DNA from: Arenicola marina
Taxonomy: Eukaryota; Annelida; Polychaeta; Arenicolidae
DNA: 64,000 nucleotides
Assembly: GCA_964019135.1 (NCBI GenBank)
Contig: OZ025258.1
Span: 29,196,186 to 29,260,185, forward strand
Direction: 5' to 3'
The position numbers and the translations under genes were made by a program. The notes beneath the pieces are model-generated. The model had not been told where the DNA came from and ran no database searches. It worked only from the letters and a program-made list of their open reading frames with translations. Each line of letters begins with the position of its first letter. Within the stretch, counting starts at the first letter, position 1. This document shows positions 1 to 64,000 of the stretch, piece by piece.

Positions 1-3000
1 CACTGTCTGACCTGACATACCCACCCCATGTCCCACATACTGATAACCACTGTCTGACCTGACATACCCACCCCGTGTCCTAGATACTGATAGCCACTCT
101 CTGACCTGACATACCCACCCCATGTCCCAGATACTGATAGCCACTGTCTGACCTGACATACCCACCCCATGTTCCACATACTGATAACCACTGTCTGACC
201 TGACATACCCACCCCGTGTCCTAGATACTGATAGCCACTCTCTGACCTGACATACCCACCCCATGTCCCAGATACTGATAGCCACTGTCTGACCTGACAT
301 ACCCACCCCATGTCCCACATACTGATAGCCACTGTCTGACCTGACATACCCACCCCATGTTCCACATACTGATAGCCACTGTCTGACCTGACATACACAC
401 CCCATGTCCCAGATACTGATAGCCACTGTCTGACCTGACATACCCACCCCATGTCCCACATACTGATAGCTACTGTCTGACCTGACATACCCACCCCGTG
501 TCCTAGATACTGATAGCCACTCTCTGACCTGACATACCCACCCCATGTCCCAGATACTGATAGCCACTGTCTGACCTGACATACCCACCCCATGTCCCAC
601 ATACTGATAGCCACTGTCTGACCCGACATACCCACCCCATGTCCCACATACTGATAACCACTGTCTGACCTGACATACCCACCCCGTGTCCTAGATACTG
701 ATAGCCACTCTCTGACCTGACATACCCACCCCATGTCCCAGATACTGATAGCCACTGTCTGACCTGACATACCCACCCCGTGTCCTAGATACTGATAGCC
801 ACTGTCTGACCTGACAAACCCACCCCATGTCCCAGATACTGATAGCCACTGTCTGACCTGACATACCCACCCCATGTCCCACATACTGATAGCCACTGTC
901 TGACCTGACATACCCACCCCATGTCCCACATACTGATAACCACTGTCTGACCTGACATACCCACCCCGTGTCCTAGATACTGATAGCCACTCTCTGACCT
1001 GACATACCCACCCCATGTCCTAGATACTGATAGCCACTCTCTGACCTGACATACCCACCCCATGTTCCACATACTGATAGCCACTGTCTGACCTGACATA
1101 CCCACCCCATGTCCCACATACTGATAACCACTGTCTGACCTGACATACCCACCCCGTGTCCTAGATACTGATAGCCACTCTCTGACCTGACATACCCACC
1201 CCATGTCCCAGATACTGATAGCCACTGTCGGACCTGACATACCCACCCCGTGTCCTAGATACTGATAGCCACTGTCTGACCTGACATACCCACCCCATGT
1301 CCCAGATACTGATAGCCACTGTCTGACCTGACATACCCACCCCGTGTCCTAGATACTGATAGCCACTGTCTGAAGTGACATACCCACCCCATGTCCCAGA
1401 TACTGATAGCCACTGTCTGACCTGACATACCCACCCCATGTTCCACATACTGATAACCACTGTCTGACCTGACATACCCACCCCATGTGCCAGATACTGA
1501 TAGCCACTGTCTGACCTGACATACCCACCCCTTGTCCCAGATACTGATAGCCACTGTCTGACCCGATATACCCACCCCTTGTCCCAGATACTGATAGCCA
1601 CTCTCTGACCCGACATACCCACCCCGTGTCCCAGATACTGATAGCCACTCTCTGACCTGACATACCCACCCCTTGTCCCAGATACTGATAGCCACTCTCT
1701 GACCCGACATACCCACCCCATGTCCCAGATACTGATAGCCACTGTCTGACCTGACATACCCACCCCTTGTCCCAGATACTGATAGCCACTGTCTGACCCG
1801 ACATACCCACCCCATGTCCCACATACTGATAGCCACTGTCTGACCTGACATACCCACCCCATGTGCCAGATACTGATAGCCACTGTCTGACCTGACATAC
1901 CCACCCCATGTCCCAGATACTGATAGCCACTGTCTGACCTGACATACCCACCCCGTGTCCTAGATACTGATAGCCACTGTCTGACCTGACATACCCACCC
2001 CATGTGCCAGATACTGATAGCCACTGTCTGACCTGACATACCCACCCCTTGTCCCAGATACTGATAGCCACTGTCTGACCCGACATACCCACCCCATGTG
2101 CCAGATACTGATAGCCACTGTCTGACCTGACATACCCACCCCTTGTCCCAGATACTGATAGCCACTGTCTGACCCGACATACCCACCCCTTGTCCCAGAT
2201 AATGATAGCCACTCTCTGACCCGACATACCCACCCCATGTGCCAGATACTGATAGCCACTGTCTGACCTGACATACCCACCCCTTGTCCCAGATACTGAT
2301 AGCCACTGTCTGACCTGACATACACACCCCATGTCCCAGATACTGATAGCCACTGTCTGACCTGACATACCCACCCCTTGTCCCAGATACTGATAGCCAC
2401 TGTCTGACCCGACATACCCACCCCATGTCCCACATACTGATAGCCACTGTCTGACCTGACATACCCACCCCATGTGCCAGATACTGATAGCCACTGTCTG
2501 ACCTGACATACCCACCCCATGTCCCAGATACTGATAGCCACTGTCTGACCTGACATACCCACCCCGTGTCCTAGATACTGATAGCCACTGTCTGACCTGA
2601 CATACCCACCCCATGTGCCAGATACTGATAGCCACTGTCTGACCTGACATACCCACCCCATGTCCCAAATACTGATAGCCACTGTCTGACCTGACATACC
2701 CACCCCATGTCCCAGATACTGATAGCCACTGTCTGACCCGACATACCCACCCCATGTCCCACATACTGATAGCCACTGTCTGACCTGACATACCCACCCC
2801 ATGTGCCAGATACTGATCGCCACTGTCTGACCTGACATACACACCCCATGTCCCAGATACTGATAGCCACTGTCTGACCTGACATACACACCCCATGTCC
2901 CAGATACTGATAGCCACTGTCTCATCTAACATACCTACCCCATGTGCCAGATACTGATAGCCACTGTCTGACCTGACATACACACCCCATGTCCCAGATA

Positions 3001-6000
3001 CTGATAGCCACTGTCTCATCTAACATACCTACCCCATGTGCCAGATACTGATAGCCACTGTCTGACCTGACATACACACCCCATGTGCCAGATACTGATA
3101 GTCACTGTCTGACCTGACATACCCACCCCTTGTCCCAGATACTGATAGCCACTGTCTGACCTGACATACACACCCCATGTCCCAGATACTGATAGCCACT
3201 GTCTGACCTGACATACCCACCCCATGTCCCAGATACTGATAGCCACTGTCTGACCTGACAAACCCACCCCATGTCCCAGATACTGATAGCCACTGTCTGA
3301 CCTGACATACCCACCCCATGTCCCAGATACTGATAGCCACTGTCTGACCTGACAAACCCACCCCATGTCCCAGATACTGATAGCCACTGTCTGACCTGAC
3401 ATACCCACCCCATGTCCTAGATACTGATAGCCACTGTTTGACCTGATATACCCACCCCATGTCCCAGATACTGATAGCCACTGTCTGACCTGACATACAA
3501 ACCCCATGTCCCAGATACTGATAGCCACTGTCTGACCTGACATACCCACCCCATGTCCCACATACTGATAGCCACTGTCTGACCTGACATACAAACCCCA
3601 TGTCCCAGATACTGATAGCCACTGTCTGACCTGACATGCACACCCCATGTCCCACATACTGATAGCCACTGTCTGACCTGACATACCCACCCCATGTCCC
3701 ACATACTGATAGCCACTGTCTGACCTGACATACCCACCCCGTGTCCTAGATACTGATAGCCACTCTCTGACCTGACATACCAACCCCATGTCCCAGATGC
3801 TGATAGCCACTGTCTGACCTGACATACCCACCCCGTGTCCTAGATACTGATAGCCACTGTCTGACCCGACATACCCACCCCATGTCCCACATACTGATAG
3901 CCACTGTCTGACCTGACATACACACCCCATGTCCCAGATACTGATAGCCACTGTCTGACCTGACATACCCACCCCATGTCCCACATACTGATAGCCACTG
4001 TCTGACCTGACATACCCACCCCATGTCCCACATACTGATAGCCACTGTCTGACCTGACATACCCACCCCGTGTCCTAGATACTGATAGCCACTGTCTGAC
4101 CTGACATACCCACCCCGTGTCCTAGATACTGATAGCCACTGTCTGACCTGACATACCCACCCCATGTCCCAGATACTGATAGCCACTGTCTGACCTGACA
4201 TACCCACCCCATGTTCCACATACTGATAGCCACTGTCTGACCTGACATACCCACCCCATGTCCCAGATACTTATAGCCACTGTCTGACCTGACATACCCA
4301 CCCCATGTTCCACATACTGATAGCCACTGTCTGACCTGACATACCCACCCCATGTCCCAGATACTTATAGCCACTGTCTGACCCGACATACCCACCCCGT
4401 GTCCTAGATACTGATAGCCACTGTCTGACCTGACATACCCACCCCATGTCCCAGATACTGATAGCCACTGTCTGACCTGACATACCCACCCCATGTTCCA
4501 CATACTGATAGCCACTGTCTGACCTGACATACCCACCCCATGTCCCACATACTGATAGCCACTGTCTGACCTGACATACCCACCCCATGTCCCACATACT
4601 GATAACCACTGTCTGACCTGACATACCCACCCCGTGTCCTAGATACTGATAGCCACTCTCTGACCTGACATACCCACCCCATGTCCCAGATACTGATAGC
4701 CACTGTCTGACCTGACATACCCACCCCATGTTCCACATACTGATAACCACTGTCTGACCTGACATACCCACCCCGTGTCCTAGATACTGATAGCCACTCT
4801 CTGACCTGACATACCCACCCCATGTCCCAGATACTGATAGCCACTGTCTGACCTGACATACCCACCCCTTGTCCCAGATACTGATAGCCACTGTCTGACC
4901 CGACATACCCACCCCATGTCCCACATACTGATAGCCACTGTCTGACCTGACATACCCACCCCGTGTCCTAGATACTGATAGCCACTGTCTGACCCGACAT
5001 ACCCACCCCATGTCCCACATACTGATAGCCACTGTCTGACCTGACATACACACCCCATGTCCCAGATACTGATAGCCACTGTCTGACCTGACATACCCAC
5101 CCCATGTGCCAGATACTGATAGCCACTGTCTGACCTGACATACCCACCCCATGTCCCACATACTGATAGCCACTGTCTGACCCGACATACCCACCCCATG
5201 TCCCACATACTGATACCCACTGTCTGACCTGACATACCCACCCCGTGTCCTAGATACTGATAGCCACTCTCTGACCTGACATACCCACCCCATGTCCCAG
5301 ATACTGATAGCCACTGTCTGACCTGACATACCCACCCCGTGTCCTAGATACTGATAGCCACTGTCTGACCTGACATACCCACCCCATGTCCCAGATACTG
5401 ATAGCCACTGTCTGACCTGACATACCCACCCCATGTCCCACATACTGATAGCCACTGTCTGACCTGACATACCCACCCCATGTCCCACATACTGATAACC
5501 ACTGTCTGACCTGACATACCCACCCCGTGTCCTAGATACTGATAGCCACTCTCTGACCTGACATACCCACCCCATGTCCTAGATACTGATAGCCACTCTC
5601 TGACCTGACATACCCACCCCATGTTCCACATACTGATAGCCACTGTCTGACCTGACATACCCACCCCATGTCCCACATACTGATAACCACTGTCTGACCT
5701 GACATACCCACCCCGTGTCCTAGATACTGATAGCCACTCTCTGACCTGACATACCCACCCCATGTCCCAGATACTGATAGCCACTGTCGGACCTGACATA
5801 CCCACCCCGTGTCCTAGATACTGATAGCCACTGTCTGACCTGACATACCCACCCCATGTCCCAGATACTGATAGCCACTGTCTGACCTGACATACCCACC
5901 CCGTGTCCTAGATACTGATAGCCACTGTCTGAAGTGACATACCCACCCCATGTCCCAGATACTGATAGCCACTGTCTGACCTGACATACCCACCCCATGT

Positions 6001-9000
6001 TCCACATACTGATAACCACTGTCTGACCTGACATACCCACCCCATGTGCCAGATACTGATAGCCACTGTCTGACCTGACATACCCACCCCTTGTCCCAGA
6101 TACTGATAGCCACTGTCTGACCCGATATACCCACCCCTTGTCCCAGATACTGATAGCCACTCTCTGACCCGACATACCCACCCCGTGTCCCAGATACTGA
6201 TAGCCACTCTCTGACCTGACATACCCACCCCTTGTCCCAGATACTGATAGCCACTCTCTGACCCGACATACCCACCCCATGTCCCAGATACTGATAACCA
6301 CTGTCTGACCTGACATACCCACCCCGTGTCCTAGATACTGATAGCCACTCTCTGACCTGACATACCCACCCTATGTCCCACATACTGATAGCCACTGTCT
6401 GACCTGACATACCCACCCCATGTGCCAGATACTGATAGCCACTGTCTGACCTGACATACCCACCCCATGTCCCAGATACTGATAGCCACTGTCTGACCTG
6501 ACATACCCACCCCGTGTCCTAGATACTGATAGCCACTGTCTGACCTGACATACCCACCCCATGTGCCAGATACTGATAGCCACTGTCTGACCTGACATAC
6601 CCACCCCTTGTCCCAGATACTGATAGCCACTGTCTGACCCGACATACCCACCCCATGTGCCAGATACTGATAGCCACTGTCTGACCTGACATACCCACCC
6701 CTTGTCCCAGATACTGATAGCCACTGTCTGACCCGACATACCCACCCCTTGTCCCAGATAATGATAGCCACTCTCTGACCCGACATACCCACCCCATGTG
6801 CCAGATACTGATAGCCACTGTCTGACCTGACATACCCACCCCTTGTCCCAGATACTGATAGCCACTGTCTGACCTGACATACACACCCCATGTCCCAGAT
6901 ACTGATAGCCACTGTCTGACCTGACATACCCACCCCTTGTCCCAGATACTGATAGCCACTGTCTGACCCGACATACCCACCCCATGTCCCACATACTGAT
7001 AGCCACTGTCTGACCTGACATACCCACCCCATGTGCCAGATACTGATAGCCACTGTCTGACCTGACATACCCACCCCATGTCCCAGATGCTGATAGCCAC
7101 TGTCTGACCTGACATACCCACCCCGTGTCCTAGATACTGATAGCCACTGTCTGACCTGACATACCCACCCCATGTGCCAGATACTGATAGCCACTGTCTG
7201 ACCTGACATACCCACCCCATGTCCCAAATACTGATAGCCACTGTCTGACCTGACATACCCACCCCATGTCCCAGATACTGATAGCCACTGTCTGACCCGA
7301 CATACCCACCCCATGTCCCACATACTGATAGCCACTGTCTGACCTGACATACCCACCCCATGTGCCAGATACTGATCGCCACTGTCTGACCTGACATACA
7401 CACCCCATGTCCCAGATACTGATAGCCACTGTCTGACCTGACATACACACCCCATGTCCCAGATACTGATAGCCACTGTCTCATCTAACATACCTACCCC
7501 ATGTGCCAGATACTGATAGCCACTGTCTGACCTGACATACACACCCCATGTCCCAGATACTGATAGCCACTGTCTCATCTAACATACCTACCCCATGTGC
7601 CAGATACTGATAGCCACTGTCTGACCTGACATACACACCCCATGTGCCAGATACTGATAGTCACTGTCTGACCTGACATTCCCACCCCTTGTCCCAGATA
7701 CTGATAGCCACTGTCTGACCTGACATACACACCCCATGTCCCAGATACTGATAGCCACTGTCTGACCTGACATACAAACCCCATGTCCCAGATACTGATA
7801 GCCACTCTCTGACCTGACATACAAACCCCATGTCCCAGATACTGATAGCCACTGTCTGACCTGACATACCCACCCCTTGTCCCAGATACTGATAGCCACT
7901 GTCTGACCTGACATACACACCCCATGTGCCAGATACTGATAGTCACTGTCTGACCTGACATACCCACCCCTTGTCCCAGATACTGATAGCCACTGTCTGA
8001 CCTGACATACAAACCCCATGTCCCAGATACTGATAGCCACTGTCTGACCTGACATGCACACCCCATGTCCCACATACTGATAGCCACTGTCTGACCTGAC
8101 ATACCCACCCCATGTCCCACATACTGATAGCCACTGTCTGACCTGACATACCCACCCCGTGTCCTAGATACTGATAGCCACTCTCTGACCTGACATACCA
8201 ACCCCATGTCCCAGATGCTGATAGCCACTGTCTGACCTGACATACCCACCCCGTGTCCTAGATACTGATAGCCACTGTCTGACCCGACATACCCACCCCA
8301 TGTCCCACATACTGATAGCCACTGTCTGACCTGACATACACACCCCATGTCCCAGATACTGATAGCCACTGTCTGACCTGACATACCCACCCCATGTGCC
8401 AGATACTGATAGCCACTGTCTGACCTGACATACCCACCCCATGTCCCACATACTGATAGCCACTGTCTGACCTGACATACCCACCCCGTGTCCTAGATAC
8501 TGATACCCACTGTCTGACCTGACATACCCACCCCGTGTCCTAGATACTGATAGCCACTGTCTGACCTGACATACCCACCCCATGTGCCAGATACTGATAG
8601 CCACTGTCTGACCTGACATACCCACCCCATGTTCCACATACTGATAGCCACTGTCTGACCTGACATACCCACCCCATGTCCCAGATACTGATAGCCACTG
8701 TCTGACCTGACATACCCACCCCATGTTCCACATACTGATAGCCACTGTCTGACCTGACATACCCACCCCATGTCCCAGATACTTATAGCCACTGTCTGAC
8801 CCGACATACCCACCCCGTGTCCTAGATACTGATAGCCACTGTCTGACCTGACATACCCACCCCATGTCCCAGATACTGATAGCCACTGTCTGACCTGACA
8901 TACCCACCCCATGTGCCACATACTGATAGCCACTGTCTGACCTGACATACCCACCCCATGTCCCACATACTGATAGCCACTGTCTGACCTGACATACCCA

Positions 9001-11008
9001 CCCCATGTCCCACATACTGATAACCACTGTCTGACCTGACATACCCACCCCGTGTCCTAGATACTGATAGCCACTCTCTGACCTGACATACCCACCCCAT
9101 GTCCCAGATACTGATAGCCACTGTCTGACCTGACATACCCACCCCATGTTCCACATACTGATAACCACTGTCTGACCTGACATACCCACCCCGTGTCCTA
9201 GATACTGATAGCCACTCTCTGACCTGACATACCCACCCTATGTCCCAGATACTGATAGCCACTGTCTGACCTGACATACCCACCCCATGTCCCACATACT
9301 GATAGCCACTGTCTGACCTGACATACCCACCCCATGTTCCACATACTGATAGCCACTGTCTGACCTGACATACACACCCCATGTCCCAGATACTGATAGC
9401 CACTGTCTGACCTGACATACCCACCCCATGTCCCACATACTGATAGCTACTGTCTGACCTGACATACCCACCCCGTGTCCTAGATACTGATAGCCACTGT
9501 CTGACCTGACATACCCACCCCATGTCCCAGATACTGATAGCCACTGTCTGACCTGACATACCCACCCCATGTCCCACATACTGATAGCCACTGTCTGACC
9601 CGACATACCCACCCCATGTCCCACATACTGATAACCACTGTCTGACCTGACATACCCACCCCGTGTCCTAGATACTGATAGCCACTCTCTGACCTGACAT
9701 ACCCACCCCATGTCCCAGATACTGATAGCCACTGTCTGACCTGACATACCCACCCCGTGTCCTAGATACTGATAGCCACTGTCTGACCTGACATACCCAC
9801 CCCATGTCCCAGATACTGATAGCCACTGTCTGACCTGACATACCCACCCCATGTCCCACATACTGATAGCCACTGTCTGACCTGACATACCCACCCCATG
9901 TCCCACATACTGATAACCACTGTCTGACCTGACATACCCACCCCGTGTCCTAGATACTGATAGCCACTCTCTGACCTGACATACCCACCCCATGTCCTAG
10001 ATACTGATAGCCACTCTCTGACCTGACATACCCACCCCATGTTCCACATACTGATAGCCACTGTCTGACCTGACATACCCACCCCATGTCCCACATACTG
10101 ATAACCACTGTCTGACCTGACATACCCACCCCGTGTCCTAGATACTGATAGCCACTCTCTGACCTGACATACCCACCCCATGTCCCAGATACTGATAGCC
10201 ACTGTCGGACCTGACATACCCACCCCGTGTCCTAGATACTGATAGCCACTGTCTGACCTGACATACCCACCCCATGTCCCAGATACTGATAGCCACTGTC
10301 TGACCTGACATACCCACCCCGTGTCCTAGATACTGATAGCCACTGTCTGAAGTGACATACCCACCCCATGTCCCAGATACTGATAGCCACTGTCTGACCT
10401 GACATACCCACCCCATGTTCCACATACTGATAACCACTGTCTGACCTGACATACCCACCCCATGTGCCAGATACTGATAGCCACTGTCTGACCTGACATA
10501 CCCACCCCTTGTCCCAGATACTGATAGCCACTGTCTGACCCGATATACCCACCCCTTGTCCCAGATACTGATAGCCACTCTCTGACCCGACATACCCACC
10601 CCGTGTCCCAGATACTGATAGCCACTCTCTGACCTGACATACCCACCCCTTGTCCCAGATACTGATAGCCACTCTCTGACCCGACATACCCACCCCATGT
10701 CCCAGATACTGATAGCCACTGTCTGACCTGACATACCCACCCCTTGTCCCAGATACTGATAGCCACTGTCTGACCCGACATACCCACCCCATGTCCCACA
10801 TACTGATAGCCACTGTCTGACCTGACATACCCACCCCATGTGCCAGATACTGATAGCCACTGTCTGACCTGACATACCCACCCCATGTCCCAGATACTGA
10901 TAGCCACTGTCTGACCTGACATACCCACCCCGTGTCCTAGATACTGATAGCCACTGTCTGACCTGACATACCCACCCCATGTGCCAGATACTGATAGCCA
11001 CTGTCTGA
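1..11008. repeat. 47-bp minisatellite, about 234 units, with higher-order repeats
   Basis: The array starts before the window and ends at about 11008, where the text changes to unrelated sequence. The unit reads CACTGTCTGACCTGACATAC then about 27 more bases ending TGATAGC, 47 bp in all. Common variants are CCCAGATAC/CCTAGATAC/CCACATAC, CCCCATG/CCCCGTG/CCCCTTG and GTCTG/CTCTG. Rare variants mark a higher-order period: tgaagtgaca occurs at 1371, 5930 and 10348 (spacings 4559 = 97 x 47 and 4418 = 94 x 47), and ctcatctaac at 2921 and 7480 (4559 again). 47 is not a multiple of 3 and the unit has no stop in any minus-strand frame, so long minus-strand open frames run through it. They look like by-products of the repeat, not genes. 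The array probably lies in an intron or 5' of the gene ending at 12544. Confidence 0.97.
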
Positions 11009-11179
11009 GATGACCAACTGACCTAGTCTTGCTGTTATAAGGTTCGTTGTGAAGATTACCTTAGATCTAACCGTGCCCTGGCCCCTGCATCTGGGGCAAC
11101 TCTCATCCCTACCCGATTTCATTGTCCCAATTTGGCCCTGATATTCGGCGACACAGCGGCCTGGGAGATTCCTACATAC
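11009..11179. other. unique spacer between two minisatellites
   Basis: About 170 bp of non-repetitive sequence between the 47-bp and 61-bp arrays. It has no open frame or splice consensus I can defend. It is probably intronic, because the next array ends at a splice acceptor on the + strand. Confidence 0.5.
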
Positions 11180-12430
11180 CATTTCCCTTCAGATGTTCGT
11201 GGCGGTGACCAGACGGCCTGTGAGACCCCTACATGTGTACCATTTCCCTTCAGATGTTCGTGGCGGTGACCAGGCGGCCTGTGAGACCCCTACATGTGTA
11301 CCATTTCCCTTTCAGATGTTCGTGGCGGTGACCAGGCGGCCTGTGAGACCCCTACATGTGCACCATTTCCCTTTCAGATGTTCGTGGCGGTGACCAGGCG
11401 GCCTGTGAGACCCCTACATGTGTACCATTTCCCTTCAGATGTTCGTGGCGGTGACCAGGCGGCCTGTGAGACCCCTACATGTGTACCATTTCCCTTCAGA
11501 TGTTCGTGGCGGTGACCAGGCGGCCTGAGACCCCTACATGTGTACCATTTCCCCTTCAGATGTTCGTGGCGGTGACCAGGCGGCCTGAGATACCCCTACA
11601 TGTGTACCATTTCCCTTCAGATGTTCGTGGCGGTGACCAGGCGGCCTGTGAGACCCCTACATGTGTACCATTTCCCTTCAGATGTTCGTGGCGGTGACCA
11701 GGCGGCCTGAGACCCCTACATGTGTACCATTTCCCTTTCAGATGTTCGTGGCGGTGACCAGGCGGCCTGTGATACCCCTACATGTGTACCATTTCCCTTC
11801 AGATGTTCGTGGCGGTGACCAGGCGGCCTGAGACCCCTACATGTGTACCATTTCCCTTTCAGATGTTCGTGGCGGTGACCAGGCGGCCTGTGAGACCCCT
11901 ACATGTGTACCATTTCCCTTTCAGATGTTCGTGGCGGTGACCAGGCGGCCTGTGAGACCCCTACATGTGTACCATTTCCCTTCAGATGTTCGTGGCGGTG
12001 ACCAGGCGGCCTGTGAGACCCCTACATGTGTACCATTTGCCTTCAGATGTTCGTGGCGGTGACCAGGCGGCCTGTGAGACCCCTACATGTGTACCATTTC
12101 CCTTCAGATGTTCGTGGCGGTGACCAGCCGGCCTGAGAGACCTCTACATGTGTACCATTTCCCTTCAGATGTTCGTGGCGGTGACCAGGCGGCCTGTGAG
12201 ACCCCTACATGTGTACCATTTCCCTTCAGATGTTCGTGGCGGTGACCAGGCGGCCTGTGAGACCCCTACATGTGTACCATTTCCCTTCAGATGTTCGTGG
12301 CGGTGACCAGCCGGCCTGAGAGACCTCTACATGTGTACCATTTCCCTTCAGATGTTCGTGGCGGTGACCAGCCGGCCTGAGAGACCTCTACATGTGTACC
12401 ATTTCCCTTCAGATGTTCGTGGCGGTGACC
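11180..12430 (+). repeat. 61-bp minisatellite carrying a splice acceptor in every unit (21 copies)
   Basis: The core GATGTTCGTGGCGGTGACCA occurs 21 times between about 11191 and 12430, at spacings of about 58-62 bp. Each unit contains CCATTTCCCTTCAG followed by ATGTTCGTGGCGGTGACCAG. That is a pyrimidine tract and AG acceptor followed by the first 20 bases of the real exon at 12413. Many units also contain CCTGTGAGA, which resembles a 5' splice donor 27 bases after the acceptor; others have CCTGAGA and lack it. The last unit runs straight into the coding exon, whose downstream sequence (AGGCAGGTGTTACGC) is unique. The array therefore appears to have grown from the intron-exon border. Confidence 0.95.
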
Positions 12431-12544
12431 AGGCAGGTGTTACGCAACAAGCGGGACCAGCAGGCACGAATGGCGGCCCAAGCCAACGACACGGTCAAGC
12501 TGGGCGGGCAGGGCGCCAAGAAAACCAAGAAGAAATGCTGCTAG
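12413..12544 (+). CDS. last coding exon of a probable Rab-like small GTPase (partial gene)
   Basis: The exon follows the acceptor TTTCCCTTCAG and encodes 43 residues before TAG at 12542-12544. The start MFVAVTRQVLRNKRDQ has the amphipathic pattern of the final helix of Ras-superfamily G domains. It is followed by a polar hypervariable tail and a lysine-rich terminus, KKTKKKCC. A terminal Cys-Cys after basic residues is the usual double-geranylgeranylation motif of Rab proteins, which act as membrane-bound trafficking switches. Only this exon is visible; upstream exons would lie within or before the minisatellites. There is no G-domain sequence here to prove a GTPase, so the family call is inference from the tail, and another lipid-modified protein is possible. 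The intron 5' of the exon is filled by the 61-bp array, which copies this exon's acceptor 20 more times. Confidence 0.55.
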   Translation: MFVAVTRQVLRNKRDQQARMAAQANDTVKLGGQGAKKTKKKCC

Positions 12545-13096
12545 TATTAGTTATCTTACTTCCCCCCCCCCTCCTCACCCGCCCCCCCCCCCCCTCCGCC
12601 AACCCCTTAGTTATAGGAAATTTGTGCGATCACAATTGCGAGACTATTTTCAAAACCAGACCGATCAATTATTTTGCCTGTCGTGGTATTTTGTGTATAT
12701 ATCGTCGAATGTCATGTCTGATTTTATTTTAACCCGTGTAAGTATGTACACATGACAGCTCAGTAGATACAATTGTTTTATTATTATTATTATTATTGTT
12801 ATGGCTATCATTTCTAGTTTCTTATTGATAGATACCGATTCGTACCTTACCTCTTGTTGTGTATCTTATGGTTATAGTGGAAGTGATGTAGTTTGCGTTC
12901 TGTAATGAACCTACTTGAGCGAGTTCATTGTAATTAATAGCAATTCTCCCATCGCTGCATGGTCTTGCATGGTACCCGATTCTTTCATCTGGTAGATCAT
13001 TGTGTGATGTATTAAAAAAATTGGCGAATGGAGGAAAATCTGAATCAAGGTGAAGACAAAATACTTAAATGTCTCGATGACACGTGTAAAATGTTG

Positions 13097-13097
<1 letters not shown>

Positions 13098-13132
<35 letters not shown>
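13098..13132. repeat. TA dinucleotide microsatellite
   Basis: An uninterrupted run of about 17 TA units. Confidence 0.95.
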
Positions 13133-13135
<3 letters not shown>

Positions 13136-14614
13136 TGACGTGTGCTAGTGGCGGTGTCGTTGTTGTATCTCGTATAGGCTTCCGTAGCTTCAACCGTCTT
13201 CTCTTCAGAGACTGTTTGTTGTAATTTGTAACTATGGAGGAACGTTTGTGATTTTATAAAGACTTAATGTGGTCATATGCTCTGGCAGTCTTCACTACGA
13301 CGCAGGAAACTCCGCCCACGTTAAGATTTAATTAACTAATTACTTAATTAACTGTTAATTGGCCCAGGACTAGGTCCTGCTATGGTGGGAAAGCTACTGC
13401 TGTTAGGGGATTTGGGACGGGTCCCTGATCCTGCAGAGTCCCTCTGTGTGTTATCTTTGTAAAGATAATAATTATGTTATATTGATGTTCCCAGTGCTGC
13501 CTGTGAGCTGCTGTGCCAAAGTATCTGTCTGCTAGAGATGATTTGATGTATGAGAAGCCATTTGTCACCAACGGCATAGCGAATTGTTAAACATACATGG
13601 CGTCCCTTGACAACCGGTCGGTACCTGGATATGTTACATGTACGTAGGTTTAGAGCCGTGTGATGGCCAAGCGTTGTGTGAAACTCTCACTAGGTGACGC
13701 CACCAGTCGCCCCTGTAACTACGTTCGGAAAGAAAACGCGACACTAATGCGTCACAAATCACGAGAAGTGTCAGAAAACGAGAGGAATGTGGCACAAATG
13801 GCGAGGCATGTTACACGGGTCATGATGTGTCGCAACCTGTGGTACGTGTCACCTGACACGAGAAGTGTGTCACAAACCTCCGTGACATGTGTCACAACCG
13901 ACCGGGTTTGTGTCACGAGTCAGCCAGGCGTGCCGCACAGGTCACGTGTCTCAAACGATGAGACTGCTCGAGGGGTGTGTCACGTGGTCGTTATCACCCT
14001 GGGATCTCCGTCATTATTTACAGTAAACACGTTAAGAACATAGCCACAGTATATAAAAGCATCAGTTGAAAACGAATGCAGATGTAATCCTCGGAGACTT
14101 TAACCGCTGAAATAGAACCCCCGCTGTTAGATCAAAACGGTATGCAGTGTTTAGTCCGCAATCGGTCGATTTCCTTCGCATCGGGCTGTATTAATTTTCT
14201 AATAGTATGTCGTGTAAATAGCGTGTGTTTTTTTTATCGGGGTTAATCCAACAGACTACGTACGTACTTCCAAATCAATTTATTTTTCTAGCCATGGCGT
14301 CTGGGGGAGCGAGAGACACGGTGGGTGTGTCGTTTCGTGCTTCGTCATTCCCTGTTGTCTGTCGCACAGGCGGGCCATTGACATTGGCATGGTCAGTGTC
14401 GCTGTATCGCTTGTGTCTGTGTGTATGTGTGTGTGTGCGGGAGTGGGGGGGGGGGGGGGTGGAGGTCCGTGTAGTCAATCAAGGCTGCAACGATGGCGAG
14501 AAATATACATAAACTTCCCTTGTTATATGTGAAACCTACAGCATATATTAGCAGAATTTGCCATTGTAGAAGGGTTCATGTATTATTGATGTATGTATTT
14601 TGTCCACTAACATC

Positions 14615-15062
14615 TAGTGGTCACCCCTCTGTGGAGTCTATGTGGGTTAAGTCTACCAAGCAGACCATTTAACGGGGTGACCCCTAAAGAGTGTTTGGAA
14701 GTCTGTTTAATGAATAGGGGTGACCCATATAGAGTAGGCCTAAGCAGTATGAGACAAGTCTCGATTAGAAGGTTGTCCTCTGCAGCGGATTATTTGTCTG
14801 GATTACTGGTGTGATCTCTTCAGCGGTTTATGCGGTAATAAGAAGTATGTATTGAAAGAGTAGAATACTATCTAGGGTTGATTGTGCTGCTGGTATTAAT
14901 AATTCGGTCCTAAAGGAGGTGGCCTTTATAGAGGTGAATTGTGCTGCTAGTATTAAACATCCTTAAAGAGAAGTGACCCCTAAGGAGGGTTATTTGTATT
15001 AGGAATACTAAGATATCTGTATTGATAGGGGTGACCCCTATAATGGGTTATTTGTACTGCTC
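14615..15062. repeat. degenerate tandem repeat with GGGGTGACCCC core
   Basis: The motif (a/g)GGGGTGACCC(C/A)TA recurs at about 14675, 14717, 14973 and 15028, with an inverted-looking GGTCACCCCTCT at 14618. Between them are similar stretches (GGTTATTTGTACTG, GTGCTGCTAGTATTA). The period is irregular and spacing is well diverged, so this is an old array or several copies of a small element. Confidence 0.45.
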
Positions 15063-18000
15063 ATAACGAGAAAGATATTACAACAGATGGCCCATACTGA
15101 TGGTGTATATCCTGTCAGTGTAACATATATGCTGCTAGTGGTGTCGGAATCTGGCCGTCAACAGGGCTTACTCATTGAGGTGAATAATGCTGCTTATGCG
15201 GTGGTCTGTGCGTGAACGGTTATGGTGCGTGTCGGTGTGGAGCTGCTGGCATAACGCTTCAAAGGTCTTCCCTCAGTGATGGGAACCTCCCTACCCGCGT
15301 CAGATCAACATATCGCCCCCCCCCCCACCGCTCCCACACCCCCATACACACACACACCCGGCAAGGGATTTCACGGGTTATATCCTTATCATTCCATACA
15401 TCTCATCAACCCCAGCAGGTTCCTTCACTCTGGTTTGACCCCTCTGCGCGGCAATGGTAGCCGCCATTAAGTACCAAGGCATCTCACAGTAATGTGCAAT
15501 ATGTGTGAAATCCCCGCGGATAGAGTCTGTATGTACTGTATGAGAACGGTAGAGACTAGTCGGATGTCGGAATGCTGTACGTGAGTGAGCGTTGTATGTT
15601 GACGAGGCGGTGTTATGTTGCGCGACAATGCACCAATGACTGTCGCGCTCACGTTCATGCTACCGTATCGGCGTACAGTGGGCGTCTGTATGAAGAACAA
15701 CAGGACACCGGGCACTCAACGAACGCCAAGGCAAAGTAAGATTGAGACACTAAGTATGTGACATTGCCCCCCCCCCCCCACCCCATGACTTTAGATAGAA
15801 TGTGTATATTGGTAAAGATACCTCGTACTTATTGTCACCTTAAAATTATCTTCGCTTTACAAGAAGACCCGATGACTTATTATCAAAGCGATTGGTGCAG
15901 TATTTTAGACCATCTCGAATTCATCCCGTGTTGACCGTGGCGAAAATTGTGTTTCGCCATTCCCCCCAAAAAATCGCGCTTTAGTCCATGCTATACCCTA
16001 TAATGTTATCAATCTGGTTGAGTGGTTGACGTCAGTTCAAGCGTTCCCCGACGAAATGACCTTGACCCTGGCAGCACGTGGTGTGCGGGTGTGCTTGCTC
16101 GCGCCGTCAATAATCCGGAGTTCTGTGTCGACGTGTGACAATCTAGAGATCAAACCTACGACTCTCACCTCGTGTGAGACCGTAACACATCGCCCGATAT
16201 GAGAACTGGGCAGATTTGGTCATTTGTATATACCCATATTGTCGCGTACGTCGCTCATTATTGTGTACTTTATAGATTAAAGCTTAAAACGTGACCTATT
16301 ATAATATATATATATTCCCAGTTCTCCCTGCAAAGACGCCTTCATCTTGACCGTCAACTTTTTAAGCCGCTTTACTCGCTTTCTGCATATCACGACACCC
16401 GCTTTCATGTTTAATATAAGAGTGCAAATGCGGGCGGTAATAAGCAGTTTTCATTGCATGTGACTGTGTATATAGGATATAATGGTCGATCTATATAGAT
16501 TGCAATTGCGAGAAGTAGATAGCATGCTTTTGCTAGTCGATCATTGCGGTCTGTATGTACTAAGGCCCGGTTCATGACGCGGCACTGTCCACCGTATCGT
16601 GTCTGCAATGATGATTCCGTTACAACTTTTAATGCTGTTCAGACCAGTTCTATAGAGTGACAACCCGAAGGCTTATATGCCGCTATATGATATTAGCGCA
16701 AGTTTACAGGGGCGATATTCATAAAAATGACGTAAGTTACGCCCCACAAATGGCTACAAATGTGCTAAATATCGCCAAGTAGACTATTGTCGAGCGATTA
16801 TCGGGCTCAAAATTGAAAAATGTTCCGCCAAGTGGTGGATTTGCTGAATTAAGAAAGCGCTCAAAAATATGGTTGGTGGGCACCATCACTACGAGCGACG
16901 AAAGAGCGCTTCACGTGCGTCACTTACGCCATTGCAATGAATACTACCCCAGGGGCGGTGTTCTTAAACCATAACTTACGCAAATCTAAACACTAAGTGG
17001 AACATTTTCAAACGGTTTTCTCGACAAACAACAACAGGAAAGTCCCACTCACCAAAAGCGTTTTCGGAAAGACGAACCTTTAGGTCGACAACTTCTTGTG
17101 ATTATGGATACCATCGTTGTAGGAGCGTGAAAGGCTACGACGAAATGGCTTTTTTCGTATGCAAGGGGCGTCATTCACAAACCACACATAGCTTCAGCAT
17201 GAGCTTTGGCAGACCCATTATACAGCTAGTGACGTTGTGACCATGATAAATGCCGTATCTAGTTCTACTACAATCGTATCTAATTGGAATGGCAAATAGA
17301 ACAGTCCGTGCGTCGGTACATGCTGTGAAATGACTTTATGTTCTGCGTCAGCTACGCGTGGTTTATGACTCATAAACTTCCTGAAATCAGAAAATCCACT
17401 TGCTTTGTGAAGATTTGTCGTTAGTCGCATCGAATAGTTTCTTGCATATTTGTTATTTGGTTTTAGCCCTTACCGTTTTGAAACTGATGTTCATATGAGT
17501 ACAGTTGACCGTTTCCGATACCACGGGGGAGAGCTCACTACCGTTCCGCGCACAGTACCGTGATGTCCTGTACGCGCATGCTAGGGTCCACATGGCGGCG
17601 TCGACCACTGTGTTAATAGTAGATCTTGTACATTTAAAATCCTGTCATCTTTTGCACAATAAACTGAAAAAAAATGCCTGTGGATTTTTTGTATTGGTAT
17701 TCTCGGCGCTTTTTCACTTTCGTAGACTATAGACACTTATAACAACACATATAACAATGCCTAACTATGGAAATACAGGGGGGGGAGGGGGGGTGCTGGG
17801 GCACACCCCCGACTTACGATACCACCCATGCTCTGATAATATTATCTTGACGACATCCTTGTTCCGTGCCGCTATATGCATATCAATCGATAACCCAGTC
17901 CCTCGTATGCATAGAACTTGTATGCACGAGCTATAAACCCTCTCATAACATCTACTGATCATTAGTGGACTTAGTAATCAGTAATACATGGTAATACCCT

Positions 18001-18652
18001 ACCCACTCCAACCGCCGGGATGATCAGGTCAGCTAACCGACCAGATATCAACCACATGTCCGTGGCAACCACCACAGACCAGTGGCTATCTTTGTCATCA
18101 GGATTTGAGTACCGAGCCACCTTCACTCGTATTCCTTGGTCCGCCTGACAAGCCAGGTGCTCTGTATATCAAACATACATTTTATCGTCTTTACTATGCA
18201 GTCTTGTCTCGTCATAATCGATCCATTTCAACTGGCAACCGGCGAAGAAAAACTAAGTTTAACGTCCGGTTGGATTTGATGGCCAGCGTCCAGTGGTGAA
18301 CTGTGATCCTTCTATTATTATCTGACACAATCCGGCTACCAGAACTTTGACCCCGTGAAGAAAAATCTATATATCTACATTCCCCATACAATATGCATCT
18401 GTCATGTAGTGCAGTTTGCACTAGTACAGTGATACAAAGATATACATGTATAGGCAATGTGTACTGCTCCAGTCACCCCTATGTAACTTTGGTTATGACA
18501 TGGTGAATGTTTCCTGCGCATTGCATTGGATGGAATAAGATTCATCGCCGGTAAAAATACGCCGAAAGGGAAAACGTTGTTATCATAAGAAAGCAACTAC
18601 CCGGTAGAGGGTGAAAGGGTTGAATTTGGCAAGCGTTGAACCACCCCCCCCC

Positions 18653-18949
18653 CAGGGGCGGATCTAGGAATTTGCTAAGTGGGGTGGGGGGGTTGCTCTC
18701 TGAAACTTCCGACCGAGGAATGTGCGCTCTGAAAAACTTCCGACCGGGGGGGGGGGGCGGTGAGGTGCTCTGAAAATTTGTGACCGGGGGGGGGGCTTAG
18801 AGAACCCGACTTTAATAGTGTATGTTCAGGTTCACAAGGTGGGGTTGCTCTCTAAGGACTTGAGACTGTATGTTAACATGTATTTTGTATGCTCTGGCTC
18901 CCAAGGGGTGGGGGTGCAAACCTCCCCCCCCACTCTAGATCCGCCACTG
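18653..18949. mobile_element. non-autonomous TIR element, CAG(G/T)GGCGGATCTAG family
   Basis: The left end is CAGGGGCGGATCTAGG. The right end, reverse complemented, is CAGTGGCGGATCTAG, giving terminal inverted repeats of about 15 bp. The interior holds G-runs and repeats of TGCTCTCTGAAA followed by CTTCCGACCG, with no coding capacity. A second copy lies at 39724-40149 inside an intron of one thioesterase copy. This looks like a MITE. The class of transposase that moves it cannot be told from the sequence. Confidence 0.75.
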
Positions 18950-19418
18950 CCCCTCCCCCCCTCCCCGTCTAGCCTATATGTGTAACTTTCGTTGGGCGAA
19001 ACACTATTTTTTCGAGTTGTATCCATTGATTGCCCATTCTTTGCCCATAGCTAGGTTAGTCCATGACAGACTGGGTTCGGGATTGTTTAGATATCTAATG
19101 TTATCTGTGTGTTGTACCCAAGTAATTAAGTTGGGAAAATCCGTCCTGTCGACGGTGTGTGCAGGGCAGTAAGTGTAACATGCGTACTGGACATGAGTTT
19201 ATAATTTGTGGCCAAGTGATTTCGTCCTCGATCTTCCGGGTTAGTAAACCACATTACAGTGGTGAGCGGTACGAGTTTCTGGGAAACGAGGCCCGGCTGA
19301 TGCTTTCAGAGAAGATGACCGTGACGCGTCGCTCCATTACTCTGTTTTTTTATGTGTGGCCCTTCGAGAGTGTTGCAATGTTGTAGTGGTTGCTGAAACA
19401 ATGAACAAATCGGTGTTT

Positions 19419-19560
19419 AGGCCGTTTGGTCGATGGGGGGTGAATCGATGAAACAAGCCCGAGATTGGGTGTCCGGGTCCGGATTCGAACCCATCACCTA
19501 TAGATCTGCAGTAAAGCTAACCGCTACACTGGGGAGGTTGCCACCGCATAAAGAAAGGAC
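19419..19560 (-). mobile_element. tRNA-like sequence, probable tRNA-derived SINE fragment
   Basis: On the minus strand, AGTGTAGCGGTTAGCTTTA resembles an internal A box and GGTTCGAATCC (around 19480-19495) is a near-perfect B box. They are about 35 bp apart, as in a tRNA gene. The acceptor and anticodon stems do not pair convincingly, so a working tRNA is unlikely. I read it as the head of a tRNA-derived SINE or a decayed tRNA. Confidence 0.5.
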
Positions 19561-19944
19561 GGGTGATGCATGTTCATATTTCGTGAAGTATTTTGTTAAG
19601 TTGGTTGTCTGAAATGCTGTATCGTGCGATTTTCATTTGATAGCTTTACTTTGTTTCGGGCAAGCAACCGAAGTAATCTTTCGTATCAGCGGCTAAGGGA
19701 TAGGACAACGGACCGTGAGCAGATGCTTATTTGGTCAACGGCTTAAGAGATGATCTTAGCGTCAGAATCTGGGCTGTTATCCATAATCCCTGCTTCGCGC
19801 TATGCAAATGTTTTTTGCCAATTAAAAAAGAAGTTATTTCTGTGGCAAAGGCGCATCCTAATTGGAAGTTTACTAGGGCCTCAAATGTATGACCAAGATG
19901 TTGAAATGAGAATGGATTAGGTTCAAATTGATCAAACACTTCAA

Positions 19945-20082
19945 AATGTGCTCACTTAAATATTTTGAGCAGTGAACATGATTTTGCGGATATATATATA
20001 TATATGGAAATTGCAACAATGTGAAAAATGCTAGTTCATTCCGCAAAATCATGTTCACTGCTCAAAATATTTAAGTGAGCAC

Positions 20083-20085
<3 letters not shown>
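19945..20085. mobile_element. palindromic element with perfect 46-bp inverted repeats
   Basis: The arm at 19945-19990 (AATGTGCTCACTTAAATATT ... TTTTGCGGA) is the exact reverse complement of 20040-20085, with a 49-bp spacer that includes a TA run. It is flanked on the right by TA repeats (about 20083-20180) into which two further end fragments, AATGTGCTCACTTA, are embedded at about 20116 and 20147. Perfect arms suggest a recent or gene-converted hairpin MITE inserted at TA-rich sequence. Confidence 0.85.
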
Positions 20086-20118
<33 letters not shown>

Positions 20119-20181
20119 GTGCTCACTTAAATATATATATATATATAATGTGCTCACTTATATATATATATATATATATAT
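20083..20181. repeat. TA microsatellite with embedded element ends
   Basis: Long TA tracts are interrupted twice by AATGTGCTCACTTA(AA), the terminal sequence of the neighbouring palindromic element. Confidence 0.9.
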
Positions 20182-20520
20182 AGACTGAAGCCAAAGGTCA
20201 CTGCAAGACAGTGTCTAGAAACGTTTATACGGGGTACTCTACTTCACCGTACTTCGGCGAAAAGAAAGTTCGTCAGTGTATTTATCCGAAACATACTAGA
20301 TGAAAAACCTTCAATGTAAATAAAGAGTTTATTTGAACAAAATGAAGCAGGACAGTGCATTTGGGGCAAAATATCTTTTATTTCATACGACGGTAAGGAT
20401 CATGCATAAAAGTAGGTAGCAACTTCACGAAACGTACAACACTTTACAAAAATAGTCTCTCAATTGAGTAACCTTTCAGGTCGATAATGGAACAGCAGTG
20501 CAGATAACTACTCACAATAT

Positions 20521-20716
20521 GCTAAGGATCACCTCTATGCAGATATCCGAGTGTAAAACAGGTGACTGTAATTCTACTATAATAGAGATAAACATTCATC
20601 AATCCGTGTCGAATCTGTTACTCGTGTGCCACCATGCATGGCAAAGGCAAACGTCTTTGTATTTAGTATAATTAGTCACCTGTTATACACTCTACTGCAT
20701 AGAGGTGATCCTTAGC
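20521..20716. mobile_element. MITE-like element with imperfect inverted repeats of about 48 bp
   Basis: The left arm GCTAAGGATCACCTCTATGC (from 20521) continues with GAGTGTAAAACAGGTGACT. The reverse complement of the right end (20716 back to about 20671) reads the same first 20 bases and then GAGTGTATAACAGGTGACT. A loop of about 100 bp has no coding sequence. No clear target duplication was seen. Confidence 0.8.
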
Positions 20717-21674
20717 AAACTGCGAGTAGTATACATAGACAGACAGCGGTCTTCGGGGAAGTGGGACGCAAGGTCGGCGTAAAAGAACACAGAGTACGCT
20801 GCTGACCAGATGGGCAAAGTATGTAGTATATCCAGTCCTAGGCCTGGGAACATTTCAGCCGTAAGACTTATTTTGAGTAAATTTAAGACAGCTGATGATA
20901 TTTCAGGACTATGGAGACTTTAAGGGTTCGCCGACAGACTTCGTAACAGTTCATATCTAAACTGAAGTAACCTGCAGTCTTCTCCGTCTCCCCACTTCAA
21001 AGCTACTAGAATGGTCATAACGAAACCAGGTCGCTGAACGAGGGAGTTCAATACTATAAGTAAACCTTTACATGTTCTCTCACATTTACTTGCTTAATTT
21101 AACCTTTAATGAATATTTATTCAGGTATGGTGTGAAAGTATTAAAATTATATCTGTCGGAATTCAGTGATAAAAATACATGCTGCGACAGCCAGGTTTAT
21201 AATTCAATGATTTTAATGTAACGAGTTAATGATTTCGAACGCTAATTTCGAATGATGAGACAATAAAATAACAATAGTGTAAATGTAATCAAATTCGCAC
21301 ATAATCTTCCACATGACAGGACTAGATTTTAATATACTTTGCGACTTTGCTCAAACCTCAAAGGATTTATATTTGAACACAAGCGAGTAAACAGAAAATT
21401 ATCTCGAAAATGCCGTCAACGTGAAACTCAAGTACGTATACCCCTAACCGGGACAATGTAATATGCTGCCTATATGAGTTTACACTTTGTTCCCAGCCCC
21501 CCTCATCCTATAATAAAACACCCTCAACCTCGAACACTGCTGTACCCAGCATTTCAAGTAGCTGCCTTGTGCTCGATGAGATCCAGGGTACTTTGTGACT
21601 ACCAAGTACAGTGTATCTTCGCTTCACTATGCAAATCTTCGCGTGTTGTCGCTAGAGGGCGCCACCGTTGTCGT

Positions 21675-24600
21675 TCATAAGTCGTGCTCGGAAACGCACT
21701 GTTGCAAGTACTCTTGGAATAATTGTTGCTGTAACGAAACGAAGATTTGGTTAAAGGATGGATAGATGTCTGTCTGTAAGAGCACCTTCAGTGAATACAC
21801 GGATCAAACAGTCTTGGCAATCGGCGCGTCAGTTTCACAATATCACTCAATCTCACTGAATAGGGCAGTCGGCTCCGACGATCGGCTGTCATACAAATAT
21901 TGCGTGCAATATAGGTTACGGTAGAATTGCGCCAGTTGTTACGAAAGAAGAACTCACCTTTTTCTTGATGACAACATCCTTCACATATTGTCTGTTCTCC
22001 GCCATCTGACGTCTTTGCTTCCTCGTTAAGGTGACCCGACGTCTAAGACAAGGGATAGAACCAGGAACGCATTCAGATTAAATAGGAAATATATGATCGC
22101 GCACTTTAAATTATAAAAGTACCGACAAAATATTAAATCAGCCATGTCCGCTTCCATTTGGCAACTAATTAAAACAGTTTTTACAAGGCCACGCGGATTT
22201 TTTTGGTTATTTTCTTAATTAATTTTATAATTAATTAATTATACATTTGGCGTTCCACAGCTCACCTTGACGACAACTTGGCCAGCAGTAAGAGGAAGAG
22301 GGTGAGGACGCCCAGGGTGAGCAGCACGTACGCGTGGTAGACCTCCGGTACCACGGCCCACAGACCTCGCACGGGAGACTGCAACGAGACCACAGATCTC
22401 ATGCACTAGCCGACGACATGTGACCAAGTTACAACAACGCGAAGATTTGAAACCAGGGACGCATAACTAGCGGAATACCGTCTAAGGAGTCCAGTAAACA
22501 TATACCAAGGAATTTCACATCTATCCGTATCATGCAGTTAAAAAATAGGCAAATACACAAGTAGAAAACAAAACAGGAAATTAGGTCTTCAGTGGAATAA
22601 TACAACTTCTCTTGTTGTAGTACCATTTGAAATGACACCGATGCAAATGCATAGTTTAAACTTGAAATTAAGCTGACAGGGCCACGATGCAAATACGTAA
22701 ACCTTGAAGATAAGCTGACAAGAGTGCCATTTGCAATGACACGGATGGAAATACAAATAGTCGGTACGTATGGTCTTGTGAAGCGAGGCGTGGAGAATGC
22801 CGTACCAGGTAGAGACTGAGCGTCTCAGCGCCCTCCAGTCCCAGCAGACCAGTCACCAACTCCTTGGACGCCGCACTGGCCAGGAAGTTCACCAAGAGGA
22901 TCATGGGAAGAAAGATGCCCAGACAACACAAACAGGCACCTTTGAAGCGCGCGCGAAGGTTGAACGAGCAGTCCTCACTGAAAACACACAATATATACAT
23001 GGGTTAGAGTTTGCGGGGCTCTGTCTAATTCCTAAAAATAAAATCTTCACTGAACATCAAAAAGTTGTTTCAATGGAAATTATTTATATAGATATTTTTT
23101 TTAATGGAAATTTTGTGCATGTTGTTAAATGCACTTTTGGACCAGATTGGTGCATCTCTTCTGGAAAAGTGACTTTTTTGTGTACTACATTAATATTTCA
23201 ATATTGTTATAGTCTTCGGCCTGTTAAAAGATAACGCATACAATTGACAATTGGCGTTAAAAGATAACGCATACAATATCACCCTGGGCGTCTTAAAGAT
23301 CATGCGTCCAGTAAATTTTGAAGAAAATATTTTATTGTATGAAAACCTTTATCATATTAGCACAATGACTTCGTTCACTCGGAAAGACTTCGTTCACTCG
23401 GAAAACAAGTCATCCTATAATTTAAGCCTGTGTATATTATACGGCAGACCCACCGGTCCTTTTGCAGCCGCTCGTCCACAAGAGAGGCGATGGATTTACA
23501 GTCGTTCTCCAGAGAGTTGAGGGTGTTCTGTATAGTCTGGTTGATGGTTTTCTCGATGTCTTGGCAGACTTTTTCGATTTGGTTGACGCAGCGGTTGCCC
23601 TTGTTGGCCAGGGTCGGGACGTAGATGGTGGGCATGTCGAAGCCGGTCCGGTTGAGGCCCGGCCGCTTACACAGCTCCTGCACGATCTGCATCAGCACTT
23701 TCTAAAAGCAAACACCAGGGGGCGACACCACTTAGAGGTGAGGCTAACTACCGGTCGCCAGGCCGCTGACGGACCGCCAGCGAGGCGGTGGGGGGATGTG
23801 AGGGGGTGGGGGGATGTGAGGGGGTGGGGGGATGTGAGGGGGTGGGGGGATGAGAGGGGAGGGGGGTGGGGGAGAGTCAGGCTGGTGGTCGGTGGCAATC
23901 CCCAGGGCGTGGGAGGCTGGTATGGTGGGACTCGGACCAGACGACCTCAGGCAAACGTGACGCATAACATAACAGCTCGGGTAGGAAGCGGTGGCGGCGG
24001 GGATGTCCGCAGGGAGGTGGGGGGGGGGGGGAGGGTGCTGGGCGCGTGGAATGCGGGTAGGTCGGTGTGTACGATGGGCGCGAGGAAACACTGATTGTCC
24101 CCTGCCAGACCAGACAGATCCATCCCCCTTCCCCACTCACCCCCCCCCCCATCAAACTGATTTATAGCTCATATCACGCCGGCGATAGACTAGTAAAGTT
24201 TTATTTAATGCCTCAGTGCACTGAAGAACAAAGAGAACTCTTCTGCAGTGAACTGGCACCGAAATAGATCTTGTATATTCAATATTAATCCATACGGTGT
24301 TCATACAAAATGTACACTGGTGTTCTGGCACAATAGTTTGCCAGAGGTTAATACACACCAAGTCGCAAACACAATAATTACGAGACCTTGTTTGACCGCA
24401 ATTGGAGTGCAAACGTCAACATGTGTACACTGACGCTAATTGTTCATATAGTCCACAAAACTATAGCTACACATGGCTATATCAGTGTAAAAACACGAAA
24501 TCCTGTATAAGATGGGGTTAATCCGCAAACAGACTCATTGTGTTCCTAGTGAGACAACGATCTGGATTGACGATGGGCAGCTACATCGTGCCACCCACTG

Positions 24601-27600
24601 GTCCACTGTAGCATTACGACAAATTAACGGTACGAGCGAAACGTGGACCCCATCACGTATCTAGGGAAGCACTGGTGGAGGCCAACACTGAGAGGTGGAC
24701 TCCCTCACGTATTTAGGGAAGGACTGGTTGGCGCTAATACTGACAGGTGGACCCACTCACGTATCTAGGGAAGGACTGGTGGAGGCCAACACTGAGGTGG
24801 AGGCCAACACTGAGAGGTGGAGGCCAACACTGAGAGGTGGACCCCCTCACGTATCTAGGGGAGGACCGGTGGAGGCCAACACTGAGAGGTGGACCCCCTC
24901 AAGTATCTAGGGGAGGACTGGTTGGGGCTAACACTGAGGGGCGCACTCCCTCACCTGTCTGTCTGCCTCGTGGCCTGCCTCGTCAGCCTTACTGAGGTAG
25001 AAGCGCATGCGCTCTGCGTGTCGCTCGTTGAGCCGCTCCACGAGGTTGAGGGTCCTCTTGCACAGCGCCTGGCCCATCGGGTCGAAGAACACGAAGATCA
25101 TGTCAGCCATGTCACCTACATAAGGACAAAACGTCATTAACTGACAAGGTGCGACATCATGTCAGCCATGTCACTTACATAAGGACAAAACGTCATTAAC
25201 TGACACTGACAAGGTGAAACTTCATCAAGTCAGCCATGTCACCTACAAAAGGACAAAACGTCATTAACTGACAAGGTACGACATCATGTCAGCCATGCAA
25301 CATACACAAGGACAAAACGTCATTAACTGACAAGGTACGACATCATGTCAGCCATGTCACGTACATAAGGACAAAACGTCATTAACTGACACGGACATGG
25401 TGCAACTTCTTGAAGTCGGCCAGGTCATCTATATAAAGACAAAACGTTATCAACTGACAAGGTGCGACTTCATCATGTCCGCCATGTCACCTACAAAGTG
25501 ACAAAACGTTAACCGACAAGGTGAGACTTTATTAGGTAAATGATACAAAATATCTGACGCAATCAAGTAACGTTAGTGAAGTGGCGACACAACTCCCCAG
25601 CTGGCTAGCCGTACACTGTGATTTGTCCATGTGCGGAGCCAGCAATTCCTTACCCAGCCACATGATGGAATTGTCCACGTCAAAAGGGTACTTCATGTCC
25701 CCATCGACCAGTCCTGGAGTGTCAGCAAAGGTCACTAAGCTGAACTTCTTCTGCTTGGAGGTAGACACCTCGGTCGTCATGTAATCCATAACCCCTGCAA
25801 ACGAGAAAAACGACAGAAATCGCAATCATCCCAATCTGAAGAGGATCAGCCTTGAGGGTTCGGACCCAGTTGATAACGGTATACTGATCCGATTGCATAA
25901 CCGGTAATATTATTAGAAGGCTATGGCTCCATAACAATGATCATCCATCTTGTGGAAGGTCTAGACATGCAATAAAATCAGTTGCGAAAGCTGCGTGATG
26001 CAAAGATTTTACAAAAAGAGATAACAATTTGTTTGAGCAATACATGATATACTCTCAGTGCCCATTATAACGTAGCCATTGCCAGGGAAAATTCATGACA
26101 GATGGTCATGGCATACATGTATTACAAGATAAAGCAGTCTTTATTGATTATGTCTTAAGAAAAAGGCAAAATTTCTCCATAAAACGAAGGACAACCATAT
26201 ACAATTTGACATTAATACTGCACTGTACATCAATTACAAGACACTCGGTGGAGGAAATTTACACAGTAAGTACTCTGGGATTTCACTATAACAGGATAGG
26301 TCCTACAGCAATTACCAGAGCTTTCCTACAGTTAGTGAGAGATCTATCTATATCCACAAGAATGTATGACCTCGGCATAAGATTGCCTTCATAGACACTA
26401 CTAAATGCCATTGCTTAAAAAAACACTCATCACTACGGCAAAACAACTGATCTAGTTGTTTCCTCCATCAGTAAACAAAATTTTAAAACTATAAGTCCAA
26501 CAAAATGTAAACATTGGATGAGCAGGGCATTTACTTATGGACTTTTCTATAGTACACGTAGTCACTTTTAAGGAAAAAGTTCCATCTCCGTCCTTTTAAG
26601 ACTAATCATTTTCAATCGACTCCAAAACAAACGTGAACCACAAGCCAAAGATCTATTCTAGTATGCAGTCAACTGAAATCTTAAGCAATATGCACTTTGC
26701 ACCCAGATTATATTATCCTCTGAATACTTGCTGCAGCGCATCTGCAGCACAGCCCTTCACTTGGCAGCTCCCAGATCAGTGTTATTGGAATGCGGCCCAG
26801 TGGAGGAACTACGCCACAACTGCCATAATCACAAGGGTACCCCAATTACAATTATATTATTAATTATGTAACCAATTACAAACTAGGACATCACCCTCCA
26901 CATACATCTTGTAATACATAATAGTAGGAGGTACCTAAACTAGAGTTTCAGATTCCGCAGTTCCCAAGACGCAAAGTGCATTTCCAAATTTCTTTAATTA
27001 AATAACATAATAAGGTTCGGATGTGGAAAAAGTTGAAATTTCTTATCGCCTCTCCGTGGAATGGGTTGGCATGGCAACCGTCCAGACAGCTCTTCACCAG
27101 GCAGCTTTGGTATTAAACTGAAGGCGTCCTGATGGAGAGCCCCTGGACAGAAACCAATAAAGTCTGGCTCCTCCACCTGGTCGTCAACTGTCAATCTTCA
27201 TATCCCACAAAATATGACCACAATGACAAAGTCATCATCACAGTTGCTTCAAAATCCTTATTGGTTCCAGCACCCAGTGGAAAAATATATCTAGTAATCA
27301 ACAGATATTTAAAGAACTAAAATGTGTAGGTGTATGTTCTTTGATGAACTTACCTTCAAACTGTCGTAAGGGCTCAAAATGCGGGTATAAATGCAAGGTA
27401 GCATTGCCCTGAAACAAATAACAATTACTCTAGATGAATACAGGTACACTAGCACTCTAGCAGCAGGCCATAAATTGTTCCAAATTGATTTAGATATTAA
27501 TAGCCAGCGATATAATGAATAAAATAGGCTTGTGATGTTACAGCTGTTGGATTAAGGTTCCAGGCTTTTCGACAGCACGTCCAATAAATTATTCAATTCA

Positions 27601-30600
27601 ACATATACTACTAGATACCAGTATTGCAGGTCTAGTTGGTGCCTTCTTCACTATTCATCCAGTTTGTGGTCCTGTGATTTCCAATCAGTAAATGATGCCA
27701 ATATGGACCTACCTTAAGTGACTCTCTTTTGCGGCCACTAGTGACAAAAGTGAAGCCCTGAGTCTCAATAGCCACTCCTGTCTGCTGTACATGCTCCTCC
27801 ACATACCTTCAAAATAAAAAAAAAACATTTAAGATACCTAAAATCTGTTCCCATTCAATAATCCTACATGTATACATATGAAAGGGGGTATAATAAACCT
27901 TGCAACCTAATGTATTTTATTTTATTTATTTTTTTTTAATCAAAATAGCTTTGAGTATGTTTTCAGTCACTTTTTGTGCACAGCTGGGCAAAAGAACCTC
28001 CCGAGACAAAGGATTACCGGTAATAGATGAACAAGTTGCTGATCTGCAGTCTAGCTAGCGTTATGAAAAAAAAGTATGATAATAGGTTTCAGACAAGCTT
28101 ATACCAGTTAGACATTATGGCATGTAATGGTTCAATTAAAAATCTAATTTAGCAGCAGGTTCGTAATAAAACTACAGAAGCAAAACTTACCAATTGATGA
28201 ATGAACTCTTCCCAGCTGAATGGTTTCCAATCAAAAGAATTGAAATCTTTTTTCTTGGCGCCAACAACTGCAGACCAACAGTTTTTGCAATCTCCACCAG
28301 TCCTGTTGAGAAAGGAAAATACTGTTATCTAGTTTATAGGTCCACATTCATGCCACATTTATTTGTGCATGAAATAATAAAGCAACTAATTCCTCTTTCA
28401 GTACACATTTTGCTGCATTTCTTAAAAACGAACTAATTTTGTTAATTGGTTAACATGCCATTCTTAACTGGCATGATGCTTATCACAGACTAGATGAAAA
28501 GAACTGGGTATTTTAAATAATTATTTAATGAAACATTTCCATTAGTTCATGCATTATAGCTAAGAATAATACAGCCCATATTTTTTATGAGGTAGGATTT
28601 TTTATTTAATTTTTAAGATTGGTTGTATATTCAGGACGATTTAACCTCTTGGTTATATTGAGTCAATGGGAGAGTGGAGCCATGCCCCCGACGGCAACCC
28701 CATACTCTTTGCAATTAATGACATGGAACTTCTATCTATTCTAACCTGCGACCACACCAGACATGGCCACAAGGGGCTCAAACCATTGATCCACTTGCGG
28801 TTAGGCTCTCAGGTGGCCATAGAACTCCTAGCAAGTGCTCATACCCACCAAGCTACAGGGCCGGCTCCTTGTTTGGATGAATTTGATAGCTAAAGAATTA
28901 ATCTATATTAAATGAGGTTGGTTGTATATCGAGGATGCTTTGCATGGGCTGTAAGGCTCTTACGAGGCCAGAGCACTCTAGAAGAGAGCTCCAACCCACT
29001 GAACTATTGAGCTGGCGATATTTAGCCCCAGTTCTAGATTGATCAGTTCCAATTTCAAAATGCACCATTTGCTTTCAGAAAAACCTTGTACACAATACAG
29101 CCTGGAACAGAGACCCAACTGAATGGGTCTCCCAATGCTACCCCACCCACTGTTATATAGTAAAATTCTTCTACCCAAATTGGTTTGATACAAAATGAAT
29201 GAATTGGTTATAGCGAGTGTCCAACCTAATTTAATCGTGATCTGCTCCGAAAGTTTACATCTTAAAATTAAATTGGCAAGTTTTAACGCTTTGTTTCGGC
29301 TGACTGGTAGGAAGAAAAAACTTGAGGCAACCAGCCCCCAGCAATGTCAAGCAGAGCGTCATTTTGCCGGGAGCAGTGACGCGTATTGTGACTATTCATG
29401 TGGCACCGCCTTATGTTATCATTCGCAGAGAGAGAGATCACAGCCGCGATTTACAAATGAATAGCGGCAGTTCCAAGCTGCGCAGTAGACCTTGATCCTA
29501 GTGTTTCATGGAAAAGTACCGTCCAAACAAATTGATATACGTCTTGCGACGATTGACTGCGCAACAAAGCTATGATTGGAGTTAGAATCGCAGCTGTTTA
29601 TATTAGCGATGATCATACGCTCTTGTTTTGCTCACAATAGGCGCAATTTCCGGTTTGAATAAATTATAGTATCGCCTTCTGATTGGTCAATCGCAGACAC
29701 ACCTCCAAAAAGGGCTGCCGCTCGGGTAGGCAACGAAATCGTGCGTGGCGTCACTTCTAAATTTTATTGTGAGCTATAGACAGGACAAAAAATTCTGTAA
29801 TTTGGAGGATAGACAATTGGGTATTATATGAATCGGTAAAGCAGCGTTAGAGGCCAGACTAGCGGTTCCCTTTAAGTTTATTGAGTACCTCGAGCATGTC
29901 TAAGGAGACTTCTAGCAAAAATAATCAAGTTTCCATATCATACAGCCACTCATCTATTGAAAATTTACCTCTATACATTGACGGCTCTTCTATTAACCTT
30001 TAAAGCACTTCATATCCTCATTATCAATTACCAATTGTTAAGTGATAAGAAAATTTAGGCCACAGTTTTGCCGCTTAACCAGGCAGCAGCCCTTTTTGAA
30101 GGTGTGTCCGCAATTGGTGTGACCAATCAGGAAGCAATACTAAATATATTCAAACCGGAAATAACTTATCAAAACAGGAGTGTGACCATTGCTCAAATGA
30201 GTTTTTTTTTCAAAAAAGACCATCTTTGCAAGAGATAAAGACTTATATCAATATGTTTGGATGTGATCTTGCTATGAAACACTAAGATCATGGTCTACTG
30301 ATTGGCTTTGAGCTCCCACAATTCTTGTTTCACACATTTTCTCTGATGGCTACCTCCACTGTGCGATAACTTCCAGTTATAATGTGGCGGTGCTACATGA
30401 AAGTCAAAATATACTTCACTTGTTCCAGCAAAATGGTACACTGCTCGACATTGATGGGGGCAGGTAACTTTAGTCGGCTGAGTTAACACTCGCCAATTGA
30501 AGTTTAAGATGTGCACTCTTAGTGCCGATTACGATTATATCGGGTTGGAAATATGCTTAAAGATTTGCAGCACTCATATATTAGAACCCTAAAAATAAAA

Positions 30601-31411
30601 CAAGTTAAATAAGTTAATGTAGAAATCTGTACATCAAAAGACTGAATTATTACCATTATCTACATAGCACTTAAGTCCGGTTGCTCAGGCCCGATTGCTC
30701 ACTGCTTCAAAATTCAACTTTTGACAGTTCTGGCCAAGGGACAATGTCTAAGTCTACGCCACATTTGCGGTTTGATATCATTTATTCTAAAAGCTGTCCA
30801 CCATCTCCAGTCACAGATGGAATATATTCTAGGTCATTTAACTACAATAGAGGTTTATGTTTAATTCTTGAAAAGACAAAGAGCTAGATCTATCTATAAA
30901 TCAGACACAAAAATCCAGAAAATGTCTATGTCGACGGACAAAAGCGAAGGCCCGAGACTGGCGAGAGGGCAACCCATAAAAAAAAAAATCCACAATGACT
31001 GGAATATTCGGGGTTTTTCACTTCCGCGAATGAAACATCGTTATCCGCCCAAGTCATCCACGACAACTTCATACATTCGGCCGAAGAAAATACCGCAATC
31101 CAGTTTATTTCATGATCAAATGACCACTCCCATCGTCCCATGAAGTGAGATTGCCACATCAACGTCACGAATAAGTAGAATTTTTGTGATGTAATTTTTG
31201 GGGCGAGCCCCTGTCAAAATCTCAACCGGAGTTTGATCCAAAAGTAAATACATTAGTAAGTAGGCTGATGGATCTAGATTGATGCAGATGCCTTACCATT
31301 TTCTGGGTCAATGTAGACTGAATGACAATCTTTCAGAATTCTTTCATTCACAGACAAAGTTGCCGAATCGGTCGGATTCGCCGCCCCTCTCTGCCTGACC
31401 TTTCCAGACAT
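21675..31411 (-). CDS. dynamin-superfamily GTPase with two C-terminal membrane segments (449 aa, 11 exons)
   Basis: Exons in gene order are 31297-31411, 28191-28302, 27713-27806, 27354-27408, 25654-25794, 24955-25115, 23454-23701, 22806-22977, 22266-22378, 21958-22042 and 21675-21728. All are bounded by GT/AG and all join in frame (1350 nt). The start MSGKVRQRG is the first ATG of exon 1; the stop is TGA at 21675-21677. Visible motifs are the P-loop GNHSAGKSS (residues 64-72), the G3-type DTPGLVDG (150-157) and the G4-type SKAD (214-217), with WLGDMADMIFVFFDPMG just before G4. These define a dynamin/EHD-like large GTPase domain. Residues about 321-343 and 381-400 are hydrophobic and should span a membrane, followed by a basic, helical cytosolic tail. 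Membrane-anchored relatives remodel or fuse membranes; the substrate membrane is unknown. I do not recognise a standard gene symbol. Introns contain minisatellites and mobile elements. Confidence 0.9.
23786..23862. repeat. 18-bp G-rich tandem repeat in a GTPase-gene intron
   Basis: About four copies of GTGGGGGGATGTGAGGGG lie about 85 bp beyond the acceptor of the 23454-23701 exon. Unlike its neighbours this array does not include the splice site. Confidence 0.9.
24645..24954 (-). repeat. minisatellite of about 51 bp abutting the 5' splice site of exon 24955-25115
   Basis: GTGGACCCCCTCACGTATCTAGGG plus GGAGGCCAACACTGAGA repeats about five times, with two extra short GGAGGCCAACACTGAGA units inside. 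Read on the gene strand, every long unit carries GTGAGGG(A/G)GTCCAC (one has TTGAGGGGG). This matches the intron start of the adjoining exon, CAG|GTGAGGGAGTGCGC. The copied border is the donor side, but the bases before GT (ATAC) differ from the true exon end (ACAG). Confidence 0.8.
25098..25515 (-). repeat. minisatellite of about 60 bp repeating the 3' splice site of exon 24955-25115
   Basis: Seven units of 58-68 bp contain CATGTCAGCCATGTCACCTA then ATAAGGACAAAACGTCATTAACTGACAAGG. On the gene strand the unit reads CCTTATGTAG|GTGACATGGCTGACATG. That is an AG acceptor followed by the first 17 bases of the exon (codons for D-M-A-D-M). The unit at 25098-25155 is the functional exon edge; the others lie upstream in the intron and have drifted (for example CATGCAAC, GCCAGGTCATC). 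Confidence 0.92.
28617..28870 (-). mobile_element. tRNA-derived SINE copy in the second coding intron-containing region of the GTPase gene
   Basis: The sequence from TTGGTTGTATATTCAGGACG to CAGGGCCGGC matches the SINE at 47543-47798 throughout, including GAGAGTGGAGCCAT, CCTGCGACCACAC and AGACATGGCCAC. Read on the minus strand it starts GGCCCTGTAGCTTGGTGGGT, a degenerate tRNA A-box region. It is more diverged than the 47.5-kb copy, so it is older. It sits in the intron between 28302 and 31297. Confidence 0.8.
28917..29022 (-). mobile_element. truncated or rearranged SINE fragment
   Basis: TTGGTTGTATATCGAGGATG at the left and AGAGCACTCTAGAAGAGAGC with CCACTGAACTATTGAGCTGG at the right correspond to the two ends of the neighbouring SINE, with the middle missing. 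Confidence 0.55.
29208..29875 (+). mobile_element. TTAA-ended non-autonomous element, copy 1 (668 bp)
   Basis: It begins TTATAGCGAGTGTCCAACC and ends AGCGGTTCCCTTTAA. It shares its whole length with the reverse complement of 55903-56576, including CCGGTTTGAATAAATTA, GTCTTGCGACGATTGACT and GGAGGATAGACAATTGGG. It has no coding capacity. Copies at 33631 and 55903 are bounded by TTAA on both sides, so a piggyBac-type mobiliser is possible but unproven. Confidence 0.8.
30055..30555 (-). mobile_element. TTAA-family element, diverged copy in inverted orientation
   Basis: Read on the minus strand it shares CCAATTTAACACTCGCCAATT-like, TTCCGGTTTGAATATATTTAG-like and GTGTTTCATAG segments with the element at 29208-29875. 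It lies head-on to that copy 180 bp away, in the same intron. Its 3' end (about 100 bp) is missing or unrecognisable. Confidence 0.7.
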
Positions 31412-32874
31412 GGCTATCTTCTTGAATGTCAAATAGAGCAAGAGGGGCTCGTTTATACACCGGTCGGAACTGACGCAGTGCCGTCTGGGGCCGGCAAATT
31501 TTACAATTTGCCTTTATTTAAGGGTCTATAATGCCAAAATAAACATAATATTGCTCCATTTAACAGTTTTGGAGGATTATATTACATTAGAATTAATCTT
31601 TTTGGGCGAAATGGAGTTTGACAGTTCACTCCCAAGATAGCATTTTCCGTACGAGCCCCCAATTTCTAGGTGTCGCCACGTACTTCCGTCAGCTGATCGG
31701 TCTACCGGCAACTGGCCAAATTTCCATGCCAACTTCTGAAGTAAATAAGAGAAACTATTTCAATAGAACACAACAAATAACCATCAAATAATCTGTTCTT
31801 TAATTGGGGTTGCAAATTAATTCATAATTGTCCACATTCACAAAAATTCAGACGATGACGCACCGTTTGCACAGCCACATTAAATCGCTGGTTCCTGTGG
31901 TTCTCACTCTCCAACAGAGTACCAGTTCAGGGACACAGCTGACTCTTCATGTTGAAGTGTCCCATCAGCGGTCCTATTCCCACTTGTTTGAGTTAATATG
32001 TGAAACGAGTCATTTCTTTTATTCAATTCTGTGCAATACAGACTTTCTGAGCCCATTAAGCTCTTCTGGCGATACTCTGCGGCCTGCTACTCACATCTTC
32101 CCGGGCCTGAAATCAATCTTCAAAACTCAGACTGGTGGCGACACCTATGTTGCCACTCGCTTTCGGCCAGTTCCACAAGAGCGCGCCACTGGAACCTGCT
32201 GGTTGCCCTGGGCAGCTCGGAGCTGATGCGGGTGACCGGGCAACCGGAACGTCTGTAGGAAAGGGGTGTTAGGGTTAGAATAATAATCTATCAACGATTT
32301 CGTCTGAAGATACCAAACAATATATGGATGAATGAAGGAGGAAAGTATAGTATGTTCTATAGCAGAGCGGTCAAAGGATCACAATTACGATTTAATTACA
32401 GCGAGGCCGACGGTGGACCCACCCGCACCCCCCGGTCAGATTGGGCTTTAGGCTACATCGACCTGCGTCATTTTCCTGACTCACCCTTTCATTCTTGGAA
32501 TGTCCGAGTAGATGCATGTGAATAGGACCAACGATTCGCCAGCGGTCGGTGTCCCCCGGTCCTCTCGCCGCACTCAACTATACTGCCTCACTTACCCAAA
32601 CGGACATGTCACCTACACTAAATGGCATGCAACAATAATTCGCGGATGGAAGGCACTGACATACAACTTCAGATGTAAAAATCCGTTGAAAGCCTTGATA
32701 GGTGGGTGTTTTTTCGAGTTAACGAAAGCGTGGGCCACTGTTAGATCGGGGCAAAATGGGGGTATTCTACGCGGGCATAACGGGGTTGGGGTTGGGGTTG
32801 GGGGGGGGGGGTTACAAGGGCCTTCCCAGCAATTTGCAGGGGGGTCGGGGTGGGGGGCTGTTCGATTTTTGACA

Positions 32875-33625
32875 ATATCTTTCTTAACAGTATCTTTCCA
32901 AGTCACTTTAACAGTGTACGTGGCTTTCCTACAGATTTTGACGTTAACTGCATTTTTCGTACAGATCTGTAATTACTGAAAAGTGAAAATCCTTAATATA
33001 ATTAAGAAAAAAAGATAACTGATCGAGACACTGAGACCTCACAAACTTGACGTCGTTCACTGCATGGGGTTTGTAATCTGCATTGCATAAACTGTCTGTA
33101 ACTTGCCTGCATTCTTAAATAAAGCATTTTATTATTAAAAAAAACATAAAAATAATAAAAACATTAAGGGCAATTATTTGGTGGGGTCGGTGTGGCTATA
33201 TAAGGGGTGCTTGAAGGCCACATGTTCTTAGGTTACTCAGGACAACTTTCAATGGCTCAGGGAGAAATCGGGGAATTTGTTTTTGTGTGGTTCAGTGGGA
33301 GCCCTGAACGGATCTCGACTTTAACAGTGTCTTTAAAGTTGATCTCGTCTCCAAATTGTAATTTTCCAACGGATCTCGGCATTAACAGGTTGTCTTTCCT
33401 ACGAAATACTTCCTTCGGATTTCCACATGAGCAGTTATCTTTCTGACTGATCTCGAAATTAATAGGGTATCTTTCCAACGTATCTGGACTTCAACAGTGT
33501 ATGCTTTACCGGATCTTGACTTTAACATTGTATGTTCCTACAGCTCTCAACTTTAACAGTGTCTTTCTGGAGCCTTTCTAGTGGATCTCGTCAGGCTCCA
33601 GAAGTATAACGTTCCAAACGGATCT
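32875..33625. repeat. degenerate tandem repeat, GGATCTCGACTTTAACAGTG core
   Basis: The phrase (GATCTCG)ACTTTAACAGTGT(C/A)T(T/G)T..TTCC recurs at about 32885, 32908, 33308, 33357, 33450, 33485, 33515, 33548 and 33615, with drifting spacing of about 30-50 bp. It is a decayed array or an element with internal repeats. A 230-bp stretch (about 32975-33290) lacks it. Confidence 0.5.
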
Positions 33626-33630
33626 CGACT

Positions 33631-34006
33631 TTAAAGCGGGTGTCCAACCATATTCTTGTCGCGATCTGCACCGAAAGTTTACATCTTAAAATTAAATTGG
33701 CGAGTGTCAACGCTTCGTTTCGATCGACTAGTAAGGATAAAAATGAAGGCAACCGGCCCCATCAATGTCGAACAGGGAGCCATTTTGTCGCAGCAAGTGA
33801 CGTATATTGTGACCCTTCCTGTGGCGCCGCCTTGCGTTATAACTGGAAGTTATCTCGCGGAGGGAACTCTTCACAGTGGAGGTACCCTTCAGGGGAAACG
33901 CGTGAAACGAGAGATCAGGGAACCTTTGTAATTTGGAGGATAGACACTTGGGTATTATATGAATCAGTAAAGCAGCGTTAGACGCCAGACTGGCGGTTTC
34001 CTTTAA
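33631..34006 (+). mobile_element. TTAA-ended non-autonomous element, internally deleted copy (376 bp)
   Basis: It starts TTAAAGCGGGTGTCCAACC and ends GGCGGTTTCCTTTAA, so TTAA flanks both ends. The first about 270 bp and last about 90 bp match the 668-674-bp copies; the middle (including the TTCCGGTTTGAAT segment) is absent. Confidence 0.82.
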
Positions 34007-34853
34007 GGCTAGATCGCCCCCGTTCGGTGAGATCGGTACACATGTGCACACGTTTATGACGTTTTGCCAGAGGCACAAATTTTGACTCTTGACTCCAAAG
34101 AAGGTACAGGACAGCCTGCAGGAGCATGAAGAGCAGTGTGAGACACGTTTGAGCAAATGAATATAAACCTGGGCCTGGGATGACAAACATTTCTAGGTAT
34201 ATATCGCTCAAATGTCTCACAATTCATCCCTATTCGTGCCCCAAGACGTTCAGCGGTAATTAAGTGATAAGAATATGTAATTCTTGCACTAATCAGGCCA
34301 TAATACAAAAAAATAATTATATCGGTTTGGGCAGGAGTCAACTGCTAAATAGCTGTAAAAACACAATTTGTTCCAGAGGCATTACCATTTTTCAAATCGC
34401 GTATGGCTACTGTTATCTCCTTGTTCGCTCCGTAGGCTCACATTTAGTTTTGGGTATGCGTGGTTCGCGCAAGGGGTGGGGGATTCATCCGCCTTTTGTT
34501 ATTATTTAAGCTGAGGGTAAAAGACTGCGCAGCCCAGGACTGCCGAGATTCAGTTAATGACACACATACATTAAACTACTATAGCATATTTAAGCAGAAT
34601 ATATAGGCTTAGAAAATCTCAGCTACACAATATAGCTATATTGTCGCTTGCAAAATTGAGTTTGCCAACAGCGGCATGGATTTATTAGATGCACGGTTTA
34701 CAGAGAACTATTTATTATCAATAAGCCCACTGTATAATAGTTTAAGATCAGAGTTCAATGAACCAATTAACAAAACAGGACCGGGTAGAAAACAATATAT
34801 TTGGCAAAGTTATGCATACTAAAAGCGACAAAGATTGACATAGCTTAACAACT

Positions 34854-34859
34854 TTTATT
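34854..34859 (-). terminator. candidate poly(A) signal AATAAA of thioesterase copy A
   Basis: TTTATT on the plus strand is AATAAA on the gene strand, about 415 nt after the stop and about 20 nt before the left edge of the duplicated unit. Confidence 0.45.
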
Positions 34860-37666
34860 CTTTTAGCGTTGGAACGATACGAAGAACAATTTGTAACAGT
34901 ATACAATAGAACATGGAATAGTTACAAGGAGCACAAGCAGTGCAAAAGTCATGTGAGCTCCGTAGATTACGAACAGTTACACTACTGTTTCTTGGACCGC
35001 AATAGGTTTGATAATTACAGAATTTACTGTTACTGATAATGTAGTGTTATCTCTATTTCGTGCATATTATGTTTATTCATATTACAAAAAGTATAAGACG
35101 ATACTGTGAACATTAAATTAACTTGCTTGGCGGGTTCTAGGGAGAATTTACTCCTCTGTTTGTAAGAGAGTTAAATACAATTAGGCTCTAATTTATAAAA
35201 TCTAGAGGAGCTATACGTGCTTCATCCAATGGGTGATGAGTCGATGAATCAATGGATGCAACTAAAAAAAACACTATAATTTGCTAATATCCATGGTATT
35301 GAAGGAATCTGGTTTTTGGTCCTTCACTCCTTCATTTGCTCCTAGATGACGCTTCAAGAAGTTCAGTGACTGTTCCCAGGCGTCTTCCTGTGCGCGCGCA
35401 TGTAATCTCTGGTCGCTGCCCCACACGGCGACGTTCTCTAGAATAAATATATCTATTTATAGGCATATATCACATGTTGAACAAATTCGACCATGGTGTG
35501 AACATAAATTTTCAACCGCTATCAGTTGTCAGCTCAAGAAGAAAAGATGGTAATGGTAATGATATAGTAAATAAGAAGAAAGATGGTTTCGTAATTATCG
35601 ATAGATTAACTATATTCGAATAACATAGATACCGCGCGATCGATCCCTGACTTGGTCCCAATATCCATATAATTATATACATGTATATATATACATATAT
35701 AAATATATACATATGATGGTTATATTGCATAGTTATTTACTAAATAGTCCATGGTAGCTGCTGTAGAAGTGCGGACTGTGGGGAGGTTCGACAAGGTGCC
35801 CTGTTCCTGGGTACACAAGAACTTCCACATTGGATTTCCCGTGATCCTTCAGCCTTGCCGGAACATATTTTGCAGTGTCTGGCTTGACCGATCTGTCGTC
35901 CGCGCCGTGTATTAAGAGGTACTCGCACTTCGCCCGCTCCACCTGTACAACCCAAATAATTGATACGTTAATGATTAATGTGAAACGTAACATGCAGAGA
36001 CCTGGAGCGAAACTCAAGTTAATTGTTGATGCGGTGATTAACACTACAATGTATATCAAGGTCAAATATATATATGTCATATATTTCAATGGTCAGTATA
36101 CATGAGTAAATGTATGTCTATATACATATATATCTTTCTGGTTACGTACAGTTCTGTCACAGCATCACAATTTACACGTAGCTGCTATAATGTTCTCGAT
36201 CCTCTCCCCCGGAGTATCAGGTAGCATGACGTGGGCTGTTCACATTAGATCTATAGTTATCTCTGTTATTTAAACTTGGCTATGGATTTGTTTGGGAGTC
36301 CCAAGAAGACATACCATGTTTTTTGTCGCAATTTAAGTATCAGCGTCTAACATATATCACCAGAGTGGCACGACTGTGTGAATAGTACCTCAAAGCTCGA
36401 TGGGTGCAGTCGTTTTAAACATCATCTGGAACTTGAGGCCTACCTCCATGCGGTGCGGTATTCGTAAGCACAGAGTTGTTCTGACCAAACTACGATGTTC
36501 TAGCCATAAGTTACTCACAGAGAAGCTCCGCGCTACAATGCCTGAAGCAGGGCATGAACCGTGGCAGAGAGCGTTTGGATGGCAGATAGTTGTACTTACC
36601 GGAATAGCACACTTGTCCGCATTCGGGAGGACTTCATAACAGCGCCTGAATGACACACCCTCATTTGTCCACGCTATGACTGATTCTTTTATACTGTGAA
36701 AAGTCATCAATCATTAATAACCAAAACTAACTTGTGGCTTGCAGAGGATATGCGGATACATTTGCCGAGATAATCCAATCTCGTACTCGACCCAATGCTG
36801 CATTTTTTTTAGCCACACGTGCAAATAAAAGTAGTTTAAAAAAATATATTGCTGTATGAGTACCTTTAACATTATTAGATGCCAGTCGTAGAGTGCGGGG
36901 TGGGTTTATTTGGCATTCAGACAGAGGGTACTCACTAATGACATGGGAAGATTTCCCCATGGTAGGTGTGGTCCACGAGTGTGTTCACGTATATCGCGTT
37001 GATTTCCACGCTAGCTTTGATCTACAGGGCGTGAAGGTGAAAACCAACGTTGTACTATGAAGTTTAGAAGTCTCAAAACGTTGCAATGCAGTAGTTTAAT
37101 TACACCTTTCAACTGGTCATCAACATTAGACGGCATATCTGGCATTACGTCAAACCTGGAGCGCACGGACGATGGTTCATCGTCCTACCAGGCTAGCGTG
37201 AACCAGTGGTGAATAAACATGACGATATTTCTATTTGAGAACCTGAGCATACACTGTAAAAGTCTAGTGTTCCCACGATATACATCGTAATCTGACATTT
37301 TGTGGATACAACCGCCGCTCCCAGGTCGCACCGCCCCCCCCCCCCCTCCCCGCTGTCAAATTCCTGGATCCGCCCTGACCTTGTGGCAGACGACTGGAAG
37401 TAGCATGGCGATCTCGGCGCCCTTGGAGACTCCCATGACGCCCACGTGCGGCTTCCGGACCTTCTCGTGTCTTAGCAACAGGTCGACGCCAGCTAGAAAC
37501 GCAATCCGCCGATGTATTGGGACGTATCGCACAAGAACGTAAATATACGTAGAAGATACCAGCACCGATATAAACAATGTCCTTATCTGCATCGCCTTGC
37601 TTTATTGCGGCATTGCAACTATAGACAAGCGCCACATCATTCTACCATATATCCTTGTCACAGATG

Positions 37667-39143
37667 CACAGATGCCCACCCCCTCTGTTGGTATAAAATC
37701 TATTTGCCGTTAATTGTTCTGTTTAAAAAGAAAGCATTATCGAGAAAATCGCACATGAACGGTGTAAAATACACATTTTCACCCATCAAGCGGGTGTCGA
37801 CATGTTTTGAACACGTGACCAGAGTTAGCCAATCACACGCAAAGCGTTGACGTCACTGACGACTACCTTTCGCTGAACCAACACTTTGTTTACATGCGAG
37901 CGGTGCGTCTTTGGAACAAGCTGTCGGCCTCACCTCTCATGAATAGTGACAAGCGAATTTGACTCATAAACTTGAAACATCGATGCATTTAGAACAAAAT
38001 GATGTACTGTTCAGCTTGTAACAATTCAAGTGCAAAAAAAACCACCTTTCTACCCAATATCTTTCAAGAGTATGTTCCTACCCCTATGAGAACGATTGCT
38101 TTGAGTCGACCCGGCTGCTAGCTTCCCGCACCACTCCTCCCACTACCCCACCCAACCTAACCCATACGGCCGTTCTGTAGTACGGCAGTCCTGTCCATAC
38201 TGTTCAGTGACAGTGAGTTTCTAATACTGCAGCTGTATCAAGTTACACACTGCCACTCCCGGGAGGGGGAGGGGGGGGGGGCACTACACATAGTTAGGTA
38301 TATACATATATGCCGCCCAAATGACCCCTTTTTTCTCTCAATCCCCAAAGCAGAAATGAACAATTTCTCTCGATATACCCATCTGAGACTTTTTTTTCAC
38401 ACTTGCAGTTCTTGACTATATGGTCTAATTGATATCAAAAGTGTTCAACCACAATGTTGCCATTATCTATTTTAGATGTCATTTTTAACCAAAAAATTCT
38501 CTCTCATTGACCGCAAAATCGGGCACTTTACTCTCTCTCCAAATTTTCTCTACGGCATGAGCGGCACACCCCTACCACTGTAGTAATGTAGTGCCCCCCC
38601 ACCACCGCCCCGCGGCCGCTTCATGAACCATGGCCCGCCACTCTACGAGTCAAAATTGGGCACCCTGCCAACAATGACGATAAACCCATGACTCCACCCC
38701 CACCCGGCCCCTAACCGCCCCCACCCTCCCTTCTAATGCAACACGGCTTCACTGACCACGCGATGCGTCGTCAACGACCTGTATAAACAATGCCTGATCC
38801 ACCATGGCCAACCCCTACAGGTTTAAACTGGTCCCCGATTAAATCAGCAGTTGGTGTGAATTCCGTGTTTACTTCAACTTCTTCGTCCGACTCGCCAGAA
38901 ATTATTATAGCTTCCGGTGGTAGTAGTCTATCCGTCTATACCTACTGGTCGCTTCATCGCCGGTGACGTCAACATCAGTGCACTGAGGCGGGTGCCCATG
39001 GCAAGTTGGGTGGTCGTGCCAAAGAGCTTGAAACTTCACTAATGTATGATTAAAAAAATATATATTCTGTGTAATGTTGAGTTCATTCCCTGGAAATGGA
39101 AAACTGGAAATGTAAATGATATGGGCCCGGCATTTCCCTTTAA
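37667..39143. other. insertion of about 1.5 kb present only in copy A (intron 3)
   Basis: Copy B reads CCTTGTCACAG then a few bases then AACGTTCAGTTCAGAGG. In copy A about 1.47 kb separates the same two phrases. The inserted DNA begins with a TTAATTGTTCTG-rich stretch and ends CATTTCCCTTTAAGT. No gene is seen in it. C- and G-runs lie near 38267 and 38597. It may be a mobile element, since the end resembles the TTAA family, but no matching inverted end was found. Confidence 0.6.
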
Positions 39144-39169
39144 GTAACGTTCAGTTCAGAGGTCTCTTC

Positions 39170-39360
39170 TCCCACATAAATATGCCCTAATAGGGGTCTG
39201 GAAGGGGGCGTCCAGTATCTAGTGTCGTTTTTTTTCTTCAAAAATCTGTGTCGATGTCGCTTTTTTCAGATCCATAGTGTCGGAATTTGTGGGTCAATGT
39301 CGAATGGCGATTTTTCATATATGTCCGTGTCGCGTGTCGCCATTGACCCTTACAGACCTC
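39170..39360. mobile_element. small GTGTCG-rich insertion in copy A, related to the 56.9-kb MITE
   Basis: Between AACGTTCAGTTCAGAGG and the exon 3 flank, copy A contains GTGTCGATGTCGC, TGTCGAATGGCG and GTGTCGCGTGTCGCCATTG. These resemble, reverse complemented, the CGACACGCGACATGG repeats of the element at 56910-57109. Copy B has none of this. Confidence 0.5.
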
Positions 39361-39723
39361 TCCTATTGAGTTACAAAAAGACGATCTATTCTCGCCTTGG
39401 TCGACGCATGTGCAACGAAAACCTTACTTCGAAATACTCTAGATCTGCAATGAGCCCTTCCCCCTGTCCAGGGGTGAAATAGGACAGAGCCAATGCCACC
39501 AGTCCTCGGGAAGCCATCAGAGCCGCCCGGTGCTCCACGGTGCCACCTATCGTGCCAAACAGGTCCAGAACACCTGGAAACGGACCGTCGCCTAGAAACG
39601 GATTGAAGATCACAACGTTAGCGTAAGGTTCAATTACAGCTCTATAGGTGTACCACATTTGGTTATTTTATCAACAAATTACAATTACAAAATATGCCGG
39701 ACCGCCTCGTGTATATATGACTC

Positions 39724-40149
39724 CAGTGGCGGATCTAGTGGGGGGGTTAGGAATGTTCTGGTTCCCAAGGGGAACCAGAACATACAACATAATGTTAACA
39801 TACATGTTAAAGTCCCAAGTCTTCAGAGAGCAACCCCCCCCCCTTTGGGAAACTGAACATACACTGTTAAAGTCGGGTTCTTCTTCAAGTCCAAGCCTCC
39901 CCCCCCCCCCCGGTCACAAGAGTCTTTAGAGCAGCCCCCCCCCCCACCGGGTCGCAAGTTTTCAGAGAGAGAGAGCAACATCCTCCTTGGGAACCTGAAC
40001 ATACACTGTTAAAGTCGGGTTCTCCAATTGCAAGCCCCCCACCCCTCGGTCGGAAGTTTTTCAGAGAGCAACCCCGCCCCCCCCACTCGGTCGGAAGTTT
40101 TTCAGAGAGCAACCCCCCCCCCCTTGGCAAATTCCTAGATCCGCCCCTG
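39724..40149. mobile_element. non-autonomous TIR element (CAGTGGCGGATCTAG family) in intron of copy A
   Basis: The left end is CAGTGGCGGATCTAG. The right end, CCTAGATCCGCCCCTG, is its inverted counterpart. The interior has three or so repeats of CGGTCGGAAGTTTTTCAGAG between C-runs. It is absent at the matching place in copy B, so it was inserted or lost after the duplication. Confidence 0.8.
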
Positions 40150-43054
40150 GACCCAAGAATAGCAGAGTCCTTAATATATTCTTAAACTTACGTCTGAACG
40201 TTTCTATTGATACGATACTGTGCTCCGAGGAGAGAGAGAAAATATGCGAACAAAGGGGTCATTTGGGCGGCAAAGAGGTGAATACATAACTATATGTTGC
40301 GCCCCCCCCCCCTCCCCCCCCCCCCGGGTTATAGACTTTCACTTGCGTAGCAATATGCCTTCTATTTTAAATAGGTGCACTAAATTGAAGTGAAGTGAAC
40401 TGAAGTGAGTCACGTGATGCAACTTAATTGGAAAATTAATTCATAAAGTTAGGCCTCGATCTGACAGAAACAACTAATGTATAGCTGTTAAAGTCGCATG
40501 TGGAGTTGTTTCGCTGTTTTTGAATGCCAAATTTGCGTACAGGAACGCAAACCTAAGGCCTTAAGGTTCATAACAGACAATAAACACCTACCATATCGCT
40601 CACCAATTATCTGCCAATGAGCAAAACATTTCAAATTCATGAATTGTCCGCCACAAAAATGAAAACTTGTGCTGATTTGAAACGTCATAAACGTGTGTAA
40701 ACAAGTCGTTTACCGGTGCCACCGACAGGGGGCCCAAGCGTCCGGAGCGCCACTTTTTCTTTGGCGGTGGGCGTTGACACTGCTTGTGGTCAAAGGTAAC
40801 ATTTCCTGTTTATGTTTATTTTGGTACAGCCGTTGCAACGGTCAGCTCCACATGTAACTTTAACAAGTAAGTCATAATTATCCAATTTCATGCTGCCCCC
40901 AGCCGTTATACAATATAAGCATTTAAACGTGTTAACGTGGTGAAAAATAGTGGGAAAGCAATATGAGGTGATCACATGATGGAATGGAACTGTTCATTTT
41001 GTTCTAGGAACTAGAATCAGCTTAATACGACAGATCTGTCATTACGTCAAACCTGGAGCCCAGGTAGCCTTCGTGTACTACCGGAATTTGTATACAAACG
41101 ATTCGCCGGGGGAGGGGGAGGGGGTGCCCGCGTGTGCGCAGGGTTGCGCTGCGACTGTATGAATGGCTGTTACAGTAAAAACTGTAAGAAACCCTACCAC
41201 CTTCTGCATGGTCATCCACCAACTTTTCTCTTTCCTTCATTTGAGTCCAGGAGATATATTCTCTTATGGCGCTGATACTATCCCTGCGTTAAATTTTGAA
41301 AACAAGTTTACCAGGCTCGTAAATCCGTTACTGCAGCTGGATTATCAACTGTTATGTCTCATCCATCGTCACTCCGACGGTTCGAGTCGAGTAGTGCAGG
41401 GGGCGGCACTATAATAATTAGACAAATCTGGTGGAGGGGGGGGGGGGGGGGAGGGGGTCCGCGGGTGCCTTAAGAGCCTACAGAAAAAGACCCTATAGAG
41501 TAGATATTTTTTATGAAAAAATACCCCGACAGAGCGGATATTTAAAAACTTGCTACCGCTCAAACTTGCTCAAAATGTGCGTTCACAGAGACAAAAACGC
41601 CACGACCGAGCGGATTTTTGCGGCGCAAAAGGAGCGGGGGGGGGGGGGGGGTGGCTTTACCGGGAAACGACCCAACACCCATGTATTAAGTACCCTCCCC
41701 CGGACCTGTAGTGCCGCCCTGCACATCATATCCAAGACTTTATCCCACGTGACCAATATGTACATCATACCTGGGGGGACGAACAGCGTGCCCCGTAGAC
41801 GACGGTATCGGATTTCGATCCGCTCCACATCTGGCCCGCGGTAGAAGCGGTCGCACGAACCGACGGCGAGAAGGGTGAAACGAGAAGGGTCAAGGACGGC
41901 ATCAGCTTCTAGGAAACCGTCCAGGAGCGTCAGTCGGGTGATTATCGGGGCGGTCACGTTGCTCTTCAACAGCCGCCTACCAGTCTTCTGGCCGGGCTCC
42001 TGGACCATGCTCCATAGCAACCCGACCGGTTCGACCCCTGCAAGTGAAAAGAAATAATACTTTTTTGTTTTAGTTTTAGGCGACTTTTGTTTACGTAAAG
42101 GCCAAACAAGGCTAATTAAGAAATCTCCCGGGTTCAGTTAAATGAACTTGGTTGAAACATGCCCCCGCGCTTTCATGTGATTAAATTACCTTACAAATAG
42201 GACAACATTTATGCATCAGCACGTGATGTCAATGATATCATGTTATACGTCAACATAGTCTACTTTTCAAATTGTATTAGGTATCGCAACATGCTTTCAA
42301 CTTTTGGGGAAATCGACTAAGCGAAACGATATTTATGTTTTACTGTTTATTTTTGTTGGCTACGAGCATCAAGCCGTGAAAATATAACTCAATTAGGTAT
42401 ATAACTCGCGTGCGTTTAACGCTTGCAGAAGCTACTGTACCTAAATACGATCCACCCTGAGCAGGCATAGACTGCAGGTCTACCGCGCCATTCCGGTTAG
42501 CTTTGTAATGGGCGTAGGAATAAAACCGATCTCCCTTCTCACAAATCTGTGCTCGCAACGTTACTTCCTGCCATGGTCGGAGCGCCCCCAAGCGGATGTG
42601 CAGCGCATCATCCACCAAGCAAGGGTTCGGTGTAACTTCGATTGACGCCATGTGCCTGCAATAAACGTTTTACGGGACGTTTTACTGTCGAAATCCGCTG
42701 GGAAGGGGGTTTACCGCCCAAATGCGGTATTTTTCGCTCTATGAACGCACATTTTCAGAGCCAATTCAATTGCGACTGATATAGTTTGTGTTCACTTTAT
42801 TTGGCGGCTGACTACGCCACGGTGCCCACTACATACATATACTATATACAAGGCCGAATCCTTTTTGATGACCCCCGCACCCCCCGTCCGACGGTCAAAA
42901 AACGACTTTGTTCTAGTTTCAGTGGACCCGCTGTGGCAAGATAACCTGTCCGGCGTGATAAAGTGTCCGGCTGACGAGCGAATCCTTAAATAGCGCATTT
43001 GTTAGGTTTAGGGGGTTAGAACCTTTTCAAATTTCCGAATCCGCCCCTGTATAG

Positions 43055-43325
43055 GCCTATTCCTCGGGAATGGGCTTTTCAATTCACCGTGAACAGGGAA
43101 TGAGGAAAATAATTTTTCGTGAACTGGGAATGGGGCATTAGCCGACTGCCGTGATCAAGGATTTTCCATCGTGAACGAGCAATTTTCATATTAAATAACC
43201 GTGAATCGGGAAATGGTCAATTTAGCATCATGTATCCGCCCTTCCATTGTGAGCGGGGAGTTCTTCTTTTAATTCATCGTGATCTGGGAATAAAGACATT
43301 TATTCTCCGTGATCTGAAAACATGA
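43055..43325. repeat. degenerate repeat of about 35 bp, CGTGAACTGGGAAT core (copy A)
   Basis: The core CCGTGAAC(A/T)GGGAAT recurs as CGTGAACTGGGAAT, CGTGATCAAGGATT, CGTGAACGAGCAAT, CGTGAATCGGGAAA and CGTGATCTGGGAAT. The same series occurs at about 54040-54300 in copy B, so it predates the duplication. Confidence 0.75.
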
Positions 43326-44440
43326 CTCACCCCCCCCCCCCCTTGCCCCTCCCTATATATACATCATATATATATATATCTCTCTTTCAGCCGTAAAAAG
43401 ATTATGTTTGATATACCAATCAAGGCATTTTCGTTACAATTTGGAAAATCAATACATAGTACGTATATATAACAAGCCAAGATATGGCTACCCATGCAAG
43501 GGGGGGGGGGGGGTGGGCGGGGGGGGGGCCTGGATCGCGTATCCCAAAGAATTAGGGAGAGCAATATCGAATCTCTAAGATTAGACCATATTAAAGCTGG
43601 GCGCGAAAAAAACGCCTAAATGGTGATATCGCGAATATCGAGGAATTCACAGACTGCTATAACGGATAACGGCGTTAAATTGAGTTAAATAGGCAAAGGG
43701 TCTTCGCACTGAACCATTGAATTGTACGGATAACGATCCCCCACAATTACCAGCAGCTGATCGCGAATCTCCAAGAATTCCTGGATGCCAATCGTGGAGA
43801 TTGGAAAAGGTATTCCCCCCCATATATCTATATATGTACCTATTTCTATCCCGGAATATATATTGCATGTCTAGCCCGGCCACCGGATATTCTTATCAAT
43901 CTCCACCGGCGAATTCATTATTTGGACTTGGATTTGTCGTTCAATCTTGGCTTTTAGGAATGATCAGCGAGGATTGGTCAGAATAGATTGGCAAGCAACA
44001 ACGCTTCATGTAGAGGCCGGCATCCTCGCAGCGCCTCTTGCTCAAGCCAGCCGCCATTCGGAAACGAAATCATTACCCAAACGGCTTGCCGTATAAAAAG
44101 GCTTTCCTCAATGATCACACATCACTGTTATCAGTCGAGGCCAGGCACAGTAACCCTTCTGTGCCTGTGGTCGAGGCGGCGCCGAAGTAGAACCGCATGT
44201 TCACTCTCACGAACCGGCTACATCATCAGACAATTAAAGTGCTATGGAACATGTAACAATTACAAGCTAGCTTATTTTGCGGTGTTTCCTGAAACTGTGA
44301 AACTAGGATCCGAGCACGCCCGTCATCCTCGATCGATAAGCCAATATATCCTACGCGTGATCAGTGCAGCTCAGCTTGTGAACTCTTATGAACCGAATTG
44401 CCCTACAGGAACCCGACCCTGTTGACCTAGTTATATATAC

Positions 44441-44529
44441 ATGGGGCGCCAAGTGTAACCCCCTTCATTCAGTCGACAAAAATCATGTTGTCAAGACTAC
44501 GGAACTTGGGCGGTTACTTGGCGCCCCAT
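44441..44529. mobile_element. hairpin MITE, ATGGGGCGCCAAGTGTAACC ends (copy A)
   Basis: The left end ATGGGGCGCCAAGTGTAACC and right end GGTTACTTGGCGCCCCAT are inverted repeats about 50 bp apart, flanked by TATATA and GATATA. The same element lies at 55362-55467. Confidence 0.8.
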
Positions 44530-44910
44530 AGATATAAGGTTGTCGTCCAAAGGCTAAAACCCTTGTTGGGGCTGTCCCAGGTATCAAAAGATAAGCTGGT
44601 ACTTTGAAATAAACAAACGCAGGATCACGATGTCCCCGCAGCTTGACAAAAGCACCCCGCCCCCCCCCCCCCGGACGATATTCTACATTCGCGCCTGAAA
44701 CATTATAGTCAGTGTCGTTTTGAGAAAAATCTTTTTCTTTCCATGAATATAATTCGGTTTTAGCGTCTTTGGAGATTTATCCACTTTCACAAAGCGCCAC
44801 ATTTGTACACATTGTGCGAAAGGATAATCGGGATGGCAAACCGTCGATTTTTTGTGTAAAGCGAGTGAAAGAAAACATCCACCAGAAGTACTTGACATAG
44901 CTTAACAACT

Positions 44911-44916
44911 TTTATT
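44911..44916 (-). terminator. candidate poly(A) signal AATAAA of thioesterase copy B
   Basis: TTTATT on the plus strand. It corresponds exactly to 34854-34859, about 420 nt past the stop of copy B. Confidence 0.45.
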
Positions 44917-45333
44917 CTTTTAGTGTTACGAAGAACGATACGAAGAACAATTTGTAACAGTATACAATAGAACATGGAATAGTTGCAAGGAGCACAATCA
45001 GTGCAAAAGTCATGTGAGCTCCGTAGATTACGAACAGTTACACTACTGTTTCTTGGATCGCAATAGTTTTGATAATTACAGAATTTACTGTTAATGATAA
45101 TGTAGTGTTATCTCTATTTCGTGCATATTATGTTTATTCATATTACAAAAAGTATAAGACGATACTGTGAACATTAAATTAACTTGCTTGGCGGGTTCTG
45201 GGGAGAATTTACTCCTCTGTTTGTAAGAGAGTTAAATACAATTAGGCTTTAATTTATAAAGCTAGAGGAGCTATACGTGCTTCATCCAATGGGTGATGAG
45301 TCCATGAATCAATGGATGCAACTAAAAAAAACA

Positions 45334-48300
45334 CTATAATTTGCTAATATCCATGGTATTGAAGGAATCTGGTTTTTGGTCCTTCACTCCTTCATTTGCT
45401 CCTAGATGACGCTTCAAGAAGTTCAGTGACTGTTCCCAGGCGTCTTCCTGTGCGCGCGCATGTAGTCTCGGGTCGCCGCCCCACACGGCGACGTTCTCTA
45501 GAATACATATATCTATTTATAGGCATATATCACATGTTGAAAAAATTCGACCATGGTGTGAAGATAAATTTTCAACCGCTGTCAGTTATCAGCTCAAGAA
45601 GAAAAGATGGTAATGGTAATGATATAGTAAATAAGAAGAAAAGTATGGTTTCCTAATGATCGATACATCAACTATATTCGAATAACATAGATACCGCGCG
45701 ATCGCTCCCTGCCTTGGTCCCAATATCCATATATATACAGTTATATATATATGACGGTTATGTTGCATAGTTACTTACTAAATAGTCCATGGTAGCTGCT
45801 GTAGAAGTGCGGACTGTGGGGAGGTTCGACAAGGTGCCCTGTTCCTGGGTACACAAGAACTTCCACATTTGATTTCCCGTGATCCTTCAGCCTTGCCGGT
45901 ACATATTTTGCAGTGTCTGGCTTGACCGATCTGTCGTCCGCGCCGTGTATTAAGAGGTACTCGCAATTCGCCCGCTCCACCTGTATAACCCAAATAATTG
46001 ATACGTTAATGATTAATGTGAAACGTAACATGCAGAGACCTGGAGCGAAACTCAAGTTAATTATTGATGCGGTGATTAATACTACAATGTATATCAAGGT
46101 CAAATATATACATGTCATATATTTCAATGGTCAGTATACATGAGTAAATTTATGTCTATATACATCTATATCTTTCTGGTTACGTACAGTTCTGTCACAG
46201 CATCACAATTTACACGTAGCTGCTATAATGTTCTCCTCTCTCCCGGGGTATCGGGTAGCATGACGTGGGCTGTTCACATTAGATCTCTAGTTATCTCTGT
46301 TATTTAACCTTGGCTATGCATTTGTTTGGGAGTCCCAAGAAGACATACCATATTTTCTTGGCCGCAATTTAAGTATCAGCGTCAAACAGATATCACCAGA
46401 GGAGTGGCATGACTGTGTGAATAGTACCTCAAAGCTTGATGGGTGCAGTCGTTTTAAACATCATCTGGAACTTGAGGCCTACCTCCATGTGGTGCGGTAT
46501 TCGTAAGCACAGAGTTGTTCTGACCAAACTACGATGTTCTAACCATAAGTTACTCACAGCGAAACTCCGCGCTACAATGCCGCAAGCAGGGCATGTACCG
46601 TAATGGCCTCATAGTGGTGGCAGAGAGCGTTTGGATGGAGTTATATTTACCGGAAAGGCACACGTGTCTGCATTCGGGAGGACTTCATAACAGCGACTGA
46701 ATGACACACCCTCATTTGTCCACACCATGTCTGATTCTTCTAAACTGTAAAAGGTCATTAATCATTAATAACCCAAAATAACTTGTGGCTTGCAGAGGAT
46801 ATGCGGATACATTTGCCGAGATAATCCAATATCGTACTCGACCCAATGATGCGTTTTTTGAGCCACACATGCAAATAAAAATAGTTTCGCGCTAAGAAGA
46901 TTTTGGAAAAACGTTTTGGACGCATTGTCTGACAGTGTAAATGTTAAATATGATGTTAGATGAAAAATAAACTGCTGTAATGTGCAGATGTTGATGGTGC
47001 ACACCAGAAAGCCACTTTTCCACATGAGATGCGCTCATTTGGCCCAAAAATGTGGGCTTAACAACATGTCCGTTTTGTTATTGCATAAGTATATAGGTGT
47101 ACTTACGCTAAGAATGGTAAATACATCATTTCCAGTCAAAACATCTTTACATTTCTCAAGAAAAATATGGCTGTATGAGTAACTTCAACATTATTAGAAG
47201 TTGCCAGTCGTAGAGTGCGGGATGGGTTAATTTGGCATTCAGACAGAGGGTACTCACTAATGACATGGGAAGATTTCCCCATGGTAGGTGTGGTCCACGA
47301 GTGTGTTCACGTATATCCCGTTGATTTCCACGCTAGCTTTGATCTACAGGGCGTGAAGTTGAAAACCAACGTTGTACTATGAAGCTTAGAAGTCTCAAAA
47401 CGTTGCAATCCAGTAGTTTAAATACACCTTTCAACTGTACATTAGGTCATCAAGATTAGACGGCAGATCTGGCATTACGTCAAACCTGGAGCGCACGGAC
47501 GACGGCTGAGCGTCCTACCATGCTAGCCTGAACCAGTGGTGATTGGCTGGTTGTATATTCAGGACGCTTTAACCACTTTTAGTCGTATCACGTAAATGGG
47601 AGAAGGAAGGGAGAGTGGAGCCATATCCCCGGGGGTAACCCCCTATTCTTTGCGAAAAAGGACATGGGATCTTTATCCTGCGACCACACAGACATGGCCA
47701 CAGCGCGGCTCGAACTATCGAACCACGTGCCGTTTGGCTCTCAGGTTACCAGAGCACTCAAGGCGAGCGCTCTAGTCCACTGAGCTACCGGGCCGGCCCC
47801 TGAACCAGTGGTGAATATACATGACGATATAGGAAAACTAATTTTAATCGGGTTCTTTACCTGATTTTTCAATTCAAGTTTGCTTGATAGTCAACATTTA
47901 GGGGCATATCTATGCTCAAGGCCTTAGGGCCCCCCCTTGAGAACTTGTAACTGTAAAAGTCTGGTTTCCGACGATATACATGGCAATCTGACATTTTGTA
48001 GATACAACCCCCGCTTCCAGGTCGCACCGCCCCCCCCCCCCCGCTGTCAAATTCCTGGATCCGCCCTGACCTTGTGGCAGACGACTGGAAGTAGCATGGC
48101 GATCTCGGCGCCCTTGGAGACTCCCATGACGCCCACGTGCGGCTTCCGGACCTTCTCGTGTCTTAGCAACAGGTCGACGCCAGCCTGAAACGCGATCTTC
48201 CGGCGTATTGGGACGTAGTACACAAGAACGTAAGCGTGCGTGTGTTCTATAATATACCAGCATCGATATAAACAATGTCCTTATTTGCATCCCCTTGCTT

Positions 48301-51300
48301 CATTTCATTGTGGTATTGCAACTATAGGGGAGGGGGGGGGGGGGCACTATAGAACACCATAGCCATGCACCACATCATTCTACCATATATCCTTGTCACA
48401 GGTTCACAATAACGTTCAGTTCAGAGGTTGGTCTAGTCTAGACTTGGTCTACGATGTGCAACGAAAACCTTACTTCGAAATACTCTAGATCCGCAATGAG
48501 CCCTTCCCCCTTTCCAGGGGTGAAATAGGACAGAGCCAATGCCACCAGTCCTCGGGAAGCCATCAGAGCCGCCCGGTGCTCCACGGTGCCACCTATCGTG
48601 CCAAACAGGTCCAGAACACCTGGAAACGGACCGTCGCCTAGCAACGGATTAAAGATCCCGAAGTTACCATAATGTTCAACTACAGCTCTAGGTGTACCAA
48701 ATTTGGTTCTTTTACCACAAAAGTACAATACTTATCAAAATATGCCGGAGCGCCTCGTGTAAATAATTCAGCAAGAATATATAGCAAAGTCCCCAGCGCC
48801 GCTTCGTAACCCCACCAAAAGGAACAATCTACAGGGCCCCGGCACATCGTAATGAGCAGAGCATCTTGAAGATTTACATCTGATACGGGACTGTGCTCCG
48901 AGGAAAGAGAGAATATATGCGAACAAAGGGGTCATTTGGGCTGCATAGAGGTGAATACCTAACTACATGTTGCGCCCTCTCCAGATTTGACGTAATGTCA
49001 GATCTGTCGTAATGCATAAGAACAAAATCGCAGTTCGTATGAATTTAGTGAGTCACGTGATGCAACTTTATTAGAAAATTAATTAATAGATAGTTATTAG
49101 TGGAAGTTTATAGTGCCGCCTTTTACATCAAATCCAAGCCTGTATCCCACAAGGCCAATATGTACATTATACCTGGGGGAACGAACAGCGTGCCCCGGAG
49201 TCGACCCTCTCGGATTTCGATCCGCTCCACATCTGGCCGGCGGTAGAAGCGGTCGCACGAACCGACGGCGAGAAGGGTGAAACGAGAAGGGTCAAGGACG
49301 GCATCAGCTTCTAGGAAACCGTCCAGGAGCGTCAGTCGGGTGATTATCGGGGCGGTCACGTTGCTCTTCAGCAGTCGCCTACCAGGCTTCTGCCCTGGCT
49401 CCTGGACCATGCTCCATAGCAACCCGACCGGTTCGACCCCTGCAAGTGAAATGAAATAATACCTTGGAGTTTTAGGCCACTTTTGTGCACATGAAGGCCA
49501 CACTGGCCACATGAATTGAAGCTGATTGAAACATGCCCCGCGCTTTCATGTGATTATATTACCTTACAAATAGGACAATATGTATGCATCACCACGTGAT
49601 GTCAATGATATTATGTTATATGTCAATATATGTCTACTTTTCAATTTGTATTAGGTATGTATATAGTTTATTTCAAAGCAACAATGAGCCCGAGGCCCTC
49701 GTGTTAAAAAAATGCAATACACATAATGACATGTGGCGGGTTCATACAATAGTACACTGGAACGTCATTCAGGTTCTCTCATCTTGCTGGCCAGATAAAC
49801 ATATTCAGACAATCTGTTCTGTAATTTCGTGCTCTGTGACATAACTAGTGCTAACAATTTATCTTTATTTGGTAGTCTCCAATAATGGGATTAAGCTCTC
49901 CCTGAGATTATCGTGCAAGCGACATACAAGAACAAAGTGGACTTCGTCATCTAACAAACCGCACTCGCTACACAACCTCTGTTCCACGGGCAGTGGCTTT
50001 GGCTTGTGCCATCTCCCAGTTTCAATGCGGAGGCGGTGGCTAAAGGTTCGGAGCCTAATTAAAGAATACATAAATCTGTTATTTTCCACATTAGCAAAGT
50101 ATGAAGGAAGCATGGGCAAAACACTATATTGTAAATATTGCGTACCACGAGAGGTTTCCGATAGGTCGGCTTGTACCGTTTGAAAATAACAATCCTTCGC
50201 CCGCTGCTTAAAGAGGTACATGAACGCCTGGATATCTCCAACGGACTGCCAGAGCCAGACATCCCCCATCCCCAGCGACATTAGCGAATCACGTACCAGC
50301 AACGCCCAGTTACGTCGTCGTAACTCTAAATCTTCCAACAGCACCTTATACAATCGCTTAACATACCGTGAATCATTCAAATGTATAACCTTTACCCAAT
50401 AACTGATTATTTTTCATGTCTAGTCGGCTGAGTTCACTCCTAGCTATATGGTTTGGGGTGCTGGTTTTAACCTTCAAAGTATTTAGTATGAATTCGTTCG
50501 ATTGCCTGGCCAGTATGGAAACCCCAAACTTCTGCACCGTAATTCAATATTGGGCTTATCAATTTGTCAAATAACTTCATACGATGGGTAGGACGGAGAG
50601 AATGAAATTTAGACATATTTCTCCATGTGGAATAAAGCCTTCGTAGCTTGATCAGCTAAAGTTTTCTGCGTTTTGTAAAATTTGCCAGAAGAGGACAATA
50701 CAACGCCTAAATAACAGAAAGTGTTAACTATGTCGATTTCTTCCCTGTTGTGATAAAACATGAGGCTTTTACGTAGATTTCCTCCCTTGTGAAAAATCAT
50801 CACTTTGCTTTTGCCACTGTTAACTACTAATTTCCACTCGTCACAATATCGTTTTAAGGCATCTAATGACTTCTGTAACTCTTCCTCAGATTCGCAGACT
50901 AAGACAGCATCATCAGCGTACAGCAATAAAAAATAACTTCGTTTGTCCTATGGAGATTCCTTCTACCCCTTGTCTCCTAATATATTCCTCCATGTCATTT
51001 ACATACATAGAAAACAAGAAGGGGGACAGTGTCTCGCCTTGCCGAACTCCAATAGCGGAGTCGAAACTTTCGAAGGTGGTGCCATCACAATGTAAACTTT
51101 GCACTTGACCTGTTCGCTAATATTCTATAACCTTCAAAAGCTGTCCCCTTAATCCATTTTTGATTAACATAAACCACAGACACTTCCTATTTACTCCATC
51201 AAAGGCTCTTCTGAAGTCGATAAAAGCGCAAAATAGACGACGCCCCTGTCATAAAGCATGAGACACAAGACTTTGAAGCACAAATATCTGATCGACAGTA

Positions 51301-53292
51301 CTATATGTCTTACGGAAACCTGCCTGCGCTTCCAACAGGATACCGTATTCATCAGCCCAGTTATCCAGACGATTATTAATAACTCGTGTAAACAGCTTGC
51401 CCAGTGAGCTCAATAGTGTTATACCTCTGTAGTTGCTAGCCGTGTCAATATCGCCCTTCTTATATAGCGGTATAATTAAACCTTCCGACCAAACACTAGG
51501 GAAGCAAAAACCTTTCATCAAGAGATGATTAAAAAGTTTCGTTATGGGGATGACAAGTATATAAATTCCGTGTATAATAAACTCGTTGATAATCATGTCA
51601 CATCCTGGAGTCTTGTTGAGTTTTAATTGTGAGCCCGCGTTACGGATATCTTCATACACAAACTCAGTGCTAAGCTCTAAATATATTTCGTCAACATCGC
51701 CATCTACAAGGCTTGCTACTGACTCGTCAACGTCATTCACATCATAGTCCGGGGTATTTAAACCCTTAAAATATTCATAAAAGACGTGCGAAGAAATGTT
51801 ATTCTTACGCCGCGATTTCACTCCTTTTAATAACTTCCAATATGGTTTGGCGTTTCTATACCGTGCTTGAAGTAGGGCCAGTGTATCTTTCTTCTCTCGT
51901 TCCTACTTATGTGATCGGACTGCTTCCTTAAAGGCCTTTCTAGCTGCTATCATATCACATCTATCCTGATCAGATCCGCGCTTTCTGTATAAATTCAGAC
52001 ACCTCATGAAGCTGTTTCGCTTTTGTTCAACAGTCGCGCTGTAGCATGCTGGTCTAAGCTTTCGCATGCTGCTTGTCGTGCTTTTGGTTCCCGTCAGGAA
52101 AAGAGGTTTAGCAACATCGTTAATAACGTCAGTGAGATTGCGTATCTTATCCTCAATCGTTTCTGCGCTGTTACAGGAGCCAATGTCTGATACAATTTCT
52201 TCAATGGTGGCCAATTTATCATTAAGCGACGCCACGTATACATCTCTCTTCTCCTGTTTCCAAACAAATTTAGGGCTACATTTATTCACATGGTTCCTAG
52301 CAACAAATCTGGCATTTAACACACATGACAGCGCGTTATGATCTAACACTTCTTGCGCAATATCACACACTTTAAAGTTAAAGTTGCATGTCGAGCTCTT
52401 TCCCGCCAAAACTAATGAGGTCAAAATACATATAAGAATCAGTCCTTGAATCATTCAAGACTTCTTTTATCTATATTCCACCCATACCAGACTGCCAAAT
52501 AGTGTCTCTTAGCCTTGTCCGTGATTTACCATAAGTTTTCATTTTAGTGGTAAACGTCATCAGTTTGTGTGCTTCGCGATGCTTTGGTATAAGTAGCAGT
52601 GCCGCGACCGAGTTCTGTGGTGTCCCGGGATAGACACGTTTGCCACACCACAGCCGAAACGGCGATGTTTATCAGGTTTCTAAATTATAGAATGAAACAA
52701 TCGAGTTTTCTGCAAATTTTGATATAAATTTCACCTAGGCTTAGTTTTGGCGGGAAAGAACTCCACATGCAACTTTAACCAAATCTTTAAACAGGTGTGG
52801 TGAACATATAATATAATCGACGACACTGCTACCTCGGCTAGAGTGAAAAGTGTACTCACCAACCCCTTTATCTTCACCAATTCTTCCATTAACAATGCGA
52901 AGATGACAAGCTTTACACAACTCTAATAGCTTCGTGCCATTTGGCGGTATCACAATATGCTTTCCACTTTTGTAAAAATAGAATAAGCGAGACAAAATTT
53001 ATCTTTTACTGTTTATTTTGGTTAGCTTCGAGCTTCAAACCATAAAATTTGTGCATTTATCGCTTTTAGAAGCTACTGTACCTAAATACGATCCACCCTG
53101 AGCAGGCATAGACTGCAGGTCTACCGCGCCATTCCGGTTAGCTTTGTAATGGGCGTAGGAATAAAACCGATCTCCATCCTCGCAAATCTGTGCTCGCAAC
53201 GTTACTTCCTGCCATGGTCGGAGCGCCCCCATGCGGATGTGCAGCGCGTCATCCACCAAGCAAGGGTTCGGTGTAACATCGATCGACGCCAT
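45334..53292 (-). CDS. peroxisomal acyl-CoA thioesterase/BAAT-like gene, copy B (intact, 433 aa, 8 exons)
   Basis: Exons in gene order are 53082-53292, 49173-49439, 48474-48637, 48071-48184, 47258-47343, 46651-46744, 45779-45980 and 45334-45497. They total 1302 nt, all GT-AG and in frame. Residues 1-150 ([20 protein letters not shown] ...) form the acyl-CoA thioester hydrolase/BAAT N-terminal domain. [13 protein letters not shown] starts the alpha/beta-hydrolase. GVSKG gives nucleophile Ser237; Asp327 or Asp328 (GADD) and His361 (GHLVEPP) complete the expected triad. Serine, rather than the cysteine of BAAT, favours hydrolysis of acyl-CoA to free acid and CoA. The last residues, SKL, are a type 1 peroxisomal targeting signal. 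Length fits the family (about 420). Intron 1 carries a LINE and the intron between exons 4 and 5 a SINE. Confidence 0.92.
47543..47798 (-). mobile_element. tRNA-derived SINE with 16-bp target duplication (copy B intron)
   Basis: Flanked by identical CCTGAACCAGTGGTGA at 47527-47542 and 47799-47814; copy A has a single GTGAACCAGTGGTGA there (about 37199). On the minus strand it begins GGCCGGCCCGGTAGCTCAGT, with GGTTCGATAGTTCGAGCC as a B-box region. That is the layout of a tRNA-headed SINE. The insertion is therefore younger than the duplication. Confidence 0.93.
49655..52947 (-). mobile_element. 5'-truncated non-LTR retrotransposon (LINE), decayed
   Basis: It is inserted in intron 1 of copy B. 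The empty site in copy A reads TTAGGTATCGCAAC; here GGTAT stands on both sides of about 3.3 kb. In sense order it has a fragment of an APE-type endonuclease (52741-52947, with [17 protein letters not shown]), an inter-domain region (51903-52454), and reverse transcriptase (51249-51821) with [19 protein letters not shown] and AGFRK. After a break come [13 protein letters not shown] (50913-51104) and, in another frame, YADDAVLVC (50609-50926). A C-terminal Cys/His motif, CSECG ... HFVLVCRLH (49865-50380), follows. Frameshifts, including one at an A/T run near 50925, and stops show it is dead. The clade is not resolved. Confidence 0.92.
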
Positions 53293-53509
53293 GTGTCTGC
53301 AATGAAAGTTTTTAGTGTATTATTTGGACTACATGATACATAATTAATTAATTGTCACGTTGGGGAGACACACATATGTATACCTGTACACCGTGTCAAG
53401 GCGCGGATATAGGGTGGGCCGGGGTTGGTGGGGGGGGGGGGGGGTGATGACCCCAACACTCTGGGCCCACGCCTGGTTTCAATGCCAAGAGGTTTTAATA
53501 CATTGCTGG

Positions 53510-53700
53510 GTTTGAGGAGGTTCCGCGGTAAAGCACCCGCCCCCCCATTTCGCTCGGTTGGGGCGTTTTACTGTCAAAATCCGCTCGGAAGGGGGTTTAC
53601 CGCCCAAATCAGCTCGGTCGGGGCGTTTTATCGCCAAAATCCGCACCGTCGGGGCGTTTCCGCCAAATTCCGCTCGGAAGGGGTACTTTTTCGCTCTATG
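53510..53700. repeat. short tandem repeat, GCTCGGTCGGGGCGTTTTA type
   Basis: About five units of roughly 35 bp share CCGCTCGG.(A/C)GGGG(C/T)GTTT.ACCGCC/TGTCAAAAT. It is absent or reduced to one unit in copy A (about 42690-42740), so it expanded or contracted after duplication. Confidence 0.7.
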
Positions 53701-55361
53701 AACGCACATTTTCCGAGCCCTCCCCCCCCCCACCCCCACCCCGGTCGCAAGTTCTAAAATATCCGCTATATAGGGGTATCTTTTTCATCACGAATATCCG
53801 CTTTATATATAGGCATATATCAAGGCACCCGCGGAACCCCCCTTCAGTGGACCCGCTGTGGCAAGATAACCTGTCCGACGCGATAAAGTGTCCGGCTGAC
53901 GAGCGAATCCTTAAATGGCGCATTTGTTAGGTTTAGGGGGTTAGAACCTTTTCAAATTCCTGAATCCGCCCCTGTATAGGCCTATATAGGGGGGGGGGGG
54001 GAGGGGCCGGGGGGGGGGGGTATTTTCGTTCCTCGGGAATGGGCTTTTCTATTCACCGTGAACTGGGAATTAGGAAAACAATTCTTCGTGAACTGGGAAT
54101 GGGGTATTAACCGACCACCGTGATCAAGGATTTTCCTTAATCGTGAACGAGGAATTTTCATATTAAATAACCGTGAATCGGGAAATCGTCAATTTAGTAT
54201 CATGTAGCCGCCCTTCCATTGTAAGCGGGGAGTTCTTCTTTTAATTCATCGTGATCTGGGAATAAAGACATTTAGCCTATTCTCCGTGATTTGGGAACAT
54301 GACCCCCCTTGCCCCCGCCCTATATATGATCATATATATAGATATATATATATATATATCTTTCAGCCGTAAAAAGATTATGTTTGATATACCAATCAAG
54401 GCATCATCGTTGAAATTTGGAAAATCAATACATAGTACGTATGTATAACAGGCCAAGATATGGCTACCCATGCAGGGGTAGGGGGGGGGGGCCTCTGAAT
54501 CGCGTATCCCCAAGAATTAGGGAGAGCAATATCGATTCGCCATGATTAGGACATATTAAAGCTGGGCGCGAAAAAAACGCCTTAATGGTGATATCGCGAA
54601 TATCGAGGAATTCACAGACTGCTATAATGGATAGCGGCGGTAAATTGAGTTAAATAAGCAAAGGGTCTTCGCATTGAACCATTGAATTGTACGGATAACG
54701 ATCCCCAAAAATTACCAACGTCTGATCGCGAATCTCCAAGAATTCCTGGATGCCAATCGTGGAGATCGGAAAAGGTATCCCCCCCCCGGCCTCTACCCAT
54801 ATCCGTAAGATGGCTTATCCATATATGTACCTATTTCTATCCCGGAATATATATCCATTTGCATACCATGGCGAGGATTGGTCAGAATAGATTGGCAAGC
54901 AACAACGCTTCATGTAGAGGCCGGCATCCTCGCAGCGCCTCTTGCTCAAGCTAGCCGCCATTCGGAAACGAAATTATTACCCAAATGGCTTGCCGTACAA
55001 AAAGGCTTTCCTCAACGATCATGTGATCACACATCACTGTCATCAGTCGAGGCCATTGGCAGGCACAGTAAGCCTTCTGTGCCTGCATGTGGTCGAGGCG
55101 GTGCCTAAGTAGAACCGCATGTTCACTCTCTCGAACTGGCTACATCATCAGACAATTGAAGTGCTATGGAACGTGCAACAATACAAGCTAGCTTATTTTG
55201 CGGTGTTACCTGAAACCGTGAAACTAGGATCCAAGCACGCCCGTCATCCTCGATCGATAAGCCAATATATCCTACGCGTGATCAGTGCAGCTCAGCTTGT
55301 GAACTCTTATGAACCGAATTGCCCTACATGAACCCGACCCTGCTGACCTAGTTATATATAT

Positions 55362-55467
55362 ATGGGGCGCCAAGTGCACCCCCTTCATCCCCCCGACAAA
55401 AGTCATGTTGTCGAGACATACTGGACTTTTGTCTACGGAATGAGGGCGGTTACACTTGGCGCCCCAT
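55362..55467. mobile_element. hairpin MITE (copy B)
   Basis: The ends ATGGGGCGCCAAGTGCACC and GGTTACACTTGGCGCCCCAT are inverted. It is longer inside than the copy A version (44441-44529), which has lost about 17 bp. Confidence 0.8.
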
Positions 55468-55902
55468 AGATATAAGCTTGTCGTCCAAAGGCCACATTCG
55501 TGTGCTGAAGTGTGGCCTTATTCAAAGAGAAAGCAACCGCCACGTAATGAATATCAGTCGCGTGTGAACTTGGACCATGCAAAACAAACCCTTGTTGGGG
55601 CTGTTCCAGGTAATAACAAATAGGCTGGCACTTTGAAATAAACAAACCCAGGATCACGATGTCCCCGCAGCTTGACAAAAGCACCCCGCCCCCCACCTTG
55701 AGGATATTCTAAATTCGCGCCTGACAACTTATAGTCATTGTTGTTTTGGGAAAAATCGACACCCAACGTTAACATTGGCATGGGCGTGTCCAGTGGGGGT
55801 GTGGGGGGGGGGCACAGGGGGCAACAGGGGGCACGTGCCCCCTCTTTCAGAACCTAAAGTATACTATGTGCCCCCGCCCCCCCCACCACGGTCGTCAAAA
55901 AA

Positions 55903-56576
55903 TTAAAGGCAACCGCCAGCCTGGCCTCTAACACTGCTTTACCGATTCATATAATACCCAATTGTCTATCCTCCAAATTATAAAATTTTTCGTTCTATCT
56001 GTAGCTCACAATACAATTTAGAATTGACCACCAGGCACAATTTTACCGCCTACCCAGGCGGCAGCCCTGTTTGGAGGCGTGTCCGCGATTGACCAATCAG
56101 GAGGCGATACTCTAATTTATTCAAACCGGAAATTGCGCCTATTGTGTGAGCAAAACAAGAGCGCGTGATAATCGCTAATATAAATAGCTGCGATTCTAAC
56201 TCCAATCATGGCATTGTTGCGGAGTCAATCGTCGCAAGACGTATATCAATTTGTTTGGATGGTACTGTTCCATGAAACACTAAGATCTTGCGCTACTGCG
56301 AAGCTTAGAACTGCCGCTGTTCATCTGTAAATCGCGGCCCTAATCTCTCTCTCCGCGAGTTATAACGTAAGGCGGCGCCATATGAATAGTCACAATATGC
56401 GTCACTGCTCCCGGCAAAATGGGGCTCTACTTGACATTCCTGGGGGCGGGTTGCCTTAATTTTTTTCTCCTTATTACCAGTCGGTCGACACAAAGCGTTA
56501 ACACTCGCCAATTTAATTTTAAGAGGTAAACTTTCGGTGCAGATCGCGATTAAATTAGGTTGGACACCCTCTTTAA
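55903..56576 (-). mobile_element. TTAA-ended non-autonomous element, full-length copy (674 bp)
   Basis: Starts TTAAAGGCAACCGCCAGCC and ends GGTTGGACACCCTCTTTAA, with TTAA at both boundaries. It is the reverse complement of the 29208-29875 copy over its length. It is absent from the corresponding place in copy A (about 44735), so it arrived after the duplication or as part of a larger insertion of about 1.08 kb. Confidence 0.88.
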
Positions 56577-56909
56577 TAAACGTAGGGCTACATGTTTCGC
56601 ATAGAGTATACAAGCTAGACGTGACAGCGTAAAAACGGCTTATCCGGCGTCTAATTTGCAACCATAATTGCCAATCGTTGGTACACTATATGTTATTTGA
56701 ACCCGGTATGTATTAAATCTTTGGACGGATGTCACCTTACTACACAGTGTGTAAAACAAACTTTAAGTTCTACTAGACCGGTCGGCCGGCTGTGGTATCA
56801 CTAGACTTATCTCTTGATTTTCTCAGTCACTTGGAGTTTTTCTTTCCATGAATATAATTCGGTTTTAGCGCCTTTGGAGGTTTATCCTCTTTCACAAAGC
56901 GCCACATTT

Positions 56910-57109
56910 AGGGCCCCATAGGGGCTTTTTCGACACGGCGACACGGCGATTTTTTAAATTGACAACGCGACAATGGGGTTGTCTTAGAATCGACATGCGA
57001 CATAAGACTTAGCGACACGCGACATGGAACTTTTCTTAAAATCGACACGCGACATGGACCTTTTCTTAAAATCGACACGCGACATGGCTACCCCCGCCTC
57101 ATGGGCCCT
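56910..57109. mobile_element. 200-bp MITE with ACATTT target duplication
   Basis: ACATTT occurs at 56904-56909 and 57110-57115; copy A has one ACATTT at the same place. The ends AGGGCCCCAT and ATGGGCCCT are inverted. Inside are four or five drifted repeats of CGACACGCGACATGG, with CTTTTCTTAAAAT spacers. Confidence 0.88.
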
Positions 57110-58445
57110 ACATTTGTTCACACTGTGCGGGTAATCGGGATAGCAAACGATGCGAATAGGATGTCTGCACAGCGTGCCCTTTCAGTATTACATCATACGA
57201 CAGGGAAAACCCACACAACACATTAGCTCGCCTGACACTGACAGTCACTTATGAAACAGCCGCATTCTGGTTTATCCACTTAACCGCTCATACCAACTGT
57301 GATGCATGGTTATAATTCTGACATGCGCATTAAATTTAGTTGTTGTGCATCCAAGGACAGCTTTGGCCGATTTTTTGTGTGAAGCGAGTGAAAGAAAACA
57401 TCCACCAAAAGCGGCACACAGCTAGCATAGGCCGTTGATGCTATGGCATTGAAGTACAGCATAAGTATTCATGTCTCGTAGTGTCTCGATCAGATTCTGT
57501 AGTGACTGTACAGCTCTATAGCTGGAATAGGTCAGGCAGCTCGCTCACGCATCGTATTTTTAAATAAAATTAAAAGATTGGTCCTGCTGAAACAGTAGAT
57601 CTGATAGAGCTTAAACTGCAACGAAATAGTTACAAGACCGGCGGGTCCAGTGTCTCGGCATTAACACGCGACCGACCAGTCGAATGCTCGGCTCCGTCCG
57701 CCGGTCGAGCGTTAGTGTCGCACAGAGTGTACTACATGTACAAGCCTGGAGCTAGAGCACATATACTTTAGTCGATCGGGCTCACTGGCCCCCCAACCCC
57801 CTCCCCCTGTGCCCAAATATTTTTTTGCAACAGGTCAAAATAAAAGTTTAGGCAGAAAACGAAGTATGATCGTTGTGCAACCATTTGCTCCTTCCTTCCG
57901 CCCTCGTCGCCAAAGACTTTTAATTCCGTTACAAAGTGTATCTCGAGCGAAATTGAACCCTCAACATTTCACACGCATGCGGCCACTGCCAGCAGAGGAA
58001 GCTCGTTCCTCACATCACCTATGCCCCAGTTGACCTCAATGGTGCAGGGGTCGCGATTGATTTTCGACGGTTGTTTAGGTTGCACTTCGCATTTTATCGA
58101 AAAATGTGGACATTTCATTGTCGTATACGATCGCAAAGGAGGAGTTTAAGCGAAAACATATTTTAAGATAACACGAGATCAAAATTCAAAACGTTTCGCG
58201 CATTTGACCTCGAAAACTAAATGCTATAATTGGCGTACTTTATGCCAAATACTTCTTCGATTAGATACATTTTAAATTTTCGCGTAGAAATCTATGAAGG
58301 ATATAATGAACGAAGAAGTTAAGCGCTCGTGGACCTATCTAAGCGGAATGCCCTCTGCTGGGAGATCTGAGTTGTTCGTCGTTTTGCGTCGTTTTCGGTG
58401 TTTAGAATAAATTTAGTTTGACAACTTCCTGTGGCCGACATAAAT

Positions 58446-58460
58446 ATGAAAAATGGATGA
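58446..58460 (+). promoter_or_regulatory. four-codon upstream ORF overlapping the carboxypeptidase start
   Basis: ATGAAAAATGGATGA starts 7 bases before the main ATG in another frame and ends after it. If it is in the mRNA leader, it could lower initiation at 58453. Transcription start is not known. Confidence 0.4.
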
Positions 58461-61400
58461 AAGCGCTATTTGTTGGTTATTTTGCCTTATTATACTGTTC
58501 TGTCAACAGTATGCGTCATCAAAATCTTCTGCCGTTGTTGGTATAGACAAGGACCACTATATGCCGTATGACGAGTTGTCGTCAGCGCTCCAGAGCTTGG
58601 CGGACAGTTACCCTTCGCTGGCCCAAGTGTTTTCCATCGGCCAAAGCGCGGAGGGACGAGAATTATGGGTCCTGCAAATATCGGATAACGTGGAAGAGAC
58701 AGAGCCGGGGGAACCCATGGTGAAACTGATTGGAAATATTCACGGAAATGAACCATTGGGCAGGCAACTGCTTGTGTACTTTGCAGAGTACCTGCTGCAA
58801 AATTATGCGAGTAACAATACAGTGCAAGCTATCGTAGACTCAACCAGCTTGTTTATTATGCCAAGCATGAACCCAGATGGATTTGAAAAGGCAAATGAAG
58901 GCGACTGTGAGGACATTATTGGTAGAACAAATGCCAATAATGTAGATCTCAATAGAAACTTTCCTGACCAATTCAAGGAACTCAATGCAGAAATAGATAG
59001 TCAATATGACATGTATGATGGTGATCGTGATAGTACTACAGAATATCCTCAGTATTTAAATGGAGATGATGAGCCTTTCCAACCAGAAACAGAAGCTATG
59101 ATGAATTGGATTAAGAGTAATAATTTTATTCTATCTGCAAGTCTGCATGGTGGTAGTTTGGTAGCCAGCTATCCGTTTGATAGTGCACCATTATATCATT
59201 CCTCAAGGCCTAGCATTTCGCCAGATGATGATGTATTTCAACACCTTGCACATGTTTATTCTGATAATCACAAATCTATGCATGAAGGAAATGGTTGCAA
59301 AGACCAGAAATTTCCTGACGGAGTCACTAACGGCAATGAATGGTCTGAAATTATTGGTAAGTATTTTAAAAGTATTTTTTATATATATTTTATATATTTA
59401 GACAGTGGATATTTAGTTATGAAAGTATAGGCCAGGTTAAATATTAAAGTATTATAAAAGTTTAAAGCTAATGAGAATTTAAAATAACTGTTATGTTTAC
59501 TGTTACTTTTCCAATAGAGGAATCTTAGATTCAAATGGGATTTACAATGGTGATGGAAGTATGGTTTATCTGTGAGACTTTTAGTAATGCTAGTTTGTTC
59601 TTGTGACAGAGATTACTAAACATTTAGTCGATGTCATGAGAGACAGCTAATAATTGATAAGGAGTTTAGGATCTGGGATCTACAATTGGTACTGGTTTGC
59701 TTGTATTAATTCAGATGCCAAAAAAGGATTATCCCGGTATTATAAACTAGGATGCTGGGGTGCTTTGTGGTGGGTGTAGTTAGAAGAGAAACCAAGTCTT
59801 GTGTGGCTTGTAATGTGTTGTCTTCTGGAAATAATTCTGGATCCATTGATATACAGTTTTGAGGCCAAAGTCTGGTGCAGCTTCAAAGAGACAGTTTATA
59901 GTACACTATCATTTTGATGACAGCTGCAGCTGTCTAGCCTACATATTTTACAGACAGTTACATACATCAAGGTCTTATAATGATACACCTACCTACCAGA
60001 ATGACTTGTGATGCATACTTTAGGGTGATTTTTTTATTGGCTTGCTTTCATTTACAGGCTATAAGGCGATAAAATCAAAGTTATTTGACTTTCATTATTG
60101 TTATAGGTTTCCGGTAAGCTGGTGTCTATTATAGAACTGCTTGAGTAGATAAATTTTGTAATTTTATAAAATTTTAGAAAGTCTAAATTAGTCTGTTTTA
60201 TACATTTAGAAATTTATGCAAGTTAATTGGATCTTTTTATAGAGAACTCATATGCAAAATTTTTGTATTCCAAGGGGTTACTAAAGCAATATTGTTGTGT
60301 AGCAAAGATCTAAATGTAGTAAGACAGGCATATATGCTGTAATATTAAAAGCTGCATTTACATGTTTACAGATACATTTAAATAAAAATGTAAGCATTAT
60401 CAGTTACATAAACAGTAGACTTTTAATAGCTTTCACACACACTCCTTCTAAAATACATCAATCAATGAAGTAGTCTATCCATTCAGGTTTAATAAAATTA
60501 GAACAACAAGTAACACCTACACTTTAACTTCTTCTTGTACAATTGTTTAATTAAAGAATGCTAGTAAAATAAATTGTAATTTTTTCAAATGCTGTCTAAA
60601 TAAACATATTCAGCTTCCTTTATATATATACCCAGTATAACATATTTGTTTTAATGTGTTTATTTATTAGAGTTGTTTTTTTAGTTTAGCTTTGGTGTAT
60701 AATATTGTTAAAAGTTGTCGTTGTCTTATATAGTTGATGTTCCTGTATATTGAGTGTCTTGCAAATTTCCTTGTTTCCATTATGTTAGTACTAATATAAA
60801 CATGTAGATGTCTGGAAAAAAGTCTTGCACATATGCACATGTTCAAAGACAAGGTGTTCATTCAAGGGTAAAAACCACAAGAAATTTAGGTCAGGCCAAA
60901 TATCATTTACCAGTAGTAAAACCATGTTAGCATAATATCAATAGGCTAAATATTTATATAGTCCACAGGTTAATCTGTAGGTTGAAATTTAATGAATGTA
61001 TCTGAGTGTGTGAATGAATACTAAACTGTCTTATGGGACATGTTCTTCATTGTTACACCACATATTGTTGATGTACCAATGGTTGTTTTATATATCATAT
61101 AGATTGTTTTGCATGTGTTGAATTTAGATGTCAGTAGAACTGGTGAGAATGAGAAATAGTTGAGAATTGTTTATCAGTAATTCAGTTAATAAAAGCTGGT
61201 CATGATTTTCCTTATGAAGATTTATAACATAAGTTAAGAAAAAATTACCTGATTCGGAAGGATGAAATAAAAGTTTAAATTTTAATATTTCGATAACAAG
61301 AATATTTAAAAAGTATAAATTTTACTTTATCATGTTTTAATCCAGGACCATTCACATGAAATTCATTAACTTTTGATCACCATGTGCTTTCAGGAGGTAT

Positions 61401-64000
61401 GCAGGATTACAACTATATCCATGGCGACTGTTTCGAGATTACATTGGAGCTTTCTTGTTGTAAATATCCAAATTCATCAATGCTCAAGAAAGAATGGCAG
61501 AACAACAAAGATGCACTCCTCTCATTTACTGCTCAGGTCAGTGTGGATGTTCGTCCAAATTGTAGTGTGATTCAAGGGCTTTGATATAGCGAAACAAATT
61601 GTGTGCTGTTGTGGAAGACCGCCGTTACTCTACATGTACTCCCGAAGTTGTGGATCTTATGCTGGTGTATTGCCAGGTTCATTGCTGGTGTGGGGGGTCC
61701 CACATTTAACAGGATGCTATTTTTGTGACAATTTCTTTAATTGCAATCTATTTAAACAAAAATGTTATCACTCTTTGTTTCAAACTTTTGCTGTGAACTG
61801 TGACACGACTATCAAAAGTGACTATGGTTATGATATATATATATGCACAGCTCTGCAAGCCCACAGCCTTGTAAATCCACATCCGTAATTCTCTTTCGCT
61901 ATGCCTTACTGGCACACATTTTTGCATTTGGTTTTTTGCTTTTTTGTTATTTTATTAAAGACTTTGTCATACTTTATGCGCTCCAGATCCAGATCACCAC
62001 CTTTTGCCCCACTCCATACCTTGTAGACTCACATTGATTCGATTACAACCTTTTGCCTCACTCCATGCCTTGCCGCCCCTCATTGATTCGACCACAACCA
62101 TTTGCTCCACTCTGTACCTTGCAGCCCGCATTGATTTGATCACAACCTTTTGCCCCACTCAGTACCTTGCAGACCCACATTTATTCTACCACAACCTTTT
62201 GCCCCACTCTGTACCTTGCAGCCCCGCATTGATTTGATCACAACCTTTTGCCCCACTCCGTACCTTGCAGACCCACATTTATTCTACCACAACCTTTTGC
62301 CCCACTCCATACCTTGCAGCACACAACCTTTTGCCCCACTCTGTACCTTGCAGCACCACATTTATTCTACCACAACCCTTTGCCCCGTTCCGTACCTTGC
62401 AGCTCCACATTTATTCTACCATAACCTTTGGCCCCGCTCCCTACCTTGCAGGCCCACATTAATTCCTCCTCCACCTTTTGCCCCGGTCTTGTACCTTGCA
62501 GGCCCACATTGGTGTGAGAGGCTTTGTTACCGATGCCAGCGATGGAGAACCCATTCCAGAGGCCGTCATCCAGGTGGATGACCTCGACAAGAACGTGACC
62601 AGCGGCCAATTCGGGGACTACTGGCGTCTACTGGTGCCTGGGGAATACACAGTCACAGCATGGGCACCTGGGTACGTTCCGCTGGCCTGTGTTTATACAC
62701 CTTTTACATCCTTGCACGTACTAAATATGAAAGCAACACCAGATTGTACCTGGTCTGAGATAGACTTGGCTCCTCTCTTGTCCATTCCCATCATCGATAT
62801 GACGTTACAGTTTGAATCATCCTGGTTAAACCAGCCGAACTGATGCGAGTATAGGTGTTAGTAGCATGTCGAACGAACAAGCCTCCAATGAGTGGGAGTT
62901 GCGAAACGGTGAACACATTACTGAATGCGATTGTCTTTAACCAACTTAAGCCAGCCGTTGTGGCGGGGGACTACGATTAGAGCCTCGCTGTACACATGTC
63001 GTTATTTGTGCAAGATGAATTCCTTCTTCGATACGAATAAAGCTGCAGAATAGAGTCGTTAACGCAGTGTAGTGGACTAACATCAAGTAGGGTCAATTCT
63101 GGATCCTTTAGAGGGTCTCGGTCTGGTCAGCCAGCCCATTGGACTATGTGCAGGACAGCGATGCCACAGCCAGCCGATCCGATCTCCAACTATAAATCGT
63201 GATCACTTTGCCAGAAGCGACATTATGTCGCTGATTTCTGAGACCAGCGATCTCGACAACCCTAACCCGAATACCACACAATGTACTCGCCCAACAGGCG
63301 GTAGAGATCTCTGGTCTCTGAGAGACAGAACGCTCTGTAGCGCACTGATATCTCCACTTATCATCGGGGATCGCAATTGTATCGGGTGCCATATGCCTCG
63401 AGTTGGCGAATTTTGGAAGTATACACAAACCCCTAACGTTAACCAGCGACGATTCACCAGTTAGAAGCCATTGCCGGTGTCCACTTGGAGTTGTCGTGTA
63501 TCTTGAGGGTATGTTGTGTTCCAGATACCTCCCTATGACCGTCACCGACGTGCTCGTGGACTCGGGCGTCGCGGCTGTCCTTAACTTCTCACTGAGTGCA
63601 GACGAGACGAGGCCAGAGGAACCCTCCACAACTCCTGGGTGGGTGCTTGTCCATGGCCACTCCTGCATATTCAAGATGTGCCATTCTCTCATCACAATAT
63701 TCCCGGACTTTGTTGCCTATTTGATTTGGGTTTACCGGTCCGTCCAGCATGTAAGGGTACTATCATACTATATCATGCCACCATTTAATAGTGAAAATGG
63801 CCTCAAAGAGATAATTGTTCTATATGATACTTTTTTTCATTCGTTTGCTATTTTGTTTAAATTCTTAATGTGAGTACAGTTATTACATAGCTATCCACCC
63901 TCCCCTTTTAGATTACCAAGCATGATTCAGCCGAACGCCGAGTTACCGTCCTTGACTGCGTATCCCTACGCTGACCTAATTGACTACAAGGACCCATTGG
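58453..64000 (+). CDS. M14B metallocarboxypeptidase, CPD/CPM type (partial, first five exons)
   Basis: Exons are 58453-59356, 61394-61536, 62502-62671, 63525-63638 and 63912 to beyond the window end, all GT-AG and in frame. Residues 1-22 are a hydrophobic signal peptide. The zinc-carboxypeptidase domain follows: HxxE zinc ligands His97/Glu100 in GNIHGNEPLGR, substrate-binding NRNF (Asn167-Arg168), third zinc ligand His232 in SASLHGGS, and catalytic Glu320 in CFEITLELSC. Exons 3-4 give the transthyretin-like beta domain (GVRGFVTDASDGEPIPEA ... PGEYTVTAWAPGYLP). All catalytic residues are present, so the enzyme should remove C-terminal Arg or Lys in the secretory pathway or outside the cell. 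Whether more catalytic domains follow (as in CPD) or a membrane anchor (as in CPM) cannot be seen. Intron 2 ends in a minisatellite that repeats the exon 3 acceptor. Confidence 0.93.
59357..61393. other. first intron of the carboxypeptidase gene
   Basis: AT-rich sequence from GTAAGT to TGCTTTCAG. There are no repeats of note, no open frame above 65 codons that resembles a gene, and no RNA gene seen. Confidence 0.8.
61988..62511 (+). repeat. minisatellite of about 49 bp carrying the acceptor of carboxypeptidase exon 3 (about 11 units)
   Basis: The unit is ACAACCTTTTGCCCCACTC then CGTACCTTGCAG|(A/G)CCCACATT(T/G)ATTCTACC. TACCTTGCAG is the acceptor and (G)CCCACATTG the first bases of the exon at 62502. 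Nearly every unit keeps CCTTGCAG; the two outermost read CCTTGTAG and CCTTGCCG. The array ends at the true exon, which continues uniquely with GTGTGAGAGGC. Confidence 0.93.
62672..63524. other. third intron of the carboxypeptidase gene
   Basis: From GGGTACGT to TTGTGTTCCAG. An unspliced read-through open frame runs to a stop at 62841-62843, so intron retention would give a shortened enzyme lacking anything after the beta domain. No repeat or gene is seen inside. Confidence 0.6.

Follow-up and report, generated by a model that had tools for sequence, protein, structure and literature searches.

Minisatellites straddling splice sites in an annelid genome, probably of the mirage kind known from amphioxus

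Minisatellites lying across exon–intron borders have been described in amphioxus as 'mirages', in Adh3, the globin genes BflGb6 and BflGb9, PGBD5, troponin C and others (PMC3087553, PMC3902484). In the portions of these two papers drawn on here, repeat units measure 10–72 bp in Adh3 and 150–160 bp in the globins, splicing is described as undisturbed by the arrays, and polymorphism and somatic instability are reported, the somatic instability of Adh3 as cited in PMC3087553, which also suggests a role for mirages as a source of new introns. A preliminary description of the DNA studied here likened its tandem arrays to such minisatellites, and the likeness proves apt insofar as those portions of PMC3087553 and PMC3902484 define the 'mirage'.

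The window, that is, the whole stretch of DNA analysed, comprises 64,000 nt of Arenicola marina (assembly GCA_964019135.1, contig OZ025258.1, positions 29,196,186–29,260,185, forward strand). Erythrocruorin linker genes, mitochondrial gene order and the mitochondrial code agree in pointing to an annelid, not a lancelet, as the host. Specifically, four matches to the annelid erythrocruorin linker family PF16915 were found, all four over the cut-off, and the mitochondrial genes lie on one strand in the order nad1-nad3-nad2-cox1-cox2-(atp8?)-cox3-nad6, which we take to be the annelid pattern. Amphioxus as host was ruled out by COX1, mitochondrial gene order, the erythrocruorin linker and a search for GFP-family matches, which found none and was run without a positive control. 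Scanning the window with Rfam and for tRNAs gave no matches. The features of interest belong to three genes:

window −5266..−5142 and −3053..−2929: upstream exons of Rab35 (stretch L002)
1..11008 (window part), no strand: 47-bp satellite in the last Rab35 intron (TRF)
11177..12434, + strand: array 1, acceptor side of Rab35 (TRF, 61 bp × 20.6)
12413..12545, + strand: last coding exon of Rab35, MFVAVTRQ...KKKCC stop (homology, model)
24643..24954, − strand: donor-side array of the GTPase sixth exon (TRF, irregular 52-bp units, several rows)
24955..25115, − strand: sixth exon of an EHD-like dynamin-family GTPase model, with arrays on both edges (homology)
25097..25527, − strand: array 2, acceptor side of the GTPase exon (TRF, ~59 bp × 7.0)
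25654..25795, − strand: fifth exon of the EHD-like GTPase model (homology)
61394..61536, + strand: carboxypeptidase D-like exon upstream of array 3 (homology)
61992..62510, + strand: array 3, acceptor side of the carboxypeptidase exon (TRF, 49 bp, two rows of 6.7 and 3.8 copies)
62502..62671, + strand: carboxypeptidase D-like exon that opens the regulatory domain; its acceptor carries array 3 (homology)

Three of the arrays had been described as built on a 3′ splice site together with the initial bases of the adjoining exon, with unrelated units in different genes on both strands (+, −, +); TRF, unit dissection and protein homology bear out the former claim, and the latter stands as well. Aligned to the adjoining exon edge, the units repeat 22 (Rab35), 19 (GTPase) and ~10 (carboxypeptidase) exon bases. 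The Rab35 unit combines 39 intron nt with 22 exon nt, and unit dissection places 20 copies of ...CCCTT(T)CAG|ATGTTCGTGG... upstream of the exon, forming 20 decoy 3′ splice sites with AG intact in 20/20. Across this border the protein is collinear with solved Rab-35; the Rab35 C-terminus alone as query retrieved no Rab from the PDB and nothing from the protein database. Use of the AG-keeping decoys would bring a premature stop in 19 of 20 cases and a frameshift in the remaining one. The 47-bp satellite of the same intron (265 copies, 12.4 kb) extends 1.4 kb past the window start and has no exon contact.

In the GTPase gene, array 2 makes up ~0.8 of the ~0.54-kb intron between exons 5 and 6. Its unit holds 40 intron nt and 19 exon nt, and six copies lie upstream of the exon. 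Three of these six decoy acceptors have lost the G of AG, changed to C, T and A, and the three different replacements hint at selection against decoys; each of the three acceptors still keeping AG would bring a stop codon. Both edges of the sixth exon are collinear with homologues (P0003, P0011, P0025). The array on the other edge had been said to repeat the donor side of this exon. Indeed, it begins exactly at the exon border and carries GTGAGG in register across its units (one copy reads TTGAGG). Its units match the last exon bases weakly, with no clear exon bases among them. Because its edge lies at the border and that match is weak, the array abuts rather than straddles the splice site, and it resembles a mirage in part, with the donor present and hardly any exon. 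A DNA search with window positions 24000–25000 matched a single place in the one assembly.

Array 3 comprises ~10.5 copies overall of a 49-bp unit with ~39 intron nt and 9–10 exon nt. Ten copies lie upstream of the exon, with AG intact in nine and the one loss being an alignment gap, and all nine AG-keeping acceptors would lead to a stop codon. The exon edge is collinear with the carboxypeptidase D structures 1h8l, 3mn8 and 9j6z. Homology thus argues that the mature transcripts of the three window genes would be unaffected by their arrays.

To place these arrays among others, we modelled five genes with 174 splice sites in a 264-kb region around the window: Rab35, the EHD-like GTPase and the carboxypeptidase D-like gene within the window, and HECT-ligase and Ig genes as neighbours. 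Exons of the HECT and Ig genes and some of the carboxypeptidase exons were predicted with a splice and codon model of our own that was trained on this same region (16 stretches, the 2/16 with stops being skipped), and two model exon edges were corrected before the final counts (106834 to 106879; 78204 to 78260). Reliance on this model for exon edges outside conserved domains, a straddling call at 77835–78211 that was wrong on inspection and a donor at 106731–106858 that moved are what would favour an artefact of assembly or gene models, with arrays or exon edges unreal. We find this hardly credible: copies within arrays differ by single-base changes and indels, homology fixes the borders in the three window genes, and such arrays are known in amphioxus with RT-PCR data, in the part of PMC3087553 drawn on here.

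The region contains 102 tandem arrays with a period of at least 15, of which 85 were kept after exclusion of periods below 20, low-complexity units and overlapping rows; one wholly exonic array was also excluded from the placement counts, and two arrays between BAAT exons (40034–40123, 53552–53677) lie outside them. A consensus-only motif test on the units of 52 arrays, in which acceptors were not enriched (P 0.62) and donors slightly so (KS P 0.014), was replaced by exon-based classification of the arrays. Of the 44 arrays in the five genes, 14 straddle a splice site, versus 4.93 expected under uniform seeding (P 0.0001) and 7.59 under GC-matched seeding (P 0.0045); exon edges are thus hit at 2.8 times the uniform and 1.8 times the GC-matched expectation. 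The comparison with null seeding therefore reveals an excess at splice sites across the 264 kb, modest once GC is matched. That chance placement is unlikely, as the preliminary description had it, holds for the five genes and not for the window genes by themselves (3/10 straddling versus 0.77 expected, uniform P 0.03; versus 1.52 expected, GC-matched P 0.14). This last value, the sheer number of arrays, the GC-matched expectation and the Ig gene, in which 0/6 arrays straddle a splice site, are the points in favour of pure coincidence in a minisatellite-rich genome; the GC-matched result for all five genes and that for the genes outside the window (11/34 straddling, P 0.014) make coincidence an improbable account.

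Units with exon and intron of the same border, as in mirages, occur at three arrays of the window, at 11 splice-site-straddling arrays of the neighbouring HECT-ligase gene and at one straddling array in a gene on another contig, which its motifs suggest to be TRPM-like; splice signals are repeated in many units. In three acceptor arrays of the HECT gene, all nine AG-keeping acceptors would lead to a stop codon. AG|GT occurs at the border in two acceptor arrays, those of the GTPase and of HECT 100157. Eight 10-kb stretches from other contigs gave a weak test of generality, with more than one exon by our own model in L026 only.

A mutational process triggered at splice sites, for example by co-transcriptional R-loops or a composition step at exon edges, could produce the excess over both nulls and the array on the other contig. 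A further five arrays stop just short of an exon, at a distance of 6 bp or less (1.69 expected within 10 bp, P 0.026), a pattern not foreseen by tolerance alone. However, much of the excess disappears once GC is matched, 25/44 arrays neither straddle nor abut an exon, and in the 14 units measured the splice site is internal at variable depth, with 8–79 exon nt and 21–52 intron nt around it, never at the ends. The same anatomy speaks against the suggestion that tandem duplication starts at the junction itself. A splice-site trigger is possible, though we lean against it, and it is compatible with the explanation that we prefer below. The seven acceptor units contain 31–52 intron nt (P 0.0065 under uniform unit placement), which would follow if the copy next to the exon had to be a complete acceptor.

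Protein-coding repeats were rejected, unit lengths being divisible by 3 in 2/14 cases. Across 16 arrays, key AG/GT positions are changed at 19/246 (7.7%) versus 330/3699 (8.9%) for other positions; the decoy AG/GT decays like the bases nearby. The key dinucleotide is intact in 44/52 acceptor and 60/71 donor copies, the losses not being independent (six stem from a single AT variant that recurs along one array) and two 'GG' losses, from a G-rich array, looking like misplaced matches. Complete splice sites in the units and AG/GT kept in many copies, including every Rab35 decoy, might suggest that the repeated sites are functional, selected as a reservoir of alternative acceptors and donors or as a splicing buffer. 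Such selection for extra splice sites is not supported by the dinucleotide decay; almost every decoy tested would yield a truncated protein and few unit lengths keep the frame, so that a functional role seems very unlikely.

Tolerance of extra acceptors, the alternative raised in the preliminary description, fits best. We consider it likely that the arrays are exon-edge minisatellites of the mirage kind, born frequently and tolerated at exon edges, with a modest bias towards those edges. Tandem duplication, a frequent local event in this genome, would by chance copy segments of 32–125 bp, each with an entire splice site and 8–79 exon bases. As seen in the anatomy, the copies accumulate on the intron side, and the exon-touching copy retains an intact splice site and the frame. 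The outermost copy would be used for splicing, probably through exon definition, and the array would leave with the intron; the array would on this account be close to neutral, while duplications altering the exon body would be eliminated by selection. Unused copies drift, as the AG/GT decay measured shows, and exon edges receive more arrays than either null predicts.

Mirages in an annelid, with a measurable edge excess and 11 in one gene, would make of scattered cases a process that can be counted, now in a second phylum. Every array offers a natural experiment on splice-site choice, with up to 21 near-identical acceptors in a row and the right protein obtained from one of them, making the arrays useful for studying how cells select splice sites and how introns change; for gene prediction in minisatellite-rich genomes they are a warning. 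More tentatively, and rather doubtfully, animal genomes in general might have a mutational tendency to give birth to minisatellites at splice sites (amphioxus and annelid), detectable where minisatellite turnover is high, and thereby a lasting source of duplicated splice sites for the shift or origin of introns and exons.

Related systems, each compared through the portions of the cited paper drawn on here, share parts of this picture. Segmentally duplicated human genes carry variable internal tandem repeats at exon–intron boundaries (PMC2812944), likewise minisatellites touching splice sites; those repeats alter transcripts and give rise to new introns in recent paralogs, whereas in the three annelid window genes the homologous protein runs unaltered across the border. 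The Rogers model, in which introns are gained by tandem duplication and which PMC3087553 cites and proposes for mirages, also involves duplicated segments with splice signals, but the annelid arrays sit inside introns. The UBC tandem array, with dual-specific splice sites (PMC10809524), shares tandemly repeated splice sites, and the two annelid acceptor arrays with AG|GT at the border recall it; each UBC unit is a complete ubiquitin monomer and the number spliced varies, whereas the annelid units are not coding repeats. In green algae, tandem repeats are concentrated near intron–exon junctions (PMC3887541), non-random as in the annelid and counted by region. Closest are the amphioxus mirages, in which, as far as PMC3087553 and PMC3902484 are drawn on here, units likewise span the border, arrays occur on acceptor and donor sides and AG/GT is present in many but not all copies. 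The annelid arrays differ in that one gene holds 11 of them and in their host, which is not the lancelet that a cephalochordate feature would entail, and they extend the comparison in that unit composition and decoy decay were measured and placement was tested against a seeding null.

All four arrays in the window were located by Tandem Repeats Finder where the preliminary description had put them, in three genes:

11177-12434, + strand: acceptor array, Rab35
25097-25527, - strand: acceptor array, EHD-like dynamin-family GTPase
24643-24954, - strand: donor-side array, same GTPase exon
61992-62510, + strand: acceptor array, carboxypeptidase D-like gene

Unit-by-unit reading confirmed that the acceptor units join an intron end to an exon start. 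The intron part of the 20 upstream Rab35 copies reads ...CATTTCCCTT(T)CAG at its 3′ end, one or two single-base variants aside, and leads into the first 22 exon bases; the six upstream copies of the GTPase array have 19 exon bases after the acceptor region, and the ten of the carboxypeptidase array 9-10. Repetition of the donor side of the GTPase exon, also proposed, holds in part: the first unit begins exactly at the exon border and GTGAGG recurs in register (TTGAGG in one unit), but the last exon bases are echoed only weakly, and the array therefore abuts the border rather than straddling it. Most of the 15.3-kb last Rab35 intron, just upstream of the splice-site array, is occupied by a separate array of a 47-bp unit (12.4 kb, 265 copies; 1-11008, continuing to window position -1438 in stretch L002).

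Together with two further exons that lie shortly before the window start, the last Rab35 exon scores 145 bits against solved Rab-35 versus 86 against Rab-1B, and the Rab-35 alignment continues across the arrayed junction. The second gene is a dynamin/EHD-like GTPase, with two relatives named EHD1 or EHD1-like, many unnamed or uncharacterised, and several carrying dynamin-type GTPase Pfam domains; tblastn with three homologous proteins (P0003, P0011 and P0025) places the arrayed exon edges at 25115 and 24955, with homology collinear into both adjoining exons, and a further homologue (P0116) spans the acceptor side only. The third gene is carboxypeptidase D-like (Pfam M14 and regulatory domains), and solved relatives align over its junction 61536/62502 without insertion. 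Since homology is collinear over the borders of all three genes, splicing should use the copy that adjoins the exon body. A BAAT / acyl-CoA thioesterase gene is also present in the window as a tandem pair (35700-42700 and 45700-53300, - strand, about 10 kb apart); two of the three frames given from the first copy match BAAT Pfam families, and the second copy is a candidate. Between BAAT exons (50400-52500, - strand), open frames resemble, on visual inspection, a non-LTR reverse transcriptase, and the single frame searched had no Pfam match. Nearly the same 30-bp unit forms short arrays on opposite strands at 57013-57087 and window-relative -17021 to -16944, about 74 kb apart.

The 264 kb around the window contain 102 arrays of period at least 15. 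Adjoining the window on the minus strand is a HECT-ligase gene, identified by HECT Pfam matches in three of ten exon frames given (two over cut-off); of the remaining seven, six had no match and one had a weak, unrelated one that did not reach the cut-off. The gene was given 54 exons by a model of codon use and splicing that was trained on the same region and took vertebrate splice-site weights. Gene model and unit reading together reveal 11 straddling arrays (window-relative positions):

87472, 91776, 104925, 109340, 112836, 113635, 126085, 131658, - strand: HECT donor arrays
89615, 99055, 100157, - strand: HECT acceptor arrays

One 107-bp unit in this gene repeats 71 exon bases 16 times. In one HECT intron, a 46-bp unit recurs 219 times over 10 kb (L014/L015, window-relative 115763-125860). 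At L007:9266-9615 (window-relative 83266-83615), seven copies of a 50-bp unit reproduce the 3′ end of the HECT coding sequence, in-frame stop codon included; what is repeated here is a stop codon and not a splice site. Among eight 10-kb stretches sampled from other contigs for generality, the gene model gave more than one exon in L026 only; the fifth exon of its gene, putatively TRPM-like by its motifs, carries at its acceptor an array of 92-bp units that include some 40 exon bases. This array is interrupted by about 0.4 kb of unrelated sequence (L026:8275-8679), perhaps a later insertion.

To assess placement against chance, seed units of each array's length were placed uniformly over five gene models (part of Rab35, the EHD-like, carboxypeptidase and HECT genes, and a gene called Ig-like from visual inspection of its exons; in total 92 exons and 174 splice sites), with surplus copies removed; straddling seeds had at least 4 exon and at least 10 intron bases, and the BAAT genes, whose edges were not modelled, were left out. 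Over all five genes, 14 of 44 not wholly exonic arrays straddle, compared to 4.93 expected (P 0.0001), or 7.59 with GC-matched seeds (P 0.0045). In the HECT and Ig-like genes, which lie outside the window, the count is 11 of 34 versus 4.17 (P 0.0013; GC-matched 6.07, P 0.014), with none of the six Ig-like gene arrays straddling. In the window genes alone, 3 of 10 straddle versus 0.77 (P 0.03; GC-matched 1.52, P 0.14). The earlier view that chance placement is unlikely is thus upheld across the five genes, but not by the window genes alone with GC-matched seeds. Five arrays end close to an exon (10 bp or less) but do not enter it, versus 1.69 expected (P 0.026). The excess at exon edges is modest, and genes beyond the window show it as well; it may reflect a mutational preference or an unmodelled exon-edge feature.

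The seven acceptor units contain 31-52 intron bases (37-40 in five) and 10-40 exon bases, and the seven donor units 21-46 and 8-79, respectively (91776 array left out); two of the 14 unit lengths are divisible by three. Uniform unit placement would rarely give such acceptor intron lengths (P 0.0065), which would fit a need for a complete exon-side acceptor, comprising the polypyrimidine tract and probably the branch point. Contrary to the earlier suggestion, duplication does not start at the splice junction, because the splice site sits inside the unit. The arrays probably originate by tandem duplication, would be spliced at the exon-touching copy, and may be neutral. The exon-side copy is intact, and the decoys, the extra splice-site copies within the arrays, decay about as fast as the bases around them. 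Use of decoys keeping AG would lead to a stop codon in 19 of 20 cases in Rab35 (the remaining one would shift the frame), 3/3 in the GTPase, 9/9 in the carboxypeptidase and 9/9 in the three HECT acceptor arrays. Across 16 arrays, key dinucleotides are changed at 19 of 246 positions, and flanking bases at 330 of 3699; the dinucleotides are therefore neither kept nor purged overall. Because copies of one array share changes, these figures describe the arrays and do not amount to a test. The GTPase acceptor array is a noteworthy exception: half of its six decoys have lost the G of AG, each to a different base. Many copies in the acceptor arrays at 25115-25527 and window-relative 100157-100513 (both - strand) carry AG|GT at the border, and from their sequence such decoys could in principle be candidate acceptors and donors (dual-specific or recursive splicing).

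The host of these arrays is an annelid. Its 867-Mb genome, in which the window lies on contig C11, gave no match to the GFP family, expected in lancelets, in a search run without a positive control. In the 15,942-bp mitochondrial contig, AAA stands at conserved lysines, AGA at serine positions and TGA for tryptophan, and AGG is absent from COX1; COX1 differs in stretches from the vertebrate form, which lancelets share (e.g. LAGAITM versus LAAGITM). The gene order around COX1 on one strand, nad1-nad3-nad2-cox1-cox2-(possible atp8)-cox3-nad6, is the annelid ground order, with atp8 read without a Pfam match and nad6 scoring below its cut-off. The annelid erythrocruorin linker (PF16915) has four exon matches, all over cut-off, at two places on contig C14, which also carries 10 of the 29 globin matches.

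Border-straddling minisatellites, mentioned for amphioxus in the preliminary description, are indeed described there: tandem duplications occur at both 5′ and 3′ exon borders of globin genes, following earlier cases in Adh3 and others, with RT-PCR suggesting undisturbed splicing, length variation, and an intron-gain model (PMC3087553); PGBD5 and troponin C provide further cases (PMC3902484). Duplicated human genes also have tandem repeats at their exon-intron boundaries (PMC2812944), and in green algae tandem repeats are commoner near intron-exon junctions (PMC3887541). Earthworm metallothionein genes have intronic minisatellites and exon-4 duplications, with no splice-site-straddling units mentioned in the passages concerned (PMC12783039). 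Titles and abstracts of the open-licence literature, in a mostly non-annelid-specific search, yielded no report of straddling arrays in an annelid. Overall, the arrays are a real and already named kind of structure, the "mirages" of amphioxus, at high density in a new phylum rather than a new category.
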